From Phycicoccus sp. M110.8 (GTDB lineage Bacteria > Actinomycetota > Actinomycetes > Actinomycetales > Dermatophilaceae): DNA of 64,000 nt. Positions 1-64,000 of this stretch are shown here, piece by piece. Made by a program: the position numbers and the translations under genes. Within the stretch, counting starts at the first letter, position 1. Each line of letters starts with the position of its first letter. The notes under the pieces were generated by a model. The model did no database searches. It worked only from the letters and a program-made list of their open reading frames with translations, and was not told where the DNA came from. The stretch is taken from the NCBI RefSeq assembly GCF_032464895.1, contig NZ_JAWDIC010000001.1, forward strand, positions 1,860,001-1,924,000, given 5' to 3'.

Positions 1-1
1 G

Positions 2-1243
2 CGCGAGGACCCCGACCGGGTCCGCGCGAGCCAGCGCGCCCGTGGCGAGGACGAAGGGGTGGTCGACGCGGTGCTGTCCGCGGACGACCGCCGGCGGGCC
101 AGCCTCACCGAGTTCGAGCGGCTGCGGGCCGAGCAGAAGTCGATGGGCAAGCAGGTCGCGCAGGCGCAGGGCGAGGAGAAGCACGCCCTCCTGACGAAGA
201 CCAAGCACATCGCGGCCCAGGTGAAGTCGCTGCAGGCCGACGCCGATGCCGCCGAGGAGGAGCTCGGCACCCTCATCCGGCAGATCGGCAACGTCGTCGA
301 GCCGGGCGTCCCGGTCGGCGGCGAGGACGACTACGAGGTGCTCGAGACGGTCGGCGAGGTGCCGACCTTCGACTTCGAGCCCCGCGACCACCTCGAGCTC
401 GGCGAGATGCTGGGCGCAGTCGACATGGAGCGCGGCGCCAAGGTCTCGGGCTCGCGGTTCTACTTCCTCACGGGGGTCGGCGCGCGGCTCGAGCTGGCGC
501 TGCTGAACATGGGCATCGCGCAGGCCGTCGAGCACGGGTTCACCCCCGTCATCACCCCGACGCTGGTCAAGACCGACGTCATGGCGGGTGCGGGGTTCAT
601 CGACAAGCACTCCGAGGAGGTCTACCGGCTCGCCGACGACGACCTCTGGCTCACCGGCACCTCGGAGGTCGCGCTCGCCGGCTTCCACGCCGACGAGATC
701 CTCGACCTGTCGGCGGGGCCGAAGCGGTATGCCGGGTGGTCGGCCTGCTACCGCCGCGAGGCCGGGTCGTACGGCAAGGACACCCGCGGCATCATCCGCG
801 TGCACCAGTTCCACAAGGTCGAGATGTTCACCTACTGCCGGGTCGAGGACGCCGCCGCGGAGCACCAGCGGCTGCTCGGCTGGGAGAAGGAGATGCTCGC
901 CAAGATCGAGGTCCCCTACCGCGTCATCGACACGGCGGCGGGCGACCTCGGTGGTCCGGCGGCGCGCAAGTTCGACTGCGAGGCGTGGGTGCCGACGCAG
1001 GGCCGCTACCGCGAGCTGACGTCGACCTCGAACTGCACGACCTACCAGGCGCGGCGGCTCAACACGCGTGAGCGCGACCCGAACGGCCAGGGCACCCGGG
1101 CCGTCGCCACCCTCAACGGCACGCTCGCCACGACCCGGTGGATGGTCGCGATCCTGGAGAACCACCAGCAGGCCGACGGCTCGGTCGTCGTGCCGAAGGC
1201 GCTCCAGCCGTACCTCGGCCTCGAGGTCCTCCGCCCCGCCTGA
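2..1243 (+). CDS. serS: Seryl-tRNA synthetase (5' end outside window)
   Basis: This class II synthetase charges tRNA-Ser with serine in the cytoplasm. The open frame is already running at base 2, so the true start lies before the window; the in-frame GTG at 59 is internal. The visible 413 residues begin with the tRNA-binding coiled-coil arm (about residues 25-110, rich in E/K/Q/A). The catalytic core follows, with motif 2 (CYRREAG near residue 249, then FHKVEMF) and motif 3 ([10 protein letters not shown] near residue 373). Only the first handful of residues should be missing. A cluster of palindromes starts 16 bases after the stop. Identification is secure. Confidence 0.97.
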
Positions 1244-1260
1244 CGCTCCGCGGCATCCCC

Positions 1261-1329
1261 GCAAAACGGCAGTTGCTCGGCATCACTCGGGTTGTTGTCC
1301 CGCGGTTTGCCGAGCAACCGCTGTTTTGC
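1261..1329. repeat. REP-like palindrome, first hairpin
   Basis: Bases 1261-1282 pair with 1308-1329 as a 22-bp stem with two mismatches, one of them a G-T wobble, and a 25-nt loop. The arm begins GCAAAACGGCAGTTGC, which recurs exactly at 1346. The stem lies between two forward genes, so it could also end serS transcription, although no T-run follows. I infer a member of a dispersed intergenic repeat family. Confidence 0.75.
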
Positions 1330-1345
1330 GCTCCCGGGTGGATCC

Positions 1346-1416
1346 GCAAAACGGCAGTTGCTGGCGTGAAACGGAACTGCCGAACTGCCGTTTCGTGCCG
1401 GCAACTGCCGTTTCGC
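1346..1416. repeat. REP-like palindrome, second nested hairpin
   Basis: Bases 1346-1365 pair with 1397-1416 (18 of 20 complementary). Inside them a 7-bp hairpin forms from GAAACGG (1368-1374) and CCGTTTC (1388-1394), and AACTGCCG is tandemly repeated at 1375-1390. The outer arm starts with the same 16 bases as the first hairpin at 1261. Two linked copies in inverted arrays resemble bacterial REP/BIME elements. Confidence 0.75.
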
Positions 1417-1454
1417 ATGGGGTCACTCCGCGTTGCCCGTTTCGGCGACCCGGT

Positions 1455-1460
1455 TAGGTT
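1455..1460 (+). promoter_or_regulatory. -10 hexamer TAGGTT of lldD
   Basis: TAGGTT matches the actinobacterial TANNNT -10 element and lies exactly 7 bases before the GTG start of lldD. This spacing is typical of leaderless transcripts. It supports the GTG at 1468 over the in-frame upstream starts. Confidence 0.6.
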
Positions 1461-1467
1461 GGATGGC

Positions 1468-2679
1468 GTGACGCAACGACAGCTGCCGAAGTGGTCCGAG
1501 CTCAAGCCGCTGCTGCGACCCAAGCCGCTCCAGCTCGACCCCACGCGGCGACGGCTCGACTCCGCGCTGACCATCGCCGACCTGCGCGCGGTCGCGAAGC
1601 GGCGCACCCCGCGCTCGGTCTTCGACTACACCGACGGCGCCGCCGAGGGCGAGATCAGCCTGCGCCGGGCACGCGGCACCTTCGCGAACCTCGAGTTCCG
1701 GCCGGCGATCCTGCACGACGTCTCGGCCATCGACACGACGACGTCCTTCCTGGGGAAGCCGTCCGCGTTGCCGTTCTCGTTCGCGCCGACCGGCTTCACC
1801 CGGATGATGCAGCACGAGGGCGAGCGCGCGGTGGCCCGCGTCGCCCAGCGCACCGGCATCCCGTACACCCTCTCCACCATGGGCACGACGTCGATCGAGG
1901 ACGTCGCGGCCGCGGCTCCCGAGGCCCGCAAGTGGTTCCAGCTCTACGTCTGGCGTGACCGCAGCGCCGGCGAGGACCTCATGCGCCGTGCCCGGCAGGC
2001 CGGGTACGAGGCGCTCGTCCTCACCGTCGACGTGCCGGTGGCAGGCGCCCGGCTGCGCGACGCCCGCAACGGCTTCTCGATCCCGCCGGCCCTGACCGTG
2101 CGCACGGTCGCGGACGCCGCGATGCACCCGGCGTGGTGGGTCAACCTGCTCACCACCGAGCCGCTGACGTTCGCGAGCCTCAGCTCCTGGGACGGCACGA
2201 TCGCCGAGCTGCTCGACGCGCTCTTCGACCCGACGATGACGCTGGCCGACCTGGAGTGGGTGCGCTCGCAGTGGGACGGGCCGCTCGTCATCAAGGGCAT
2301 CCAGACGGTCGAGGACGCGCGCACCGTCTTCGACGCCGGCGTCGACGCGATCGTCCTGTCCAACCACGGCGGCCGCCAGCTCGACCGCGCGCCCGTCCCG
2401 CTGCGGCTGCTGCCCGAGGTCCGCGAGGCGCTCGGCCCGGACAAGGAGGTCATGCTCGACACGGGCGTCATGTCCGGCGCCGACGTCGTGGCCGCGGTGG
2501 CGCTCGGAGCCAGCAGCGTCATGGTCGGCCGCGCCTACCTCTACGGGCTCATGGCCGGTGGCGAGGCGGGGGTGCAGCGGGCGGTCGACATCCTCACCGC
2601 CGAGGTCCGGCGCACCATGGCGCTGCTCGGCGTCCCCACCGTCGCGGACCTGCGCCCGCACCACGTCCGGCTCCCGTAG
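1468..2679 (+). CDS. lldD: L-lactate dehydrogenase (quinone), FMN-dependent
   Basis: A membrane-associated flavoenzyme of the alpha-hydroxy-acid oxidase family that oxidises L-lactate to pyruvate and feeds the quinone pool. The 403-residue product has an APTGFTRMM substrate/FMN-binding segment near residue 110, the active-site SNHGGRQLD motif with His300, and the phosphate-binding run [16 protein letters not shown] followed by VGRAYLYGL. The N-terminus and overall order resemble mycobacterial LldD2 more than glycolate oxidase. The open frame extends upstream, but GTG 1468 sits 7 bases after a TAGGTT element. Its TAG stop supplies the first bases of the next gene's -10 element. Confidence 0.9.
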
Positions 2680-2682
2680 GTT
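2677..2682 (+). promoter_or_regulatory. -10 hexamer TAGGTT overlapping the lldD stop codon
   Basis: The TAG stop of lldD is also the first half of TAGGTT, which stands 6 bases before the ATG of the HAD gene. This arrangement would give the HAD gene its own leaderless transcript despite the tight packing. Confidence 0.5.
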
Positions 2683-2688
2683 CGGGGC

Positions 2689-3486
2689 ATGAAGCCCCAC
2701 CTCGTCGCGCTCGACGTCGACGGCACCACCATCGACCACGCGGGCGTCCTGTCGCCGGCCGTCCGCGACGCCGTCCGCGACGTGGTGGCCGCCGGCCACC
2801 ACGTCATCGTCTCGACCGGCCGCTCGATCGTGGCGACCACCCCGATCCTCGAGGAGCTCGGGATCACCACGGGGTATGCCGTGTGCTCCAACGGCGCGGT
2901 GACGATCGAGCTGGATCCCGCCGAGGACAGGGGATTCCGCGTGCTGGAGGCCGTCACGTTCGACCCGGCGCCCGCGCTCAACCTGCTGCGCGTCGAGTGG
3001 CCGGACGCCGTCGTGGCAGTCGAGGAGCTGGGTGTCGGGTTCAAGCTGAGCGCACCGTTCCCCGACGGCGAGCTCCAGGGCGAGCTGCGGGTCGTGCCGT
3101 GGGACGAGCTGGTCGCCGACCCGGTGACCCGCGTGACCTTCCGGGCACCCGAGGGCACCGCCGAGGACTTCCTGGCCCTCACGGAGCGGATCGGCCTGCA
3201 CGGGGTCAACTACGCGGTCGGCTTCTCGGCCTGGCTCGACCTCAACCCCGAGGGCGTCTCCAAGGGCTCGGCGTTGGAGATCCTGCGCCGTCGCCTCGAC
3301 GTCGAGCCGCGGTACACCGTCGCGGTGGGCGACCAGCGCAACGACGTCGAGATGCTGCACTGGGCCGCGCGCGGCGTGGCCATGGGCAACGCCCCCGACG
3401 AGGTGAAGGCGGTCGCCGACGAGGTGACCGGCCACGTGGACGACGACGGCCTGCTGCCGGTGCTGCTCTCCCTGCTCGAGGGATGA
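2689..3486 (+). CDS. HAD-superfamily (Cof-type) phosphatase
   Basis: A 265-residue cytoplasmic haloacid-dehalogenase phosphatase of the Cof/YbiV type, probably acting on sugar or nucleotide phosphates; the substrate cannot be read from sequence. Motif I is DVDGT at residues 9-13, with Asp9 as nucleophile and Asp11 as acid/base. Motif II is the STGRS threonine region near residue 44. The KGSAL lysine motif lies near residue 190. Motif IV is GDQRND at 214-219, which binds magnesium. A long central cap fits class IIB. It starts 9 bases after lldD and has a leaderless-type promoter across the lldD stop. Confidence 0.88.
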   Translation: MKPHLVALDVDGTTIDHAGVLSPAVRDAVRDVVAAGHHVIVSTGRSIVATTPILEELGITTGYAVCSNGAVTIELDPAEDRGFRVLEAVTFDPAPALNLLRVEWPDAVVAVEELGVGFKLSAPFPDGELQGELRVVPWDELVADPVTRVTFRAPEGTAEDFLALTERIGLHGVNYAVGFSAWLDLNPEGVSKGSALEILRRRLDVEPRYTVAVGDQRNDVEMLHWAARGVAMGNAPDEVKAVADEVTGHVDDDGLLPVLLSLLEG

Positions 3487-3502
3487 CGCGGTCCCTGCCG
3501 GG

Positions 3503-3508
3503 TAGCGT
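3503..3508 (+). promoter_or_regulatory. -10 hexamer TAGCGT
   Basis: TAGCGT lies 6 bases before the ATG at 3515 and fits TANNNT with leaderless spacing. It would drive the thioesterase-DUF2332 pair. Confidence 0.5.
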
Positions 3509-3514
3509 GCCGGT

Positions 3515-3856
3515 ATGCGCCACGTCGTGACGGCCGAGGACACGGCCAGGGCCCTCGGGAGCGGCGACGTCGAGGTGCTGGGGACGCCGCGGCTCCTGGC
3601 GTGGATCGAGGCGGCCACGGTCGAGGCGGCGGCGCCGCACGTGCCGGCCGGCTCCACGAGCGTGGGCCGGTCGGTCGAGCTCGCCCACCGCAGGCCGACC
3701 GCCGTGGGCGCGGCGGTCGAGGTCGTGGCCGACGAGCCGGTCGTCGAGGGCCACAGCCTGGTGTTCGACGTGCGGGCCGTGGACGACGAGGGGACGCTCG
3801 TCGCCGACGGCCGGGTCACCCGGGTCGTCGTCGACCGCGCCCGCTTCGACGTGTGA
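3515..3856 (+). CDS. FlK-like hotdog thioesterase family protein
   Basis: A 113-residue single-domain hotdog protein. Its pattern (TPRLLAWIEAATVEAA, then GSTSVGRSVELAHRRPTAVGAAVEV) matches the fluoroacetyl-CoA-thioesterase-like family, whose general members hydrolyse or bind acyl-CoA thioesters. The helix with Glu and Ala after LLAWIE and the central SVGRSVELAH strand are the recognisable parts. Substrate is unknown, and most homologues are not fluoroacetate enzymes. The stop overlaps the GTG of the DUF2332 gene (GTGA), so the two are likely translationally coupled. Confidence 0.75.
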   Translation: MRHVVTAEDTARALGSGDVEVLGTPRLLAWIEAATVEAAAPHVPAGSTSVGRSVELAHRRPTAVGAAVEVVADEPVVEGHSLVFDVRAVDDEGTLVADGRVTRVVVDRARFDV

Positions 3857-4833
3857 GCCCCGTCGCGGGTCCGCTCCCGGACGCAGTCACGGCCGAGTCC
3901 TTCCGGGCCTTCGCGCGCGGGCAGGCGGCCGGCTGGTCGCCCACCTACGAGCGGCTCGCGTATGCCGTGGCGCAGGACGAGCGCGTCCTCGGGCTGCTCG
4001 CCGGGCTCCCGGAGGCCACGCGGCAGCCCAACCTGCTCTTCGGGGTGGGGCGCCTGCTGGGTGCCCCGGTCGACGACCCGGACGCCTTTCCGCGGTGGGT
4101 CGTCACCCGGTGGGGTGACGTCGAGCGCGAGGTGCGCGGGCGGAGCACGCAGACGAACGAGGCGGCACGGTGCGCCACCCTCCTGCCGGCCCTGTCGTCG
4201 CTGCCCGGGCCGCTGGCCCTGCTCGAGTTGGGCGCGAGCGCCGGTCTGTGCCTCTACCCCGACCGCTACCGGTACGACTACGGCGACGGCGTGGTCGGCG
4301 ACGGCGACGGTCCGGTGCTGGGGTGCCGCTGGCTCGGCGACAGCACGCCACCGACCACCCGACCCGAGGTCGCCTGGCGGGCCGGGCTGGACCTGCACCC
4401 GCTCGACGTCGCGGACCCCGACCACCTGAGGTGGCTCGACTGCCTCGTGTGGCCCGAGCACGACGAGCGCCGCGAGAGGCTGCACGCCGCGGCACGCGTG
4501 GCGGCGCAGGACCCGCCGCTGCTCGTGACCGGCGACCTCGTCACCGACCTGCCGGCGCTCGCCCGGCGCGCCCCCGAGGGCGCGACCCTCGTGGTCCTGC
4601 ACACGGCGGTGCTCGCCTACGTCGACGCGCCCACCCGGGTCGCCTTCGTGGAGACGGTGCGCGGCCTGGGCGCGCACTGGCTCGCCAACGAGGCCCCGTC
4701 GCTGCTGTCGGGACTGCTGCCGGTCCCGCCGTCTTCGACCGCGGACGGGCCCCGTCCGTTCCTGACGGCGCTGGACGGCATACCGCTCGGCTGGTCCGGG
4801 CCCCACGGCCAGTCGTACCGACCGCTCACCTGA
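3853..4833 (+). CDS. DUF2332 family protein
   Basis: A 326-residue protein of the actinobacterial DUF2332 family, function unknown. Visible marks are an N-terminal helix with FARGQAAGWSPTYERL, a conserved LLEXGASAGLCLYPDRYRY segment that resembles a methyltransferase glycine-rich loop, and a C-terminal VVLHTAVLAYVD strand. The GASAGL loop makes an S-adenosylmethionine fold conceivable, but this is inference. GTG 3853 is chosen because it overlaps the preceding stop in a four-base GTGA. Longer frames upstream are only shadows of the thioesterase gene. Confidence 0.72.
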   Translation: MSPVAGPLPDAVTAESFRAFARGQAAGWSPTYERLAYAVAQDERVLGLLAGLPEATRQPNLLFGVGRLLGAPVDDPDAFPRWVVTRWGDVEREVRGRSTQTNEAARCATLLPALSSLPGPLALLELGASAGLCLYPDRYRYDYGDGVVGDGDGPVLGCRWLGDSTPPTTRPEVAWRAGLDLHPLDVADPDHLRWLDCLVWPEHDERRERLHAAARVAAQDPPLLVTGDLVTDLPALARRAPEGATLVVLHTAVLAYVDAPTRVAFVETVRGLGAHWLANEAPSLLSGLLPVPPSSTADGPRPFLTALDGIPLGWSGPHGQSYRPLT

Positions 4834-4864
4834 CGCACCCGCACCTGCCACACTGGGGCGCGCC

Positions 4865-5689
4865 ATGGCTGACCTGCACCTCACCTCGCCCGCCAACCCG
4901 CGCCTGAAGTCCCTCGCCGCGCTGCGCCGTCGCCGCGGCCGCGAGGAGGCGGGCCGCACCCTCGTCGAGGGGTACGAGGAGCTGTCGCTGGCCCTCGACG
5001 CGGGGGTCCTGCCCCAGGCCCTCTACTACTGCCCCGAGCTGATGCTCGACCCGGCGACCCAGACCCGCGTGGTCGACGAGGTCCGGGGCCGGGGCGTCGA
5101 CACGGTGCAGGTGTCGCGGGCCGCGTTCGAGAAGGTCGCCTACCGCGAGGGACCCGACGGCTTCCTCGCCGTGGTCCCGGCCGTGACGCGCACCTGCGCC
5201 GACCTCGAGCTCGGCGCGAGCCCGCTCGTCGTGCTCTGCCAGGGCGTGGAGAAGCCGGGCAACCTCGGCGCGATTCTGCGCACCGCCGACGCCGCCGGGG
5301 CCGACGCGGTGGTGGCGGCCGACCCGGTGACGGACTGGGGCAACCCCAACCTCGTGCGGGCGTCCAAGGGCACCGTCTTCAGCGTCCCGGTCGCCAGCGA
5401 CAGCACCGTCGACACCCTCGCGTGGCTCGACGCGCACGGCATCGCCCTCGTCGCGACGACTCCCGACACCGACCTGCTGCACACCGACGTCGACTACACC
5501 GGGCCCGTCGCGATCGCCGTCGGGGCCGAGAAGTACGGCCTCACCGACGAGGTGCTGGAGCGCGCGACGCACCGGGTCCGGATCCCGATGGCGGGCAAGG
5601 CGAACTCGCTCAACGTGGCGACATCGGCCGCCATCGTCATCTACGAGGCGGTGCGCCAGCGCGGCCTCGCGGGAGCCTCGTCACACTGA
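4865..5689 (+). CDS. SpoU/TrmH-family RNA methyltransferase
   Basis: A 274-residue 2'-O-ribose methyltransferase acting on rRNA or tRNA. The N-terminal substrate-binding domain (residues 1-100: SPANPRLKSLAALRRRRGREEAG) is of the L30e-like type found in RlmB/TsnR relatives. The C-terminal SPOUT knot domain carries motif 1 (EKPGNLGAILRTADAAGADAV), motif 2 (GAEKYGLTDEVL near residue 220) and motif 3 (IPMAGKANSLNVATSAAI near 245). These make the trefoil knot that binds S-adenosylmethionine. The exact target nucleotide cannot be assigned. It stands alone, 31 bases after DUF2332. Confidence 0.88.
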   Translation: MADLHLTSPANPRLKSLAALRRRRGREEAGRTLVEGYEELSLALDAGVLPQALYYCPELMLDPATQTRVVDEVRGRGVDTVQVSRAAFEKVAYREGPDGFLAVVPAVTRTCADLELGASPLVVLCQGVEKPGNLGAILRTADAAGADAVVAADPVTDWGNPNLVRASKGTVFSVPVASDSTVDTLAWLDAHGIALVATTPDTDLLHTDVDYTGPVAIAVGAEKYGLTDEVLERATHRVRIPMAGKANSLNVATSAAIVIYEAVRQRGLAGASSH

Positions 5690-5737
5690 CCCCACCCGTG
5701 TCAGGAGCACTGTCGGCCGTGTGTCACGATGTCACGT

Positions 5738-6373
5738 ATGCGAGTTGACCACGTGTCGTATGCGGCGGAGCACGACGGTCTGCAGGCGACCGCGGAACGC
5801 CTGTCGAAGCTGATCGGCGTCGATCCGGTCGACGGCGGCATCCACCCGCGGTTCGGCACTCGCAACGTGATCCTGCCGCTGGCGCACGACCGCTACGTCG
5901 AGGTCGTCGAGGTGCTCGACCACCCCGCCTCCGACAAGGCGCCGTTCGGCCAGGCCGTGCGTGCCCGGTCCGAGAACGGCGGCGGCTGGCTCGGCTGGGT
6001 CGTCGCCGTCGACGACATCAAGCCCGTCGAGGAGCGCATCGGCCGCCAGTCGGTCGAGGGCAACCGCCACCGTCCCGACGGCGTCGAGCTGCGCTGGCGC
6101 CAGCTCGGGGTCAAGGGCCTCATCTCCGACCCGCAGCTGCCGTTCTTCGTGCAGTGGGAGGACCGCAGCCTGCACCCGTCCGTGGGCGCCCACACCGAGG
6201 TGACCATCGAGGGCCTGCAGATCGCCGGCGACCCGGCCCGGGTCCGCGAGTGGCTGGACCTGCCGCCGGAGGGCACCTCCACCGTCATCGACTTCACCTT
6301 CGTGGCACCGCACGGCACCCCCGGGCTGCTCGCCGTCACCTTCGCGACCCCGACGGGCACCGTCACCGTCTGA
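5738..6373 (+). CDS. VOC-superfamily (glyoxalase-like) protein
   Basis: A 211-residue protein of the glyoxalase-like (PF13468-type) branch of the vicinal oxygen chelate superfamily. The N-terminus MRVDHVSYAAEHDGL gives the first metal-site histidine in the usual position, and FGTRNVILPL plus YVEVVEVLDHP form the first beta-alpha-beta-beta-beta module with a conserved Glu. No substrate is apparent. ATG 5738 is preferred over ATG 5729 because homologues begin directly at the RVDHV strand and CACGAT sits 7 bases upstream. A strong hairpin follows the gene. Confidence 0.78.
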   Translation: MRVDHVSYAAEHDGLQATAERLSKLIGVDPVDGGIHPRFGTRNVILPLAHDRYVEVVEVLDHPASDKAPFGQAVRARSENGGGWLGWVVAVDDIKPVEERIGRQSVEGNRHRPDGVELRWRQLGVKGLISDPQLPFFVQWEDRSLHPSVGAHTEVTIEGLQIAGDPARVREWLDLPPEGTSTVIDFTFVAPHGTPGLLAVTFATPTGTVTV

Positions 6374-6388
6374 CGCGACGTCACCTCG

Positions 6389-6423
6389 ACGCCCCGCCCG
6401 GTCCTGCGACCGGCGCGGGGCGT
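6389..6423. terminator. Bidirectional hairpin between convergent genes
   Basis: ACGCCCCGC (6389-6397) pairs with GCGGGGCGT (6415-6423) and CCGGTC (6398-6403) with GACCGG (6408-6413), around a four-base loop and one bulged base. It sits between the convergent VOC and MmcQ genes and can end both. There is no long T-run, as is usual at this GC content. Confidence 0.7.
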
Positions 6424-6450
6424 CGTCGTTGCGGTCTCTCTCGAGGCGGC

Positions 6451-6858
6451 TTACGTCGCCTCGAGGAACGCCTTCGCGAGCCGCTTCGGCGCGCGCGACA
6501 GCCACGCGTCTGTGATGACCTCGCGGAGCTCGGCAACCGTCAGCTCGCCGATGTCCCGCTCGCGCAGCAGCACGGCGTCGTAGCCGTCGAAGTGCGGCGT
6601 CGTGAACCACGGCCCGTCGGACTGCACCAAGGCGTCCTTGGCACCCGCGTCGGGCACGCGGAATCCCACGACGTCCTCCAGCCGCTCACCGGTCTCGGCG
6701 TCGACAGCATCCGGTCGTGGCTCGCGGAACCACACGAACGATCGGCTGCGCACCTGGTACGCCGGCCGCCCGCCCCGCGCAGCCGACTCCTCGACCTCCG
6801 GCAGGGCCAGCGCGATCGCGGCGATGTCCGCCACCGTCGCCCTGCGAGACCGTGCCAC
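6451..6858 (-). CDS. MmcQ/YjbR family DNA-binding-fold protein
   Basis: A 135-residue protein of the MmcQ/YjbR family (CyaY-like/double-wing fold), common in actinobacteria. Recognisable parts are the N-terminal ALALPEVEESAARGGRPAYQV segment, the FVWFREP strand, a basic RVPDAGAKDALVQS region, and the ELREVITDAWLSRAPKRLAKAF C-terminal helix. Some family members bind DNA, but no cellular role is established. The GTG start at 6858 is favoured over longer frames by a TACGGT element 7 bases upstream and by family length. Confidence 0.82.
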   Translation of the reverse strand: MARSRRATVADIAAIALALPEVEESAARGGRPAYQVRSRSFVWFREPRPDAVDAETGERLEDVVGFRVPDAGAKDALVQSDGPWFTTPHFDGYDAVLLRERDIGELTVAELREVITDAWLSRAPKRLAKAFLEAT

Positions 6859-6865
6859 GGACCCG

Positions 6866-6871
6866 ACCGTA
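6866..6871 (-). promoter_or_regulatory. -10 hexamer TACGGT (within GGCATAC-type octamer)
   Basis: Read on the minus strand, GCATACGGT supplies TACGGT 7 bases before the GTG of the MmcQ gene. The element overlaps one of the over-represented GTATGCC heptamers, although here the eighth base is C instead of G. Confidence 0.45.
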
Positions 6872-6905
6872 TGCCCGGGCGCAGGCCTCCAGCCACCCCT
6901 GACCG

Positions 6906-6984
6906 GACGTCTGCGCACAGACCATCGTGCTCCTGCGCACGGATCTGATCTGCGCGCAGTGACACGGACGTCTGTGCACAGACC
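6906..6984. repeat. Dispersed intergenic element, copy A
   Basis: A 79-base block with GTCTGCGCAC, CCTGCGCAC, the palindrome CTGCGCGCAG (6950-6959) and the perfect 14-base palindrome GTCTGTGCACAGAC near its end. It aligns without gaps to 45270-45348 at about three quarters identity. Both copies lie in spacers between divergent genes. It may be a regulator site array or a mobile palindrome. Confidence 0.65.
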
Positions 6985-7152
6985 CGCGTGGGGTGGGACG
7001 CGCGTGGGTGGGGCGCGCGTGGGAGGGGGCTGCCCGAACCGGAGACAGCGTCTACGACGAAAGCGCGACCCCGTCCCCCTCCCGCGGTCCTACCGTGGGG
7101 AGGCCGGTCACGTGCCCCTGGCCGGCGCCAGCGCCCGGGAGCAGGAGGGGCC

Positions 7153-7809
7153 GTGGACGCGACACCCGCACAACCCGTCCCGCCGTCCGTGCGCGCCCAG
7201 GTCCTCGCCACCGAGCACTGGTCGCTGCTCGCCACCCGGAGCATGACGTGGTCGGAGGTCATGAGCCGGATCACGATCCACCTCACCGTCACCTCCGCCT
7301 CGCTCGTCGTCCTCGCCCTCGTCGCGCAGGCGACCGGCTTCGGGACGGGCTTCCGGGTCATGGCGATCGGGCTGGCGGCATACTCGCTCGTCCTCGGCAC
7401 CCTCACCGCCGCCCGCGTCCACAACGCCAGCCACGACGACGCGGCCATGGTGCTCGGCATGAACCGGCTCCGCGCCGCCTACGTGGACCTCGACCCCGGC
7501 ATCGCGCCCTACCTCGTCGCCGGCACGACGAACGACCGGGACGGGCTGATGCAGACGTACCTCATGGGTGCCCGCCGCTCGACGTTCAGCCATGTCGTGG
7601 CGAGCACCGCCATGTTCATGAACGCCGTGAACACCATGGTCGCCGGCACGCTCGGGGCCCTGGTCGCGTATGCCGTGGGCGCTGGTCCCGTCGGCACGAG
7701 CATCGCCGGCGTGCTCACCGCGCTGTCCCACCTGGGGGTCATGGTGGAGTGGGGTCGTCGGACGTTCGGCGTGGACCCACCCGGGACGGGAGCGGGTCAG
7801 GTCCCCTAG
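7153..7809 (+). CDS. Membrane protein of unknown function
   Basis: A 218-residue protein I do not recognise. A cytoplasmic N-terminus (about 45 residues) is followed by two close hydrophobic helices (about residues 48-68 and 73-92), a central soluble part with YVDLDPGIAPYLVAGTTNDRDGLMQTYLMG, and two C-terminal hydrophobic helices (about 155-205). The MTWSEVMSRITIHLTV opening suggests a conserved actinobacterial small membrane family. The GTG start has a GGAGGGG site ending two bases before it, so spacing is short. Its stop overlaps the stop of the convergent gene in the four bases CTAG. Confidence 0.68.
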   Translation: MDATPAQPVPPSVRAQVLATEHWSLLATRSMTWSEVMSRITIHLTVTSASLVVLALVAQATGFGTGFRVMAIGLAAYSLVLGTLTAARVHNASHDDAAMVLGMNRLRAAYVDLDPGIAPYLVAGTTNDRDGLMQTYLMGARRSTFSHVVASTAMFMNAVNTMVAGTLGALVAYAVGAGPVGTSIAGVLTALSHLGVMVEWGRRTFGVDPPGTGAGQVP

Positions 7810-8165
7810 CTCGCGGGCGACCGCTCCTGCTGGTCGACCAGGGCCCTGATCGAGGGCAGCTGGGCGAGCCCGTTGACGACCACGGAGAACACGAGCAGTG
7901 CGACCGCCCACCCGTGGTGACCGGCCACCCACAGCCCGAGCGAGGCCAGCCCGAAGACCAGCACCTTCACCACCGGTCGCACGACCGGGCCGCCCCACCG
8001 GGCCCGCGGTGACGCGAACGCCCACCACACGGCGACCACCACCACCGGTGCGAGGACCGCGAGCACCCAGCCGCCCGCATACGAGCCCCACACGCCTGCC
8101 GCCACCGCCGCCAGCACCTCGTCCAGGAAGACGAGCGTCAGCACCACCCATCCCAGCGCGGCCAC
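7806..8165 (-). CDS. YrdB-family (DUF2568) membrane protein
   Basis: A 119-residue protein with four predicted transmembrane helices and the DUF2568/YrdB features: LTLVFLDEVLAAVAAGVWG in helix 1, the VWWAFASPRA loop, and PVVRPVVKVLVFGLA in helix 3. The Bacillus founder YrdB has no established biochemical role. It lies 46 bases downstream of purB on the same strand and may share its transcript. The terminal TAG overlaps that of the facing gene. Confidence 0.75.
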   Translation of the reverse strand: MAALGWVVLTLVFLDEVLAAVAAGVWGSYAGGWVLAVLAPVVVVAVWWAFASPRARWGGPVVRPVVKVLVFGLASLGLWVAGHHGWAVALLVFSVVVNGLAQLPSIRALVDQQERSPAS

Positions 8166-8211
8166 CCGCGTCCCCCTTCCTCCGTCCGGCCCCGTCGGCC
8201 GGCTCGTGCGG

Positions 8212-9627
8212 TCAGTCCACGTCGAGCAGGTCGACCAGCTGCGGCGCCACCCCGACGTACGTCTGCGGCGTCATCGCCGAGAGCCGGGCGGCCACGTCGT
8301 CGGGCAGCCCGAGCCCCGCCACGAACGCGCGCAGGTCGTCGCCGGTGATGCGGCGACCGCGGGTGAGCTCCTTGAGCCGCTCGTAGGGGTTCTCCATGCC
8401 GGGCACGCCCTGGGCGCCGAGGGCGCGCATCGCAGACTGCACCGGCTCGCCGAGCACCTCCCAGTTGGCGTCGAGGTCGGCCGCCATCGCCGCGGGCACG
8501 GCGTCGAGGCCGGCGAGTCCGCGCATGACGTTGTCGAGCGCGAGCAGCGAGTGGCCGAAGGCGGTGCCGATGTTGCGCTGCATGGAGGAGTCGGTGAGGT
8601 CGCGCTGCAGCCGCGAGGTCACCAGCGTCGAGCCGAGCACGTCGAAGAGGGCGTTGGAGACCTCGAGGTTGGCCTCGGCGTTCTCGAAGCGGATCGGGTT
8701 GACCTTGTGCGGCATCGTCGAGGAGCCGACGGTGCCCTGGCCGCGCACCTGCGCGAAGTAGCCCATCGAGATGTAGGTCCACACGTCGGTGCAGAGGTTG
8801 TGCAGCACCCGGTTGAAGCGCGCGACGTCGGCGTAGAGCTCGGCCTGCCAGTCGTGGCTCTCGATCTGCGTCGTGAGCGGGTTCCAGTGCAGCCCAAGCG
8901 ATTCCACGAACTCCCGGCTCAGCGCCGGCCAGTCCGCACCCGGCACGGCGGCCAGGTGCGCGCCGAAGGTGCCCGTGGCTCCGTTGAGCTTGCCGAGGTA
9001 CTCGGCGGCGCGGACCCGGCGCAGCTGACGGCCGAGCCGGTGCGCCAGGACGGCGAGCTCCTTGCCCATCGTGGTCGGCGTCGCCGGCTGGCCGTGCGTG
9101 TGCGCGAGCAGCGGCACGTCGCGCAGGTCCGAAGCCATCGTCGCGACCGCCTCGACCAGCTCGGTCGCGCGCGGCAGCCAGACCTGCTCGACCGCGCCCT
9201 TGACCATGAGCGCGTACGAGAGGTTGTTGACGTCCTCGCTGGTGCAGCAGAAGTGGATCAGCTCGGCCAGGCCCCGGTCCTCGGGTGCGGGCGCGATGGC
9301 GGTCAGCCGCCGCTTGAGGAAGTACTCGACCGCCTTGACGTCGTGCTGGGTCTCGCGCTCGATCTCGGCCATCTCCGCGATCTCGGCAGCCCCGAAGTCC
9401 TCGACGACGGTGCGCAGCGCGGTCTTCTCGTCGTCGGTGAGCGCGCGCACGCCGGGCACGACCCCGTGGTCGGTGAGGAAGACCAGCCACTCGACCTCCA
9501 CCCGCACCCGCTCGCGGTTGAGCGCCGGCTCGGAGAGGTGGTCGACGAGCGGTGCCACCGCGCCGCGGTAGCGGCCGTCGAGGGCGCCGAGGGCGATGGG
9601 CGGGGTCGCGTCAGCAAGCGAGGCCAT
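8212..9627 (-). CDS. purB: Adenylosuccinate lyase
   Basis: Purine biosynthesis enzyme that splits SAICAR and adenylosuccinate, releasing fumarate. The 471-residue product begins ALGALDGRYRGAVAPL, typical of the longer PurB group. It has the catalytic His region AHTHGQPATPTTMG near residue 170 and the fumarate-lyase signature SSTMPHKVNPIRFEN at about 302-316, where the mobile loop serine acts as base. The start is ATG 9627, with CACTGT five bases before it, rather than the longer open frame. It is isolated from other purine genes here, which is common. Confidence 0.95.
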   Translation of the reverse strand: MASLADATPPIALGALDGRYRGAVAPLVDHLSEPALNRERVRVEVEWLVFLTDHGVVPGVRALTDDEKTALRTVVEDFGAAEIAEMAEIERETQHDVKAVEYFLKRRLTAIAPAPEDRGLAELIHFCCTSEDVNNLSYALMVKGAVEQVWLPRATELVEAVATMASDLRDVPLLAHTHGQPATPTTMGKELAVLAHRLGRQLRRVRAAEYLGKLNGATGTFGAHLAAVPGADWPALSREFVESLGLHWNPLTTQIESHDWQAELYADVARFNRVLHNLCTDVWTYISMGYFAQVRGQGTVGSSTMPHKVNPIRFENAEANLEVSNALFDVLGSTLVTSRLQRDLTDSSMQRNIGTAFGHSLLALDNVMRGLAGLDAVPAAMAADLDANWEVLGEPVQSAMRALGAQGVPGMENPYERLKELTRGRRITGDDLRAFVAGLGLPDDVAARLSAMTPQTYVGVAPQLVDLLDVD

Positions 9628-9723
9628 GGCCCACAGTGTCCCAGAGCGCCGGAGCGGGTATGCCGCAAGGCTCCGTCCGTGGGACGGCCGTCCGCTGGGG
9701 GTGCCGCGCCCCGGCACCCGGCA

Positions 9724-9729
9724 TACGGT
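9724..9729 (+). promoter_or_regulatory. -10 hexamer TACGGT of aldo/keto reductase
   Basis: CGGCATACGGT ends 7 bases before the ATG at 9737. TACGGT fits the TANNNT leaderless pattern and again overlaps a CGGCATAC octamer (9719-9726). Confidence 0.5.
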
Positions 9730-9736
9730 CGAGCAC

Positions 9737-10768
9737 ATGCGCTACACGACCCTCGGGAACTCAGGAACCGTCGTCTCCACCCAGTGCCTCGGCACCATGA
9801 CCTTCGGGGCGGAGGCCGACGAGCAGACCTCCGGGCAGATCCTCGACGCCTTCGCCGAGGCGGGCGGGACGTTCCTCGACACCGCCGACGTCTACAGCTC
9901 GGGGACGTCCGAGGAGATCGTCGGACGCTGGCTGAAGGAGCACCCCACCGAGGCGGCGCAGGCCGTCATAGCGACCAAGGGCCGGTTCCCCATGGGTGAG
10001 GGGCCCAACGACGTGGGCCTGTCGCGGCGCCACCTGCGCCGCGCGCTCGACGACTCGCTGCGCCGGCTCGGGGTCGAGCACATCGACCTCTACCAGATGC
10101 ACGCCTGGGACGCGGTGACGCCGCTGGAGGAGACGCTGCGCTTCCTCGACGACGCCGTGGCCGCGGGGAAGATCGGCTACTACGGGTTCTCGAACTACCT
10201 CGGCTGGCAGGTCACCAAGGCGGTCCACGTCGCCCGCGCCCACGGCTGGGCGCCGCCGGTGACGCTGCAGCCGCAGTACAACCTGCTCGTCCGCGACATC
10301 GAGCACGAGGTCGTGCCCGCCTGCCTCGACGCCGGCATCGGACTGCTGCCGTGGTCGCCGCTCGCGGGCGGCTGGCTGACCGGCAAGTACCAGCGCGACC
10401 AGCAGCCCGAGGGTGCCTCGCGCCTCGGGGAGGACCCCGAGCGCGGGATGGAGGCGTGGGGTCCGCGCAACAAGCAGGAGCGCACGTGGGCCGTCGTCGA
10501 CGCGGTGCGCGAGGTCGCCGACGCGGTGGGCGCGACCCCTGCACAGGTGGCGCTGGCGTGGGTCGGCGCCCAGCCGGCGGTCACCTCGGTCATCCTCGGC
10601 GCGCGCTCGGTGGAGCAGCTGCGCGACAACCTCGCCGCCGCCGACCTCGACGTGCCGGCCGAGCACCTCGACCGGCTGACGGAGGTCAGTGCGCCGCAGG
10701 CCGACGACTACCCGTACGGCACCGCCGGTGTCGCCCAGCGGGACCGCGAGCTCACCGGCGGCCGCTGA
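9737..10768 (+). CDS. Aldo/keto reductase
   Basis: A 343-residue NADPH-dependent oxidoreductase with the AKR (beta/alpha)8 barrel. The catalytic tetrad is visible: Asp48 and Tyr53 (FLDTADVYSSG), Lys81 (IATKGRF) and His122 (LYQMHAWD). The cofactor-binding end is SVILGARSVEQLRDNL. It resembles the YajO/IolS-type soluble reductases; the physiological substrate is not predictable. The ATG at 9737 opens with the RYTTLGNSG strand typical of the family and has a leaderless promoter. The longer open frame runs through non-conserved sequence. Confidence 0.87.
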   Translation: MRYTTLGNSGTVVSTQCLGTMTFGAEADEQTSGQILDAFAEAGGTFLDTADVYSSGTSEEIVGRWLKEHPTEAAQAVIATKGRFPMGEGPNDVGLSRRHLRRALDDSLRRLGVEHIDLYQMHAWDAVTPLEETLRFLDDAVAAGKIGYYGFSNYLGWQVTKAVHVARAHGWAPPVTLQPQYNLLVRDIEHEVVPACLDAGIGLLPWSPLAGGWLTGKYQRDQQPEGASRLGEDPERGMEAWGPRNKQERTWAVVDAVREVADAVGATPAQVALAWVGAQPAVTSVILGARSVEQLRDNLAAADLDVPAEHLDRLTEVSAPQADDYPYGTAGVAQRDRELTGGR

Positions 10769-10783
10769 GCCCACGCCCGGTGA

Positions 10784-10816
10784 CGCCCGGCCGTCGCCGT
10801 GTCGCACGGCCGGGCG
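10784..10816. terminator. Hairpin between convergent genes
   Basis: CGCCCGGCCGT (10784-10794) and ACGGCCGGGCG (10806-10816) form a perfect 11-bp stem with an 11-nt loop. It lies between the aldo/keto reductase stop and the convergent LLM-hemerythrin stop and can serve both directions. Confidence 0.65.
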
Positions 10817-10849
10817 GATGGGCCGGGCGCCGGGCCTCGGTGGGAGGCG

Positions 10850-12265
10850 TCAGTAGAAGCCGTACCGGTCCAGGGCCGGGACGAGCTCGTCCTCCTCGAA
10901 GGACAGGTGCTCGAGCAGGGTCTGCGAGAGCCGGTCGACGACGCGCTGCAGCTCCGGAGTGCCCGACGCGCCGGTGACCAGGCCGACCAGCGCGTCGTCG
11001 AGCTGCTCGAGCACGTCGTGGATCACGACGTGCTCCTGCTCCAGCCGGTCGAGCACCGGTGCGAGGTCGGGGTCGCTGCGCCGCAGGTGCGGGAAGACCG
11101 AGCGGTCCTCCAGGCCGTGGTGGCCGGTGACGAAGCGGCAGTACTGCTGGCAGTACGCCCCGAGCGTCCAGTTGTTCTGCCGCATCGTGAGCTCGTTGAT
11201 CGCGTTGCGGGCACGGTGCGCCTGCTCCTCGCCCGCAACCACCTGCTCGACGATGTCGCGCAGCCGGGCCAGCTCGGCCCGCAGGCCGTCGTGGACCTCG
11301 ACGAGGTGCGCGCCCGCCCCTGCGTGCGCCTGGGCGGCGCCGTCGTCGTCGGTCGGTCGCACGGCGACGGTCTGGCGGACGGCCGGTTCGGCAGCGGGTG
11401 CGTCGGCACCGCCGGCGGCCCTGCGGGAGCGCTCGTCCTCGACGAGCTCCCGGGTCGCCGGGGCCACCTCGGCGGCGAACCGCTGCACGTCCCGCACCGA
11501 CGCGACCGGCAGGATGAAGGTGGACATCCCGTGCTGCAGGGCCAGCTCCGCCAGCTGCTCGGGCCCGACCCCCGGGTCGACGTTATACAGCCGCCGCACC
11601 GCCGCCGGGTCGCGGCCGGCGCCGCGCGCCGCCTCGTCGATCGCCGCGTTCATGGCCGCGAGCTCGGAGGGCCCGGCATACCCCATCGAGGGGAGCCAGC
11701 CGTCGGCGAGCCGGCCGGTGAGGCGGAGCATCCGCGGCTTGTACGCCCCGATCCAGATGCCGATCGGGTGGGCGGGCGCAGGCCCCGCGTGCAGGCCCTT
11801 GACCCGGTAGTGCTCCCCGTCGACGGAGACCGATCCGCGCCCGGACCAGACGCCACGGATGACCTCGATCGCCTCCTCGAGCGCGGTCGTGGCCTCACCG
11901 GGGGTGCGGCGCGGGCCGCCGGCGGCCGCGATCGCGTCCCAGAAGGCGCCGGTGCCCAGCCCGAGCTCCACGCGCCCGCCCGAGAGCAGGTCGAGCGTCG
12001 CGGCGCTGCGGGCCAGGACCACCGGCGGGCGCAGGGGCAGGTTGGCCACGTTGGGGGCCACGCGCACCGTCGTCGTCCGGGCCGCGACCACCGACAGCAG
12101 GGTCCAGGTGTCGAGGTGCCGGGCGTTGTACGGGTGGTCCTGCACGGTCACGAGGTCCAGGCCGCTGACGTCGGCGGCCTCGCTCATCTGCAGGACGAGG
12201 TCGGCCGCCGAGGCGTCAGGGGTGGGGAAGATGCCGAACTCCAGCTGGTGCCCGTAGTCCGTCAC
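10850..12265 (-). CDS. LLM-class oxidoreductase fused to hemerythrin-like domain
   Basis: A 471-residue two-domain protein. Residues 1 to about 290 form a luciferase-like monooxygenase/F420-dependent oxidoreductase barrel (LEFGIFPTPDA start, VTVQDHPYN, ELGLGTGAFWDAI, PIGIWIGAYKPRMLRL). After an Ala-rich linker, residues about 330-465 are a hemerythrin HHE-like four-helix domain: HDGLRAEL, FVTGHHGLEDRSVFPHL, LEQEHVVIHDVL, HLSFEEDELVPAL. These His and Glu residues would bind a di-iron centre. Substrate is unknown; oxygen, NO or redox sensing coupled to a flavin/F420 reaction is inference. It follows a TPR gene by 45 bases, probably in one operon. Confidence 0.85.
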   Translation of the reverse strand: MTDYGHQLEFGIFPTPDASAADLVLQMSEAADVSGLDLVTVQDHPYNARHLDTWTLLSVVAARTTTVRVAPNVANLPLRPPVVLARSAATLDLLSGGRVELGLGTGAFWDAIAAAGGPRRTPGEATTALEEAIEVIRGVWSGRGSVSVDGEHYRVKGLHAGPAPAHPIGIWIGAYKPRMLRLTGRLADGWLPSMGYAGPSELAAMNAAIDEAARGAGRDPAAVRRLYNVDPGVGPEQLAELALQHGMSTFILPVASVRDVQRFAAEVAPATRELVEDERSRRAAGGADAPAAEPAVRQTVAVRPTDDDGAAQAHAGAGAHLVEVHDGLRAELARLRDIVEQVVAGEEQAHRARNAINELTMRQNNWTLGAYCQQYCRFVTGHHGLEDRSVFPHLRRSDPDLAPVLDRLEQEHVVIHDVLEQLDDALVGLVTGASGTPELQRVVDRLSQTLLEHLSFEEDELVPALDRYGFY

Positions 12266-12310
12266 GAGAGTCCTCCGCGTCGTTGCCGTGGGTCCGGGTG
12301 CAGGTCGGCG

Positions 12311-12700
12311 TCAGTGCGGGGCCGGCGCCGTGCGCTCACCGTAGGCGCTGGGCCGCTCGTAGTCGCCCAGCACCTCGGCCAGGGCGAGGTGGCGCCGGGC
12401 GTCGTCGTGGCGCCCCTGCCGCTGCAGGGTGCGACCGAGCAGCAGGTGCAGGTAGCCGTCCGCGGGCCGCTCCTCCACGAGCTCGCGCAGCAGCGCCTCG
12501 GCGCGGCCGAGCTGGGCCGAGCCGAAGTAGGCACGGGCGAGCAGCACGCGCAGCTCGGTGGTGTCGTGCAGGACCTCGGCCTCGCGGGCCTCGGCGACGA
12601 GCTCGGCGAGCGCGCCGGCGGCCGCGATGTGGTCCCCGCGGTCGAACAGGGTGCGCGCCCAGGTCAGGCGGAGGGCGAACGGGGTGGTCGTGGCGGTCAT
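12311..12700 (-). CDS. Tetratricopeptide-repeat protein
   Basis: A 129-residue soluble protein with about two and a half TPR-like helical pairs: LTWARTLFDRGDHIAAAGALAELVAEA, LRVLLARAYFGSAQLGRAEALLREL, and YLHLLLGRTLQRQGRHDDARRHLALAEVLGDY. TPRs mediate protein contacts, so it may partner the LLM-hemerythrin protein encoded next. The ATG at 12700 is preferred over an upstream start because the latter lies inside an operator-like inverted repeat, and because TATGTT stands 8 bases before the ATG. Confidence 0.75.
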   Translation of the reverse strand: MTATTTPFALRLTWARTLFDRGDHIAAAGALAELVAEAREAEVLHDTTELRVLLARAYFGSAQLGRAEALLRELVEERPADGYLHLLLGRTLQRQGRHDDARRHLALAEVLGDYERPSAYGERTAPAPH

Positions 12701-12704
12701 GCCC

Positions 12705-12731
12705 TCACAACATAGTTGTGATTTCAACTAT
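12705..12731. promoter_or_regulatory. Overlapping inverted repeats, MarR-like operator
   Basis: TCACAAC (12705-12711) and GTTGTGA (12715-12721) are perfect arms around ATA. They overlap a second pair, ATAGTTG (12712-12718) and CAACTAT (12725-12731). The block is AT-rich against the surroundings and abuts the TPR gene start. The AGTTG-CAACT arms resemble MarR-family sites, but no marR gene is adjacent. Confidence 0.6.
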
Positions 12732-12806
12732 TCCGGCGCGACGCCGGCGTCGGGCGGCGGACGGCCGGCGTAGGGCGCACGGGCGTCGAGCAGCCCGGCG
12801 TCGGAC

Positions 12807-12926
12807 TCAGGCCGGTGTGGCTCCGCTCCCGGACAGCCGCCAGCCGCCGCGCAGGATGAGGTCGACGAGTTCCTGGCGCTGCTCCTGGGTGAGGACGCGC
12901 TCGTCGGTGGAGAGGGGCTCGTGCAT
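12807..12926 (-). CDS. Small hypothetical protein (39 aa)
   Basis: A short frame encoding MHEPLSTDERVLTQEQRQEL and then an amphipathic LVDLILRGGWRL helix. The sequence is compositionally ordinary for a protein and not a simple shadow of another gene, and the start is an ATG with a plausible purine-rich stretch upstream. I recognise no family. It could be part of a longer gene, because the frame stays open upstream to 13052, but that extension is low-complexity. Confidence 0.4.
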   Translation of the reverse strand: MHEPLSTDERVLTQEQRQELVDLILRGGWRLSGSGATPA

Positions 12927-13070
12927 GGGTACGAGGGTACGAACGCCCTTGCCGACGACACGAACCGAGGAGGGTGGGGACGAGGGACTCCCGACCGAAG
13001 GGAGGAGGACGAGAGCGTCCGAACGTGGCCGAACCGGGCCGAACGGGCGCAATGGCGCCCCTGTCCCTCA

Positions 13071-13142
13071 GGTCCCGGTGGTCAGGGGCGCCCTCGGGTC
13101 CCGGTGGTCAGGCGCGCCCTCGGGTCCCGGTGGTCAGGCGCG
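13071..13142. repeat. Three tandem 26-bp repeats across a gene end
   Basis: Units starting at 13071, 13097 and 13123 share GGTCCCGGTGGTCAGG and GCGCCCTC with almost no change. The third unit contains the stop codon of the phosphatase gene. Read on its coding strand, each unit carries CCTGACC, so the stop context is repeated in three different frames. Confidence 0.85.
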
Positions 13143-13655
13143 TCGGTCGAGCTCTCGTCGGACGTGCTCGACGACCCCGTCGGCGGCCGCGGTCACCTCG
13201 GCGTACGTCTGGTCGAAGGCGGACTCGTCCTCGCCGTACCACGGGTCGTCCATGTCGAGGGTCCCCGCGCGCTCGGACTCGGGGTCGAAGGAGCGGAGCA
13301 TGCGGATCTTGTCGCGGTGCGCGTCGGTGCGGGCGAGCCGGCGCAGCTCCCGGGCGTGGCCGGAGTCCGCGGCGAGGACGAGGTCGACCTCGTCGAACCA
13401 CGACCGCTCGAACTTCCGGGCCACGTGGTCGGCTCCGCCGAAGTCCTCGTGCCCGTTGCGCTCGAGGACGGCGAGCGTGCGCGGGTCCGCGGCGTTCCCG
13501 ACCTCCCAGGAGTGGGTGCCGGCGGAGTCGACGACCACCCGGTCCCCCAGCCCCGCCTCGGTGAACCGCTCGCGCAGGACGAACTCGGCCATGGGCGAGC
13601 GGCAGATGTTCCCGGTGCAGACGACGGTCACGCGGTAGGGGCGGGAGGCGGTCAT
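13134..13655 (-). CDS. Low-molecular-weight protein-tyrosine phosphatase
   Basis: A 173-residue arsenate-reductase-fold phosphatase. The P-loop CTGNICRS occupies residues 13-20, with Cys13 as nucleophile and Arg19 binding phosphate. The general-acid Asp lies in the DMDDPWYGED loop near residue 137. Such enzymes dephosphorylate tyrosine in bacterial kinases or secreted targets. The ATG at 13655 fits family length and places the P-loop correctly. It follows the M56 gene by 85 bases on the same strand, so read-through from the cyd operon is possible. The 3' end is inside a 26-bp tandem repeat. Confidence 0.9.
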   Translation of the reverse strand: MTASRPYRVTVVCTGNICRSPMAEFVLRERFTEAGLGDRVVVDSAGTHSWEVGNAADPRTLAVLERNGHEDFGGADHVARKFERSWFDEVDLVLAADSGHARELRRLARTDAHRDKIRMLRSFDPESERAGTLDMDDPWYGEDESAFDQTYAEVTAAADGVVEHVRRELDRRA

Positions 13656-13740
13656 GCCCCCATCCAACAGGACGCCCCGAGCGGCCCGGCGGCCTCCCCG
13701 CGGGTCCCCCCCCCGGCGGCCGCGGCCCACGTCGCCGCGG

Positions 13741-14595
13741 TCAGCGCAGCGCGAGGAGCAGGAGCGTGACGGGAGTCGCGAGGACGGCGAGCGCGAAGGC
13801 GGTCATGACGGCGCGCAGCCACCGTGGCGCCTCCTCCTGCGTGAGCAGCTCCATCCGCGCCCGCGTCGCCGACGTGCTGGCCGGGTCGGCAGCCCCGAGC
13901 GCGGCGGACGGGTGGTGCCCGCTCGCGAGCGTGACCAGCGCCCGCGCCAGGGGTACCTCGCCGACGGCCCGCCGGGCGGCCCGGTCGGCCAGCACCTCGA
14001 CGAGCAGGCGCACCTCGCGCAGGGCCTCGGGGGCGCGCAGCCGGGCCGGCGCCGACCGGTGCAGCACCGTGAAGAACTCGAGGACGAGGTCGTGCCGGGC
14101 GCGCAGGTGGGCCTGCTCGTGCGCCAGCACGGCGGCCAGCTCCTCGGCCGGCAACGCCTGCAGGGCCCCTTCGCTGAGCACCACCCGCCGGCGCAGCCCG
14201 GGCAGGCAGTATGCCGTGGGCGTCGGGTGCGCCAGCACGCGCAGCTCGGCACCGTGGCCGGCCGCGGGGCCCTGGGCGGCGGTGCGCGGCAGCTCGGTGC
14301 CCAGGACGTCGACAAGCCGCCTGTGCCGCCGGCGGTCGGCTCGGATCCCGGTGCCCACCCGGTGGCCCGACCAGAGCAGCCGCGCGAGGACCGCGACACC
14401 GATGAGGCTCGCCACCGGCCCCCACCAGGACGGCCCGCCCGTGGCCCAGGCCGCGGGGGCGACGGTGAGGGCGGACAGCACCGCCGCCAGGGAGACCGCC
14501 TGCCACACGAGCAGCGCCTCGAGGGGAGCGCGCCGGAAGCGCACCAGCGGCGCCATGACCCGCGGGGCGGGGCCGGCCAGCAGGACCGCCAGCAC
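13741..14595 (-). CDS. M56 family (BlaR1-like) membrane metallopeptidase
   Basis: A 284-residue membrane zinc protease with the motif HEQAH at residues 159-163, flanked by LSEGALQALPAEELAAVL. Hydrophobic helices lie near residues 1-12, 28-50, 55-75 and at the C-terminus (about 262-282). It lacks the penicillin-binding sensor domain of staphylococcal BlaR1, as in other actinobacterial partners of BlaI. Its likely job is to cleave or inactivate the BlaI-type repressor encoded just upstream. The GTG at 14595 is the first standard start, but a CTG at 14628 overlapping the blaI TGA would complete the first helix. Confidence 0.83.
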   Translation of the reverse strand: MLAVLLAGPAPRVMAPLVRFRRAPLEALLVWQAVSLAAVLSALTVAPAAWATGGPSWWGPVASLIGVAVLARLLWSGHRVGTGIRADRRRHRRLVDVLGTELPRTAAQGPAAGHGAELRVLAHPTPTAYCLPGLRRRVVLSEGALQALPAEELAAVLAHEQAHLRARHDLVLEFFTVLHRSAPARLRAPEALREVRLLVEVLADRAARRAVGEVPLARALVTLASGHHPSAALGAADPASTSATRARMELLTQEEAPRWLRAVMTAFALAVLATPVTLLLLALR

Positions 14596-14624
14596 GGCCA
14601 GGGCCGCCGGCGCCAGGGCGTGGC

Positions 14625-15068
14625 TCAGCGCGACGTCCCCGGTCGGCGCCCGGACCCGCCGTCGCCGGTGCCCGAGTGGCGGGCCTCGACCTGCGCGAGG
14701 GCCACCTTGAGGTCCGCGATCTCGTCCGCGGTGGCGTCGTCGAGGAAGTGCAGCATCGCGGCGCGGCGGTCCTCCCCGGCCATGCCCTGCAGCTGCTCGC
14801 GCATGGTCGCCGCGGTGAGGGCCTCGCGGCTGCTCGCCGGGGCGTAGCGGTAGGCCCGCCCGCTGCGCTCCTGGGTGAGCAGGCCGGCGTCCGCGAGCCG
14901 GCCCATGACGGTCATGACGGTCGTGTAGGCGATCCTTCGACGGGCGACGATCGCGTCGTGGACCTCGCGGACCGACACGGAGGGGTGGCCGGCGTCGACC
15001 GCCGACCAGATGGCGTCCATGACGGCGCGCTCGAGGTCCCCGAGCTGGTTCATGGCCTTGTGCGGCAT
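14625..15068 (-). CDS. blaI: BlaI/MecI/CopY family repressor
   Basis: A 147-residue winged-helix repressor. The N-terminal DNA-binding domain has GDLERAVMDAIW, VREVHDAIVARRRIAYTTVMTVMGRLADAGLL and the wing ERSGRAYRYAPA. The C-terminal helices HFLDDATADEIADLKVAL dimerise. It begins 7 bases after cydC and is followed at once by the M56 peptidase. The two therefore look like the distal genes of the cydABDC transcript. A TACTACG-N3-CGTAGTA repeat upstream of cydA matches the style of BlaI operators, implying control of cytochrome bd with autoregulation. ATG 15053 is an alternative start. Confidence 0.87.
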   Translation of the reverse strand: MPHKAMNQLGDLERAVMDAIWSAVDAGHPSVSVREVHDAIVARRRIAYTTVMTVMGRLADAGLLTQERSGRAYRYAPASSREALTAATMREQLQGMAGEDRRAAMLHFLDDATADEIADLKVALAQVEARHSGTGDGGSGRRPGTSR

Positions 15069-15075
15069 GGCTACC

Positions 15076-16764
15076 TCATCCTCCGGTGACCGCCGGGACG
15101 CGGGCACCCAGGTCAATGATGCCGTCCGCTCCTGAGAGGCCCTCCGGCCGGTGGCTGACCACGACGACCGTGCGGTTCCCGCGGGCGGCCAGCAGGTCCT
15201 CGAGCACCGCGACGGCGGTGGGGTGGTCGAGGTGGGCGACCGGCTCGTCGAGCAGCAGGACGGGCCGCTTCGACAGCAGCGCCCGCGCGATCGACAGCCG
15301 GGCGCGCTCGCCGCCGCTCAGGCCGCGGCCGCCGGAGCCGAGCCGGGTGTCGAGGCCGTCGGCCAGCCCCGTGCGCCAGTCCCGGAGGCCGGCGGCGTCG
15401 AGAGCTGCGGCGACCTCGGCGTCGGTGGCACCCGGCCGGGCGAGCCGCAGGTTCTCGCGCAGGGTCGTGGCGAACACGTGCGGCTCGTCGTCGACCACGG
15501 CGAAGAGCGATCGCACCTCGGCCAGCGGCAGCGCCAGGGCGTCGGCGCCGTCGACGGTGTAGCTGCCGTCCTGGGGGTCGAGCTGCCGGGCGAGGACCGC
15601 CAGCGCGGTCGACTTCCCGCAGCCGGACGGCCCGGTGAGCGCGACGACCGAGCCCGGAGCGAGGTCGAGGTCGACCGGGCCGACAGCACGCCGGTGCCCG
15701 TCCCACGAGGCGGTGACACCGCTCAGGCGCAGGCGCGGCGGCACGGTGCGGGAGGCGGATGCCCCGTCCTCGTCGGTGGCGTCCCCGGTGGCGCCCCCGG
15801 TCGCGAGGCCGGATCCGGCGACCGCGGATGCGTCGACCGCGGCTGCGGCGACGGCGGGTGCCTCGTCGGTCAGGGCGTCGAGCCGGCGCCCGGCTGCACG
15901 CGCGCTGGCCAGGGCCCGCGCCGCGTCCGGCAGCGGGCTGAGCACCTCGGCGAGGGCGAACGGCGCCAGCACCACCAGGGCCAGCACTGGGGTCGGCCGG
16001 TCGCTGCCGGTGGCGACGAGCGCGGCGACGAGGGTGGCGACGGCGGTCGCCACCGGGATCGCTGCGGCCGCGCCGGCCCGGCCACGGCTCTGCCGCCGGA
16101 CCGCAGCGGCGAGGGAGTCGTGCGCCTCGCCCAGCCAGCCCAGGGCCGACGCACCGGCGCCGACCGCGGCCAGGTCGAGGGCCTGGCTCGCGGTGAGCTC
16201 CGCGGTCGCCGTCGCGTCGGCGCGCGCCCGCACCAGGTCGTCGTGCCCCCGCTCCTCGACCAGCCAGGCCACGGTCGTCGTGGCCGCCGCCACGAGGAGC
16301 AGGCCCGCCACGGCGACACCTGCCCACGGCTCGACCACGCCGCAGAGCACCGCGGTGAGGACGCCGGTGACGGCCGTGGCGACGAACGGCACGGCGACCC
16401 GCACCTGCGCCTCGACCCGGTCGGTGAGGTCGTCCACGACTCCGGACAGCATGGCCGCCCGGCCCCGGCGCACGAGGCGCGCCGGGGTCAGGGGCACGAG
16501 CGCGGCATACAGGCGGGTGCGCTCGGTGGCCAGCTCGTCGAGGGCCGCGTCGTGCGAACGCAGGCGCTCGGCATACCGGAAGACGGGGCGCGCGATCCCG
16601 AACGTGCGCACGGCCACGATCGCCGTCAGCAGGGTGAGGATCACCGGTCGCTCGCTGGCGCGCACGATGAGCCACCCCGACGTGGCAGTCAGGGCCACGC
16701 CCGACGACAGGGCTGCGGCGCCGAGCACGCCGGCGAGGACGATGCGGGGGGTGAAGAGCCTCAT
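15076..16764 (-). CDS. cydC: Thiol reductant ABC exporter subunit CydC
   Basis: Half of the heterodimeric CydDC exporter, which moves glutathione/cysteine-type thiols and is required for cytochrome bd assembly. The 562-residue protein has an N-terminal six-helix ABC transmembrane domain (about residues 1-300) and a C-terminal nucleotide-binding domain with Walker A TGPSGCGKST, signature LSGGERARLSIARAL and Walker B LLLDEP. An Ala-rich segment near residues 300-345 links the two. ATG 16764 overlaps the cydD stop in ATGA, indicating coupling. A much longer frame upstream is a shadow of cydD. Confidence 0.93.
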   Translation of the reverse strand: MRLFTPRIVLAGVLGAAALSSGVALTATSGWLIVRASERPVILTLLTAIVAVRTFGIARPVFRYAERLRSHDAALDELATERTRLYAALVPLTPARLVRRGRAAMLSGVVDDLTDRVEAQVRVAVPFVATAVTGVLTAVLCGVVEPWAGVAVAGLLLVAAATTTVAWLVEERGHDDLVRARADATATAELTASQALDLAAVGAGASALGWLGEAHDSLAAAVRRQSRGRAGAAAAIPVATAVATLVAALVATGSDRPTPVLALVVLAPFALAEVLSPLPDAARALASARAAGRRLDALTDEAPAVAAAAVDASAVAGSGLATGGATGDATDEDGASASRTVPPRLRLSGVTASWDGHRRAVGPVDLDLAPGSVVALTGPSGCGKSTALAVLARQLDPQDGSYTVDGADALALPLAEVRSLFAVVDDEPHVFATTLRENLRLARPGATDAEVAAALDAAGLRDWRTGLADGLDTRLGSGGRGLSGGERARLSIARALLSKRPVLLLDEPVAHLDHPTAVAVLEDLLAARGNRTVVVVSHRPEGLSGADGIIDLGARVPAVTGG

Positions 16765-18395
16765 CGGGCGAGCACCGCCCGGTCCTGGGGGTGCTGCGCA
16801 CCGAGGTGGACGTGGGCGTCGGCGAGGGCGACGAGCTCGGGCCGGTGGGTGACCGCGACGACGCAACGCGAGTCGGCAAGTGCCCTGATCGCCCTGTGCG
16901 CCAACGTCATCGAGCCGTCGTCGAGGTGTGCCGTCGGCTCGTCGAGCAGGACGACCGGCGCGTCGCCGAGGGCCGCGCGGGCCAGGACGAGACGTGCCCG
17001 CTGCCCCGCGGACAGGCCGCGCCCGTCGTCGCCGAGCGTGGTGTCGAGGCCCTCCGGGAGGGCTGCGACCGCGCCGTCGAGCCCGACCGCGCGCAACGCC
17101 GACCAGACGGCGTCGGTCGAGGTGTCGGGGCCCGTCCCGAGGGTGAGGTTCTCGCGCACCGTGCCCGTGGTGAGGAACGGCCGCTGCGTCACGAGGTGGG
17201 TGGCGGACGCGTGGACGACGCCGGCGTCCGGAGTGCGCAGCCCGGCGAGCAGCTCGAGCAGCGTGGTCTTGCCGATGCCCGAGGGGCCGGTCACCGCAAT
17301 GAGGCCGCGGCCGGCGTCGAGGTCGAGGCCGGTGAGGGTCGGCCGGTCCGCGCCGGGGTGGGTGTAGGCGAGACCGCGCACCGAGATGCCCGGCACCGTG
17401 GGTACCGTGGCTTGCGCGAGCCCGGCGGGCTCCGCTGCCCCGTCCCGGGGGTCGTCGCCGGCGAGCTGCCGGGTCGCGTCGGCGAGGGCCTGCGCGCCGT
17501 CGGCCGCGGTGTGGAACTCCGCGCCCACCCGCCGCACCGGCCAGTACGCCTCGGGCGCGAGCAGGATCGCGAGCAGCCCGGTGGACAGGTCGACCGTGCC
17601 GTGGGTCAGCCGGATCCCGACGAACACGGCCACGATCGCCACGCAGATGCTGGCGAGCAGCTCCAGGGCCGCGGAGCTGAGGAACGCCAGCCGCAGGGTC
17701 GCCATCGTGGCGACCCGGTGCCGCCGGCTGACCTCGCCGACGACCTCGACCTGGCGCTCGCCCCGGCCGTAGGACACCAGCGTCGGCAGCCCGCGCACGA
17801 CGTCGAGGAAGTGGCCGCTGAGCCCGGCGAGCGCCTGCCACCGGCGCTGCGTCGCGTCCTGCGTCGTCGCGCCGATGAGGGCGGCGAAGACGGGAAGCAG
17901 CGGCAGCGTCAGCACGACGACGAGCGCGCTCAGCGGGTCGACGAAGGCCATCACCACGACCGCGAGGGCCGGGACCACCGCGGCGGTGACCAGCGCCGGG
18001 AGGAAGCGCGCGACGTACGGCTCGACGCTCGCCGACCCCGACGTGGCGAGCGTGACGGCGGTGGCGGGGTCCGGCCGGGTCTCGACCGGGGCGCCGAGCC
18101 AGCGCCCGACCAGCCGCGTGCGCAGCGCGGAGCTCACCGTCGTCCCGGCGCGGGCCGCGACCCGCTCGCCCGTGTGGGCGAGCAGGCCGCGGACCACGAA
18201 CAGACCCACGAGGTATGCCGCGGGCACGGCCAGCGGCGTGCCCCTCACCACCGCCACCACGACGGCGGTGAGGGCGAAGGCGGTGGCGACGGTGGCCACT
18301 CCCGAGGCGATGCCGACGGCCGCGAGGACGGCCAGGGGCCGCCGCGCCTCGGGGACGGTGCGCAGGAGCTGGGGGTCGAACGGACGCATCGACAC
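16761..18395 (-). CDS. cydD: Thiol reductant ABC exporter subunit CydD
   Basis: Partner of CydC. The 544-residue protein carries an ABC membrane domain with the conserved LPLLPVFAALIGATTQDATQRRW and SYGRGERQVEVV regions, then a nucleotide-binding domain with Walker A TGPSGIGKTT, signature LSAGQRARLVLARA and Walker B VLLDEPTAHLD. The start is GTG 18395, which stands five bases after GAGG; ATG 18389 is possible. It lies 7 bases after cydB and overlaps cydC by four bases. In many actinobacteria CydD and CydC are fused; here they are separate. Confidence 0.93.
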   Translation of the reverse strand: MSMRPFDPQLLRTVPEARRPLAVLAAVGIASGVATVATAFALTAVVVAVVRGTPLAVPAAYLVGLFVVRGLLAHTGERVAARAGTTVSSALRTRLVGRWLGAPVETRPDPATAVTLATSGSASVEPYVARFLPALVTAAVVPALAVVVMAFVDPLSALVVVLTLPLLPVFAALIGATTQDATQRRWQALAGLSGHFLDVVRGLPTLVSYGRGERQVEVVGEVSRRHRVATMATLRLAFLSSAALELLASICVAIVAVFVGIRLTHGTVDLSTGLLAILLAPEAYWPVRRVGAEFHTAADGAQALADATRQLAGDDPRDGAAEPAGLAQATVPTVPGISVRGLAYTHPGADRPTLTGLDLDAGRGLIAVTGPSGIGKTTLLELLAGLRTPDAGVVHASATHLVTQRPFLTTGTVRENLTLGTGPDTSTDAVWSALRAVGLDGAVAALPEGLDTTLGDDGRGLSAGQRARLVLARAALGDAPVVLLDEPTAHLDDGSMTLAHRAIRALADSRCVVAVTHRPELVALADAHVHLGAQHPQDRAVLAR

Positions 18396-18402
18396 CCGGG
18401 CC

Positions 18403-19428
18403 TCAGTGCATCGCCGGCGCGGGGATGTGCTGGGTGCCGATCCGCTTGCGGAAGACCCAGTACGTCCACGCCTGGTAGGCCACGACGAGCGGCGTGAAGA
18501 CCACCGCGACCCAGGTCATGATCGTCAGCGTCCGGTCGGTGCTGGAGGCGTTGGCCGTCGTCAGGGACCAGGCGGCGTTAGTCGTGCTCGGCATGACGTC
18601 GGGGAACAGCAGGAGGAAGTAGGTCGCCACGGCCATCGCGATGGTGACGAAGGTGCCGGTGAACGCCCAGCCCTCACGACCCCGCGCCCCGGCGGCCAGC
18701 GCGCCGAGGAGTGCGGCCGCGGCGAGCACGGTCGTCGCCCAGGACCAGCCGTTCCCCTGCTGGAACCCGAGCACCCCGAGCAGCGCCACGGCGAGGACCG
18801 CGGTGACGGCCCCGGCGCGGATCGCGATGCGCCGGGCGTCCTGGCGGATGTCGCCGGCCGTCTTCAGCGCGGTGAAGAAGGCACCGTGGGTGAGGAAGAG
18901 GCCGAGCGTGACGAGCCCGCCGAGCAGCGACAGCGGGTTGAGCAGGGTGAACAGGTTGCCGGTGAACTCCTTGTCGGCCGCGATCGGCAGGCCGCGCACG
19001 ACGTTGGTGAGGGCGACGCCCCACAGCAGGGCGGGTACGAACGAGCCGGCCACGATCGCGAGGTCCCAGCGACGGCGCCACTGCGGGTCGTCCCTCTTGC
19101 CCCGGTAGTCGAACCCGAGGTTGCGGACGATGAGCGCCACGAGGATGAGCAGCAGCGGCAGGTAGAACGCGCTGAACATCGTCGCGTACCAGTGCGGGAA
19201 GGCCGCGAACGTCGCGCCACCTGCGGTGAGGACCCACACCTCGTTGCCGTCCCAGACAGGGCCGATGGTGTTGACCAGGACGCGGCGGCGCTTCTCGGTG
19301 TCCTCGGCGTCGCGGCCCCGGCCGAGCACCGGCAGCAGCATGCCGACACCGAAGTCGAAGCCCTCGAGGACGAAGTAGCCGGTCCACAGGACGGCGATGA
19401 CGATGAACCAGACGGTGCTGAGCTCCAT
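18403..19428 (-). CDS. cydB: Cytochrome bd ubiquinol oxidase subunit II
   Basis: Membrane subunit of the high-affinity terminal oxidase that reduces oxygen with menaquinol and does not pump protons. The 341-residue protein starts MELSTVWFIVIAVLWTGYF, has the conserved EGFDFGVGML loop and NTIGPVWDGNEVWVLTAGG, and the FLTHGAFFTALKT helix. About eight to nine transmembrane helices are evident. It is 28 bases after cydA and 7 before cydD, in one operon. Confidence 0.96.
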   Translation of the reverse strand: MELSTVWFIVIAVLWTGYFVLEGFDFGVGMLLPVLGRGRDAEDTEKRRRVLVNTIGPVWDGNEVWVLTAGGATFAAFPHWYATMFSAFYLPLLLILVALIVRNLGFDYRGKRDDPQWRRRWDLAIVAGSFVPALLWGVALTNVVRGLPIAADKEFTGNLFTLLNPLSLLGGLVTLGLFLTHGAFFTALKTAGDIRQDARRIAIRAGAVTAVLAVALLGVLGFQQGNGWSWATTVLAAAALLGALAAGARGREGWAFTGTFVTIAMAVATYFLLLFPDVMPSTTNAAWSLTTANASSTDRTLTIMTWVAVVFTPLVVAYQAWTYWVFRKRIGTQHIPAPAMH

Positions 19429-19456
19429 GACGGATTCCGTTCTCTGTGTTGGGGTC

Positions 19457-20887
19457 TCAGTACGCGAACGCCAGCGGGGCGTCCTCGTCGGTGGACTCGG
19501 GGGTGGCGGGCTCCTCGAACGGCGGTGCGCCGGCCCGCACGTAGGTGAGGAAGAGCTTGACCTCGACTACGGCGAGCACTCCGTAGAGCAGCGTGTAGAC
19601 GACCATCGACGTGACGACCTCGCCTGCCGACACCGACGGCGAGACCCCGGTGGCGGTCGACATGACGCCGAAGACGAGCCACGGCTGGCGCCCGACCTCG
19701 GTGAAGATCCAGCCGAAGCTGTTGCCCAGCACCGGCAGCAGCGGTGCGGCGATGATGACCCAGTGCCACCAGCGCGCCCGCGGCACGCGGTCGCGTCGGG
19801 TCGTCCACAGCGTCGCGACTGCGATGAGCGCGGCCAGGACGCCGACGCCGATCATGAGCCGGAACGCCCAGTACGACAGCGGGATGTTCGGCGCGTAGGT
19901 CGCGTCCATGGTGAGGGGGTTGCCGGCGAACTGGGTCGCGTACTGCGCCTTGAGGTCGTTGATGCCCTGGACGCTGCCGTCGAAGCGGCCGGTCGCGAGG
20001 AAGCTCAGCAGGCCGGGGACGGTGATCGAGAACTTCTCCTGGCTGCCGTCGAGCGAGCCGACGGTGAAGAGGCTGAACGGCGCGTTGCCCGCGGACGAGG
20101 TGTACAGCGCCTCGGCCGCCGCCATCTTCATGGGCTGGACCTCGGTCATGATCTTGCCCTGGATGTCACCGGTGACCGAGACCGCGAGACCCGCGACGAG
20201 CGTGACCCACGCGCCGAGCCGGGTCGAGCGGCGGTACATCGGGGCGTCCGCGCCGACGTCCGCGCGCCGCAGGTGCCACAGGGACACGGCCATGACCATC
20301 GCGCCGCCGACCATGTATGCCGCGGTGACGACGTGCGGGAACGTCACGAGCTGGACCTTGTTGGTGAGGACGGCGACGAAGTCGGTGAGCTCGGCCCGGT
20401 GCGTCTGCGGGTTGTACCGGTACCCGACCGGGTGCTGCATGAACGAGTTGGCGGCGAGGATGAAGTAGGCCGACAGCAGCGTGCCGACGTGCACGATCCA
20501 CATGCAGGCCGCGTGCAGCTTCTCCGGGATCCGGCCCCAGCCGAAGATCCACAGCCCGAGGAAGGTCGACTCGAGGAAGAACGCGAGCAGCGCCTCGATC
20601 GCGAGCGGCGCACCGAAGATGTCGCCGACGAAGCGGCTGTAGTCCGACCAGTTCATGCCGAACTGGAACTCCTGCACGATGCCGGTGACGAGCCCGAGCG
20701 CGAAGTTGATGGTGAAGAGCTTCCCGAACAGCTTGGCCAGCCGCAGGTCGTCCGGGCGGTGCCGGCGCACCCACGCCGTGTGGTACCAGGCGACCAGGGC
20801 CGAGAGCCCGATCGTGATGGGCACGAAGAGGAAGTGGTACACCGTGGTGATGGCGAACTGCCACCGTGCCAGGTCGAGGTTGTCCAT
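19457..20887 (-). CDS. cydA: Cytochrome bd ubiquinol oxidase subunit I
   Basis: Catalytic subunit carrying hemes b558, b595 and d. The 476-residue protein begins MDNLDLARWQFAITTVYHFL with the heme-ligand His18. Acidic residues of the proton/heme d site appear in IEALLAFFLESTFLGLWIFGWG. The quinol-binding Q-loop begins GDIQGKIMTEVQPMKMAAAEALY and is of the short type usual in Gram-positives. It is first in cydABDC-blaI-M56. The 53-base leader holds a perfect TACTACG/CGTAGTA inverted repeat, so repression by the operon's own BlaI protein is likely. Confidence 0.96.
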   Translation of the reverse strand: MDNLDLARWQFAITTVYHFLFVPITIGLSALVAWYHTAWVRRHRPDDLRLAKLFGKLFTINFALGLVTGIVQEFQFGMNWSDYSRFVGDIFGAPLAIEALLAFFLESTFLGLWIFGWGRIPEKLHAACMWIVHVGTLLSAYFILAANSFMQHPVGYRYNPQTHRAELTDFVAVLTNKVQLVTFPHVVTAAYMVGGAMVMAVSLWHLRRADVGADAPMYRRSTRLGAWVTLVAGLAVSVTGDIQGKIMTEVQPMKMAAAEALYTSSAGNAPFSLFTVGSLDGSQEKFSITVPGLLSFLATGRFDGSVQGINDLKAQYATQFAGNPLTMDATYAPNIPLSYWAFRLMIGVGVLAALIAVATLWTTRRDRVPRARWWHWVIIAAPLLPVLGNSFGWIFTEVGRQPWLVFGVMSTATGVSPSVSAGEVVTSMVVYTLLYGVLAVVEVKLFLTYVRAGAPPFEEPATPESTDEDAPLAFAY

Positions 20888-20941
20888 CGGGGACGCTCCG
20901 GGGTCGTCGGGTCGAGGAGTGGCGTGCTGCGGACGCAGAAC

Positions 20942-20978
20942 TACTACGTTCCGTAGTAAATACTACGCCTCGTCGTAG
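20942..20978 (-). promoter_or_regulatory. BlaI-like operator upstream of cydA
   Basis: TACTACG (20942-20948) and CGTAGTA (20952-20958) are perfect arms with three bases between. A second, degenerate copy follows: TACTACG at 20961-20967 with CGTAG at 20974-20978. BlaI-family repressors bind TACTAC/GTAGTA-type dyads. On the minus strand TAGTAT (20960-20965) could be the -10 element, so a bound repressor would block it. Confidence 0.7.
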
Positions 20979-21047
20979 ACGCCTCGGCAGGGCCGAAGGT
21001 CCCGGGCGGCTGTGACCTGCGGCACCTCCGTGGCGGCGCCGGCTGGC

Positions 21048-21053
21048 TAGGGT
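21048..21053 (+). promoter_or_regulatory. -10 hexamer TAGGGT
   Basis: TAGGGT lies 7 bases before the ATG at 21061, a leaderless-type promoter in the divergent spacer with cydA. Confidence 0.55.
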
Positions 21054-21060
21054 CGCCGGT

Positions 21061-21774
21061 ATGCCGCGTGCCCGCCGTCCGCTCGTCCTCGTCCCCGCCC
21101 GCTGGGCCGGCGTCATCGAGGGCCGGGAGCGGCCGGGCGTCTTCGCGCCCAGGACGCTCATGGACGCCGTCAGCCGCGCCGGCGGCGAGCCGGTGCTGGC
21201 CTGGCCCGACACCGCCGAGCGGGCCGAGGCCCTGGTCGGGGTCGCGGATGCTGTTGTCCTGCAAGGCGGCGACGACCTCGACCTGAGGCCGTTCGGGGTG
21301 CCGGAGGTCCACCCGCGCGAGGTCCACCCCCTGCCGGAGCAGGACGCGGCGGACGTCGCCGTCACGCGCGCGGCGCTCGCTGCCGGCCTGCCGGTGCTGG
21401 CCATCTGCCGGGGGATGCAGGTCCTCAACGTCGTGCTGGGCGGCACCATCCACCAGCACTACGACGAGACGTCGGTCGCGCACGCCAACAACCCGCACGA
21501 CGTCGACGTCGTCCCGGGCACGCTGCTGGAGTCGGTCGTCGGTGCCGGCGCCCGCGGCGGCTGGTCGAACCACCACCAGGCCTGCGACCGGCTCGCCGAC
21601 GGCATGGTCCTGTCCGCGACCACGTCCGACGGCTGCGTCGAGGCGTTCGAGTCCACCGACGGCACGGTCCTCGCGGTGCAGTGGCACCCCGAGGTGGACG
21701 CCGAGCGCGTCCCGCACCAGCAGGCGCTCTTCGACTGGGTCGTGCGCGCCGCGCATGCGGTGGCGGAGGAATGA
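21061..21774 (+). CDS. Class I glutamine-amidotransferase-like hydrolase (C26)
   Basis: A 237-residue gamma-glutamyl hydrolase-type enzyme (peptidase family C26, PuuD relatives). The nucleophile is Cys116 in AICRGMQVLNVVLGG, and the catalytic His209 and Glu211 are in QWHPEVD. An N-terminal VLVPARWAG strand and the LQGGDDLDLRPFG oxyanion segment fit the family. Members split gamma-glutamyl bonds, for instance in gamma-glutamyl-GABA. No polyamine genes are near, so the substrate is open. ATG 21061 has a TAGGGT element 7 bases upstream. The facing gene ends 11 bases beyond its stop. Confidence 0.88.
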   Translation: MPRARRPLVLVPARWAGVIEGRERPGVFAPRTLMDAVSRAGGEPVLAWPDTAERAEALVGVADAVVLQGGDDLDLRPFGVPEVHPREVHPLPEQDAADVAVTRAALAAGLPVLAICRGMQVLNVVLGGTIHQHYDETSVAHANNPHDVDVVPGTLLESVVGAGARGGWSNHHQACDRLADGMVLSATTSDGCVEAFESTDGTVLAVQWHPEVDAERVPHQQALFDWVVRAAHAVAEE

Positions 21775-21785
21775 GCGAGTGCGAG

Positions 21786-23099
21786 TCAGTCCAGAGGCCT
21801 CGCAGACTGCGGCTGCAAGGCCCAACGACCTACGCCCAAGCGCTCGGCGACATCGGGATGCTGAAGACTCGCACGCTCCAGCGCGTCCAAGCACGCGTAC
21901 AAGGGCAACGAGCTGAAGCTGAGGGCATCGGCCGCGGTGCGGTAGCCCTCGACGCCGGCGAGGTGGATGCCCCTTCCTTCATAATCCGGTCCGGCAAGTT
22001 GCCCCCAGAGCAACCGTTTCGTGAACCGGCCCTCGTCCCGGCGCAACCCTTCCAAGGCGGTCCAGACCTCATCGCGCGTCCCACACAGCTGGGTGACGCA
22101 GAAGAACTCGGGTTTACCGCCACGGTCCAGCCACCGTCCGTACCCGACCACAGAGGTGTCCCCTATCTGATGGGCGGGAACTCCGGTCTCCTCACGCATC
22201 TCCCGCGTCGCTCCGCGAGTCACAAGGTCGGCCAATCCGACCCCGGACTCTTCCCTCAGGTCCCTGGGTTCCAGCGATCCGGAGCCACTGGGAGCCAGAA
22301 GGTCAGCACTGGCGGTGTTTGCGCGCGACTGCTCGGCGAGGAGGAGCCAACCGTCGCTGGTGACTGCCACAGTCGAGACGCCGATGACGTTGGCGAGCTG
22401 GCTTGCCTGCAGGCTCACCAGGTGTGGCTGTCCGCCCTCTGTGCGCTGGCGGTCGTAGAGAAAGTCCCAACGAAAATCCCACTCATCGTCTCCGTCGCGG
22501 ATGCGGAATCTGGTCAGCTCGTTCGAGCAAAGGAGGTCGAAGTAGCGCACGGACTCGACGACCACCTGCCGCATGTCCATGATCGCGGTGAGGTCCGTGG
22601 ACAGCCGAAGGCATGGGGCGTTGAACTTCCACCGGGCCGAGCTGGTTCTACGCAGGACGTACATGCTCCTGCGCTGGAGGGGATGCGGCAGTCGGAATTC
22701 CCCTTGTCGGAGCTCCACGGTCACCTCCCGACGAAGAGAGGCGTCGAGATCGCGGCTGTAAGCCAGCGCACCCCGCGGAAGGTCGTGCACCTGCGGGAGC
22801 TGGTCACACACAGGGAGCCGGTCGAAAGTCGGACGACGTTCCTGGAAGTCCAGCGCACGGAACCGCCCGTTCAGCGCCTTGGTGTCGCTGAGGAAGGTCA
22901 GGAGAGCCAAGACCAGCCCGACGGCTGTGAGCACGACGCTCGCCCACTTTGGCCACCACGGCGTGCTGGTCGCGAGGGCCACGACGAAGGCAGCGAGAGC
23001 GGCGACGTAGACGCGCTCGTGTCGCGCGAAATACTGTGTGTGGTCGCGGACACTGCGAAGCCAGGTCGCCAAACGGTATGGACTCGACACGGTGGACAT
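21786..23099 (-). CDS. Two-TM protein with C-terminal Nudix domain (Cap16-like architecture)
   Basis: A 437-residue protein. Two hydrophobic helices lie near residues 30-48 and 53-71. A beta-rich middle follows (about 120-235), then a Nudix-like domain from about 235 (NVIGVSTVAVTSDGWLLLAEQS, LAPSGSGSLE). Its Nudix helix reads REMREETGV at 299-307. The upstream acidic residue of the Nudix box is Asp instead of Glu. Nudix enzymes hydrolyse nucleotide diphosphate derivatives. A two-TM plus SMODS-associated-Nudix layout is known for CBASS Cap16 effectors, but no nucleotide cyclase is adjacent, so a defence role is inference. Base composition is clearly lower in GC than the neighbours. Confidence 0.7.
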   Translation of the reverse strand: MSTVSSPYRLATWLRSVRDHTQYFARHERVYVAALAAFVVALATSTPWWPKWASVVLTAVGLVLALLTFLSDTKALNGRFRALDFQERRPTFDRLPVCDQLPQVHDLPRGALAYSRDLDASLRREVTVELRQGEFRLPHPLQRRSMYVLRRTSSARWKFNAPCLRLSTDLTAIMDMRQVVVESVRYFDLLCSNELTRFRIRDGDDEWDFRWDFLYDRQRTEGGQPHLVSLQASQLANVIGVSTVAVTSDGWLLLAEQSRANTASADLLAPSGSGSLEPRDLREESGVGLADLVTRGATREMREETGVPAHQIGDTSVVGYGRWLDRGGKPEFFCVTQLCGTRDEVWTALEGLRRDEGRFTKRLLWGQLAGPDYEGRGIHLAGVEGYRTAADALSFSSLPLYACLDALERASLQHPDVAERLGVGRWALQPQSARPLD

Positions 23100-23138
23100 C
23101 CAACCGCCTCCTGGTCGCAGTGTCAGGTGGTTCAGTGA

Positions 23139-24158
23139 TCAGTCGGGGTAGCCCTCGGGATTCGAGCTCTGCCACCGCCACGTGTCGGCGCACATGTCGT
23201 CGACCGTCCTGGTCGCGCTCCAGCCGAGTTCCTCGTGCGCTCGCGTCGCGTCGGCCCAATAGGCGGCCAGGTCGCCTGCCCGCCGCCCGACGACGGTGTA
23301 GGGGACGGTGCGCCCGCTGGCGTGCTCGAAGGCTCGGATCATCTCCAGTACGGAGGTTCCGTGCCCGGTTCCGAGGTTCCATGCTCGCAGTCCCGGTTCC
23401 TGATGCGCTATCCGATGCAGTGCGGCGACGTGGCCGGCTGCCAGGTCCTCGACGTGGATGTAGTCGCGCTGGGCCGTTCCATCGGGCGTCGGATAGTCGT
23501 CGCCGAAGACATAAAGCTCCTCACGAGCGCCCACGGCAACCTGCGCGATGAAAGGCATCAGGTTGTTCGGCGTGCCCTGTGGATCCTCGCCAATGGTGCC
23601 GGACGGATGCGCGCCGACCGGGTTGAAGTACCGCAACACAGCGATGCGCCACTGCCCTCCCGCGCTGGCAACGTCTCGCAGGACCTGCTCGATCATCACC
23701 TTGCTTCTGCCATAAGGGCTGGCGGCAGACAGTGGTTCGTAGTCCTCTTGGTAGGGCACAGGCGCGTTGTCGCCGTACACCGTCGCGGAGGAGGAGAACA
23801 CGAGCCGGAAGCAGCCGTGCCGCTGCATCGCCCGGACGAGCGCGAAGGTCGAGTCGAGGTTGTTCTGGTAGTACTCCAGCGGCACCTCGACGCTCTCGCC
23901 CACGGCCTTGAGCCCGGCGAAGTGGATCACCGCGTCGAACTGCCGCTCGGCGAAGAGGGACTCGGTCTTGTCGCGGTCGGTCAGGTCGAACGCGTGCACC
24001 TCGAGCGGTCCGCCGATGAGCGCCTCGAGCCGCGGCACGACCGTGGGCTTGGAGTTGGCGAAGCTGTCGACGACGACCACGTCGTGGCCCGCGGCCACGA
24101 GCTGGACGACGGTGTGGGAACCGATGTAGCCGGCACCGCCGGTGACGAGGACGCGCAT
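23139..24158 (-). CDS. galE: UDP-glucose 4-epimerase
   Basis: A 339-residue short-chain dehydrogenase/reductase that interconverts UDP-glucose and UDP-galactose. The NAD-binding TGGAGYIGS motif is at residues 6-14. The catalytic triad is Ser124 (FSSSATVYG), Tyr149 and Lys153 (ASPYGRSK). NLGTGHGTSVLEMI and the RRAGDLAAYWADATRAHEELGW end are typical. ATG 24158 has TACGGT 6 bases upstream. The first third of the gene has the GC content of the genome, while the 3' two thirds (below about 23800) is less GC-rich, like the next gene, suggesting a recombination junction inside galE. The protein itself looks intact. Confidence 0.93.
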   Translation of the reverse strand: MRVLVTGGAGYIGSHTVVQLVAAGHDVVVVDSFANSKPTVVPRLEALIGGPLEVHAFDLTDRDKTESLFAERQFDAVIHFAGLKAVGESVEVPLEYYQNNLDSTFALVRAMQRHGCFRLVFSSSATVYGDNAPVPYQEDYEPLSAASPYGRSKVMIEQVLRDVASAGGQWRIAVLRYFNPVGAHPSGTIGEDPQGTPNNLMPFIAQVAVGAREELYVFGDDYPTPDGTAQRDYIHVEDLAAGHVAALHRIAHQEPGLRAWNLGTGHGTSVLEMIRAFEHASGRTVPYTVVGRRAGDLAAYWADATRAHEELGWSATRTVDDMCADTWRWQSSNPEGYPD

Positions 24159-24164
24159 GGGGCA

Positions 24165-24170
24165 ACCGTA
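24165..24170 (-). promoter_or_regulatory. -10 hexamer TACGGT of galE
   Basis: On the minus strand CGGCATACGGT ends 6 bases before the galE ATG. TACGGT fits TANNNT and overlaps a GTATGCCG octamer at 24168-24175. Confidence 0.5.
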
Positions 24171-24243
24171 TGCCGCGCGGCCGGTCGGCGGCCACGCGGC
24201 ATACGGGGTGTCCCGAGGTGCGGTCCCGGGCGGGGGGAAGGGG

Positions 24244-24830
24244 TCAGCGGCCGCTCTTGGCGCGCTCGATCCGGACCGGCGAGGCGGGGGCGCCGTCCTC
24301 GGGCGTCCCCTCGTGCCCGGGTCGATGCCGGCGGCGGCGATCTCGTCGAGGACTCCATCCCGGCCTCGGTGACGTGGCCGAAGACCGTGTAGTCGGGCCG
24401 CAACCGGCTGTCCCGGTAGACGAGGAAGAACTGGCTGCCGTTGGTGTCGGGTCCGCCGTTGGCCATGGCGAGGGTGCCTCGCGGGTAGTTCTTGCGGCTG
24501 CCGTCGGGGAAGCCGGACCAGTTCGGCAGGGCCTGCGCCGAGGCGAGCTCGTCCTTGAAGGAGTAGCCGGGGTCGCCCCAGCCGGTGCCGAGCGGGTCGC
24601 CGCACTGCAGCACGGACAGTGCGAACGGTGGCGTCTGGTAGGCGGTGAGGCGGTGGCAGCTGGTGCCGTCGAAGTACTTCTGGTGGGTGAGGAACAGGAA
24701 GCTCTGCACCGTGCAGGGGGCGAGCGCGCGGGTCCAGCACGAGCGGGATGTCGCCGTGGTTCGTCTGCAGGGTGACCTGCTGGGGATCCGTGACGCCGAC
24801 GCTGCGCTCGTCCCGGTCCGGGGCGCGGGG
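24244..24830 (-). pseudogene. Cyclophilin-type peptidyl-prolyl isomerase, frameshifted
   Basis: Cyclophilin fragments lie in three reading frames. The first frame gives VTLQTNHGDIPLVLDP. The second gives CTVQSFLFLTHQKYFDGTSCHRL, FPDGSRKNYPRGTLAMANG, GPDTNGSQFFLVYRD and YTVFGHVTEAGME. The first frame returns with VLDEIAAAGIDPGT, and a third gives GAPASPVRIERAKSGR and the stop. Shifts fall near 24728, 24353 and 24310. The last two are explained by loss of one G each in G-runs (GAGGTC to GAGTC; GGAGGGG to GAGGGG). No good start codon is visible. It is either a real pseudogene or a patch of sequencing error, since every other large gene in the window is intact. Confidence 0.8.
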
Positions 24831-24837
24831 AGGGGTG

Positions 24838-25260
24838 TCAGCCGCGCAGCGAGCGGGAGCGGCCGCGGAACTCGGCCACGACGGCACCGTCGGACTCGCG
24901 GGTCACCGTCACGTCGGTCAGCCCGCTGCGCCCGTAGGCCGCGCGCGTACGGCCCTCGGCGACCAGGACGTCGCCGAGCCGGGCCGAGGTGACGAAGGTG
25001 ATGTCGGCACCGGCGGCGACGGTGAGCCGGCCGCCGGAGTTGCAGACGAGGGCGAACGTCGAGTCGGCGAGGGTGAAGATGAAGCCGCCGTGCGCGATGT
25101 CGTGGCCGTTGACCATCGCCTCGGTCACGGCCATGGAGACGACGGCGTGGTCGGGCTCGATCACGAGTGCCTGCATGCCCAGGCCGCGGCTCGCCCGGTC
25201 GTCGTCCCACATGCGGCGGACGTGGGTGAGGTCGGGTCCGTCCGCTGCTGCTCCGGTCAT
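24838..25260 (-). CDS. PaaI-family hotdog thioesterase
   Basis: A 140-residue acyl-CoA thioesterase of the PaaI type. The conserved NGHDIAHGGFIFTLADSTFALVCNSGG segment holds the active-site Asp/His region, and LTVAAGADITFVTSARLGDVLVAEGRT forms the central strands. Family members hydrolyse phenylacetyl-type CoA esters; no paa catabolic genes are here, so the substrate is open. ATG 25260 has CACGAT 6 bases upstream. Its divergent neighbour has the same CACGAT element and spacing, so the two promoters face each other across 85 bases. Confidence 0.83.
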   Translation of the reverse strand: MTGAAADGPDLTHVRRMWDDDRASRGLGMQALVIEPDHAVVSMAVTEAMVNGHDIAHGGFIFTLADSTFALVCNSGGRLTVAAGADITFVTSARLGDVLVAEGRTRAAYGRSGLTDVTVTRESDGAVVAEFRGRSRSLRG

Positions 25261-25345
25261 GGGGCCATCGTGGCAAACGCGAGAGGTCGCCGACCCGCCG
25301 CCGCGCGGTCAGCGCGGGGCACGTTCCCTCTGGCACGATCGGGCC

Positions 25346-25726
25346 ATGAACTTCCTGATCAAGATCGCGGTGAACGCCGTCGCCCTGTGGGTCGCCGCGT
25401 GGCTCGTGCCGGGCATCTCGTTCGGCGAGGGCAAGTTCGGGTCCAAGTTCGCGACCGTCCTGCTCGTCGCGCTGGTCTTCGGCCTCATCAACGCCGTCGT
25501 CAAGCCGATCGCCAAGTTCTTCAGCTTCCCGCTCATCGTGCTGACGCTCGGGCTGTTCACCTTCGTCGTGAACGCGTTCATGCTCCAGCTCACCGAGTGG
25601 GTGTCCGGGCCGCTGGGGCTGTCGTTCGTCATCGACCACTTCTGGTGGGACGCGATCCTGGGCGCCCTGGTCATCACCATCGTCTCGATGGTCCTCGGCT
25701 GGGTCCTCCCCGACGACGACGACTGA
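25346..25726 (+). CDS. Phage holin family 4 / YvlD-like membrane protein
   Basis: A 126-residue integral membrane protein with four predicted helices. It opens MNFLIKIAVNAVALWVAAWL and has the conserved FGLINAVVKPI and LTLGLFTFVVNAFML segments of the PF04020 group, also seen in Bacillus YvlD. Despite the family name these are chromosomal proteins with no shown lysis role; there are no phage genes nearby. The tail is acidic (DDDD). The ATG is preceded by CACGAT at 6 bases. Confidence 0.82.
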   Translation: MNFLIKIAVNAVALWVAAWLVPGISFGEGKFGSKFATVLLVALVFGLINAVVKPIAKFFSFPLIVLTLGLFTFVVNAFMLQLTEWVSGPLGLSFVIDHFWWDAILGALVITIVSMVLGWVLPDDDD

Positions 25727-25780
25727 CAGCCCGCACCACGCCACCCGTGCACCCACCCCCTGAGCCATTGCGCCGGAACT

Positions 25781-25877
25781 GGGTCACTGATGCGCCTGGT
25801 GCATCACTGCCGCGATGCGCGCGGGTTGTGCGGTGGGCGGCCTCGGGTCACTGATGCGCTGTGCGCATCAGTGACCC
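25781..25877. repeat. Palindromic element built on GGGTCACTGATGCGC
   Basis: GGGTCACTGATGCGC at 25845-25859 and its exact reverse complement at 25863-25877 make a perfect 15-bp stem with a TGT loop. An upstream copy at 25781 repeats the 15 bases and pairs more weakly with GGTGCATCAC at 25799-25808. Both arms lie in the 322-base gap between the holin-like gene and the HTH gene. No gene is seen in the gap. Confidence 0.8.
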
Positions 25878-25895
25878 AGCACTCGCGGAATGCTC

Positions 25896-25950
25896 TCGGC
25901 TCCAGGTCGGCTTCAGGTCGGCGCCCGGTCGGCTCCAGATCGGCTGCCGT
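25896..25950. repeat. Five tandem 11-bp repeats
   Basis: Units TCGGCTCCAGG, TCGGCTTCAGG, TCGGCGCCCGG, TCGGCTCCAGA and TCGGCTGCCGT follow without spacers. TCGGC is constant. The period (11 bp) is close to one helical turn, so a repeated protein-binding face is possible. It ends 98 bases before the HTH gene. Confidence 0.75.
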
Positions 25951-26048
25951 CCGCCCCGCGGCTTCGCCGCCCCTCGAGCGCTCCGCCCTGCACCGTCGCG
26001 GCTGCCGCCACCCGACCTGCTGTCGGTGCCTGCCGGCATCCTGACCAC

Positions 26049-26681
26049 ATGGGGGACTTCGACGCAGCGGCCTACCTTCCCCGTGCACGCCGTCTGGGTG
26101 ACCTGAGCCAGCGCGAGCTGGCGGCACGGCTGGGCGTGCACCAGTCCTCGGTCGCTCGGTGGGAGTCGGGTGTGGCAGCGATCCCCCTCGGCGCGCTCGT
26201 CGAGGCGCTGGCCGCTTCCGGGCTCCGCCTCGCTGTGGTGGATGGAGAGGGTCGGGAGGTCCCGCCGTTCGACCGCGACGTTGTCCGGGACAACGCCGGC
26301 AGGCGGTTCCCCGCCCACCTCGACGTCGCCCCGCCCTGGCCGGCGCCGCACAACCGCGGCAACGGACAGCGTTTCGACCGACCACCGCCGCGCGCCTGGT
26401 ACGCGTTGCGAGCGACCCGCGACGCGGACGACGAGCGAGGCCTTGGGGCCGCCGGTCCCGCCACCCCCGCCGGCCCCGCCGTCCGTGCGACCGACCACCC
26501 CACCAGGACCGAGCTGGCCGTGATCGCGGTCCGGCAGAGGCAACGACCTCGGCGCGCCCCGCTCGACGTCGCGCCGTGCTCCTGTGCCGAGGAGTGCCTG
26601 CTCCTGCCCGGCTGCTCGCCGGCGTGCGCCTGCCAGTGCGAACCCGCGCGCGGTGCCACGCCGCATACAGTGACGCCATGA
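26049..26681 (+). CDS. HTH (XRE) protein with Cys-rich C-terminus
   Basis: A 210-residue protein. Residues about 10-60 form a Cro/C1-type helix-turn-helix ([37 protein letters not shown]). The middle is proline- and arginine-rich and probably disordered. The end holds seven cysteines in the order CSCAEEC, five residues, CSPACACQC, which could bind zinc or an iron-sulfur cluster. I recognise the HTH but not the whole architecture. It overlaps the aminotransferase start in ATGA. The repeats just upstream could be its own operator region. Confidence 0.65.
26666..26671 (+). promoter_or_regulatory. -10 hexamer TACAGT of the aminotransferase
   Basis: TACAGT lies 6 bases before ATG 26678 inside the end of the HTH gene, so the aminotransferase may also have its own leaderless transcript. 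Confidence 0.45.
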
Positions 26682-27787
26682 CCTCCAGCTCCTCGGGCGC
26701 GAACGCCTCCGTCCGCCTGCGCGATGCCCTCGACCAGGTGCCCGCGTACGTCCCCGGCAAGCCGGCCGCCGCCCGCGAGGGCGTCACCGCGTACAAGATC
26801 TCGTCCAACGAGAACCCGTACCCGCCGCTGCCGTCGGTCCTCGAGGTCGTCCGCGACGCCGCCACGCACATCAACCGCTACCCCGACATGGCCGTCGGCG
26901 AGCTCTCCCAGGCCATCGCCGACCGGCTGGGCGTCCCGGTCGAGCACGTCGCCACGGGCACCGGCTCGGTCGGCGTCCTCGGCCAGGTCATCCAGGCGAC
27001 CTGCGACCCCGGCGACGAGGTCGTCTACGCGTGGCGCTCGTTCGAGGCGTACCCCATCGTCACCGCCCTCGCGGGCGCGAAGTCCGTCCAGGTCGGGCTC
27101 GACGACCACGCCCGCCACCGGCTCGACGCGATGCGCGCGGCGATCACCGACCGCACCAAGGTCGTCATCGTCTGCACCCCCAACAACCCCACCGGCACGA
27201 TGGTCACGCACACCGAGCTCGCGGCATTCGTCGACTCCGTGCCGGACAACGTCCTCGTGGTGATCGACGAGGCGTACGTCGAGTTCGTCACCGGCGAGGA
27301 CGCGCCCCGCAGCCTCGAGCTCTACCGCGACCACCCGAACGTCATGGTGCTTCGCACCTTCTCCAAGGCGTACGGCCTGGCCGGCCTGCGCGTCGGGTAT
27401 GCCGTGGCGCACGAGCCCGTCGCGGGCGCCCTGCGCAAGACGGCCGTCCCGTTCGGCGTGAACTCCCTCGCCCAGGCCGCTGCCGTCGCCTCGCTCGGCG
27501 CGTTCGACGAGCTCAAGGAGAGGGTCGACGCCCTCGTCGCCGAGCGCACCCGGGTCGTCGCGGCGCTGCGCGGCCAGGGCTGGTTCATCCCCGACACCGA
27601 GGCCAACTTCGTCTGGTTCGCCCTGGGCGACCGCTCGGCCGACTTCGCCCGGGCGGCCCAGGAGGCCGGGCTCACCGTGCGCCCGTACGGCAACGACGGC
27701 GTGCGCGCCACCATCGGCGAGACCGAGGCCAACGGCCTGCTGATCGAGGTCGCGGGGCAGTTCCTCAGCGACCACCCCGCCTCCTAG
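26678..27787 (+). CDS. hisC: Histidinol-phosphate / aromatic aminotransferase
   Basis: A 369-residue class I/II PLP aminotransferase. The N-terminal [10 protein letters not shown] and [14 protein letters not shown] segments, NRYPD, the [11 protein letters not shown] loop, and [16 protein letters not shown] with PLP-binding Lys230 are clear. It is closer to the actinobacterial Pat/HisC2 proteins, which transaminate phenylalanine/tyrosine precursors, than to the HisC of his operons, and no his genes are near. The role in aromatic amino-acid synthesis is therefore the likelier one. It starts within the last codons of the HTH gene. Confidence 0.88.
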
Positions 27788-27790
27788 GGT
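27785..27790 (+). promoter_or_regulatory. -10 hexamer TAGGGT overlapping the aminotransferase stop
   Basis: The TAG stop at 27785-27787 forms the first half of TAGGGT, 7 bases before ATG 27798 of the next gene. This is the second stop-codon/-10 overlap in the window. Confidence 0.5.
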
Positions 27791-27797
27791 GGGGGCC

Positions 27798-28844
27798 ATG
27801 GTCGACACCTGGCTCCCCCCGTACCTCGCCTCCCCCGACCGCTACGGCCCCATGCCGTACCGCAAGGTCGGCCAGTCCGGCCTGCGGCTGCCCGCGGTCA
27901 GCCTCGGCCTGTGGCACAACTTCGGCGACGACAAGCCGTTCGAGACCCAGCGCGCCATCCTGCGCCGCGCGTTCGACATCGGCATCACGCACTTCGACCT
28001 GGCCAACAACTACGGGCCGCCGTACGGCGCCGCCGAGACCAACTTCGGCCGTCACCTGCGCGACGACTTCCGCCCGTACCGCGACGAGCTGGTCATCTCC
28101 TCCAAGGCGGGCTGGGACATGTGGCCCGGCCCCTACGGCGACGGCGGCTCGCGCAAGTACCTCGTCGCGAGCCTCGACCAGACGCTCAAGCGCACCGGCC
28201 TCGACTACGTCGACATCTTCTACAGCCACCGGCCTGACCCCGACACCCCGCTGGAGGAGACGATGGGGGCGCTCGCCTCGATCGTCCAGCAGGGCAAGGC
28301 GCTGTATGCCGGGATCTCCAGCTACGGCCCGGAGCTCACCGCCCAGGCGGCGGACCTCCTGCGCGACATGGGCGTGCCGCTGACGATCCACCAGCCCAGC
28401 TACTCGATGCTCAACCGCTGGGTCGAGGGCGGCCTGCTCGACACCCTCGGCGAGCGCGGGGTCGGCTGCATCGCCTTCAGCCCGCTCGCGCAGGGCATGC
28501 TGACGAACAAGTACCTCGGCGGCATCCCCGAGGGGTCGCGGGCCAGCCAGGGCAAGTCCCTGTGCCCGGACCTGCTCACCGACGAGGCGCTCGCCCACGT
28601 CCGCAAGCTCAACGACCTCGCCCAGGAGCGCGGCCAGTCGCTCGCCCAGATGGCGCTGTCGTGGGTGCTGCGCGACGAGCGGGTCACCTCGGTGCTCATC
28701 GGGGCCTCCAGCGTCGCCCAGCTCGAGGACTCCGCGGCGGCCGTGGCGAACCTGCGGTTCAGCGACGCCGAGCTCGAGGAGATCGACCGCGACGCCGTCG
28801 AGGCGGGCATCGACCTCTGGCGCACCCAGTCCCAGCTCAGCTGA
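27798..28844 (+). CDS. Aldo/keto reductase, YghZ/Gpr-like
   Basis: A 348-residue NADPH-dependent reductase close in layout to E. coli YghZ (L-glyceraldehyde-3-phosphate reductase) and potassium-channel beta subunits. It has MPYRKVGQSGLRLPAVSLGLWHNFG, the FDLANNYGPPYGAAE catalytic Asp/Tyr segment, the ISSKAGWDMWPGPYG Lys segment with the extra loop of this subgroup, and FYSHRPDPDTPLEETMGAL for the His. The C-terminal SVLIGASSVAQLEDS binds the cofactor. ATG 27798 is chosen because of its leaderless promoter. A run of extra TGA triplets and a small hairpin follow. Confidence 0.88.
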   Translation: MVDTWLPPYLASPDRYGPMPYRKVGQSGLRLPAVSLGLWHNFGDDKPFETQRAILRRAFDIGITHFDLANNYGPPYGAAETNFGRHLRDDFRPYRDELVISSKAGWDMWPGPYGDGGSRKYLVASLDQTLKRTGLDYVDIFYSHRPDPDTPLEETMGALASIVQQGKALYAGISSYGPELTAQAADLLRDMGVPLTIHQPSYSMLNRWVEGGLLDTLGERGVGCIAFSPLAQGMLTNKYLGGIPEGSRASQGKSLCPDLLTDEALAHVRKLNDLAQERGQSLAQMALSWVLRDERVTSVLIGASSVAQLEDSAAAVANLRFSDAELEEIDRDAVEAGIDLWRTQSQLS

Positions 28845-28890
28845 TCGGGGGCCTGGGCCTGACCCCGGTGGGCTGACCGGACTGGGCTGA
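28842..28890 (+). repeat. Repeated CTGA context after the reductase gene
   Basis: The stop TGA at 28842 is followed by further TGA triplets at 28860, 28874 and 28888, the last two in GGGCTGA contexts 14 bases apart. Together they cover all three frames. The pattern matches arrays at three other gene ends in the window. Confidence 0.55.
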
Positions 28891-28891
28891 A

Positions 28892-28912
28892 CGAGTCGGT
28901 CGGCCCGACTCG
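28892..28912. terminator. Short hairpin after the reductase gene
   Basis: CGAGTCGG (28892-28899) and CCGACTCG (28905-28912) form an 8-bp perfect stem with a five-base loop, 48 bases after the stop. There is no T-run. Confidence 0.5.
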
Positions 28913-29007
28913 GCGCGTCTACGTCATCGGCAGGTGTTTGGGCTGCGCCGCCGCGGGGCATGGTCGAAGGACGACCGTGGCCAGGCTCGACGGGGTGGGA
29001 GCGTGAT

Positions 29008-30465
29008 GTGACCTCGACGCAGGACGTGCAGATGCCGGGCCGGACGCCTGACCCGCGGGTGATCCGGCTCCCCTCCCTGCGCCGGCTGCTGCGCCCGGGC
29101 CCGACGCTCGTGCTCCTGGCCCTGCTCGTGGGGGCGGCCTCCGCACCCCCCGGCCGGGAAGCCGACGCGGCCGGTGCGCACGCGCGCACCCCGGGGGCCG
29201 ACGGGGGCACGTCCGCGCCCCAGGTCCCCGGCTGGCAGCAGGAGGCCGACCCGCGGACCCCCGTGGCGGTCGGCACGGGGGCGAGCGTGCCGGTCGGCCC
29301 GTCCCCTGTCGTGCTGCCCCTCTCCCCGGTCGTGCTGATGGAGCCGCCCGGCGCCCCGGGGTCAGCCGTCGGCGTCGGCTCGGACCTGTGGGCTGCCTAC
29401 CGCTCCGCGGCCGCCGCCGTCCCGGCGTCGTGCCACCTCGACCCCAGGCTGCTTGCAGCCATCGGACAGGTCGAGTCGGGCTCCCTGGCCGGCCGCACCC
29501 TCGACTCCCGCCACCGCGCCGTGCCGCCGGTCCTCGGGCCCGTGCTCGACGGCAACGGGTACGCGCGCATCCCCGACACCGACCACGGCCGGTGGGACGG
29601 CGACCCGGTCTGGGACCGCGCCGTCGGCCCCATGCAGTTCATCCCCTCCACCTGGGCGCGCTGGGGCGTCGACGCGAACGGTGACGGCGTGGCCGACCCG
29701 GAGGAGATCGAGGACGCCTCGCTCGCCGCGGCCGACTACCTGTGCGCCGGCGGGCGGGACCTGTCCTCCCCGGCCGACCTGCGTGCCGCGATCCTGTCCT
29801 ACAACCACTCGGCCGCCTACCTGGCCACCGTCCTGGCCCTCGTCCCGCGGATGACCCAGGGTGCGCTCGGCACCACGCTGGTCGGAAGCGGCCCGGCCGT
29901 GTCCGCTGCGCTCTTCGTGGGTCCGCCCTCGGTCCCGCCGACATCGGCTACCCCGGCATCCGCGTCGCCCACCGCGCGGCCGGCCGCCCCCTCCAGCCCG
30001 ACCACCAGCCCGACGCCCGCGACCGCCACCTCCACGACGGCCGCCACGCCGAGGACGGCCACCCGCACGTGGACCGGGAGCCCGACGACGGCTGCCACCT
30101 CCACGACCTCCGGTGCCTCCACGACCTCCGGCTCCCCGACGACGACCGGCAGCCCGACGACGACCGGCACCACCTCGTCATCGAGCACGACCAGCACCAC
30201 GTCGGTGCCGTCGAGCTCGACCTCGACCACGGCCACCCCGTCGTCCTCGACGACGACCGCCGCGTGCCCGTCCGGGTCGACGACCAGCTCGCCGACCTCG
30301 GGCACGACGAGCCCCACGTCCCCCTCCGGGACCGCCTCCCCGACGCCGACACCCTCCTGCACGGCGACGGCCACCCCCACGCGCACGCCGGTGCCGTCCA
30401 CCTCCTCGGCCACGGCGGCGGAGGCGACCCTGCTGGGACAGGCCGGCTCCTCGTCCACGGGCTGA
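29008..30465 (+). CDS. Secreted lytic transglycosylase with Ser/Thr-rich tail
   Basis: A 485-residue exported murein hydrolase. A basic N-terminus and hydrophobic helix (about residues 27-50) act as signal or anchor. Residues about 125-290 form an MltB/SLT-like domain with the catalytic Glu156 (AIGQVESGS), GPMQFIPSTWARWGVDANGDG and ASLAAADYLC. It cleaves the glycan strand to make 1,6-anhydro ends. The last 170 residues are almost pure Ser, Thr, Pro and Ala, a flexible and probably O-mannosylated wall-spanning region. GTG 29008 has GGTGGGAG upstream at suitable spacing. Tandem repeats begin at the stop. Confidence 0.82.
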   Translation: MTSTQDVQMPGRTPDPRVIRLPSLRRLLRPGPTLVLLALLVGAASAPPGREADAAGAHARTPGADGGTSAPQVPGWQQEADPRTPVAVGTGASVPVGPSPVVLPLSPVVLMEPPGAPGSAVGVGSDLWAAYRSAAAAVPASCHLDPRLLAAIGQVESGSLAGRTLDSRHRAVPPVLGPVLDGNGYARIPDTDHGRWDGDPVWDRAVGPMQFIPSTWARWGVDANGDGVADPEEIEDASLAAADYLCAGGRDLSSPADLRAAILSYNHSAAYLATVLALVPRMTQGALGTTLVGSGPAVSAALFVGPPSVPPTSATPASASPTARPAAPSSPTTSPTPATATSTTAATPRTATRTWTGSPTTAATSTTSGASTTSGSPTTTGSPTTTGTTSSSSTTSTTSVPSSSTSTTATPSSSTTTAACPSGSTTSSPTSGTTSPTSPSGTASPTPTPSCTATATPTRTPVPSTSSATAAEATLLGQAGSSSTG

Positions 30466-30532
30466 CCTGCGCGGGCTGACCTGCGCGGGCTGACCGTGCG
30501 GGCTGACCGTGCGGCTCGCCCGGCTGGGCTGA
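30459..30532 (+). repeat. Tandem GGGCTGACC repeats spanning the stop codon
   Basis: The stop region GGGCTGACCTGCGC is repeated: TGA triplets fall at 30463, 30477, 30491, 30504 and 30530, at steps of 14, 14, 13 and 26. They occupy all three frames. Sequence between units drifts only from CTGCGC to GTGC. Confidence 0.8.
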
Positions 30533-30726
30533 CCGCCCTCGCGGCGCGCCGCCGCTGCCCACGATCGGGGCCGGAGCGGGGTCACGTCCCGGATTCTGAG
30601 ATTCTCGGCTGCTGCGGATATCTTGGCCCGTGCAAGGGCCACATGTGAGCGCCGCCACAAGCAGTGCCACACCACCATGCCGCCAGACACCGGCGGGGAC
30701 CCCGCCAGGGTGAAGAAGGAGTGCCT

Positions 30727-31926
30727 GTGAGCGACAACGCTGTCGCCGACGCCACCAGCGTCGACCATGAGGGCGACGTGATCGCCGAGCTGACCGCACC
30801 CGTGCCCGAGGTGGGTGACGGCGGGCCCGAGATGGTCCAGCTGCTCACCCCCGAGGGGCAGCGCGTGGAGAACACCGAGTACGACGAGTACGTCAAGGAC
30901 CTCGGCGAGGAGGAGCTGCGGGGCTTCTACCGCGACCTGGTCCTCATCCGCCGGGTCGACGCCGAGGCCACCGCGCTCCAGCGCCAGGGCGAGCTGGGCA
31001 TCTGGGCCTCGCTGCTCGGCCAGGAGGCCGCCCAGGTCGGCTCCGGTCGCGCCCTGCGCCCGCAGGACTACGCCTTCCCGACCTACCGCGAGCACGGCGT
31101 CGCCTGGTGCCGCGGGGTCGACCCGCTCAACCTCCTCGGCCTCTTCCGCGGGGTCAACCACGGCGGCTGGGACCCCAACGAGAAGAACTTCCACCTCTAC
31201 ACGATCGTCATCGGCGCCCAGACGCTGCACGCGACCGGGTACGCCATGGGCATCCAGCGTGACGGCGCGGTCGGCACCGGCGACGAGGACCGCGACGCTG
31301 CCGTCATCGCCTACTTCGGCGACGGCGCGACCGCGCAGGGCGACGTCAACGAGTCGTTCGTCTACGCGGCGGTCAACAACGCTCCCGTGGTGTTCTTCTG
31401 CCAGAACAACCAGTGGGCCATCTCCGAGCCCAACGAGCGCCAGACCCGCATCCCGCTCTACCAGCGCGCGCGTGGCTTCGGCTTCCCCGGCGTCCGGGTC
31501 GACGGCAACGACGTCCTCGCCGTGTATGCCGTGACGAAGCAGGCGCTCAACGCCGCCCGCACCGGCCAGGGCCCCACCTTCATCGAGGCCTTCACCTACC
31601 GCATGGGTGCGCACACGACCTCGGACGACCCCACCAAGTACCGCGTCTCCGCCGAGGTCGAGGTGTGGAAGCACCGCGACCCGATCGAGCGGCTCAAGTC
31701 CTACCTCGTGCACGAGAAGAAGGCCGACCAGGCGTTCTTCGACGAGGTCGACCGCGAGGCCGACGAGCTCGCCGCCCACGTCCGCGAGGGCTGCCTGTCG
31801 ATGCCCGACCCGACCGGCGACTCGATGTTCGACCACATCTACGTCGAGCCGCACCCGGTCGTCGAGGCCGAGCGCAAGGAGTTCGCCGCCTACCACGCCG
31901 GCTTCGCCGAGGAGGGGGGTCACTGA
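30727..31926 (+). CDS. bkdA: Branched-chain 2-oxoacid dehydrogenase E1 alpha
   Basis: Thiamine-diphosphate-dependent subunit that decarboxylates branched-chain 2-oxoacids (from Val, Leu, Ile). The 399-residue protein has the E1-alpha core LIRRVDAEATALQRQGELG, the FPTYREHGVAW region, and the ThDP/Mg motif GDGATAQGDVNESF...CQNNQWAIS near residues 198-230. The AHTTSDDPTKYR phosphorylation-loop-like segment is also present. GTG 30727 stands five bases after AAGGAG. Its stop shares one base with the E1-beta start. A related pyruvate dehydrogenase cannot be excluded, but the E1-alpha/beta/E2 split is the Bkd type. Confidence 0.88.
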   Translation: MSDNAVADATSVDHEGDVIAELTAPVPEVGDGGPEMVQLLTPEGQRVENTEYDEYVKDLGEEELRGFYRDLVLIRRVDAEATALQRQGELGIWASLLGQEAAQVGSGRALRPQDYAFPTYREHGVAWCRGVDPLNLLGLFRGVNHGGWDPNEKNFHLYTIVIGAQTLHATGYAMGIQRDGAVGTGDEDRDAAVIAYFGDGATAQGDVNESFVYAAVNNAPVVFFCQNNQWAISEPNERQTRIPLYQRARGFGFPGVRVDGNDVLAVYAVTKQALNAARTGQGPTFIEAFTYRMGAHTTSDDPTKYRVSAEVEVWKHRDPIERLKSYLVHEKKADQAFFDEVDREADELAAHVREGCLSMPDPTGDSMFDHIYVEPHPVVEAERKEFAAYHAGFAEEGGH

Positions 31927-32900
31927 TGGGGACCATGACCATCGCCAAGGGCATCAACTCGGGCCTGCGCGCCGCCATGGAGCGGGACCCCAAGGTCGTC
32001 CTCATGGGTGAGGACATCGGCAAGCTCGGCGGCGTCTTCCGCGTCACCGAGGGCCTGCAGAAGGACTTCGGCGAGGACCGGGTCATCGACACCCCGCTCG
32101 CCGAGGCCGGCATCGTCGGCACGGCGATCGGCATGGCCCTGCGCGGCTACCGCCCCGTGGTGGAGATCCAGTTCGACGGCTTCGTCTACCCGGCGTTCGA
32201 CCACATCGTCAGCCAGGTCGCCAAGATGCGGGCCCGCTCGCTCGGCAAGGTCAAGCTGCCGATGGTCATCCGCATCCCCGTCGGCGGCGGCATCGGTGCC
32301 GTGGAGCACCACTCCGAGTCCAACGAGGCGTACTTCGCCCACACCGCCGGACTCAAGGTGGTTTGCTGCTCGAACGCCGAGGACGCCTACTGGATGATCC
32401 AGCAGGCGATCGAGACCGACGACCCGGTGCTGTTCTACGAGCCCAAGCGGCGGTACTGGGACAAGGGTGAGGTCGCCGAGGACGGCGCACCGCGCGAGCT
32501 GCTGCGCGCCAACGTCGTCCGCGAGGGCACCGACGCGACGCTCATCGCCTACGGCCCCATGGTCAAAACCTGCCTGCAGGCCGCCGAGGCCGCCGCCGCG
32601 GAGGGCAAGAACCTCGAGGTCATCGACCTGCGCTCGCTGTCGCCGCTGGACGTCCCCGCGCTGACCGAGTCGGTCCGCAAGACCGGCCGGGCCGTCGTCG
32701 TGCACGAGGCGTCGACCTTCCTCGGCATGGGCGCGGAGATCGCCGCGACCCTGCAGCAGGAGTGCTTCTACTCCCTCGAGGCCCCGGTGATGCGGGTCGG
32801 CGGCTACAACCTGCCGTACCCGCCCAGCAAGCTCGAGGAGGAGTTCCTCCCCGACCTCGACCGGGTGCTCGACGCCGTCGACCGCTCGCTGGCCTTCTGA
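31926..32900 (+). CDS. bkdB: Branched-chain 2-oxoacid dehydrogenase E1 beta
   Basis: Second half of the E1 heterotetramer, 324 residues, with the transketolase-type pyrimidine-binding domain and C-terminal domain. VVLMGEDIGKLGGVFRVTEG, DTPLAEAGIVGTAIGMAL, EIQFDGFVYPAFDHIVSQ and GGGIGAVEHHSESNEAYFAH are diagnostic, and RAVVVHEASTFLGMGAE closes the C-terminal domain. The start overlaps the E1-alpha stop (TGATG), implying equal synthesis. E2 follows 17 bases later. Confidence 0.92.
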   Translation: MGTMTIAKGINSGLRAAMERDPKVVLMGEDIGKLGGVFRVTEGLQKDFGEDRVIDTPLAEAGIVGTAIGMALRGYRPVVEIQFDGFVYPAFDHIVSQVAKMRARSLGKVKLPMVIRIPVGGGIGAVEHHSESNEAYFAHTAGLKVVCCSNAEDAYWMIQQAIETDDPVLFYEPKRRYWDKGEVAEDGAPRELLRANVVREGTDATLIAYGPMVKTCLQAAEAAAAEGKNLEVIDLRSLSPLDVPALTESVRKTGRAVVVHEASTFLGMGAEIAATLQQECFYSLEAPVMRVGGYNLPYPPSKLEEEFLPDLDRVLDAVDRSLAF

Positions 32901-32917
32901 GAGGGGCGCGCACACCC

Positions 32918-34510
32918 ATGTCCGTTCGTGAGTTCAAGCTTCCCGACCCCGGCGAGGGCCTGACCGAGGCCGAGATCGTCACCTGGAACGTCAAGGTCGG
33001 CGACACGGTCAAGGTCAACGACATCGTCGTCGAGATCGAGACCGCCAAGTCCCTGGTCGAGCTGCCCGTGCCGTTCGCCGGCACGGTCACCGCCCTGCTC
33101 GTCGACGAGGGGTCGACCGTCGAGGTCGGCACGCCGATCATCGCTGTCGACACCGCCGGAGGCGCCGGTGCCGGTGCCCCGACGTCGGTGCAGGACGCGC
33201 CGGCCGAGGGGCCGGTCGAGCCCGGCCTCGAGGGCAGCCCGGCCCCGAAGCTCGCCGCCGAGGTCGCGGCCGCGCAGGCCGAGGAGGAGCAGATCGAGGA
33301 AGGCAAGATCGGCGGGACGACGTCCACCGGTCGCACGGCCGTCCTCGTCGGCTACGGCGTCAAGCAGACCGAGGCCAAGCGTCGCCCGCGCAAGCCCGGT
33401 GCAGGCGCTCCCGCGCCGGCCGGCGCGACGACCGCCGCCCCGGCAGCACCCGCACCCGCCGCCAGGGCCTCGGCGCCGGCCTCGGCAGCCCCGGCTGCGG
33501 CGGGTGCCACGGCTGCCGTCCCCGCGGCCCGGGCCGGTGGCGCCCGCGCGCTGGCCAAGCCGCCCGTGCGCAAGTACGCCAAGGACCTCGGCGTCGACCT
33601 GGCCTCGGTGGCCGGGTCGGGCGATGGCGGCATCATCACCCGCGCCGACGTCGAGGCCCACGCCTCGGGCGCCGCGACCGGCGTCCCGGCGACGGGCACG
33701 GCTCCGGCGGCCGGTGGCGGCAGCGAAGCCGGCGCGGCCGCGGCGGAAGCCAGCACGGCGGCATACACGGCTCCGGTCTTCGCCCGCACGGGCGAGCGGG
33801 AGACGCGCATCCCGATCAAGGGCGTCCGCAAGATGACCGCCCAGGCGATGGTGGGCAGCGCGTTCTCCGCGCCGCACGTCACCGAGTGGGTCACCGTCGA
33901 CGCAACGGCCACGATGGAGCTCGTCGAGCGGCTGAAGAAGGACCGTGAGTTCAGGGACGTCAAGGTCACGCCGCTGCTGGTGCTGGCCAAGGCGATGGCG
34001 ATCGCGATCCGGCGCCACCCGGAGATCAACGCGACGTGGGACGAGGCCGCGCAGGAGATCGTGGTCAAGCACTACGTCAACCTGGGCATCGCCGCCGCGA
34101 CCCCGCGGGGCCTGATCGTCCCGAACATCAAGGACGCAGACCAGATGTCGATGCGGCAGCTGGCCGAGGCGATCGGAGCCCTCACCGCCACGGCGCGCGA
34201 GGGTCGCACCCAGCCGGCGGAGATGTCTGGCGGGACGATCACGATCACCAACGTCGGCGTCTTCGGCGTCGACACGGGCACGCCGATCATCAACCCCGGC
34301 GAGTCGGCGATCCTGGCGTTCGGTGCCATCCGCCGCCAGCCGTGGGTCGTCACCGCCGAGGACGGCACCGAGACGATCGAGCCGCGCTGGGTCACCCAGC
34401 TCGCGCTGTCGTTCGACCACCGCCTGGTCGACGGCGAGCTCGGCAGCAAGTTCCTCGCCGACGTCGGCGCGATCCTCGCCGACCCGGCCCGCGGGCTCGT
34501 CTGGGGCTGA
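32918..34510 (+). CDS. bkdC: Branched-chain 2-oxoacid dehydrogenase E2 (dihydrolipoamide acyltransferase)
   Basis: Core acyltransferase of the complex, 530 residues. The lipoyl domain has the modified Lys44 in EIETAKSLVELP. An Ala/Pro/Gly-rich swinging linker holds about residues 85-205, with a second Ala/Gly-rich linker near 250-280. The E1/E3-binding domain is VRKYAKDLGVDLASVAGSGDGG. The catalytic domain ends with SFDHRLVDG, where His501 and Asp505 are the active pair. Only one lipoyl domain is present. No lpd (E3) gene is in the window, so E3 must come from elsewhere. A hairpin terminator follows. Confidence 0.92.
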   Translation: MSVREFKLPDPGEGLTEAEIVTWNVKVGDTVKVNDIVVEIETAKSLVELPVPFAGTVTALLVDEGSTVEVGTPIIAVDTAGGAGAGAPTSVQDAPAEGPVEPGLEGSPAPKLAAEVAAAQAEEEQIEEGKIGGTTSTGRTAVLVGYGVKQTEAKRRPRKPGAGAPAPAGATTAAPAAPAPAARASAPASAAPAAAGATAAVPAARAGGARALAKPPVRKYAKDLGVDLASVAGSGDGGIITRADVEAHASGAATGVPATGTAPAAGGGSEAGAAAAEASTAAYTAPVFARTGERETRIPIKGVRKMTAQAMVGSAFSAPHVTEWVTVDATATMELVERLKKDREFRDVKVTPLLVLAKAMAIAIRRHPEINATWDEAAQEIVVKHYVNLGIAAATPRGLIVPNIKDADQMSMRQLAEAIGALTATAREGRTQPAEMSGGTITITNVGVFGVDTGTPIINPGESAILAFGAIRRQPWVVTAEDGTETIEPRWVTQLALSFDHRLVDGELGSKFLADVGAILADPARGLVWG

Positions 34511-34539
34511 CCTCCAGGCGAGGACCGCCACCACTGCCG

Positions 34540-34573
34540 CAGGCTCCGTGCACCTCCGGGTGCGCGGGGCCTG
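34540..34573 (+). terminator. Terminator hairpin after bkdC
   Basis: CAGGCTCCGTGCACC (34540-34554) and GGTGCGCGGGGCCTG (34559-34573) form a 15-bp stem with two G-U pairs and a TCCG loop, 29 bases after the bkdC stop. Confidence 0.65.
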
Positions 34574-34708
34574 CGCGTCGTTGTGGGCCGTCCCGGGAGC
34601 CGGTCGTATGCGGTTTCCCAAGATTCGTTCAAGGGTCCGCTCCGGTGCTGGCCCGGCCGGGTGGGGGCACGTACGGTCGGCTGGTCGTCGACACCAGGGG
34701 GGATCGAG

Positions 34709-35461
34709 ATGACGATGCCAGTGCTGCCGGTGACTCCGCGGCCCTTCAGCGTCGACGAGCAGCAGGCGGTGCTCGACGCCGCCGCCCTCCTCCAGACATG
34801 CCGCCGCGACTGGGCGCAGCGCCTGTCGGAGGGTCCGCGTGACGGTGGCCGGATCATCGCCCACGGGGACCTCGACGCGGGTCTCTACGACGACTCCACG
34901 CGGTGGACGGTCCTGCTGAGTGCCACCTGTGTGGTGAGCGCACCGTTCCTGCGTGCCTCGCTGCCGCACCAGCGGTACCTCGTCTCCCAGGGCCTGCGAG
35001 CGGAAACCCTCTTCGACCACGACCGCGTGGGTGAGCAGACCCTGGACGTCCTGCAGGCCGAGCAGGACCCCACCTTCCGGCTGGCGCTGGTCCCCCTGCA
35101 GATGAAGATCGTCGACGGGCGCGAGGTGGTGCTGCAGGGACCGAACTGCGAGGGCCGTCCGACCCTGATGGCGATCGCGGAGCCTCGCACGCTGTCCGCG
35201 GCCTGGGTCTACTGGCGCGCGATGCGGGAGAGCTCGGTGCCGGTGCCCCCGGCGCCGGGAGAGGGCGACGGCCTGACGGTGCGCCAGCGGCGAATCGTCA
35301 CGCTCCTGCGCCAGGACCTCACCGACGAGGCTGTCGCCCGGCACCTGGGGTGCAGCGTCCGGACCGTGCGCGGCGACGTCGCGCAGATCATGGAGCGGGT
35401 GGGAGCGCACTCGCGCTTCGCCGTGGCCCACCGCCTCGCCAGCACAGCAGCCCGGGGCTGA
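34709..35461 (+). CDS. LuxR-type HTH transcriptional regulator
   Basis: A 250-residue regulator. The C-terminal 60 residues are a LuxR/GerE helix-turn-helix (LTVRQRRIVTLLRQDLTDEAVARHLGCSVRTVRGDVAQIMERVGAHSRFAVAHRL). The N-terminal part has no response-regulator Asp pattern and looks like the TrmB/HTH-associated effector domains common in actinobacterial orphan LuxR proteins. That domain carries ETLFDHDRVGEQTLDVLQAE. ATG 34709 follows an AGGGGGGA ribosome-binding site. The target is unknown; the secreted-protein gene directly downstream is a candidate. Confidence 0.8.
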   Translation: MTMPVLPVTPRPFSVDEQQAVLDAAALLQTCRRDWAQRLSEGPRDGGRIIAHGDLDAGLYDDSTRWTVLLSATCVVSAPFLRASLPHQRYLVSQGLRAETLFDHDRVGEQTLDVLQAEQDPTFRLALVPLQMKIVDGREVVLQGPNCEGRPTLMAIAEPRTLSAAWVYWRAMRESSVPVPPAPGEGDGLTVRQRRIVTLLRQDLTDEAVARHLGCSVRTVRGDVAQIMERVGAHSRFAVAHRLASTAARG

Positions 35462-35545
35462 CCCGCCGGGCGGTCGACGGCGCACCGACCGTCAGCTTGC
35501 AGGTTCCTGCAGGGCGGGCGACGTCGGGGAGGGCGGCGGGTTCAC

Positions 35546-35587
35546 TTCGTCGAGCGGGGCCGGCAGGGGGCCGGCCCGCCCGACGAA
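35546..35587 (+). promoter_or_regulatory. 5' leader hairpin touching the ribosome-binding site
   Basis: TTCGTCG (35546-35552) pairs exactly with CGACGAA (35581-35587), and GCGGGGCCGG (35554-35563) pairs with CCGGCCCGCC (35571-35580) at eight of ten positions. The 3' arm ends inside the AAAGGA ribosome-binding site of the gene starting at 35600, so folding may affect translation. Confidence 0.45.
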
Positions 35588-35599
35588 AGGACCTCCTCG

Positions 35600-35995
35600 A
35601 TGAAGAAGATCATGGCCACCGCGGCTGCTGCCCTCCTGGCCGGCGGAGTTGCAACGGCCACGGCCGGCACCGCGAGTGCCGCACCGTGCACCACGAACGG
35701 GGTGGTGCTGCAGTCGGTCGGCCTCTACGCGCACTCTGAGCGAGTGGCGACGGTGCGCATCCACTGGTCCGAGACCTGCGGCACCAACTGGGCAACGGCC
35801 TCGTTCCCTTCCGGCTCGAAGGGGACCCTCACCCTGTGGACGGGGAGCAACGGGAGCTCGCCGCAGAGCATCTCGACGGCGTGGACCTCGGCGTACACCA
35901 GCCCCATCTACGCCCGGAACACCGTCGCCTGGGCGGGCCTCAACCTCACCCTGAGCAACGGCGAGCGCGCCAGCGCGGTGACCGACAAGTTCTGA
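35600..35995 (+). CDS. Small secreted protein, DUF2690-like
   Basis: A 131-residue exported protein. MKKIMATAAAALLAGGVATA and the TASAAP site form a classical signal peptide, leaving about 103 mature residues. Two cysteines (CTTNGVVLQSVGLYAHSERVATVRIHWSETC) flank a strand-rich core, which suggests one disulfide and resembles the DUF2690/YjfA group of Bacillus and streptomycetes. Function is unknown. The ATG follows AAAGGA. It is bracketed by a leader hairpin and a very strong terminator, so it is its own transcription unit. Confidence 0.72.
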   Translation: MKKIMATAAAALLAGGVATATAGTASAAPCTTNGVVLQSVGLYAHSERVATVRIHWSETCGTNWATASFPSGSKGTLTLWTGSNGSSPQSISTAWTSAYTSPIYARNTVAWAGLNLTLSNGERASAVTDKF

Positions 35996-35997
35996 GG

Positions 35998-36041
35998 CAC
36001 GACGAAGGGCCCACACCTCGTGGTGTGGGCCCTTCGTCGTG
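35998..36041. terminator. Strong bidirectional terminator
   Basis: A perfect 20-bp stem (35998-36017 with 36022-36041) with a TCGT loop, whose core is GAAGGGCCCACACC. It lies between the secreted-protein gene and the convergent MFS gene. Confidence 0.85.
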
Positions 36042-36067
36042 TGCGGGGCGTCCGGAGACCGAGGGCC

Positions 36068-37783
36068 TCAGTGACCCATCGCCGGCGGGGCGACCGCGGC
36101 CTCGTCACCGGCGGCGGCCCGCTGGGCGTCCGCCTTGTCCGAGGCACCTCGCTCGGAGTACGCCGACCCGCCGCGCAGCTCGACGTGCGGCAGGAACAGC
36201 ATCACCAGGAAGCCGACCACCATGACGCCGGACCCGACGAGGAACACCAGGTCCATCGAGTCCGAGAACCCCTGGAGGAACGGCTTGGCGAGCCGGGCGT
36301 CGAGCGAGTTCAGGAACGAGGAGTCCTTGAGCACGCCGGTGCCGGACGCGCTGCCACCCGAGGCCTGCGCCGCTTGCATCTGCTTGGCGAACGCCGCGTT
36401 GGCCGGGTCCTTGAGCGCGGCCTGGAACTCCGGCGTCGGGACGGCCTTCTGCAGGGCCGAGGCGATCTTGTCGCCCACGGTCGAGAACAGGATCGACAGG
36501 AAGACCGCCGTGCCGAGCGTGCCGCCGATCTGGCGGGTGAAGGTGGCCGAGGAGGTGGCGACGCCGATCATCCGCGGCGACACGGCATTCTGGACGGCCA
36601 GGGTCAGCGGCTGGAAGTTGAAGCCGAGGCCGAGGCCGAAGAAGACCATCACGATCATCGTCTGCCACAGCGGGGTGTCGGCGTGGACGTAGTGGAAGAC
36701 GAACAGCGCCACGGCGAGCAGAGCGGCACCCATGATCGGGAACCGGCGGTAGCGGCCGGTGCGGCTGATGATCTGTCCGGACAGGATCGAGCCGAACATG
36801 ATGCCCAGCGTCAGCGGCAGCAGCAGCAGGCCGGCCTTGGTGGGCGAGGCGCCCTTGACGATCTGCAGGTAGAGCGGCAGGCACGCGAGGCCGCCGAACA
36901 TGGCCATGCCGATCAGGACCGAAGCCCCGGAGGCGACGGCGACGGTGCGGTTCGTGAAGAGAGTCAGCGGCAGCAGTGCCTCGTCCTTCATGGCGCGCTC
37001 GACCAGGAGGAAGGCCACGATCCCGAGGCCGCCGACGACGAAGCAGGCGATCGAGCGGCCCGAGGCCCAGCCCCAGTCGCGGCCCTGCTCGGCGACGAGC
37101 AGCAGCGGCACGAGGCCCACCGACAGCGTGACCGCGCCCCACCAGTCGATCCGGTGGTCGAGGCGGGTGTGGTTGAGGTGCAGGGTGCGGGCGACGACGA
37201 GCAGGGCGGCGATACCGATCGGCACGTTCACGAGGAAGACCCAGCGCCAGCCGGAGATGCCGAGCAGGGTGTCCTGGCCGGCGAAGAAGCCGCCGATGAC
37301 CGGGCCGAGGACGCTCGAGGTGCCGAAGACGGCGAGGAAGTAGCCCTGGTACTTGGCGCGCTCCCGCGGCGGCACGATGTCGCCGATGATGGCGAGGGCC
37401 AGCGAGAAGAGGCCGCCGGCGCCGAGGCCCTGGAACGCGCGGTAGAAGGCGAGCTGGAGCATCGACTGCGACAGCGTGCAGAGCATCGAGCCGATGACGA
37501 AGATCGTGATGGCGGCCGAGAAGAACTTCTTGCGGCCGTAGATGTCGGAGAGCTTGCCGTACAGCGGCGTGACGATCGTCGACGTGATCAGGTATGCCGT
37601 GGTGGCCCAGGCCTGCTGGTCGAGGCCCTTGAGGTCGTCGGCGATGGTCCGGATGGCCGTGGCGACGATGGTCTGGTCGAGCGCGGCGAGGAACATGCCC
37701 ATCATCAGGCCGACGAGGATCGTGACGATCTGCCGGTGCGTGAGGGCGCCGTTGTCCGGCGGTGTGGTGGCGGTTGCTGCCAT
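36068..37783 (-). CDS. DHA2-family MFS multidrug efflux transporter
   Basis: A 571-residue EmrB/QacA-type drug:proton antiporter with about 14 membrane helices. The signatures are LDQTIVATAIRTIADDL (motif D1), GKLSDIYGRKKFF (motif A), FQGLGAGGLFSLALAIIGDIVPPRERAKYQG (motif B/C region) and GPVIGGFF. A long outside loop before the last helix is rich in Ala, Lys and Gln. ATG 37783 lies 5 bases after the marR-type gene, so the pair forms a repressor-pump operon. Exported compounds cannot be named. Confidence 0.9.
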   Translation of the reverse strand: MAATATTPPDNGALTHRQIVTILVGLMMGMFLAALDQTIVATAIRTIADDLKGLDQQAWATTAYLITSTIVTPLYGKLSDIYGRKKFFSAAITIFVIGSMLCTLSQSMLQLAFYRAFQGLGAGGLFSLALAIIGDIVPPRERAKYQGYFLAVFGTSSVLGPVIGGFFAGQDTLLGISGWRWVFLVNVPIGIAALLVVARTLHLNHTRLDHRIDWWGAVTLSVGLVPLLLVAEQGRDWGWASGRSIACFVVGGLGIVAFLLVERAMKDEALLPLTLFTNRTVAVASGASVLIGMAMFGGLACLPLYLQIVKGASPTKAGLLLLPLTLGIMFGSILSGQIISRTGRYRRFPIMGAALLAVALFVFHYVHADTPLWQTMIVMVFFGLGLGFNFQPLTLAVQNAVSPRMIGVATSSATFTRQIGGTLGTAVFLSILFSTVGDKIASALQKAVPTPEFQAALKDPANAAFAKQMQAAQASGGSASGTGVLKDSSFLNSLDARLAKPFLQGFSDSMDLVFLVGSGVMVVGFLVMLFLPHVELRGGSAYSERGASDKADAQRAAAGDEAAVAPPAMGH

Positions 37784-37788
37784 GGGTG

Positions 37789-38283
37789 TCAGTGCTCCGT
37801 GGTGGACGTGGTGGACGTGGGTGAGGAGAGGTGCGACCGCTCGAGGGCGGCGGTGAAGCGCTCCAGGTGGTCGGCGAAGTCGCTGGCCTCCTGGGCGGTC
37901 CAGCCCTCGAGCAGCTGCTCGAACCAGGCGTTGCGCTGCTCCTGGATCCGGGCGAGCAGGTCGTGCCCGGCGGGGCTGAGCCGCACCACCTGCGCCCGGC
38001 CGTCCTCCGGGTCGCTGACCTTCTCGAGAAGGCCGTGGCCGACCAGGCTGCTCACCTGGCGGCTGGTGGTGGAGATGTCCGAGTGCACGCACTCGGCGAG
38101 CGCCGAGACGCGGCGCTCCTCGTGGGCGAGGTTGAACAGGACCGGGTAGGCCATGGTGTCCACCGCCGGGTGCAGCCGTGGGGCGTGCTGGCGGACGGCC
38201 TTGAGCAGCTTGACCAGGCGGACCAGGTCGAGGCTGACCCGCTGGGCCGTGGCCCGGTCGAGTCGGTGGTCAGGGGTCGTCAT
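37789..38283 (-). CDS. MarR-family transcriptional regulator
   Basis: A 164-residue winged-helix dimer with the MarR core. AHEERRVSALAECVHSDISTTSRQVSSLVGHGLL is the recognition region, DPEDGRAQVVRLSPAGHDLL is the wing, and long helices form the N- and C-terminal dimer interface. It likely represses itself and the adjacent MFS pump, with relief by a drug-like ligand. A perfect dyad GGATACTTGT/ACAAGTATCC lies 15 bases before the ATG. The C-terminus ends in a Ser/Thr run. Confidence 0.9.
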   Translation of the reverse strand: MTTPDHRLDRATAQRVSLDLVRLVKLLKAVRQHAPRLHPAVDTMAYPVLFNLAHEERRVSALAECVHSDISTTSRQVSSLVGHGLLEKVSDPEDGRAQVVRLSPAGHDLLARIQEQRNAWFEQLLEGWTAQEASDFADHLERFTAALERSHLSSPTSTTSTTEH

Positions 38284-38298
38284 CGGAACCTTCGTCGC

Positions 38299-38327
38299 GG
38301 ATACTTGTTTGCGGCATACAAGTATCC
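38299..38327 (-). promoter_or_regulatory. MarR operator dyad
   Basis: GGATACTTGT (38299-38308) and ACAAGTATCC (38318-38327) are perfect 10-base arms with a 9-base spacer. The spacer and right arm contain a GCGGCATAC octamer. The position directly upstream of marR fits autorepression. Confidence 0.8.
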
Positions 38328-38403
38328 GGCACCGGGGCGGCACCTGCAAAACGGGGTCGGCCGTTCGGCCGACCCCGGGAGGTGGGACCTCGAAGGTGAG
38401 ACC

Positions 38404-39126
38404 TCAGGAGGTGAGGGTGAGGTTCTCCAGCACGCGCCGGGCGACGTCCTCGTCACCGTGCGCCGTGTAGTGGATGTCGTCGACGGTGCCGCGACCCGCG
38501 CTGCGCCGGGTGACAGCGTCGGTCGACAGGGTGATGGTCGTGAAGACGTCACGCGGGTCGCCGTCGTGGGCCACGCCCGAGAACAGCGGGATGCCCTTGG
38601 CCTGGCCGTCCTCGCCGGAGTCCACCCACACGCCCGCACGCCCCAGCACGGGCCCGGTCACCTCGAGGATGACGACGTTGCCGGGCGGTACGGCGGCCCG
38701 CTCGGCGACCAGCTCGGGCAGCCGGGCGAACAGCTCCTCCATGACGATGGCCGCCGCGGGCGAGTCCAGGTCGCCCGGCCGGCCGAGGGCCTGGCGGATG
38801 TCCTGCTCGGCCACCCAGGCGTTGATGGTGTCCCGCCGCAGGGCGGCGACGGCACCGGGGTCCTCGGTGAGGCCGCGCACGCGGCGCTCGGCGACCAGCT
38901 CGAGCTCGGAGACGAGCTTCGGCGCGCTCACCCCCGTGCGGTGCGCCGGGTCGCCGGCGACGACGTGCGCGATCTCGTCGCGCACCGTCCACCCCTCGCG
39001 CGTGGTCGGTCGGGAGAAGTCCTCGTCGCGGCAGCTGCGGCCGAGGTCGACCACGGCCTGCGTCGCCTGCTCGTACGCGGCGACCAGGCCGGCGAGGTCC
39101 TCAGGGGCTGCCGGGTGCAGAGGCAT
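38404..39126 (-). CDS. Maleylpyruvate-isomerase-type (MDMPI/DinB-like) protein, TIGR03084 group
   Basis: A 240-residue protein with the N-terminal DinB-like four-helix domain of mycothiol-dependent maleylpyruvate isomerases: PTTREGWTVRDEIAHVVAGDPAH (metal-ligand His) and NAWVAEQDIRQALGRPGDL with the second ligand region. The C-terminal half is of the SCP2-like type (GNVVILEVTGPVLGRAGVWV). Family members use mycothiol or bind a divalent metal; this one's reaction is unknown. ATG 39126 has TAGGGT at 6 bases. Its divergent partner copD-ctaG has TAGGCT at 6 bases. Confidence 0.8.
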   Translation of the reverse strand: MPLHPAAPEDLAGLVAAYEQATQAVVDLGRSCRDEDFSRPTTREGWTVRDEIAHVVAGDPAHRTGVSAPKLVSELELVAERRVRGLTEDPGAVAALRRDTINAWVAEQDIRQALGRPGDLDSPAAAIVMEELFARLPELVAERAAVPPGNVVILEVTGPVLGRAGVWVDSGEDGQAKGIPLFSGVAHDGDPRDVFTTITLSTDAVTRRSAGRGTVDDIHYTAHGDEDVARRVLENLTLTS

Positions 39127-39132
39127 GCCCCC

Positions 39133-39138
39133 ACCCTA
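39133..39138 (-). promoter_or_regulatory. -10 hexamer TAGGGT
   Basis: On the minus strand TAGGGT precedes the ATG of the MDMPI gene by 6 bases. It is only 2 bases from the opposing TAGGCT of the CopD-CtaG gene, so the two polymerases would compete. Confidence 0.55.
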
Positions 39139-39140
39139 CT

Positions 39141-39146
39141 TAGGCT
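39141..39146 (+). promoter_or_regulatory. -10 hexamer TAGGCT
   Basis: TAGGCT lies 6 bases before ATG 39153, a leaderless-type promoter facing away from the MDMPI promoter. Confidence 0.55.
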
Positions 39147-39152
39147 GTCGTC

Positions 39153-41144
39153 ATGAGCACGTCCGCGTCCGCGCCCGCCCGGCTGCCCACGCGCCTGCCG
39201 CTGTGGGTGCTGGCCGTGGCCGGTCTCGTGGCTGCCCCCCTCGCGGCGGTCGTCGGGCAGGCCGCCGTCGCGCCCGTGGTCTCCGACCCGGGGGCCGTCG
39301 TGCGGTGGGGTGTCGTCTACGCCCGCGTCGTCCACGACGTGGCCGCCTCGGCCACGGTGGGGCTGCTGCTCAACGCGGCGTTCCTCGTACCCGAGACGAC
39401 CCGCACGCGGCGCCGCGAGACCGCCACGCGCCTGGCCGGCGTCGCCGCGGCCCTCTGGGCGCTGGCCTCGGTCGCCGGTGCGCTGCTCACCATGGCCGAC
39501 TCCATCGGCATACCGCTCACCGACCCGGGCTTCCCGCAGCAGTTCACGACGTTCGCCTGGCAGTTCCTGCCGGTGCGGGTCGAGCTCATCACGGCCGGGG
39601 TCGCGCTCGTCGTGTGCGTGGGGGCGTTCGTCGCGACCAGCCGGGCGACGATGGCCTGGCTGTTCGCCCTCGCGGTCGGCGCGCTGCTGCCGCTGGCCCT
39701 GGCCGGCCACGCCGCCGGTGCGACCGACCACTCCACCGCGGTCAACTCCCTCGCCGTGCACCTCGTCGCCGCCACGCTCTGGGTGGGCGGCCTGCTCGGG
39801 CTGGCGGTGCTGCGCCCGCTGCTCGGCCGCGACCTGGCCGCGACCGCCACGCGGTTCTCCGCGGTGGCCCTGTGGTGCTTCGTGGCCGTCGCGCTCTCCG
39901 GCGTCCAGAACGCGTACCTGCGGGTGGGCGACCTCAGCAACCTCGGCACGCGCTACGGCGCGCTGGTCCTGGTCAAGACGCTGGCGCTCGTGCTCCTCGG
40001 CGTCGCGGGCTGGCGGCACCGCCGCGCCCTGCTGCCCCGGCTCGCCGGCGAGGGCTCGACGGCTGCCTTCGTCCGGCTCGTCCTGGCCGAACTGGTCGTC
40101 ATGGGCATCGCGTTCGGCACGGCGGTGGCGCTCTCGCGCTCGGCCCCGCCGGTCCCGGACGCGGTGGTCCCCGACGCCAGCCGGTCCTTCATCCTCACGG
40201 GCTACCCACAGCCGTCGGCGCTGACCGGTGCGTCGTGGGTGACCGCCTGGAGCACGGAGTGGATCTGGGTCGCCCTCTCGGTCCTCGCCGTCGGCCTCTA
40301 CCTCGCCGGCGTCGTGCGGCTGCGCCGCCGCGGCGACGCCTGGCCGGTCCACCGCACCGTCCTGTGGGTGCTCGGCTGGGTCGTGTTCGTGTATGCCGTG
40401 TGCGGCGCCCCCGGCGTCTACGGCCGGGTGCTCTTCTCGATGCACATGGTGATGCACATGGTCGTCGCGATGCTCGTGCCGCTGCTGCTCGTGCCCGGCG
40501 CGCCGATCCTGCTCGCGCTGCGCACCCTCCCCGCCCGGCGAGACAAGACCTGGGGCCCGCGCGAGCTCCTGCTCCAGGTCGTGCACTCAAGGGCCATGCG
40601 GGTGCTGTCCAACCCCGTGGTGGCCGCAGCCCTGTTCTTCTTCAGCCTCGCGATCTTCTACTACTCGCCGCTGTTCGAGCTGGCCCTGCGCACCCACACC
40701 GGGCACGTGCTGATGCTGCTGCACTTCCTGCTCACCGGGTACCTGTTCGTCTGGGTGCTCGTCGGCGTCGACCCGGGGCCGCGGAAGTGGCCGCCGCTGA
40801 TGCTGCTCGTCGTGCTGTTCGCGACGATGAGCTTCCACGCGTTCTTCGGCGTCGTGATGACCAGCAGCACCACCGTCCTGGCGCCCGACTTCTTCGAGAC
40901 CCTCAAGCTGCCGTGGATGACCGACCCGCTCGGTGACCAGCACCGTGCCGGTGCCATCGCCTGGGGCATCGGCGAGGTCCCGACCGTCGCACTGACGCTG
41001 ATGGTGGCCATCGCCTGGGTGCGGTCGGACCGCGCCGAGAGCCGTCGCCGGGACCGGCAGGCCGACCGCGACGGCGACGCCGAGCTCGCGGCGTACAACG
41101 CGCACCTGGCGCAGCTGCGCGAGCGTGGACGAGGAGGGTCGTGA
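39153..41144 (+). CDS. CopD-CtaG fusion, copper/cytochrome oxidase assembly membrane protein
   Basis: A 663-residue polytopic protein with about 15 helices. Residues about 20-340 match the copper-resistance CopD domain (LAVHLVAATLWVGGLLGLAVLRPL with its His, SGVQNAYLRVGDL, YGALVLVKT). Residues about 370-630 match Caa3-type CtaG (FSMHMVMHMVVAMLVPLLLVPGAP, HTGHVLMLLHFLLTGYLFVW, SFHAFFGVVMTSS), whose His and Met residues could carry copper. The fusion suggests delivery of copper to an oxidase CuB site. The last 40 residues are charged and cytoplasmic. Its stop shares a base with the next start. Confidence 0.88.
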   Translation: MSTSASAPARLPTRLPLWVLAVAGLVAAPLAAVVGQAAVAPVVSDPGAVVRWGVVYARVVHDVAASATVGLLLNAAFLVPETTRTRRRETATRLAGVAAALWALASVAGALLTMADSIGIPLTDPGFPQQFTTFAWQFLPVRVELITAGVALVVCVGAFVATSRATMAWLFALAVGALLPLALAGHAAGATDHSTAVNSLAVHLVAATLWVGGLLGLAVLRPLLGRDLAATATRFSAVALWCFVAVALSGVQNAYLRVGDLSNLGTRYGALVLVKTLALVLLGVAGWRHRRALLPRLAGEGSTAAFVRLVLAELVVMGIAFGTAVALSRSAPPVPDAVVPDASRSFILTGYPQPSALTGASWVTAWSTEWIWVALSVLAVGLYLAGVVRLRRRGDAWPVHRTVLWVLGWVVFVYAVCGAPGVYGRVLFSMHMVMHMVVAMLVPLLLVPGAPILLALRTLPARRDKTWGPRELLLQVVHSRAMRVLSNPVVAAALFFFSLAIFYYSPLFELALRTHTGHVLMLLHFLLTGYLFVWVLVGVDPGPRKWPPLMLLVVLFATMSFHAFFGVVMTSSTTVLAPDFFETLKLPWMTDPLGDQHRAGAIAWGIGEVPTVALTLMVAIAWVRSDRAESRRRDRQADRDGDAELAAYNAHLAQLRERGRGGS

Positions 41145-41953
41145 TGAGGGTTGCGGTGGTGCAGGTCGGCTACGGCGACGCCGAGCCGGTCGCGGAGCGG
41201 GTCGAGCGGGTCGCCGCCGTGGTGCGGGCGCAGGCCGGTCACGACCTCGTCGTGCTGCCCGAGCTGTGGGCACCGGGCGGCTTCGCCTACCGCGAGTGGC
41301 AGGACCGGGCCGAGCCCGTCGACGGCCCGACCGGGCAGGCGATGTCCGCCGCGGCCCGGGACGCCGGTGTCGTCCTGCACGCCGGGTCCATCATCGAGCG
41401 CCCGGCCGATGGCGAGGTGGGCAGCGACGGGCACGGCCTGTGGAACACCTCGCTCGTCTACGGCCGGGACGGGAGCCTGCTCGCGGCATACCGCAAGGTG
41501 CACCGGTTCGGCTTCGGCGCGGGCGAGCCGAAGCTGCTCGACGCGGGCGGGGACGTCGTCGTGGTGGACCTGCCGCTGGGCGACGGCGGCAGCGTCCGGA
41601 CCGGCCTGTCCACCTGCTACGACCTGCGCTTCCCCGAGCTGTACCGGCGGCAGGTCGACGCCGGGGCCACCCTCTTCGTCGTCCCGGCCGCCTGGCCGGC
41701 CGCGCGCGTGCGGCACTGGACGCTGCTCGCGCACGCCCGCGCGGTCGAGGACCAGTGCGTCGTCGTCGCGTGCAACACCGCGGGCACGCACGCCGGCACC
41801 GAGATGGGCGGTCACTCCCAGGTCGTCTCGGCCACGGGCGAGGCGCTCGCCATGGCCGGCACGGACGAGCAGGTGCTCAGCGTCGAGGTCGACCTCGACG
41901 CGGTGGCGGCCTGGCGCGAGCAGTTCCCGGTCCTGCGGGACCGGCGGCTGTGA
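41144..41953 (+). CDS. Carbon-nitrogen hydrolase (nitrilase superfamily)
   Basis: A 269-residue amidase-type hydrolase with the Glu-Lys-Cys triad: Glu40 (VVLPELWAPGG), Lys118 (YRKVHRFGFG) and Cys158 (STCYDLRFPELYR). It resembles the omega-amidase/NIT2 and deaminated-glutathione amidase group, so it may repair or salvage small amides. ATG 41144 overlaps the CopD-CtaG stop (TGATG) and follows GAGGAGGG, so the pair is translationally coupled. The functional link to copper is not obvious. Confidence 0.88.
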   Translation: MRVAVVQVGYGDAEPVAERVERVAAVVRAQAGHDLVVLPELWAPGGFAYREWQDRAEPVDGPTGQAMSAAARDAGVVLHAGSIIERPADGEVGSDGHGLWNTSLVYGRDGSLLAAYRKVHRFGFGAGEPKLLDAGGDVVVVDLPLGDGGSVRTGLSTCYDLRFPELYRRQVDAGATLFVVPAAWPAARVRHWTLLAHARAVEDQCVVVACNTAGTHAGTEMGGHSQVVSATGEALAMAGTDEQVLSVEVDLDAVAAWREQFPVLRDRRL

Positions 41954-41997
41954 CGTCGCCGGCCCCGGTCGTCCGCGCCGCGCGCGGTCGCCGGCCG

Positions 41998-42234
41998 TCA
42001 GGCGGTCATGCGCCGGTGCCGCTCGGCCACGAGGTCGGCGCGGCGCAGGTCCATGAACGCCGTGTCGGACCCGCAGTCGTGGCACACGACCATCGCGCTG
42101 TGCCCGAGGCCGATCACCTCGACGGCGTGCGGGTGGCAGGACTGGCCGGTGGTGTGGGTGTGGTCGCGGCGGTGCACCGCGTCGACCGTGCTGAGTGCGA
42201 CCGCGGTGGCGGTGTGAGTCCCCCTGTGCTTCAT
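41998..42234 (-). CDS. Small His-rich CxxC protein
   Basis: A 78-residue soluble protein. It is rich in His in the first half (KHRGTHTATAVALSTVDAVHRRDHTHTTGQSCHPHAVEV), then has a CHDCG knuckle. With the earlier Cys this could bind zinc. I recognise no named family. The ATG at 42234 follows a good AGGAGG site eight bases upstream, which argues for a real gene; the longer frame above it has no such site. Confidence 0.62.
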   Translation of the reverse strand: MKHRGTHTATAVALSTVDAVHRRDHTHTTGQSCHPHAVEVIGLGHSAMVVCHDCGSDTAFMDLRRADLVAERHRRMTA

Positions 42235-42404
42235 CGAAGGCACCTCCTGACTGGGATGACGAACCGGGGCCGCGCCGAGTTGCCGTCGTCGCCGAATCGT
42301 CACCATGACGGCCCGTGCCGCCACCCCCATGAGACCCCCGGGCACCGACAGGCGCACGCCGCCGCGCCGGACCGTGACCGAACACGCGAGAGAAGGACCG
42401 ACCG

Positions 42405-44285
42405 TTGGGACGAGACGCACAGGACCACGCCGTGGTGACCCGCACCCGGCTGCGGGCGCCGGAGCTGCGCGGGCGTGGGTGGCTCAACACCGGCGGCCGC
42501 GAGCTGTCGCTGGCCGACCTGCGGGGCCGGGTCGTCGTGCTCGACTTCTGGACGTTCTGCTGCGTGAACTGCCTGCACGTCCTGGACGAGCTCCGCCCGC
42601 TCGAGGAGAGGTACGCCGACTCGCTCGTGCTCGTCGGCGTCCACTCGCCCAAGTTCGAGCACGAGGCGGACCCGGACGCCCTGGCCGCCGCCGTCGAGCG
42701 GTATACCGTGCACCACCCGGTCCTCGACGACCCCGACCTCGTCACCTGGCAGGCGTACACCGCCCGTGCCTGGCCCACCCTGGTCGTCGTCGACCCCGAG
42801 GGGTACATCGTCGCGTCCATGTCCGGCGAGGGCCACGCCCACGGGCTCTCGGTCCTCGTCGAGGAGCTGGTCGAGGAGCACCGGGCGAAGGGCACGCTGC
42901 GCGAGGGCGACTCGCCCTACACCCCGCCGCCGGCACCGTCGACCGCCCTGCGCTTCCCGGGCAAGGCCGTCGCCCTCGGCGACGGGTCGTTCCTCGTGTC
43001 CGACACGACCCACCACGACGTGGTCCACCTCGAGGCCGACCTGCAGACCGAGCGCAGGCGCTTCGCCGACCACGACGGCGACGGCCCCGGGCGGCTCAAC
43101 GAGCCGCAGGGCCTGCTGCTCCTGCCCGCGGACGTGGCCGAGCGGGTCGGCTACGACGTGGTCGTCGCCGACTCGGTGAACCACCAGGTCAAGGGACTGC
43201 GCCTCGCCGACGGGGCGTGGACCGTGCTCGCCGGCACCCGGCGGCAGCTGCGCGAGCGGTCCGGCAGCGGTCCGGCCCTGCGCCAGGACCTGTCGACGCC
43301 GTGGGACGTCGCCTGGTTCCTCGACCGCGTGGTCGTCGCCATGGCCGGGACCCACCAGCTGTGGGCGCTGCACCTGGCCGCCGACCCGGCCGAGAACACC
43401 GTCGCGGTCCTCGCCGGCACGACCGCCGAGGGCATCCGGGACGGCGTCGCCGACGAGGCGTGGTTCGCCCAGCCGTCGGGGCTCGCCGCCTCGGCCGACG
43501 GCGCCCGGCTGTGGGTCGCCGACTCCGAGACCTCGGCCCTGCGCTCGCTCGACCTCACCGACGACGGCTTCACCGTGACGACCCACGTCGGGACGGGCCT
43601 GTTCGACTTCGGCCACCGGGACGGCGCCGCGAGCCAGGCCCTGCTGCAGCACCCGCTCGGGGTCACCGTCCTCCCCGACGGGTCGGTCGCGGTCAGCGAC
43701 ACGTACAACGGCGCGGTCCGCCGGTTCGACCCGGTGGCGGGCGAGGTGACGACGCTGGCGACCGGGCTGCGCGAACCGTCCGACGCCGTCGTCGAGCGCA
43801 CGGACGACGGCGAGACGCGACTCGTCGTCGTGGAGTCCGCGGCGCACGAGCTGGTCCGCATCCCGTTGCCCGACAAGGCGACCCGCGTCGACGGCCTCGC
43901 CCACCAGACGCAGCGGCCGCGCACCGAGCTGGCGCCCGGCGCGGTCCGCCTCGAGGTGACCTTCACCCCGCCGACCGGCCAGAAGCTCGACCACCGGTGG
44001 GGTGACCCGACGCGGCTCATGGTGTCGGCGACCCCCGAGGCGCTGCTGCGCGAGGGGGCCGGGAGCGCCCAGGGCCTGACCCGCGAGCTGGTCCTCGACC
44101 CGTCGGTCGTCGACGGAGTGCTGCACGTCTCGGTGCAGGCCGCCTCGTGCGACGGCGACCCCGTCACCGGCGAGGTGCCCGAGCACGCGGCGTGCCACCT
44201 GTACCAGCAGGACTGGGGGATCCCGGTCGTGCTCGTCGAGGGCGCACCCGACGCGCTCACGCTCGACCTGCGGGGCACCTCCTGA
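42405..44285 (+). CDS. NHLRC2-like thioredoxin-fold/NHL-repeat protein
   Basis: A 626-residue protein. Residues about 25-165 are a thioredoxin/TlpA-like domain with FWTFCCVNCLHVLDEL, in which Cys53 and Cys56 form the CxxC site, and a cis-proline loop ARAWPTLVVVDPEG. Residues about 195-490 hold NHL beta-propeller repeats (LNEPQGLLLL, STPWDVAW, AQPSGLAAS, QHPLGVTVLPDGSVAVSD). A C-terminal beta domain ends the chain. The order matches animal NHLRC2 and bacterial homologues, whose role is still poorly defined. No signal peptide is visible. The TTG start at 42405 follows AGAAGGA; GTG 42432 is an alternative. Confidence 0.82.
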   Translation: MGRDAQDHAVVTRTRLRAPELRGRGWLNTGGRELSLADLRGRVVVLDFWTFCCVNCLHVLDELRPLEERYADSLVLVGVHSPKFEHEADPDALAAAVERYTVHHPVLDDPDLVTWQAYTARAWPTLVVVDPEGYIVASMSGEGHAHGLSVLVEELVEEHRAKGTLREGDSPYTPPPAPSTALRFPGKAVALGDGSFLVSDTTHHDVVHLEADLQTERRRFADHDGDGPGRLNEPQGLLLLPADVAERVGYDVVVADSVNHQVKGLRLADGAWTVLAGTRRQLRERSGSGPALRQDLSTPWDVAWFLDRVVVAMAGTHQLWALHLAADPAENTVAVLAGTTAEGIRDGVADEAWFAQPSGLAASADGARLWVADSETSALRSLDLTDDGFTVTTHVGTGLFDFGHRDGAASQALLQHPLGVTVLPDGSVAVSDTYNGAVRRFDPVAGEVTTLATGLREPSDAVVERTDDGETRLVVVESAAHELVRIPLPDKATRVDGLAHQTQRPRTELAPGAVRLEVTFTPPTGQKLDHRWGDPTRLMVSATPEALLREGAGSAQGLTRELVLDPSVVDGVLHVSVQAASCDGDPVTGEVPEHAACHLYQQDWGIPVVLVEGAPDALTLDLRGTS

Positions 44286-44294
44286 CCGACTCGC

Positions 44295-45098
44295 TCAGCC
44301 GGTGTACTCCCAGTGCCAGGGCTCGGGCAGCGAGCCGCCCGCGTCCGCCCACCCGGGGTGGGTCCAGCCGTAGCGCGGCGCGTTGACGACCATCCAGAGG
44401 TGGGCGTCGGTACCGAACCGGTCGACACCACCGCACAGGTCGACCGCGAGCCCGAGGCCGTGTTCGCTGCGACCCGGTGTGGCGGCCCACCGACCGCGCG
44501 TGGCCTTGACGGCCACCTGCTCGTCGTAGGAGCGGTAGGAGTCGGTGACGCAGAGGGCGTGTCCGCTGTGCTGCCGGTATGCCGCGCTGAGGCCGTCGAA
44601 CGCGGCAGCAGCCTTGGGGCGCAACGACTCCGAGCGGGCGTCGCGCAGGGTGCAGAGCGCGGAGCGGGGCACCCGGCCGTTGGTGTAGGGCCGCTCGTCG
44701 GTGCTGCACGGCCGGCTGCCGCGGTACGCGACGGCGACCGTGTCGAGGGCCGACGGCGAGCACTCGGGCGAGGGGTCGGACGAGGAGGTGTACGCGTCCG
44801 CGACCCAGCGGCCGTCGCCCAGCTTGTCCCACACGTCGGTCGACCCGTAGGGCCCCTTCACGCGAGATCCCTTGGTGTGGCAAACGATCGTGATGCGGGC
44901 GCCGCGGGCGACGGCGCCCACGGCGGCATACGACGTGCCGGGACCGGACCGGACCGTGAGGGGGCTGCTCTGGGTGCGGACGTGCCCGATCGCCGCGTCC
45001 GCGGCTGCGGCGCCGCCGAGCACGACGCCGAGCCCGATTGCGGCCACGAGGCCGAGCCGTGCCGGCCGGCGCGTGGCGAGGGTGGTGGCGACGCCCAT
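44295..45098 (-). CDS. SH3-domain M15 (VanY-type) D,D-carboxypeptidase, secreted
   Basis: A 267-residue exported wall enzyme. A signal peptide (LGLVAAIGLGVVLGGAAAADAA) precedes an SH3b domain at about 40-105 (LTVRSGPGTSYAAVGAVARGARITIVCHT, SGDGRWVADAY-like end). The C-terminal peptidase M15B domain carries the zinc motifs SYRSYDEQ, SEHGLGLAVDLCGG and HWEYTG. It should trim D-Ala from stem peptides. The SH3 part and signal region are close relatives of those in the CHAP protein at 46069, so the two share ancestry in the N-terminal half. AGGAGGAGAG precedes the ATG. Confidence 0.88.
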   Translation of the reverse strand: MGVATTLATRRPARLGLVAAIGLGVVLGGAAAADAAIGHVRTQSSPLTVRSGPGTSYAAVGAVARGARITIVCHTKGSRVKGPYGSTDVWDKLGDGRWVADAYTSSSDPSPECSPSALDTVAVAYRGSRPCSTDERPYTNGRVPRSALCTLRDARSESLRPKAAAAFDGLSAAYRQHSGHALCVTDSYRSYDEQVAVKATRGRWAATPGRSEHGLGLAVDLCGGVDRFGTDAHLWMVVNAPRYGWTHPGWADAGGSLPEPWHWEYTG

Positions 45099-45191
45099 CT
45101 GCTCTCCTCCTGAGGTGTCCCGCCGGGGTGTCCCGGGGCGGGCACCTCCCGCCTGTCGGTGGCAGGACCGTAGGAAGGCCGGCGCGTCCCG

Positions 45192-45257
45192 GTCGATGGG
45201 GACGACTCCCCTCGCCGCAGTCCCACGCACGGACCCGGCCGGGGGAGCACTCCCCCC
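45192..45257 (-). promoter_or_regulatory. Shared leader element, copy 1 (SH3-M15 gene)
   Basis: On the minus strand this block holds GGGGGAGTGCTCCCCC, CCGTGCGTGGG, and GGGGAGTCGTCCCCATCGAC in that order. The same order and spacing recur upstream of the SH3-CHAP gene at 45916-45981. Two small G4/C4 dyads about 30 bases apart suggest a pair of regulator sites. Confidence 0.7.
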
Positions 45258-45269
45258 GACCACGACACG

Positions 45270-45348
45270 GAGGTCTGCGCACGGACGTCCGTGTGCCTGC
45301 GCAGGGAGCAGATCCGCGCGCAGTGGTACGCGGGTGTGTGCGCAGACG
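45270..45348. repeat. Dispersed intergenic element, copy B
   Basis: Gap-free relative of 6906-6984, with GGTCTGCGCAC, CCTGCGCAG, CCGCGCGCAGTG and TGTGTGCGCAGAC in the same order. A further TCTGTGCGCAGACGTCC follows near 45370. The 395-base gap between the M15 gene and the DUF6458 gene holds only this, the leader element and promoter sequence; no gene is seen. Confidence 0.65.
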
Positions 45349-45493
45349 AGCGGGCGCGAGCGGACGCGCGTCTGTGCGCAGACGTCCGTGTCCGCGCACG
45401 AGTGCGGGTTCGGCATCCCTGCAGGTCGGCCCGTGCGGCACTACGCTCGAAGGAGCGGGTCAACCCTGGACCCGCCGGACCCCTGGAGTGAGC

Positions 45494-45763
45494 ATGTACA
45501 TCGGACTTGGGATCTTCCTGCTCGTCGTGGGCGCGATCATCACGTTCGCCTACACCGGTGACGCGAGCCTGGGCGGGGTGCTCAGCGTCCACGCCGTCGG
45601 CTGGATCTGCATCGTCGCCGGCATCCTGGCGATCCTCCTGTCGCTGGTCATGACGCGGCGCACCACCGCGGGTGGCTACTCCGCGCGCCGCGTGAGCCAC
45701 CAGGACCCGGCCACCGGGACCCGCGTCGACGAGGTCGACGTCGACCGCAACGACCGTCTCTGA
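45494..45763 (+). CDS. Small two-helix membrane protein, DUF6458-like
   Basis: An 89-residue protein with two transmembrane helices (MYIGLGIFLLVVGAIITFAY; VGWICIVAGILAILLSLVM) and a polar C-terminal tail (GYSARRVSHQDPATGTRVDEVDVDRNDRL). This layout is common in actinobacteria under DUF6458 and has no known role. GGAG lies seven bases before the ATG. A 15-bp hairpin terminator follows. Confidence 0.72.
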   Translation: MYIGLGIFLLVVGAIITFAYTGDASLGGVLSVHAVGWICIVAGILAILLSLVMTRRTTAGGYSARRVSHQDPATGTRVDEVDVDRNDRL

Positions 45764-45796
45764 GCCGACCGGGCCACCGGCCCGATCCCGCTCCAC

Positions 45797-45831
45797 CGAG
45801 GGCGGCACCACTCCACGTGGTGCCGCCCTCG
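45797..45831. terminator. Terminator hairpin
   Basis: CGAGGGCGGCACCAC (45797-45811) and GTGGTGCCGCCCTCG (45817-45831) form a perfect 15-bp stem with a five-base loop, 33 bases after the DUF6458 gene. Confidence 0.8.
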
Positions 45832-45915
45832 TCGCGTCCGGGGCCCGTCCGTGTGGCCTGTCGTACGGGACGTCCGTGCGGCCCGTCCGCGTCGCCGTCC
45901 GGGTCCCCACCCGGC

Positions 45916-45981
45916 GCAGGGCAGTCCTCCCCGGCGTGGGCCGTGCGTGGGCCGGCCCCGGGGGTAGTCCTCCCCATCGAC
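45916..45981 (+). promoter_or_regulatory. Shared leader element, copy 2 (SH3-CHAP gene)
   Basis: GGGCAGTCCTCCCC, CCGTGCGTGGG and GGGGTAGTCCTCCCCATCGAC match copy 1 in order and spacing. It ends 87 bases before the ATG at 46069. The rest of the 305-base gap holds the DUF6458 terminator and GC-rich spacer with no gene. Confidence 0.7.
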
Positions 45982-46068
45982 GCCGCTTCAGCGCGCTGCC
46001 AGCGTTCCTGCCAGCGCCGGTTCCGCAAGGGGGGCAGGCCGAGCCGAACGACGAAGCAGGAGAACGAG

Positions 46069-46839
46069 ATGCGACTGAGCACCATCACCCACAAGCCGGT
46101 GCGCGCGGCGGTCGCCGCGGCGATCGGCCTCGGCGTCGTGGCCGGGGGAGCGGCCCTCGCCGAGGCCGCGACCGGCACCGTCAAGACAACGGGCGCGAAC
46201 CTCACCGTCCGCTCCGGACCGGGCACGTCCTACCGCGCGGTGGGCAGCCTCGCCAAGGGCACCCGGGTGGACATCACCTGCCAGACCCGGGGCACCACGG
46301 TCAGCGGCCCGTACGGCACCTCGAGCTGGTGGGACAAGATCGGCAGCGGCCGCTTCGTCGCCGACGCCTACATCTACACCGGCTCCGACGGGCGGGTCGC
46401 CCCCCTGTGCGGCGGCGTCTCGTCCACCCCCAGCGGCGTCAAGGACGACTACCCGTACCGCGGACAGGGCACCGGCGTCGACCCGTGGAACTTCTACAAG
46501 GGCCAGTGCACGTCCTTCGCTGCCTGGCGGGTGAACCACAACCTGGGCATCCGGTTCTCCAACTCCTACAAGGGCCAGCACTGGGGCAACGCCGAGCACT
46601 GGGACAACGCCGCCCGCGCTGCCGGCATCCCCGTGTACAAGACCCCGAAGGTCGGCGACATCGCGGTCCGCAGCAGCGGCACCTACGGCCACGTGGCGTA
46701 CGTCGCGAAGGTCAACGCGGACGGCACCTTCATGGTGGAGGAGTACAACCACGTGCGCTCCGACACCTACAGCTACCGCAAGGCGCACCGCGGCACGGAC
46801 GCCGACGGCTTCACCGACTTCATCCGCTTCAAGGGCTGA
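46069..46839 (+). CDS. SH3-domain CHAP amidase/peptidase, secreted
   Basis: A 256-residue exported wall hydrolase. The signal peptide (VRAAVAAAIGLGVVAGGAALAEAA) and SH3b domain (residues about 36-103) parallel those of the M15 enzyme upstream. A CHAP domain follows, with the catalytic Cys147 (KGQCTSFAAWRV) and His208 (GTYGHVAYV). CHAP enzymes cut the amide between MurNAc and peptide or the cross-bridge. AGGAGAAC precedes the ATG. The shared leader element suggests that the two hydrolases are co-induced. Confidence 0.88.
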   Translation: MRLSTITHKPVRAAVAAAIGLGVVAGGAALAEAATGTVKTTGANLTVRSGPGTSYRAVGSLAKGTRVDITCQTRGTTVSGPYGTSSWWDKIGSGRFVADAYIYTGSDGRVAPLCGGVSSTPSGVKDDYPYRGQGTGVDPWNFYKGQCTSFAAWRVNHNLGIRFSNSYKGQHWGNAEHWDNAARAAGIPVYKTPKVGDIAVRSSGTYGHVAYVAKVNADGTFMVEEYNHVRSDTYSYRKAHRGTDADGFTDFIRFKG

Positions 46840-46896
46840 GGCGCGGTCGCCGCGGGCGTGACCACGCGCGCGGCGTGACCGCGTCCACGACACGGC

Positions 46897-46930
46897 GAAG
46901 GGCCGGCTCCCACCAGGGGGCCGGCCCTTC
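46897..46930. terminator. Bidirectional terminator
   Basis: GAAGGGCCGG (46897-46906) and CCGGCCCTTC (46921-46930) form a perfect outer stem that extends inward by about five more pairs. It lies between the convergent CHAP and acyl-CoA dehydrogenase genes. Confidence 0.8.
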
Positions 46931-46950
46931 TCCGTGGTGCGGGACCTGCG

Positions 46951-48828
46951 TCAGAAGGCGCTCTCGGGCACGTCCATCAGCGCGTTGTCGGTGGCCTCGG
47001 CGATCGCGCGCTCGGCGGCGAGCTTCGGCAGGACGGTGCGCGCGAAGAACGACGCCGCGGCGACCTTGCCCTCGTAGAAGTCGCGGTCCCTGGCCGAGAC
47101 CTCTCCCGACTGCAATGCGCGGTTCGCGACCTCGGCCTGGCGCAGCAGCAGCCAGCCGATGACGAGGTCACCGGCGCCGAGGAGCAGTCGCGTGGTGTTC
47201 TGGCCGACCTTGTAGAGGTTGGTGAGGTCGCCACCCTCCTGGCGCGGGTCGGACTTCATCAGCTCGCCGACCATGAACCCGAGGATGCCCTGGACGTTCT
47301 CGAGCGCCTGGCCGAGCAGCTCGCGCTCGCGGTCGAGCGCACCGCCGTCGGTGCCGAGGTCCTTGGCGAACTCCTGCACCTGCATCGCGATGTGGGTGAG
47401 CGCCTGGGCCTTGTCCTTGATGATCTTGCGGAAGAAGAAGTCCAGGCCCTGGATCGCCGTCGTGCCCTCGTAGAGGGTGTCGATCTTGGCGTCGCGGATG
47501 TACTGCTCGATCGGGTAGTCCTGCAGGAAGCCCGACCCGCCGAGCGTCTGCAGGGACTCGGTGCCGAGGAGCACCCAGGCGCGCTCGGACCCGACGCCCT
47601 TGACGATCGGGAGCAGCAGGTCGTTGACCCGGTTGGCCATCTCGGCCGGGCTGTCCTTCTCGAGCGACTCGGCCCCGGTCTCGAGCTGGGCCTGGTCGAC
47701 GAGGTCCTGCTGCGTCGCGGTGTAGAGCACCAGTGCGCGCAGCCCCTCGGCATACGCCTTCTGGGTCATCAGCGAGCGGCGCACGTCCGGGTGGTGGGTG
47801 ATGGTGACGCGGGGGGCGGACTTGTCGCCCTGCTGGGTCAGGTCGGCGCCCTGCACGCGCTGCTTGGCGTAGTCGAGCGCGTTGAGGTATGCCGTGGAGA
47901 GCGTCGAGATCGCCTTGGTGCCCACGAGCATGCGGGCGTGCTCGATCACCCGGAACATCTGGGCGATGCCGTCGTGGGTGTCGCCGAGCAGGGTGCCGAC
48001 GGCCGGCTCCCTGTCGCCGAAGGTCACCTCGCACGTGGTGGAGACCTTCAGGCCCATCTTGTGCTCGACGTTGGTGACGTAGGCGCCGTTGCGCTCGCCC
48101 AGCTCGCCGGTCTCGAGGTCGACGTGGAACTTCGGCACGATGAACAGCGACAGGCCCTTGGTGCCCGGGCCGGCGCCCTCGGGGCGGGCCAGCACGAAGT
48201 GCACGACGTTGTCGGTCATGTCGGACTCCGCCGAGGTGATGAACCGCTTGACGCCGGTGACGTTCCAGGTGCCGTCGTCGTTCTGCACGGCCTTGGTGCG
48301 GCCGGCGCCCACGTCGGAGCCCGCGTCGGGCTCGGTGAGCACCATCGTGCAGTGCCAGCCCTTCTCGATGATCCAGCGGGCCAGCTTCTTCTGCTCGTCG
48401 TTGCCGAGCAGGTAGAGAAGCTTGCCGAAGGAGTACGACGCGGCGAACATCGCGATCGCCGGGTTGGCGCCCAGCACCATCTCGTTCATGGCCCACTTGA
48501 GGCTGGGCGGCACGACGGTGCCGTCGAGCTCGCCGGGCACGTCGACGTTCCAGAAGCCGGAGTCGACGTAGGCCTGGTAGCTCTTGGTGAACGACTCGGG
48601 CATGGTCACCGAGTAGGTCGAGGGGTCGTAGACCGGCGGGTTCCGGTCGGCGTCGGCGAAGGACGCGGCGAGCTCGTTCTCGGAGAGCCGGGCGACCTCC
48701 TTGAGCATCTCGCGGGCGGTGTCTGCGTCGACCTCGGCGTACGGGCCGCTGCCCAGCACCTCGCCGCGGCCGAAGACCTCGAAGAGGTTGAACTCGAGGT
48801 CTCGCAGGTTGCTCTTGTAGTGGCCCAT
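46951..48828 (-). CDS. Acyl-CoA dehydrogenase (FadE5/AidB-like long form)
   Basis: A 625-residue flavoenzyme that makes the 2,3-double bond of acyl-CoA in fatty-acid beta-oxidation. It starts [20 protein letters not shown], as in mycobacterial FadE5-type proteins, and is longer than the usual 380-residue enzymes because of N- and C-terminal helical additions. FAD/substrate motifs [15 protein letters not shown] and [13 protein letters not shown], and the catalytic-loop region [21 protein letters not shown], are present. ATG 48828 is preferred. Two dyads of the form TACY-N4-RGTA upstream suggest TetR-type control. Confidence 0.9.
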
Positions 48829-48869
48829 CCCGGGGCACCTCCACGCTCGGAACGTCGGTGGTCCGGCCA

Positions 48870-48909
48870 TTACCAGCCGGTAACTTCCATGGTGCTACTC
48901 GCCAGTAGC
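48870..48909 (-). promoter_or_regulatory. Tandem operator dyads upstream of acyl-CoA dehydrogenase
   Basis: TTACC-AGCC-GGTAA (48870-48883) and GCTACT-CGCC-AGTAGC (48894-48909) are both perfect dyads with four-base spacers, centred 25 bases apart. The shared form is TAC(C/T)-N4-(A/G)GTA, typical of TetR-like repressors of fatty-acid genes. Confidence 0.65.
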
Positions 48910-49040
48910 GAATGCAACCCCGACGCGAGTGACCTCAGCCGCTCGGACGAGGCCGGGGACGACCGGGTGGCCGTCGCACGAGGTAGCCGGGCGACGGGCG
49001 GTCCCCCACGTGGGGGGAGGTCGACCGGTCGTCCCGGGCG

Positions 49041-49046
49041 TAGCGT
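49041..49046 (+). promoter_or_regulatory. -10 hexamer TAGCGT
   Basis: TAGCGT precedes the GTG of the SOUL gene by 6 bases, in leaderless spacing. Confidence 0.5.
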
Positions 49047-49052
49047 CGACTC

Positions 49053-49685
49053 GTGACGGAAGAGCTGGCGTACGAGGTGGTGGGGCGGCTGCCGGACGGG
49101 GTGGAGCTGCGGCGCTACCCGGCCCATGCCGTCGCGGAGGTGACCGTGCGCGGGTCGCTCGGCGGCGCCGTCAACCGCGCCTTCGCGCCGCTGTTCGCCT
49201 ACATCAGCGGCAGCAACCAGCCCAGGGCGAAGGTCGCCATGACGGCCCCCGTCGTGCAGCAGCCGGCCGGCCGGCGCGGCCACCGCGTGGCGATGACGGC
49301 CCCCGTGGTCCAGGAGCAGGCCGGGGCGCCGGGCGCCGGGCCCTCCGCGGGTGGCGGGCCCGGGGAGGGGGCGTTCACCGTGGCCTTCGTGCTGGCCGCC
49401 GACGTGACCGAGGAGACGGCGCCGGTGCCGACCGACGAGCGGGTCCACCTGCGCACCGTGCCGCCGTCGCTGGCCGCTGCCATCCGGTACTCCGGCCGAT
49501 GGACCGAGTCGGGCTTCGAGACGCACCGCGACCGGCTGCTCGCCGCCGTGGCCGAGGCCGGCCTGACACCGGTCGGCGCGCCGCGCTGGCTGCGCTTCGA
49601 CCCGCCGGTCAAGCCCTGGTTCCTGCGCCGCAACGAGGTCGTCGTGGACGTCGTCGAGCCCGACGGGACCGGCACGAACGGCTGA
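49053..49685 (+). CDS. SOUL heme-binding-family protein
   Basis: A 210-residue protein of the SOUL/HEBP family (YEVVGRLPDGVELRRYPAHAVAEVTV, AFAPLFAYISGSNQPRAKVAMTAPVV, FVLAADVTEETAPVP, PRWLRFDPPVKPWFLRRNEV). Family members bind heme or other tetrapyrroles. The AMTAPVV strand is duplicated (residues about 62-68 and 80-86), as in many bacterial homologues, with a Gly/Ala/Pro loop after it. GTG 49053 has a TAGCGT element 6 bases upstream. Confidence 0.85.
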   Translation: MTEELAYEVVGRLPDGVELRRYPAHAVAEVTVRGSLGGAVNRAFAPLFAYISGSNQPRAKVAMTAPVVQQPAGRRGHRVAMTAPVVQEQAGAPGAGPSAGGGPGEGAFTVAFVLAADVTEETAPVPTDERVHLRTVPPSLAAAIRYSGRWTESGFETHRDRLLAAVAEAGLTPVGAPRWLRFDPPVKPWFLRRNEVVVDVVEPDGTGTNG

Positions 49686-49776
49686 GGCGCGTCCGCCCCG
49701 GGCGGCCGGCGGCGGGCTGCCTCGCGCGCGTGGCGCCGTCGTCGCGGTTGCCGACGCAGACGGCATACTTCCGGGG

Positions 49777-50358
49777 GTGAGTGACGACACCCGCAGCCAG
49801 CCCGGCCCTCCCGACCGGGACACCGCCTCAGGCCCTGCCGCGGCCGGCGGCGGCGCGGGCACGCAGCGCACGCGGGGCGCGCTGGCGCAGGCGCGCGCCG
49901 ACCTCGCCGCCGGCCGCGAGTGGCGGGCGCGCGAGCGGCTCGTCGCCCACCTCGCCGAGACGTACGACCCGCAGGGCCTGGAGCTGCTCGGGGAGGTGCA
50001 GTTCGCGATGCGTGACCTGCCCGCTGCCGGCGCCGCCTGGTTCGGCACCAGCCGTCGTGGCGAGGACGTCGACGCCGCGGTCGACGCGTGGCGCGAGCAG
50101 TACTCCGACCACTTCCCGGCCATGTGGCTGAGCCTGCCGGCGCCGGTCCGCGAGCACGAGGGGAACAAGCGCGTGGACGCCCTGCGGCGACGCGCCACCG
50201 CCGTCCCGGCGCCGGTCAGTGAGGCCACGGCCCCCGTGGAACCGGAGGGCTCGGGAGGGTTCGACGCGGCCGTCGTCGTGGCCCTGGTGCTCGCCGGGCT
50301 CTTCGTCGTGTGCGCCGTCATCGGCTTCGTCACGGTGCTCATGTGGCTCGTCCCCTGA
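49777..50358 (+). CDS. DUF6584-like protein with C-terminal membrane helix
   Basis: A 193-residue protein. An N-terminal polar linker precedes a helical repeat (about residues 32-115: ALAQARADLAAGREWRARERLVAHLAETYDPQGLELLGEVQFAMRDLPAAGAAWFGTSRRG), similar to the TPR-like DUF6584 family. A single hydrophobic helix near the end (VVVALVLAGLFVVCAVIGFVTVLMW) anchors it. Function is unknown. The last 16 bases overlap the uridine-kinase-like gene, so the two are probably co-translated. Confidence 0.65.
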   Translation: MSDDTRSQPGPPDRDTASGPAAAGGGAGTQRTRGALAQARADLAAGREWRARERLVAHLAETYDPQGLELLGEVQFAMRDLPAAGAAWFGTSRRGEDVDAAVDAWREQYSDHFPAMWLSLPAPVREHEGNKRVDALRRRATAVPAPVSEATAPVEPEGSGGFDAAVVVALVLAGLFVVCAVIGFVTVLMWLVP

Positions 50359-51017
50359 GCCGGGCCGAGCTGGTCGCCGAGCTGGCGGCAGGCGTTCCCG
50401 GCAGCGCCGGGCCGGACTGCGTCCGGGTCGGCGTGGACGGTGTCGACGGTGCCGGCAAGACGGTGCTCGCCGCCGAGCTGGCCGCCGCCCTGGCGTCGCT
50501 GGGACGCAGCGTGGTCCAGGTGTCCGCGGACGACTGGCACGCGGTGCGCGAGCTCCGCTACGCGCGCGGGCGGCACTCCCCCGAGGGGTTCTGGCTGGAC
50601 TCCTACGACTACGCGCGGCTGCGGGCCGAGGTGCTGGAGCCGCTCGGCCCGGGTGGCTCCCGCCGGTACCGGGCACGAGGGCACGACCTCGCCAGCGACG
50701 CCGTCCTCGTGGGGGACTGGCTCGTGGCGCCGCCGGGTGCGGTGCTGGTCCTCGACGGCCTCTTCCTCCAGCGCGAGGAGCTGGAGGGCTGCCTGGACCA
50801 CGTGGTGTGGCTGCAGGTGCCCTTCGAGGAGACGGCGAGGCGGATGGCGGTCCGGGACGGCAGCCCCGCCGACCCCACCCACCCGGCGCTGCGCCGGTAC
50901 GTCGAGGCCCAGCGCACGTACTTCGCAGCACGGACCCCGTGGGCCAGGGCCGATGTCGTCGTGGACAACTCCGACTGGTCCCGTCCGTTCGTGGTCGACC
51001 CCGTCCCGCCCCGCTGA
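50343..51017 (+). CDS. Uridine-kinase-like P-loop kinase
   Basis: A 224-residue P-loop phosphotransferase. The Walker A motif GVDGAGKT is at residues 33-40, followed by QVSADDWH, RELRYARGRHSPEGFWLDSYDYARL, and VLVLDGLFLQREEL (Walker B-like Asp). EETARRMAVRDG has the lid arginines. It belongs to the uridine kinase/phosphoribulokinase-like group found singly in actinobacteria; the substrate is uncertain. GTG 50343 starts inside the preceding gene. An upstream start in the same frame would overlap that gene more. Confidence 0.8.
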   Translation: MARPLSRAELVAELAAGVPGSAGPDCVRVGVDGVDGAGKTVLAAELAAALASLGRSVVQVSADDWHAVRELRYARGRHSPEGFWLDSYDYARLRAEVLEPLGPGGSRRYRARGHDLASDAVLVGDWLVAPPGAVLVLDGLFLQREELEGCLDHVVWLQVPFEETARRMAVRDGSPADPTHPALRRYVEAQRTYFAARTPWARADVVVDNSDWSRPFVVDPVPPR

Positions 51018-51063
51018 GCCCCCTTCCGGCGGCGTCGCCGTCGGAACCGCGTTAGCGGACCCG

Positions 51064-51549
51064 TCAGAAGCCGACCGGCTCGCTGTCGAGGAAGTTGGTG
51101 AAGTCGTCGGTCGCGTTGAGGTCGACCCAGGCCTGCGACGCCCCCGGTAGCACGGTCTCCTGCACGCTGGCCCGACCTCCGCCGAGCGAGTCGGTGGTGA
51201 GGTACCCGGAGATGCCGTGGCAGTCCGTGTCGCCCGGCAGCAGCTGGATGACCCGGATCGCGTACGTCGTGTCCGGACTCGCCCCTGTGACCGACACCGA
51301 CACCACGAGCTTCCCGGACGCCGGCCGCGTCACCACGGCCTGGCCGAGGGGTGTCGGGAGGTCCCCGTCGATCATGACCCCGTCGCAGGTGCGGTTCGTC
51401 CTCGTCAGGGCGACCTTCTGGGCAGGCGTGGCGGGCCCACCCGCCGGCGCGGCCCCGGCGGGCGCCGTCCCCGCAGCCACCAGACCGGCCACGGCCAGCG
51501 CCACCGTGAGGCCGACCCGGCGGCCTCTTCCCCTGTTCCTGCGCGCCAT
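51064..51549 (-). CDS. Secreted protein of unknown function
   Basis: A 161-residue exported protein. Basic residues (ARRNRGRGRR) and a hydrophobic stretch (VGLTVALAVAGLVAAGTAPAGAAP) form the signal peptide. The mature part is strand-rich with two cysteines (RTCDGVMIDGDLPTP; GDTDCHGISGYLTTD), and SGKLVVSVSVTGASPDTTYAIRVIQL resembles a beta-sandwich. I recognise no family. ATG 51549 is chosen over the upstream in-frame start because it places the signal sequence at the N-terminus. Confidence 0.65.
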   Translation of the reverse strand: MARRNRGRGRRVGLTVALAVAGLVAAGTAPAGAAPAGGPATPAQKVALTRTNRTCDGVMIDGDLPTPLGQAVVTRPASGKLVVSVSVTGASPDTTYAIRVIQLLPGDTDCHGISGYLTTDSLGGGRASVQETVLPGASQAWVDLNATDDFTNFLDSEPVGF

Positions 51550-51681
51550 CTCGACGTCCTCTCGTGCGTGTCCCCGAAACCATGGTCCGACCGGCACGAC
51601 GGCGTGGCCCATCACCAGAACGGCTCGAAGACGCTCCACCAGCGGGCGGAGCCGTCATCGCCGCACCTGGGGTATGTAGGA

Positions 51682-51722
51682 GCGCCCCCGCCCCGAGGAG
51701 GACGTCCTCGGGGCGGGGGCGC
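51682..51722. terminator. Very strong hairpin terminator
   Basis: GCGCCCCCGCCCCGAGGA (51682-51699) pairs perfectly with TCCTCGGGGCGGGGGCGC (51705-51722) around five bases. It follows the GH12 gene on the minus strand. Confidence 0.85.
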
Positions 51723-51770
51723 GGAATCCTTGCGGGCCGGGGGAGTCCCCGAGCCGGTGAGGGCAGGCCC

Positions 51771-53018
51771 TCAGGAGTCCGTGAGGGAGAAGTTGGTGAA
51801 CTGCCAGGTCGCGGGGGACCCGCCGGTGTCGACCACCTCGACGCCGTAGCAGACCTGGTCCACCGTGGCGGCCGACCCATTGGTGACACGCCCCTGCGAC
51901 ACGAGGTAGTCGAGCATGGCCTTGATGTCGATGGTGCCGGAGGTCAGGCGGGCGCCGCCGGAGGGCACGAAGGCGATGTACCCGTTGCCGCTGGTGGCGT
52001 AGACGTCCCACGTGTGCCCGCCTACGGAGATGCCGGTGGCGAACCGGTTCCCGGCGGGGTACTGGCCGTGGTTGTCGGTCCAGATCATGACCTCGTCGTT
52101 GGGGACGCCGTTGAGCCACAGGTCGTAGGCGACGTCGTAGATCCCGACGTTCGGTGAGGTCGCGGCGAAGGAGGAGACCAGCTTGGGGAAGCTGGCGATG
52201 GTGCGACCGGAGTAGTCCTTGTGCACGTTGGGGTAGGTCTTGACCTCACCGGTGCCCGAGCTGTTGCTGGCGGTCGCGACGTGGTTCCAGGAGTGGTACG
52301 AGCAGACCGAGGTGGTGCCCTTGGTGCCGGGGTACTTCGAGGCGTTCCACAGGTTGTTGTGGACGTAGAACCCGCCGTCGGTCACGCCCCCGTTGGGATC
52401 ACTCGTCGTGAAGTACGGGTTCGTGCACACCGACCCCACGGGGGCCTGCGCGCTCGTGGTGCTGCTCGAGGTCGTCGAGGAGGTGGGCGTCGTCGTCGAG
52501 CTGGTCGTGGTCGAGCTGGACGACGTGCTGCTCGTCGTCGTCTGCGTCGACGGGGGGGACGTGGTCGGCGACGTCGTGGTGGACGTCGTGGTCGTGGTGG
52601 TCGACGGCTGCGGGGTCGTCGTGAACGTCCGGTCGGCGCCGAAGGCCGTGCCCGCCGAGCTCCTGGCGACGAGCCGGTAGTGGTACGTGGTGCCGCCCGT
52701 CAGGCCCTGCAGGGTCGCCGAGGCGGTCGTGGTGCGGCCCTTGCCCGAGATGCTCGCGGCCGCGGACGACCCGTATGCCGTGGACGTGCCGAACTGGAAC
52801 GTCGCCGTCGCCGCGGAACCGCGAGGGGCGGAGACCGTTCCCGCCAGGACGGCGCCGCTGGACGTCACCGACGTGGCGGCCCCGGTGGTCGCCACGAGCT
52901 TGACGGCGCCGGTGAGCTGTTGGTCGGACGTCCGGACGGTGTCGTGCACCGCGAGGGTGGCGACGAGCGCCACGGCGGTGACCGCGACGGCAGGCAGGAG
53001 CGGGGGTCGGAACTTCAC
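51771..53018 (-). CDS. Secreted FN3-GH12 endoglucanase/xyloglucanase
   Basis: A 415-residue exported glycoside hydrolase. The signal peptide (LLPAVAVTAVALVATLAVHDT) leads to a fibronectin-III-like domain at about 40-135 (LAGTVSAPRGSAATATFQFGTS, TLQGLTGGTTYHYRLVARSSAG). A linker of some 55 Ser/Thr/Pro residues precedes a GH12 domain (about 195-415). The nucleophile is Glu309 (PNDEVMIWTDNHG) and the acid/base Glu394 (CYGVEVVDTGG). GH12 enzymes cut beta-1,4-glucans, retaining configuration. The FN3 replaces the usual cellulose-binding module. GTG 53018 follows GGAGG. A long frame upstream is a shadow. Confidence 0.83.
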   Translation of the reverse strand: MKFRPPLLPAVAVTAVALVATLAVHDTVRTSDQQLTGAVKLVATTGAATSVTSSGAVLAGTVSAPRGSAATATFQFGTSTAYGSSAAASISGKGRTTTASATLQGLTGGTTYHYRLVARSSAGTAFGADRTFTTTPQPSTTTTTTSTTTSPTTSPPSTQTTTSSTSSSSTTTSSTTTPTSSTTSSSTTSAQAPVGSVCTNPYFTTSDPNGGVTDGGFYVHNNLWNASKYPGTKGTTSVCSYHSWNHVATASNSSGTGEVKTYPNVHKDYSGRTIASFPKLVSSFAATSPNVGIYDVAYDLWLNGVPNDEVMIWTDNHGQYPAGNRFATGISVGGHTWDVYATSGNGYIAFVPSGGARLTSGTIDIKAMLDYLVSQGRVTNGSAATVDQVCYGVEVVDTGGSPATWQFTNFSLTDS

Positions 53019-53339
53019 AGGTCCTCCAGGAGGGGTCGACGGACTGTCTGGCCCCAACGGCCGGCCACGGGCCCTGCTCCACGAGGCGCCCGATGGCGCG
53101 ACACCCGAGGGCACCACATCCGGCGTCGATCGGGCAAATCCGGCCCGCTCCCCGGGCAGGCCAGGGCCGGGGCCTGCAGGTGGTCCCGGCGACCGGGCGC
53201 AGCCGCGCGGAAATGCCCGCACCCGGGCGCACTCCGCCGTGCGCTTGAGTGGATCCACAGCATCGCCGCAGGTCACAGGGTGGCGCCACCGGAACGGTCG
53301 GGGCAGGGTGGATGGTGAGCCGAGGAAACGGAGAGACTC
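53019..53339. other. Gene-free spacer between divergent genes
   Basis: A 321-base GC-rich spacer between the GH12 gene and a small forward frame. I see no gene, hairpin of note or clear operator in it. It must hold the GH12 promoter. Confidence 0.5.
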
Positions 53340-53501
53340 ATGGAGACCTACGAGTCGCACCTGCAGCCCGATGGGACCACCTTCCCGCCCGTGACGCCGG
53401 ACGTCCCGGCGCCGCCCGGGGTGGACGAGCCGGTCGTCCCCGACCTGGTCTTCACCCCACGCACGACGGAGTCGCCGGGCCCGGCACCGCGGGAGGGCTG
53501 A
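53340..53501 (+). CDS. Small proline-rich hypothetical protein (53 aa)
   Basis: A 53-residue frame (METYESHLQPDGTTFPPVTP then VPAPPGVDEPVVPDLVFTPR) rich in Pro, Val and Thr. A purine-rich GGAGAG sits eight bases before the ATG, which supports translation. The acidic, proline-rich composition differs from random GC-rich frames. I recognise no family, and it would be missed by length cut-offs. Confidence 0.45.
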   Translation: METYESHLQPDGTTFPPVTPDVPAPPGVDEPVVPDLVFTPRTTESPGPAPREG

Positions 53502-53564
53502 CCGGGTCCGCACCGCCCGGCGTGGGTCCGCAGGGACCCCCGCGGGACGTGCCACCCTCGTGGC

Positions 53565-53756
53565 ATGGAACCGCTCGCCGACGTGCTCCTGCTGCACGCG
53601 GTCCAGGCCTGGTGCGAGGACTGCGGCGCCGAGCAGCTGCTCCTGCCCGTGGACGACGAGGGCCACCCCGGCCTGTGCTGCTCGGTCTGCGACGCAGCGG
53701 TCTTCCTCCTGCCCGCCGAGGAGGTCCCGCTGCCGGTGCTGCGCCACACGGCCTGA
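53565..53756 (+). CDS. Small CxxC-CxxC protein (63 aa)
   Basis: A 63-residue protein with two CxxC knuckles, WCEDCGAEQLLLPVDDEGHPGLCCSVCDAAVF, a spacing that fits a zinc ribbon. Such small zinc ribbons are often regulators or accessory subunits, but no family is recognised. The ATG has no strong ribosome-binding site, but a GTGGC context lies upstream. Confidence 0.55.
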   Translation: MEPLADVLLLHAVQAWCEDCGAEQLLLPVDDEGHPGLCCSVCDAAVFLLPAEEVPLPVLRHTA

Positions 53757-53825
53757 GCCGGGGCCGGCGGACCGGCATACGGGATGCGCGCGGGGAAGGC
53801 CCTCGGAAACGGCGCCGACCCGGCA

Positions 53826-53831
53826 TAGCCT
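53826..53831 (+). promoter_or_regulatory. -10 hexamer TAGCCT
   Basis: TAGCCT lies 6 bases before the GTG of the GH15-like gene, in leaderless spacing. Confidence 0.45.
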
Positions 53832-53837
53832 GCCCTG

Positions 53838-55154
53838 GTGGGCCCTGCAGGGATCGTGCCGCGGCGCGCGGTGCTGGCGGGCGGCGTCGGTGCGGCGGCC
53901 GCCGCGTCCTTCGGCGTGCTCGAGGCGCGCGGGCGCACCGGCCGGCGCGACCTTCCGCTCTACTCCGAGACCGTCGCCCTGGGCGAGGCCGGCGCCCGCA
54001 CCCCGGTCCCGGTCGGCCGGGTCGACCTCCTCGTGGAGGGCACACGGGTGCTGCGCACCGACCGCTACCCGGCCCGGCTCGTCCACGCCGAGGCCGAGTT
54101 CCTCGGGTCGGCCGCCGCGTGGACGCGGGCCGGCGGGCGGTGGTCCGGGATCACCCGCACGGCACTGCTCGACCTCCGCGTGCTCACCCACGGGCTCCCG
54201 GCGGCCGTGGCCGGCTGGACCTCGCCGTGGCGGTACGTCTGGCCGCGCGACTGCGCGCACGTCGCCGTGGCGCTGGCCCGCTGTGGCTTCCTCGACGCCG
54301 GGCTGGCCCAGCTGCGGTTCCTCCAGGAGGTGCAGGGAACGGACGGCTGGTTCGAGGCGCGGTACGACGCGACCACCCGGCGCTCGCCGGACCGTCGCCC
54401 GCGCCAGTTCGACGGCGCCGCCTGGGCGCTGTGGGCGGTGTCCTCGCTGCTCGACGAGCCCGGCGCCGACGCCGAGCGCGTGCTGCGCGGGCTCGAGCCC
54501 CTGGTGCGGCGCAGTGCGGCCGTGCTCGTGGACAACCTCGGGCCGGACGGGTTGCCGCCGGCGACGCCGGACTACTGGGAGCTGCCGACCGACGTGCTGA
54601 CCCTGGGGATCGCGGCACCGGTGTGGGCCGGGCTCTCGCACGCGTTCCGGCTGCTCGACGTCCTGGGCGACCACGCCGGCGCGGACCGGGTGGGCATGGC
54701 GGCCGACGCCGTCTCGCGCGTGGTGTCCGAGCGCTTCGGGGTGACCGGCTACGGCCGCGAGCTGGGTGGCCGTGCCCTCGACGCCTCGGTGGCCTTCCTC
54801 TTCCCGCCGTATGCCGTGTACCCGCCGTCCGCGCCGGTGCGGGCTGCGCTCGACCGCGCCGAGGCCGCGCTCCAGCGGCCGGCCGGCGGCCTCGCCCCTG
54901 GGGAGGACTGGCGCTCCGACGGCGTGAGCTGGACGCCGCAGACGGCTCTCTTCGCGCTCGTCCACGCGCAGGACGGGCAGGTCGCGCGGGCCACGCGCCT
55001 CCTGGAGTGGCTGGACCGCCACCGCACGGCGGCCGGCTCCCTGCCCGAGAAGGTGCTCCACGACGGCCGCCCCGCGTCCGTCGCACCCCTGGCGTGGACG
55101 GCCGCGCTCACCCTGCTGACCGTGTCCGCGGTCCAGGGAGCCGACGAGGCCTGA
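53838..55154 (+). CDS. GH15-like (glucoamylase-fold) protein, exported
   Basis: A 438-residue protein. The N-terminus PRRAVLAGGVGAAAAASF has a twin-arginine and hydrophobic core, so Tat export is likely. The rest is an (alpha/alpha)6-barrel-like enzyme: SPWRYVWPRDCAHVAVALARCGF is the substrate subsite region, QFDGAAWALWAVSSLLDEPG follows, and SWTPQTALFALVHAQDG and SLPEKVLHDGRPASVAPLAWTAA close the barrel. This order matches glucoamylase/glucodextranase relatives, and the Glu in SLPEK may be catalytic. The natural substrate is unknown. Confidence 0.75.
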   Translation: MGPAGIVPRRAVLAGGVGAAAAASFGVLEARGRTGRRDLPLYSETVALGEAGARTPVPVGRVDLLVEGTRVLRTDRYPARLVHAEAEFLGSAAAWTRAGGRWSGITRTALLDLRVLTHGLPAAVAGWTSPWRYVWPRDCAHVAVALARCGFLDAGLAQLRFLQEVQGTDGWFEARYDATTRRSPDRRPRQFDGAAWALWAVSSLLDEPGADAERVLRGLEPLVRRSAAVLVDNLGPDGLPPATPDYWELPTDVLTLGIAAPVWAGLSHAFRLLDVLGDHAGADRVGMAADAVSRVVSERFGVTGYGRELGGRALDASVAFLFPPYAVYPPSAPVRAALDRAEAALQRPAGGLAPGEDWRSDGVSWTPQTALFALVHAQDGQVARATRLLEWLDRHRTAAGSLPEKVLHDGRPASVAPLAWTAALTLLTVSAVQGADEA

Positions 55155-55274
55155 CCCGTTGCCTTCGGGCCGTCGCCCTCCGGGCGACGAGGACCTCCGG
55201 CCCTGCTGTCACGAGGGATGCCGGCGCACGCTGGGCGCTGGCGACCGACCACCGGACGGGACGAGGGGGACGTG

Positions 55275-55580
55275 ATGAGGCAGCACACGCTGGCGCCGAC
55301 GACACACACGACCGAGCTGCACCAGGTGCGGGAGATCAACGCGACCCTCGCCACCGGCCGCCGGCGCCTGACCGCCGGGTCGGTCGTGGCTCCGAGCCGG
55401 GTCCCGCGGGACTCCGTGCTGCGGCGGCTGCAGGCCGAGGGTCCCCCGTCGTACCCCTACGTCTTCGGGCTGTTCGAGGTGCCGGGCGGCGCGCAGCCGG
55501 CACGCGTCGAGCTCCACACGGACCAGCTGCGGGCCACGAGCGACCAGCTGTCGCTGCGCTCGCACGCCTGGGGGTTCTGA
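55275..55580 (+). CDS. Hypothetical protein (101 aa)
   Basis: A 101-residue cytoplasmic protein I do not recognise. It starts MRQHTLAPTTHTTELHQVRE, has a basic middle (TGRRRLTAGSVVAPSRVPRDSVLRRLQ) and ends with LRATSDQLSLRSHAWGF. GAGGGGG lies five bases before the ATG. A GTG three bases upstream is also possible. Confidence 0.5.
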   Translation: MRQHTLAPTTHTTELHQVREINATLATGRRRLTAGSVVAPSRVPRDSVLRRLQAEGPPSYPYVFGLFEVPGGAQPARVELHTDQLRATSDQLSLRSHAWGF

Positions 55581-55638
55581 GCCCCGGCCACCACGGGCGG
55601 ACGGGTGACCCGTGGGCCCGGGTCGCCCTCCGTCCCGG

Positions 55639-55682
55639 GGTCAGCCGCGAGCCGGTCAGCCGCGCCCGGTCAGCCGCGACCC
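55639..55682. repeat. Three tandem GGTCAGCCGCG repeats at the MMPL gene end
   Basis: Units of 15, 14 and 15 bases start at 55639, 55654 and 55668. The third holds the TCA of the MMPL stop (TGA on the minus strand), and the earlier ones repeat the same CGGCTGACC context. Confidence 0.8.
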
Positions 55683-58243
55683 GGGGCGGCCGCGGCCACG
55701 GCATCCGGGTCGTCGTCGGGTGACGGCTCGGCGTCGGGCAGGGGGTGCTCGCGCTCGAGCCGGGCGCCCTCGACGTCGACGTCGGGCAGGACGCGGTCGA
55801 GCCACCGCGGCAGCCACCAGGCCGCCCCTCCGAGCAGGTGCATGAGCGCCGGGACGAGCATCAGCCGGACGACGAAGGCGTCGAGCAGGACCCCGAAGGC
55901 GAGGCCGAAGCCGATCGGCTTGATCGTCGCGTCGTGGGAGAAGATGAAGCCCGCGAAGACCGAGGTCATGATGATCGCCGCCGCCGTGACGACGGCGCGG
56001 CCCGCGAGCACGCCCCGCTGCACCGCGACCCTCGCCGGGGCGCCGTGCGTCCACGCCTCGCGCATGCCGGACACGAGGAAGAGCTGGTAGTCCATGGCCA
56101 GGCCGAACAGGATGCCCGTCTCGATGATGGGCAGGAAGCTCAGGATCGGACCGGGGTCGTGCACGCCGAAGACGCTCGAGAGCCACCCGAGCTGGAAGAT
56201 CGCGGTGAGGCCGCCGAACGACGCCAGCAGCGAGAGCACGAACCCGAGGGTCGCCGTCAGCGGGACGAGCAGGGAGCGGAACACCAGCAAGAGGATCAGC
56301 AGCGACAGCCCCACCACGAGCACCAGGTAGAGCGGGAGGGCGTCGGACAGCTTCTGCGAGACGTCGATGTTGGCGCTGGCGTTGCCGGCCACCCCGAGCG
56401 TGACCCGGCCGCCGTCGGTGGCCTGCGGGTGGAGGTCGCGCAGGGACTGGACGAGCGTCGCGGTCGACTCGCTGTTGGGGCCGCCCTTCGGGATGACCTG
56501 GAAGGCGAGCGCGTCACGAGCCCGGGAGGCCCCGATGGGCACGACCGCGACCACGTCACCCGTGTCGCGGATGGCTCGCCCGACGGCGGCCTGCTCGGCG
56601 GTGAGGGCGTCCTGGGCGACCGGGCGGGGCAGGTCGGCCACGACGAGCAGCGGGCCGTTGTACCCGTCGCCGAACCGGTCCGCCTGCAGCGTGTAGGCCT
56701 TGTACGCCGCGGTCTCGCGGGGCTGGCTCGACCCGTCGGGCAGGCCGAGGCGCATCTGGAGCGCGGGGAGGGCGACGACGGCCAGGACGGCCACGCCGGC
56801 GAGGAGCGTGACGACCGCCCGGCCCGTTCGCATCGGGCGGACCGGCGCGGGTGCCGCGTGGTGACCGGCCGTGGACGACTCGCCCTCGCCGACCCGGGCC
56901 TTCGCGCCCCCGGCCGCCGCGAGGAGCCGGGCCCGCTCGCGGCGGCGCAGGATCCGCATACCCACCAGCGAGAGCACCGCGGGCGTGAAGGTGGTGGCGA
57001 CGACGATGGCCACGAGCACCGCGGCCGCGCCCACCGTGCCCATGAGGCCGAGGAACGGTATGCCGGTGATGTTGAGGGCGAGCAGCGCGACCATGACCGT
57101 GGCACCGGCGAAGACCACGGCGTTGCCGGAGGTCCCGTTGGCCAGGCCGATCGACTCGTGCAGCCCCATCCCGTGGCGCAGCTGGGTCCGGTGCCGGTTG
57201 AGGATGAAGAGCGAGTAGTCGATGCCGACCGCGAGGCCGAGCATGACGCCGAGCACCGGTGTCACCGACTGGAAGTCCACCAGCCCCGAGAACGACATCG
57301 CGGCCAGGGTGGCCACCCCGACGCCGAGCAGGGCGCTCGCCAGGGGGAGGGCCGCCCCGACGAGCGTCCCGAGCATGAGGACCAGGACGAGGGCGGCCAC
57401 GAGGACGCCGGCGACCTCACCCGGGCCGAGGACCGACGGCACCGTCTGGGAGATGTCCTGCGACGGGTAGACGGCGACCCCGTCGATCCCCGCTCGCGCC
57501 ACGAGCGTCTCGATGGCCGTCTTGGTCCCGGTCGGCACCTCGTTGGTGGGCAGGTCGAAGGACACCGGCGCGATGGCCGCGCTGCCGTCCTCGGAGACGA
57601 AGCGGAACCCGGAGGCGAGCTCGGCGACCTGGGCGCCGTCGGCGAGTGCGGCGCCCTTGGCCTGGAGGGTGGCTCGCTGCGCCTCCAGCTCCTTGCGAGC
57701 GGTGTCGAGCTGGGTCTGGGCGGCGTCGAGCCGGGCGGTGGCGCTCGCCGGGGCACCCGCCGCGGTGGCCGCGGCACGCTGCTGGTCGAGCTGCCGCTGC
57801 TGCTCGGCCAGCTTCTGCTCACCCTGGGCGAGGGCCGCCCGCCCCTGGTCCAGCTGGGTGCGGCCCTCGGCGAGCTGCGCGGCGCCGCGGTCGAGCTGGG
57901 CCTGCGTGGCGAAGGGGTCGGTCGTGCCGCGCACGCCGGAGACCGTGTCGACCTGCTGGAGCAGCCGGGTGACGCCGGCCTTCTGCGCCGCCGTGAACGG
58001 GGTGCCGTCCGTCGTGGTGAGGGCCAGGCTCCCCGCGCCGCCGCTGGCGTCCGGGAAGTCCTTGGCCAGCTGGGCGGCGACGGCGCTGGTCGGCGTGCCC
58101 GGGATGGTGATCGCCGAGCTGACCGGTCCCGAGAAGCCGAGGAACGTCCCGAGCCCGACGAGCAGGGCCAGCAGCCACAGGCCCAGGACGGTCCAGTGGC
58201 GGCGCGCGGCGAACCGGCCGACGCGGTAGAGGAGCTCAGCCAT
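55670..58243 (-). CDS. MMPL-family RND transporter
   Basis: An 857-residue inner-membrane exporter of lipids or drugs, driven by the proton gradient. Two RND repeats are visible: the first helix block with a following soluble region (residues about 35-250), then helices with GVMLGLAVGIDYSLFILNRHRTQL, and a second block with ETGILFGLAMDYQLFLVSGMREA. The first soluble domain holds a long heptad-like coiled coil (about 115-205, Gln/Ala/Leu-rich). The gene is 24 bases after tetR. Substrates are unknown, and the C-terminus is short. Confidence 0.88.
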   Translation of the reverse strand: MAELLYRVGRFAARRHWTVLGLWLLALLVGLGTFLGFSGPVSSAITIPGTPTSAVAAQLAKDFPDASGGAGSLALTTTDGTPFTAAQKAGVTRLLQQVDTVSGVRGTTDPFATQAQLDRGAAQLAEGRTQLDQGRAALAQGEQKLAEQQRQLDQQRAAATAAGAPASATARLDAAQTQLDTARKELEAQRATLQAKGAALADGAQVAELASGFRFVSEDGSAAIAPVSFDLPTNEVPTGTKTAIETLVARAGIDGVAVYPSQDISQTVPSVLGPGEVAGVLVAALVLVLMLGTLVGAALPLASALLGVGVATLAAMSFSGLVDFQSVTPVLGVMLGLAVGIDYSLFILNRHRTQLRHGMGLHESIGLANGTSGNAVVFAGATVMVALLALNITGIPFLGLMGTVGAAAVLVAIVVATTFTPAVLSLVGMRILRRRERARLLAAAGGAKARVGEGESSTAGHHAAPAPVRPMRTGRAVVTLLAGVAVLAVVALPALQMRLGLPDGSSQPRETAAYKAYTLQADRFGDGYNGPLLVVADLPRPVAQDALTAEQAAVGRAIRDTGDVVAVVPIGASRARDALAFQVIPKGGPNSESTATLVQSLRDLHPQATDGGRVTLGVAGNASANIDVSQKLSDALPLYLVLVVGLSLLILLLVFRSLLVPLTATLGFVLSLLASFGGLTAIFQLGWLSSVFGVHDPGPILSFLPIIETGILFGLAMDYQLFLVSGMREAWTHGAPARVAVQRGVLAGRAVVTAAAIIMTSVFAGFIFSHDATIKPIGFGLAFGVLLDAFVVRLMLVPALMHLLGGAAWWLPRWLDRVLPDVDVEGARLEREHPLPDAEPSPDDDPDAVAAAAPGRG

Positions 58244-58267
58244 GGGGGTTCGGTCTTCCTTCTCGGG

Positions 58268-58918
58268 TCAGGCGGTGGTGTAGCCGGAGCGGATCTGCCG
58301 CAGCAGGCGCGTCATGGAGCGGGTCCAGGCACCGCGCGTGGCGGGAGTCAGCCGGGCCCCCGACTGCTCCAGCCAGCGGTGCGCGAGGACCCCGACGCCG
58401 TTCATGAGGAACGCGACGGTGAGGTCGAGGGTGAGCGGGTCGAGGCCGGGGTCGGCGCGCAGGACCTCGGCGGCGATGCGCCGGCCGACCTGGTCCAGCG
58501 CGGACTGCGAGATCGCCTCGACCCGCGACTCGTCACCGCCGAGGCCGCCGATGAGGCGGTCGATCGACACCATGGCCGTGGGCAGGTCGGCGGCACGCAC
58601 GGCCGCGCACAGGGCGTCGAGCGAGGCGTGCGGGTCCCGCCCCGCGGCAGCGGTCCTGCGGGTGCGACGCGCGACGTCCTCGAGGACCTGCGCGGTGACC
58701 TCGGCCAGGACGTCCTCGCAGACGGCGACGAGCAGGGCATCGAAGGAGCCGAAGTGGTTGAACACGGTGCGCCGCGACACGCCCGCCCGGTCGGCGACCT
58801 GCTCCACGGTGATGTGCGTCGTCGAGGCGGACGCCACCAGCTCGCGCGTCGCGGTGAGGATCGCCTGCCGCCGCTCGGCGCGCAGGGCGCTGCGCCCGTC
58901 GACGGAGGTGGTGGTCAC
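58268..58918 (-). CDS. TetR-family transcriptional regulator
   Basis: A 216-residue repressor. The N-terminal helix-turn-helix is HITVEQVADRAGVSRRTVFNHFGSFDALL, and the C-terminal helices form the ligand pocket (LDALCAAVRAADLPTAMVSIDRL). It probably represses itself and the MMPL exporter, with release by an exported compound. GTG 58918 is preferred over GTG 58945 because the latter lies inside the operator dyad TTGCA/TGCAA, and TAGGTT sits between them. Confidence 0.85.
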   Translation of the reverse strand: MTTTSVDGRSALRAERRQAILTATRELVASASTTHITVEQVADRAGVSRRTVFNHFGSFDALLVAVCEDVLAEVTAQVLEDVARRTRRTAAAGRDPHASLDALCAAVRAADLPTAMVSIDRLIGGLGGDESRVEAISQSALDQVGRRIAAEVLRADPGLDPLTLDLTVAFLMNGVGVLAHRWLEQSGARLTPATRGAWTRSMTRLLRQIRSGYTTA

Positions 58919-58939
58919 CGGGAGAGCGTAGGAACCTAG

Positions 58940-58954
58940 TTGCACTCAATGCAA
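58940..58954 (-). promoter_or_regulatory. TetR-type operator dyad
   Basis: TTGCA (58940-58944) and TGCAA (58950-58954) flank CTCAA. TAGGTT (minus strand, 58934-58939) follows directly and could be the -10 element, so binding would block the promoter. Confidence 0.55.
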
Positions 58955-59206
58955 ATTGTTGGCGACGGCCTCGCTGGCACCGCCTCCGTTTCCCGCAGCC
59001 CGGGAGGCGCCAGGTATGCCGTGCGCGGCCCGTGCACCCGAGGACGAAGGTCCCTAGGCCGGTCCCGGCGCCGGTGGTCCAGTGGACGTGGATGTCACGA
59101 AGGAACACGCCTTCGCCGTAGGGGGGCGGGACGCGTCAGGAGTGGCGGAATCCCAAGCCACGGGTGGGGATCCGGGGCGGGTACCGATGCGAAAGAAGGT
59201 TGTGCC

Positions 59207-60427
59207 ATGGTTCTGGCCCGAAGGTCGCTCGCCCCCGCGAGCGTTGCGCTCGTCGCAGGTCTCGCACTCGCGGCGTGCGGCAACTCCCCGACGACGACGA
59301 GCACCTCGTCGTCGTCGTCCGGCTCGTCCTCGGCCACCGTGCCGCAGGTCGACGCAGCGGCGTTCACCTCCGACTTCTCGGTGATGAAGCAGCTCACCCA
59401 GATCGCGTCACAGGGCAAGGGCAAGATCGGCGTCCTGCTCCCCGACACGACGACCTCCACGAGGTACGTGCAGTACGACGCGCCCTACCTGACCAAGGCG
59501 TTCGAGGCCGCGGGCCTCACCGCCAGCCAGTTCAGCATCCAGAACGCCCAGGGCAGCGCGGCGACCATGCAGACGCAGGCCGACGCCATGATCACCGGCG
59601 GGGCGACGGTCCTGCTGGTCGACCCGCTCGACCCCGGCTCGGGTGCCGCCATCGAGGCCAAGGCCGAGGCAGCCGGTGCCAAGGTCATCGACTACGACCG
59701 CCTCGTCACCGGTGGCCCGGCGGACCGGCACTACGTGTCGTTCGACAACGTCAAGGTGGGCGAGCTGATCGGCAAGGGCGAGGTCGACTGCATCACGTCC
59801 TGGAAGCTGGCCAAGCCCAACATCCTCATCATGAACGGCGACCCGACCGACAACAACGCCAAGCTCTTCGCACAGGGCTACCACTCGGTGCTCGACCCGA
59901 AGTTCAGCGACGGCAGCTACGTCAAGGTCGGCGAGCCGGCCGGCACGTGGACCCCGTCGGTGGCGGCCACCACGTTCCAGCAGCAGTGGACGGCGCACAA
60001 GAACATCAACGCCGTCGTGACCCCCAACGACGACAACGCCAACGCCGTCATCGCGGTCCTGAAGTCGAACAAGATCCCGCCGAAGAAGTTCCCGACCACC
60101 GGCCAGGACGCCTCCCTGCCCGGCCTGCAGAACATCCTGACGGGCTACCAGTGCGGCACCGTCTACAAGCCGATCTACCTCGAGGCGCAGGCTGCGGCCG
60201 CGCTGGCGCTCTTCCTGCGGGCAGGCGTCACGCCGCCGGCGACGCTGGTCAACGCCAAGACGTCCGACTCCAAGATCGGCAAGGACGTCGCCTCGGTGTA
60301 CACGACGCCCATCTGGGTCACGAGCGAGAACATGAACGCCACGGTCGTCAAGGACGGCGCGGTGACCAAGGACAAGCTCTGCTCCGGCAGCGTCGCCAGC
60401 GCCTGCACCGCTGCGGGCATCGGCTGA
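59207..60427 (+). CDS. Sugar ABC transporter substrate-binding lipoprotein (XylF/RbsB-type)
   Basis: A 406-residue binding protein of the periplasmic-binding-protein I type. The lipobox LAAC places the acylated Cys24, and a Ser/Thr linker follows. The two-lobed fold has IGVLLPDTTTSTRYVQYDAPYLTKAF, a type IV ligand pattern, then VLLVDPLDPGSGAAIEAKAEAAGAKVIDYDRLVTG and the VVTPNDDNANAVIAVLKSNKI region. It resembles xylose-binding XylF more than ribose-binding proteins. The ligand is inferred as a pentose or hexose. GAAAGAAGG precedes the ATG. First gene of a three-gene importer. Confidence 0.85.
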   Translation: MVLARRSLAPASVALVAGLALAACGNSPTTTSTSSSSSGSSSATVPQVDAAAFTSDFSVMKQLTQIASQGKGKIGVLLPDTTTSTRYVQYDAPYLTKAFEAAGLTASQFSIQNAQGSAATMQTQADAMITGGATVLLVDPLDPGSGAAIEAKAEAAGAKVIDYDRLVTGGPADRHYVSFDNVKVGELIGKGEVDCITSWKLAKPNILIMNGDPTDNNAKLFAQGYHSVLDPKFSDGSYVKVGEPAGTWTPSVAATTFQQQWTAHKNINAVVTPNDDNANAVIAVLKSNKIPPKKFPTTGQDASLPGLQNILTGYQCGTVYKPIYLEAQAAAALALFLRAGVTPPATLVNAKTSDSKIGKDVASVYTTPIWVTSENMNATVVKDGAVTKDKLCSGSVASACTAAGIG

Positions 60428-60430
60428 CCC

Positions 60431-61267
60431 GTGACCGCGGACCCGCGCACCGCTGACACCCCCGCCCCGGGGGAGGCAGGACCTCCTGCCGCCCCGGGGG
60501 CGGGGGAGCCCCTGCTCCGGCTGCGGGGCATCAGCAAGAGCTTCGGGCCGGTGCGCGCCCTGACCGACGTCGACCTCGACCTGCACGCCGGCGAGGTCAC
60601 GGCGCTCGCCGGCGACAACGGTGCCGGCAAGTCGGTCCTCATCAAGTGCATCGCGGGGATCCACGCGCCGACGTCGGGCGAGATCTGGTGGGAGGGGCAG
60701 CAGGTCTCCATCGACACGCCCCGCGACGCAGCCCACCTGGGGATCGAGACGGTCTACCAGGACCTCGCGCTGTGCGACAACCTCGACATCGTCGAGAACA
60801 TGTTCCTCGGGAGGGAGCGCACCCGGCGGGCGGCGCTCGACGAGGAGTCGATGGAGCACTCGGCCCTCGACACCCTCAAGAGCCTGGCGGTCACCAGCGT
60901 GCGCTCGATCCGCCAGCCGGTCGCCTCCCTCTCGGGCGGCCAGCGGCAGTCGGTCGCCATCGCCAAGGCGGTGCTGTGGAACTCCAAGCTCGTCATCATG
61001 GACGAGCCGACCGCGGCCCTCGGTGTGGCGCAGACCGCCATGGTGCTCGACCTCGTGCGCCGGCTCGCCGACCGCGGGGTGGCGGTCCTGATCGTGTCCC
61101 ACAACATGAACGACGTCTTCCAGGTCGCCGACCGGATCGCGGTGCTCCACCTCGGCCGGATGGCGGCCGTGCGACCGGTCGCCGAGCTCGACCGGCAGAT
61201 CGTGGTGGACCTGATGACCACGGGCGAGTCCACCCGGGTGGCCGGCCCACGACCGGCAGGAGGCTGA
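60431..61267 (+). CDS. Sugar ABC transporter ATP-binding protein
   Basis: A 278-residue ATPase with one nucleotide-binding domain: Walker A GDNGAGKS at residues 61-68, signature SLSGGQRQSVAIAKAV, Walker B LVIMDEPTAALG and the switch His in VSHNMNDV. E. coli RbsA/XylG proteins have two such domains; this single-domain form works as a homodimer, as in FrcA-type systems. The GTG at 60431 lies 3 bases after the binding-protein stop, and the permease follows by 2 bases. Confidence 0.9.
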   Translation: MTADPRTADTPAPGEAGPPAAPGAGEPLLRLRGISKSFGPVRALTDVDLDLHAGEVTALAGDNGAGKSVLIKCIAGIHAPTSGEIWWEGQQVSIDTPRDAAHLGIETVYQDLALCDNLDIVENMFLGRERTRRAALDEESMEHSALDTLKSLAVTSVRSIRQPVASLSGGQRQSVAIAKAVLWNSKLVIMDEPTAALGVAQTAMVLDLVRRLADRGVAVLIVSHNMNDVFQVADRIAVLHLGRMAAVRPVAELDRQIVVDLMTTGESTRVAGPRPAGG

Positions 61268-61269
61268 CC

Positions 61270-62526
61270 ATGGCCCAGGTCGACGACGCACCCCGCGCCC
61301 CCGAGGAGGTCACGCAGGCCCCACCGCCGGTGACGACGGCGGCATACCTGCGCGCCTCGGTGGCGCGCATCAAGGACGGCGACACCGGCGTCCTGCCCGT
61401 CATCGCGGGCCTGCTGCTCGTGTCGGTCCTGTTCGAGTCGCTCAACGGCAACTTCCTCACGGCCGGCAGCCTCGTGAACCTGCTCGTGCAGGCAGCCGTC
61501 TTCAGCATCCTGGCCATGGGCCAGGTGTTCGCCCTGCTGCTGGGCGAGATCGACCTGTCCATCGGCTTCGTCGCCGGCCTGAGCGCCGTCATCATGGCGG
61601 AGCGGGTGCAGCCGACCGTCGGCTGGCCGTGGTGGGTGGCGATCCTCGCGGCCCTCGCCGTGTGCGCCGCGATCGGGGCCGTCCAGGGCACGCTGATCAC
61701 CCGCCTCGGGCTGCCGTCGTTCGTCGTGACGCTGGGCGGCCTGCTGTTCTGGCAGGGCGTGATGCTGGTGATCCTCGGCAGCGGCGGGTCGATCCTCATC
61801 CAGGACCCGACGATCAACGACATCTCCAGCGGCAACCTGTCCCGGCTCGCCGGGTGGGTCGTGATGCTCGTCATCGTCGCCGTCTTCGCGTTCACCACGT
61901 GGCGCGGTGACGCCCACCGGCGCGACGCCGGGCTCACCGCGCCGCCGGCCACCCTGACCCTCGTCAAGATCCTCCTGGCGCTCGCCGGCGGTGTCGCCCT
62001 GGTCCTGCTGTGCAACGCCGACCGCGGCATCCTGCTCCCCGTCTACGGCGTCCCCTGGGTGGTGCTGCTCGTCTTCGCCGTCCTCGCCTCGTGGACCTTC
62101 CTGCTGGGCCGCACCCGGTTCGGGCGCTACGTCTACGCGATCGGCGGGAACGCCGAGGCCGCCCGCCGTGCGGGCATCGGGCTGGCCCGCATCCGGACCG
62201 TGGCCTTCGTCCTCGCGTCCCTGACCGCCGGCATCGCCGGCGTCGTGTACGCCTCGCGCCTGCGGTCCATCTCCACCGCCATCGACGGCGGCACCCTCGT
62301 CCTGTATGCCGTGGCGGCGGCCGTCATCGGCGGCACGAGCCTGTTCGGCGGCCGGGGCAAGGCGATGCACGGCGTCCTCGGCGGGATCGTCATCGCCGCC
62401 ATCGACAACGGCATGGGGCTGCTCGGGTTCAGCGCGGCCAGCAAGTACATGGTGACGGCGGCCGTCCTCATCATCGCCGTCACCATCGACGCCGTCGCCC
62501 GGCGCAACCGGCCGTCGGTGCGCTGA
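61270..62526 (+). CDS. Sugar ABC transporter permease
   Basis: A 418-residue membrane permease of the BPD-transport-2 (RbsC/XylH) type with about ten helices. NLLVQAAVFSILAMGQVFALLLGEIDLSIG is the diagnostic region, and GLPSFVVTLGGLLFWQGVML plus RFGRYVYAIGGNAEAARRAGIGLARI hold the EAA-like coupling loop. It belongs to the preceding binding protein and ATPase. No sugar kinase or isomerase is in the window, so the catabolic genes are elsewhere. Confidence 0.9.
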   Translation: MAQVDDAPRAPEEVTQAPPPVTTAAYLRASVARIKDGDTGVLPVIAGLLLVSVLFESLNGNFLTAGSLVNLLVQAAVFSILAMGQVFALLLGEIDLSIGFVAGLSAVIMAERVQPTVGWPWWVAILAALAVCAAIGAVQGTLITRLGLPSFVVTLGGLLFWQGVMLVILGSGGSILIQDPTINDISSGNLSRLAGWVVMLVIVAVFAFTTWRGDAHRRDAGLTAPPATLTLVKILLALAGGVALVLLCNADRGILLPVYGVPWVVLLVFAVLASWTFLLGRTRFGRYVYAIGGNAEAARRAGIGLARIRTVAFVLASLTAGIAGVVYASRLRSISTAIDGGTLVLYAVAAAVIGGTSLFGGRGKAMHGVLGGIVIAAIDNGMGLLGFSAASKYMVTAAVLIIAVTIDAVARRNRPSVR

Positions 62527-62770
62527 CAGGTCCACGGGTCCGGCAGTCCCTCGGCGGCCGGGTGCCCGAAGTGTGCGCATATGCCTGCGCGCAGGGCCGT
62601 CGACCGCGTACGGTCTGCACCGACGCCGCCTGAGGTGAAGGGCAGGCAGGGCGTCGGGCGTGGGGGAGACGCGCGGTGCGCGGGCTGGGTTCGTGCTGTG
62701 GAACGCGGGCGGGATCCCTGACGTCACAACGACTCCACGGCCGCCAGCCCGACGCTGGGGCCCCTACCCG

Positions 62771-63280
62771 GTGAGGACCACGGTGCTCGCGTTCTGGATC
62801 GTCGGCGGCGTGGGCGTCGCCCTGTTCATGCTCACCTTCGTCTTCGGCGAGCTGCTCGACGGCATCCTCGACGGGGTCGACTTCACCGGCGGGTTCCTCT
62901 CGACCGCAGCGGTCGCCGGCTTCGCGGCCGCGTTCGGCATCGTCGGCGGCATCGCCATGAGCATGGGTGCGCCGCTGCCGCTCGCGGTCGTCGTCGGCGT
63001 CGTCGCCGGCGCGGCGATCGGCGCCGTCGGCGGCCTGACGACCAAGGTCGTGAAGAACACTCCGACCGACCGTGCGCCCGGGGCCGACGACCTCGTCGGC
63101 GCCCGCGGCGTCGTCGTCAGCGCCATCGGCGACGGTGCCTACGGCGAGGTGCTGGTCCGCGTCGGCGGCCACCGGCAGAAGTACAACGCCCGGTCCGAGT
63201 CCGGCGCGATCGCCGTCGGGTCCGACGTCCTCGTCACCGACTCCCTGTCCAGCTCGTCCGTGCGCGTCCGCGCCCTCTGA
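62771..63280 (+). CDS. NfeD-like membrane protein
   Basis: A 169-residue protein with two to three transmembrane helices (VLAFWIVGGVGVALFMLTFVFG; AAVAGFAAAFGIVGGIAMSMG; PLAVVVGVVAGAAIGAVGG). A soluble C-terminal OB-fold-type domain follows (LVGARGVVVSAIGDGAYGEVLVRVGGHRQKYNARSESGAIAVGSDVLV). This is the NfeD pattern. NfeD proteins pair with flotillins, as here, in membrane microdomain function. GTG 62771 is chosen because it puts a short Arg-Thr-Thr leader before the first helix. GTG 62660 would add a poorly conserved leader. Confidence 0.75.
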   Translation: MRTTVLAFWIVGGVGVALFMLTFVFGELLDGILDGVDFTGGFLSTAAVAGFAAAFGIVGGIAMSMGAPLPLAVVVGVVAGAAIGAVGGLTTKVVKNTPTDRAPGADDLVGARGVVVSAIGDGAYGEVLVRVGGHRQKYNARSESGAIAVGSDVLVTDSLSSSSVRVRAL

Positions 63281-63314
63281 CCCAGCCGGTCACCACCCCA
63301 GAACGGAGCTCCAC

Positions 63315-64000
63315 GTGTTCGGTCTCAACCCCGTCGTCCTCGGCGTCGTCGCCCTGGTCGCGCTCGTCATCATCTCGGTCCTCGCGGTCGTCTCGCGGTA
63401 CAAGGTCGCCAAGCCCAACGAGGCCCTGCTCATCACCGGCCGCAAGAGCAGCGGCGAGGACCTCGCCGGGCAGAAGGTCGTCATCGGTGCCGGCGTCTTC
63501 GTCCTGCCCGTCGTGCAGAAGATGTCGGTGATGGACCTGTCCAGCCGCGAGATCGAGCTGCGCGTCCCGAACGCGGTGTCCAAGAACAACATCAAGCTCA
63601 CCGTCGACGGCATCGCGATCGTCAAGGTCGGGGGCACCGACGAGGCCGTCCGCGCGGCCGCGCAGCGGTTCGGCAACCAGCAGGCGGCCATCACGGCATT
63701 CACCGAGCGCACCCTGTCCGGCGCCCTGCGCAGCATCGTCGGCACCCTCACCGTCGAGGAGATCATCCGCGACCGTGCCGCCCTCGGCGCGCAGGTGGCC
63801 GAGGTGACCGAGCACGCCCTCACCGGGCAGGGCCTGACCCTCGACAACTTCCAGGTGCTCGACATCAACGACGACACCGACTACCTGCGCAACCTCGGCC
63901 GCCCGGAGGCGGCCCGGGTCGAGCAGGACGCCAAGATCGCCGAGGCCGACGCGATGCGCAACGCCGAGCAGCGGCAGCTCGCCGCCCAGCAGGAGGTGCT
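63315..64000 (+). CDS. Flotillin (SPFH-domain) protein, 3' end outside window
   Basis: The frame runs open to the window end (228 residues seen). An N-terminal membrane helix (VVLGVVALVALVIISVLAVV) leads to the SPFH/band-7 domain. Its characteristic runs are KPNEALLITGRKS, GAGVFVLPVVQKMSVMDLSSREI, SKNNIKLTVDGIAIVKVGG, and AITAFTERTLSGALRSIVGTLTVEEIIRDR. The coiled-coil part begins with AKIAEADAMRNAEQRQLAAQQEV at the edge. Flotillins organise membrane rafts. GTG 63315 has ACGGAG six bases upstream and follows the NfeD gene by 34 bases. Confidence 0.88.
   Translation, partial: MFGLNPVVLGVVALVALVIISVLAVVSRYKVAKPNEALLITGRKSSGEDLAGQKVVIGAGVFVLPVVQKMSVMDLSSREIELRVPNAVSKNNIKLTVDGIAIVKVGGTDEAVRAAAQRFGNQQAAITAFTERTLSGALRSIVGTLTVEEIIRDRAALGAQVAEVTEHALTGQGLTLDNFQVLDINDDTDYLRNLGRPEAARVEQDAKIAEADAMRNAEQRQLAAQQEV

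Follow-up and report, generated by a model that had tools for sequence, protein, structure and literature searches.

A genome-wide octamer of Phycicoccus sp. M110.8 and its relatives is spaced separately on each strand and may be a self-DNA word

Results

The octamer in the window and in the genome

The window, the whole 64,000-nucleotide stretch of Phycicoccus sp. M110.8 DNA analysed here, contains 38 exact copies of the octamer GTATGCCG (Table 1), 22 on the forward and 16 on the reverse strand, where a third-order Markov model built from the window itself predicts 2.14. The heptamer GTATGCC occurs 39 times (23 and 16). These exact recounts agree with the by-eye counts of the first-pass annotation, as they do with its mixed orientation of about 22 and 16 and its estimate of roughly two expected copies. 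The range it gave, 719 to 62311, is right at its end (last copy 62304-62311) but begins too early, as the first copy lies at 727-734. It had also singled out 21066 to 24167 as free of the word. That gap exists, between the copies at 21059 and 24168, but at 3.1 kb it is not exceptional, since the longest stretch between copies in the window is 3.8 kb. The word is sharply defined: of those differing from it by a single base, GGATGCCG (13 copies, 5.7 expected) and GTACGCCG (8 copies, 5.4 expected) rank highest in the window.

Across the whole genome (4,117,279 bases), GTATGCCG occurs 2476 times, 1234 and 1242 by strand, compared with 135 for a control word made by reading it backwards. Within 444 kb of the genome there are 254 copies against 12.9 expected, about 20 times the third-order Markov expectation. 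A genome-wide count close to that expectation, which the first-pass annotation named as a refutation, is therefore not what is seen. For GGATGCCG and GTACGCCG the reversed word gives no matched expectation, and genomes were therefore compared with one another. The flanks of GTATGCCG show a weak preference for C or T at position 9 and for G at position 10, and the remaining flank signal mostly resembles codon periodicity. There is no bias in position within genes. A literature search for the bare octamer returned, among the matches listed, only unrelated titles.

Table 1. Exact copies of the octamer in the window
Feature	Position	Strand	Basis
GTATGCCG copy	727..734	+	exact match
GTATGCCG copy	2874..2881	+	exact match
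GTATGCCG copy	3960..3967	+	exact match
GTATGCCG copy	4776..4783	-	exact match
GTATGCCG copy	7376..7383	-	exact match
GTATGCCG copy	7668..7675	+	exact match
GTATGCCG copy	9658..9665	+	exact match
GTATGCCG copy	9719..9726	-	exact match
GTATGCCG copy	11674..11681	-	exact match
GTATGCCG copy	14209..14216	+	exact match
GTATGCCG copy	16503..16510	-	exact match
GTATGCCG copy; rare close same-orientation pair with 16503	16569..16576	-	exact match
GTATGCCG copy	18213..18220	+	exact match
GTATGCCG copy	20315..20322	+	exact match
GTATGCCG copy; contained ATG is start of called gene 21061-21774	21059..21066	+	exact match, own gene call
GTATGCCG copy; left arm of intergenic inverted pair	24168..24175	+	exact match
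GTATGCCG copy; right arm of intergenic inverted pair (with 24168)	24197..24204	-	exact match
GTATGCCG copy	27397..27404	+	exact match
GTATGCCG copy	28304..28311	+	exact match
GTATGCCG copy	31524..31531	+	exact match
GTATGCCG copy	33759..33766	-	exact match
GTATGCCG copy	37592..37599	+	exact match
GTATGCCG copy	38312..38319	-	exact match
GTATGCCG copy	39506..39513	-	exact match
GTATGCCG copy	40391..40398	+	exact match
GTATGCCG copy	41484..41491	-	exact match
GTATGCCG copy	44577..44584	+	exact match
GTATGCCG copy	44924..44931	-	exact match
GTATGCCG copy	47748..47755	-	exact match
GTATGCCG copy	47887..47894	+	exact match
GTATGCCG copy	49761..49768	-	exact match
GTATGCCG copy	52773..52780	+	exact match
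GTATGCCG copy	53773..53780	-	exact match
GTATGCCG copy	54809..54816	+	exact match
GTATGCCG copy	57058..57065	+	exact match
GTATGCCG copy	59014..59021	+	exact match
GTATGCCG copy	61340..61347	-	exact match
GTATGCCG copy	62304..62311	+	exact match

The octamer is maintained at the DNA level

Genes were called with a simple caller of our own, not taken from annotation. Most genic copies in this genome (195 of 217) lie in Tyr-Ala or Ala-Tyr frames, as might be seen if the word had arisen from composition, from codon-pair usage or from a single mutational hotspot (e.g., C to T at GTACGCCG). However, codon choice depends on context in several frames. The otherwise rare codons remarked on in the first-pass annotation, TAT in TAT-GCC and GCA in GCA-TAC, do concentrate at the word: TAT is used in 77% of the contexts that fit GTATGCCG and in 1.3% elsewhere, and GCA in 64% and 3.9%. 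The same is true of the rare codon ATA (20% and 0.4%). In four genera without the word, the same fitting contexts give 0/19 for TAT, 0/15 for GCA and 0/22 for ATA. G is also favored at the base just before the Tyr codon, with 166 fitting contexts versus 37 with another base, compared to 19 and 37 in genera without the word. Because this neighboring G is enriched, one mutated position cannot produce the excess, and a single C-to-T hotspot is ruled out.

Spacers in this genome are about as dense in the word (6.57 copies per 10 kb) as genes (5.60), confirming its reported occurrence in spacers; density lends no support to its proposed place in -10 elements. A single codon-pair effect cannot explain copies in Tyr-Ala, Ala-Tyr and Gly-Ile frames together with those in spacers. 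The context tests in several frames and spacers rule out codon-pair usage or composition as the origin of GTATGCCG, and we regard this whole class of explanation as extremely improbable. The whole octamer is a signal kept at the DNA level, across reading frames and spacers, which bears out, as a class, the earlier suggestion of selection on DNA (Chi-like, uptake, methylation or segregation).

One-base variants differ by genus

The family spans at least 53 genera. By hand count, GTATGCCG exceeds 500 copies in 105 of 186 family genomes, with a maximum of 4724. In what we call the Knoellia set, which comprises this genome (G000) and ten others, the ten others have 625 to 3986 copies. Some other family genomes carry a one-base variant in its place, either GGATGCCG, with a maximum of 4480 copies, or GTACGCCG, with a maximum of 4185, and the variants differ by genus. 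One genome, G071, contains two of them, with 1217 copies of GTATGCCG and 2195 of GGATGCCG. We infer that these variants are dialects of one system.

In G122, contexts that fit GTACGCCG have the rare Val codon GTA in 10 of 22 cases and other contexts in 88 of 2462, which makes it unlikely that GTACGCCG is a mere relic of a lost GTATGCCG there. The density of GTACGCCG in G122 is 1.83 per 10 kb in spacers (3 copies) versus 9.57 in genes, and the few spacer copies count somewhat against a DNA-level signal in that genome. In two Knoellia genomes, G009 and G010, GTACGCCG may be a relic of a lost GTATGCCG. Among taxa without the word, small samples (20 to 60 kb) of eight f1 genera and one outgroup contained no dominant octamer. 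Samples of 100 kb from four word-free genomes each had an enriched candidate word, so the negatives at 20 to 60 kb may reflect sample size for some genera.

Distribution along the chromosome

In the one-contig genome G004, GTATGCCG has no replichore polarity (strand chi-square 6.9 for 20 stretches). Single stretches of G000 are uneven by chance (e.g., L043, with 6 and 1). As a yardstick, Chi in 450 kb of E. coli K-12 is strongly polar (chi-square 36.6 for 9 stretches). The KOPS and SRS words of FtsK and SpoIIIE are short words read with polarity, as GTATGCCG may be, but they are strongly skewed from origin to terminus and GTATGCCG is not. The lack of replichore polarity makes a segregation motif of this type, one of the options raised by the first-pass annotation, unlikely.

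The word is absent from a stretch of G000 (L042) with an RHS/TniB island that looks acquired. Nor does it occur in any of the 14 G000 genes whose GC3 is below 0.86. This depletion is clear in G000 alone; among genes with GC3 of 0.80-0.86, the drop is partial in G001 and not clear in G004.

Copies in the same orientation avoid one another

Copies of GTATGCCG in the same orientation avoid one another within about 1 kb, whereas copies in opposite orientations do not. In three Knoellia genomes there are 25, 35 and 109 same-orientation pairs less than 1 kb apart, versus 50.3, 65.9 and 177.7 after orientation shuffling, and in each genome 0 of 2000 shuffles was as low as the observed number. Spacing along each strand is even, with a coefficient of variation (CV) of 0.64 in the three genomes. 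These spacing and pair counts for Knoellia omit the motif-poor stretches L042 and L118 (G000) and L084 (G004), as well as L170 of K. koreensis, and L122 (G013) and L125 (G014) were left out of the spacing counts, including those outside Knoellia. Opposite-orientation pairs at 8-125 bp number 65 versus 48.6 expected, summed over three species. The 14 pairs closer than 60 bp listed for G000 and G004 comprise 9 coding and 5 intergenic pairs, some of the latter with hairpin-like arms, and close inverted pairs are at most a small class.

Strand-specific spacing is weak or missing in several samples from outside Knoellia. The pooled non-Knoellia figure covers 9 of 14 sets; the five omitted (G171, Humibacillus, G116 with GTACGACG, G086 and Janibacter) show no clear spacing effect. 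G171 has more same-orientation pairs than expected (6 versus 2.3 under 250 bp), and in a mixed set of other genomes only the 125-250 bp bin is clearly low.

Avoidance between same-orientation copies only would suit a reader with a direction that serves the two strands separately. One alternative is that the octamer is a site for a chromosome-organizing protein, a methyltransferase or another DNA-binding protein with no role in DNA exchange. Cyanobacteria have HIP1, a different kind of word that is enriched throughout the genome, and the even spacing on each strand would suit such a site. However, a non-directional protein would not separate the two orientations in spacing, polarity along the chromosome would be expected of a segregation signal, and nothing in this reading specifically predicts dialects that differ by one base between genera. 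We consider such a role improbable.

Competence and nuclease genes

Genes for ComEC are found in 38 of the 39 genomes examined, including all 11 Knoellia (with the G004 copy in two pieces), and TadE is found in 181 of 186 family genomes. The ComEC tree is a gene tree and not a species tree, and G004 is not in it. A PilM-type type IV pilus (PF11104) is found in 7 of 186 genomes and in no Knoellia. RecC (PF04257) is missing from G000, and 9 of the remaining 10 Knoellia also lack it. Long PDDEXK_1 proteins (open frames of 1054 to 1174 amino acids), probably of the AdnAB kind, are found in all 11 Knoellia, and the PDDEXK_1 domain occurs in 186 of 186 family genomes, including the word-free genera. 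Among ComEC, TadE, PDDEXK_1, PilM and RecC, no gene's presence tracks the word. The competence genes are also found in word-free genera, so their presence does not discriminate.

Discussion

Taking these results together, we lean slightly toward the view that the octamer is read single-stranded and in one direction, on each strand separately about every 1-1.5 kb. It would then be either the first uptake-type self-DNA word in Gram-positive bacteria, with its effect on the single strand as this enters, or the Chi equivalent so far missing for AdnAB. Both ways, its dialects would separate genera genetically.

Uptake-type self-recognition words have been described mainly from Neisseria and Haemophilus. 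Our preferred reading, with chances that we judge evenly balanced, is that GTATGCCG is a genome-wide word of the DUS/USS type read with strand polarity. The excess of the word, its upkeep in the DNA, its spacing and its variants are observed, whereas a role in transformation, the protein that would read the word and the unity of the dialects are inferred. Some DNA-binding component of the competence apparatus (the Flp/Tad pilus, ComEA/ComEC or a protein encountering the single strand on entry) would recognize the octamer on the processed strand, and DNA from close relatives carrying it would enter or recombine more often. This preference could let new copies build up and restore lost ones. One copy in each orientation would cover about 1 to 1.5 kb, such that a second nearby copy in the same orientation would not be retained and copies on the other strand would be placed independently. 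A one-base shift in the specificity of the reader could lead to rewriting of the genome to a new dialect (GTATGCCG, GTACGCCG or GGATGCCG).

The copy number of GTATGCCG falls within the range given for DUS dialects in an excerpt of one study (1543 to 5918 per genome; PMC3630211), which argues for an uptake word. Like the DUS of Neisseriaceae, it is a short non-palindromic word with many copies, equal on the two strands, and with one-base dialects among relatives. The two variants in G071 parallel Simonsiella muelleri, in which the same excerpt reports 2257 copies of kingDUS and 2292 of simDUS side by side. Passages in two papers describe uptake sequences as lacking orientation bias (PMC1939737, PMC2346458). 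Like the USS of Pasteurellaceae, GTATGCCG has about one copy per kb and no chromosomal polarity. In Micrococcus luteus, another actinobacterium, comEA and comEC are present and Flp pili are needed for transformation, according to part of one report (PMC6370729).

Other comparisons count against an uptake word. In H. influenzae, uptake is reported to be independent of orientation (PMC1939737, in part), and an orientation-blind uptake receptor does not predict the orientation-specific spacing of GTATGCCG. An extract on USS10 places 23% of copies within 100 bp of another and describes 109 overlapping inverted pairs as terminators (PMC7811141). In contrast, close pairs of GTATGCCG in Knoellia are few and a bias toward gene ends is missing. 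GTATGCCG differs from DUS in avoiding neighbors in the same orientation only and in its host, an actinobacterium lacking PilM-type pili, which leaves no ComP-like setting in Knoellia. A pilus of the PilM kind with a minor-pilin receptor defines the Neisseria mechanism and not the DUS/USS class of sequence. No report of natural transformation of Knoellia was found in the literature searched.

A Chi-type signal is the main rival reading, which we think less probable than an uptake word. AdnAB resecting broken ends would stop degrading at the octamer on the strand that it reads, and each strand would need a copy every few kb. The strand-independent placement of GTATGCCG and the scarcity of close same-orientation pairs fit the needs of such a directional reader, and all 11 Knoellia have the long proteins that are probably of the AdnAB kind. 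Chi of E. coli RecBCD (GCTGGTGG) is likewise an octamer. However, Chi in the 450 kb of K-12 is polar and is not spaced on each strand (34 same-strand pairs less than 1 kb apart versus 24.1 expected, CV 1.07), although a passage in a paper on Chi states that it need not be polarized (PMC8022716). Both the strength of the over-representation and the changes of dialect go beyond what is known for Chi, including what that passage gives, and PDDEXK_1 is equally present in word-free genera. Of the Chi-like option in the first-pass annotation, a RecBCD Chi is unlikely because RecC is missing from G000 and all but one of the other Knoellia, and a Chi of the AdnAB type stays in consideration alongside uptake. 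A 2026 paper describes as unclear how AdnAB manages a Chi-like recognition stage (PMC13309787).

Strand-separate spacing is a kind of evidence that needs nothing but sequence to distinguish readers with a direction from those blind to orientation, and every genome with a known DUS, USS or Chi can be searched for it. If the octamer is a Chi word, it would address the regulation of AdnAB, which has been stated as an open question. If it instead serves uptake, natural transformation of the sequence-specific kind would extend beyond the two Gram-negative families in which it has mainly been studied, and the word would offer a handle for genetic tools in soil bacteria of the Knoellia family. In that case, the dialects across the family would amount to a natural experiment in genetic isolation.

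Results

The octamer GTATGCCG had been singled out in the first-pass annotation as over-represented on both strands, and the counts bear this out. The window, which spans bases 1,860,001 to 1,924,000 of contig 1, holds 38 copies (22 +, 16 -), where a third-order Markov model trained on it predicts 2.1; all single-base neighbours of the octamer fall far below its count. The whole genome (G000, 4.1 Mb) contains 1234 forward and 1242 reverse copies; a control, the same letters backwards, gives 74 and 61 on the two strands. By sequence, the host belongs to the genus Knoellia (Intrasporangiaceae by NCBI taxonomy, family f1 in our genome set), since a gene that we take, from its first residues, to be leucyl-tRNA synthetase (leuS) has Knoellia koreensis (90%) and Knoellia remsis (89%) as its closest named relatives. 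Within the family, 105 of 186 genomes and 30 of 53 genera exceed 500 copies (hand count). In a draw of 396 genomes across the phylum, two alone pass that mark, G000 and G045, both of this family, and the highest count outside the family was 386, in a 7.5-Mb genome. Carriers do not form one group in a ComEC tree, whose strongly supported branches require carriage to have changed at least three times.

The annotation had also proposed that selection acts on the DNA itself, and codon choice in several frames agrees. Of the 254 copies in 444 kb of G000, called genes contain 217 (5.60 per 10 kb) and spacers 37 (6.57 per 10 kb); among the other genomes sampled, the two densities are unequal, in either direction. 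Genic copies mostly encode Tyr-Ala (128) or Ala-Tyr (67). We compared codon choice where the neighbouring bases fit the octamer with that in other contexts. In G000, Tyr is TAT in 128/166 fitting contexts versus 29/2189 others, Ala is GCA in 67/104 versus 580/14930, and Ile is ATA in 14/71 versus 16/3676. The same dependence on context was found in G004 (another Knoellia), K. koreensis and G017 (another genus). In Met-Pro contexts, Pro is CCG in 11/11 cases in G004, 6/6 in K. koreensis, 7/7 in G017 and 2/2 in G000. Outside such contexts these species use CCG in 46 to 60% of cases, and the 22 remaining ATG contexts of K. koreensis give 36%. Four genera without GTATGCCG, their stretches pooled, gave 0/19 for Tyr, 0/15 for Ala and 0/22 for Ile in fitting contexts. 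The base before the Tyr codon is G in 166 contexts and not G in 37 in G000, versus 19 and 37 in those four genera. GTATGCCG is thus maintained as DNA, the base before the Tyr codon included. In a leuS alignment of 12 species, one Ala-Tyr (GCA) site is common to seven, and the remaining eight GTATGCCG sites are each common to one to four.

Some DNA is poor in the word. One 20-kb stretch lacks it (L042, see table), as do the 14 G000 genes with GC3 below 0.86 (13.3 kb). A clear drop in genes of GC3 0.80-0.86 is absent in G004 and partial in G001, and genes of the very highest GC3 are also poorer in all three Knoellia species (G000, G004, G001). GTATGCCG is likely scarce in foreign DNA, an effect not cleanly separable from codon bias.

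Coordinates of individual features
Location	Positions	Feature
Window	21059-21066	GTATGCCG copy whose ATG is the start codon of a called gene (21061-21774, Peptidase C26)
Window	24168-24204	Spacer; two inverted GTATGCCG copies, 10-bp arms, possible hairpin
G000 contig 1	2200001-2220000	L042, GC 0.678, no GTATGCCG; codes for a 2069-aa RHS-repeat protein, pretoxin HINT domain, TniB-like protein
G004 contig 1	near 1517076-1517881	ComEC match split over two open frames (sequencing error or broken gene)

The orientations of GTATGCCG are, if anything, too even along the stretches of G004 (single contig, roughly balanced, chi-square 6.9 for 20), G000 (13.4 for 19) and G001 (8.1 for 23), because copies in the same orientation keep apart. 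In a pair-distance test run without the motif-poor stretches L042, L118 and L084, the observed-to-expected ratio of same-orientation pairs in bins below 1 kb was 0.00 to 0.53 for G000 and G004 and 0.18 to 0.64 for G001; at 1.5 to 2 kb it was back near 1. For pairs in opposite orientation the ratio below 1 kb was 0.76 to 1.67 in the three species, and it was 0.63 at 1-1.5 kb in G000. Per-strand spacing had a CV of 0.64 in all three (random, 1). When positions were fixed and orientations permuted (2000 shuffles per species), the observed 25, 35 and 109 same-orientation pairs below 1 kb compared with shuffled values of 50.3, 65.9 and 177.7, and none of the 2000 shuffles reached the observed low in any species. 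The effect is weaker outside Knoellia and absent from several sets, above all G171; a pool of nine of the 14 non-Knoellia sets gave, at 250-500 bp, 24 same-orientation pairs versus 45.9 expected and 45 opposite versus 44.8. Among pairs less than 60 bp apart listed for G000 and G004, 5 of 14 are intergenic, above the spacer fraction.

Four 100-kb samples from genomes without GTATGCCG each contain another enriched word. GGATGCCG is the top octamer in G171 (44 vs 11.5 expected) and is enriched in Humibacillus (32 vs 3.2). CGAAGGGGG, the top nonamer in G086 (L251-L255; 35 vs 2.3), recurs in Janibacter melonis (L142, 22.9 kb; 9 vs 0.7); it has no clear polarity in either and is possibly Janibacter's corresponding word. 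GTACGCCG ranks third in G122 (L256-L260; 83 vs 18.2), behind pieces of a longer repeat; overlapping decamers around TACCAGGGCAACCG there, with up to 18 copies vs 0.3 expected, look like a dispersed repeat and not a dialect (a one-base variant in place of GTATGCCG). In G116 (L261-L265), whose genus mates G117 and G118 carry GTATGCCG, GTACGGCG ranks second (64 vs 14.8), two bases off GTATGCCG, and GTACGACG is also enriched (61 vs 19.0).

Whole-genome counts of GGATGCCG are 3816 and 3838 in genus g36, 4480, 3619, 2195 and 2099 in g40, 3949 in g67, but as few as 1210 in G171 and 1336 in G011; the two g40 genomes with fewer copies carry about 1200 of GTATGCCG. Those of GTACGCCG are 2111, 4185 and 3903 in g57, 2216 in g34, 2366 and 2618 in two of the three g31 genomes, and 2529 in G050 (g3). 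Codon tests support active upkeep of GTACGCCG in G122 (rare GTA in 10/22 fitting contexts vs 88/2462 elsewhere) and of GGATGCCG in Humibacillus (GAT in 14/17 vs 63/762) and, more weakly, G171 (10/32 vs 111/1893). No word was identified in the present analysis for many genera without GTATGCCG. The Knoellia richest in GTACGCCG relative to GTATGCCG (G006, G007, G009, G010) form one supported group in the ComEC tree, either a new dialect or decay.

Discussion

We rank first, at even chances, the reading of GTATGCCG as an uptake word of the DUS/USS type. It matches those words in copy number and sharpness, in having no polarity, and in its one-base variants and the genomes that carry two of them; what PMC3630211 relates of DUS dialects agrees with this, including a genome holding two one-base dialects. 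The spacing differs from that of USS in Haemophilus influenzae, where close neighbours are common, with 23% of USS10 within 100 bp of another in the portion of PMC7811141 consulted. One copy in the window lies at a gene start (see table); according to an excerpt of PMC2346458, the uptake word opens dozens of annotated genes in Neisseria.

A Chi-type signal for AdnAB, the helicase-nuclease that resects broken ends, ranks second and seems rather unlikely. Strand-separate spacing would be natural for end resection, a single-strand step. However, Chi itself in E. coli K-12, sampled as 137 sites in nine 50-kb stretches, shows strong polarity (chi-square 36.6 for 9 stretches) and no spacing on a strand (CV 1.07; below 1 kb, 34 same-orientation pairs vs 24.1 expected and 9 opposite vs 16.2), whereas GTATGCCG in Knoellia has no polarity and is spaced per strand. 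How AdnAB manages stages like Chi recognition is called unclear in part of a 2026 paper (PMC13309787).

Among the genomes surveyed, the presence of none of the candidate proteins tracks GTATGCCG: ComEC (38 of 39 genomes, all 11 Knoellia included), TadE (181/186 family genomes), PilM (7/186, none Knoellia), RecC (89/186; within Knoellia only G001) and PDDEXK_1 (186/186), a domain whose proteins we would name AdnAB from length and domain. In genus g32, G046 is the sole species without GTATGCCG and the sole one of five with RecC, a relation that fails in other genera.

In the open-licence literature, with most subscription journals outside, the listed matches to GTATGCCG looked unrelated, titles and abstract openings of the papers listed gave no such word in Actinobacteria or this family, and no relevant paper on natural transformation in Knoellia appeared. 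We found no prior description of GTATGCCG as a genome word, though one may exist outside that literature.

A receptor blind to orientation does not predict strand-separate spacing, whereas a step that deals with single strands, in transformation or end resection, would account for it naturally. Because spacing is separate on each strand, we suspect that the reader of GTATGCCG works with polarity and that one copy may serve about 1 to 1.5 kb of its strand.
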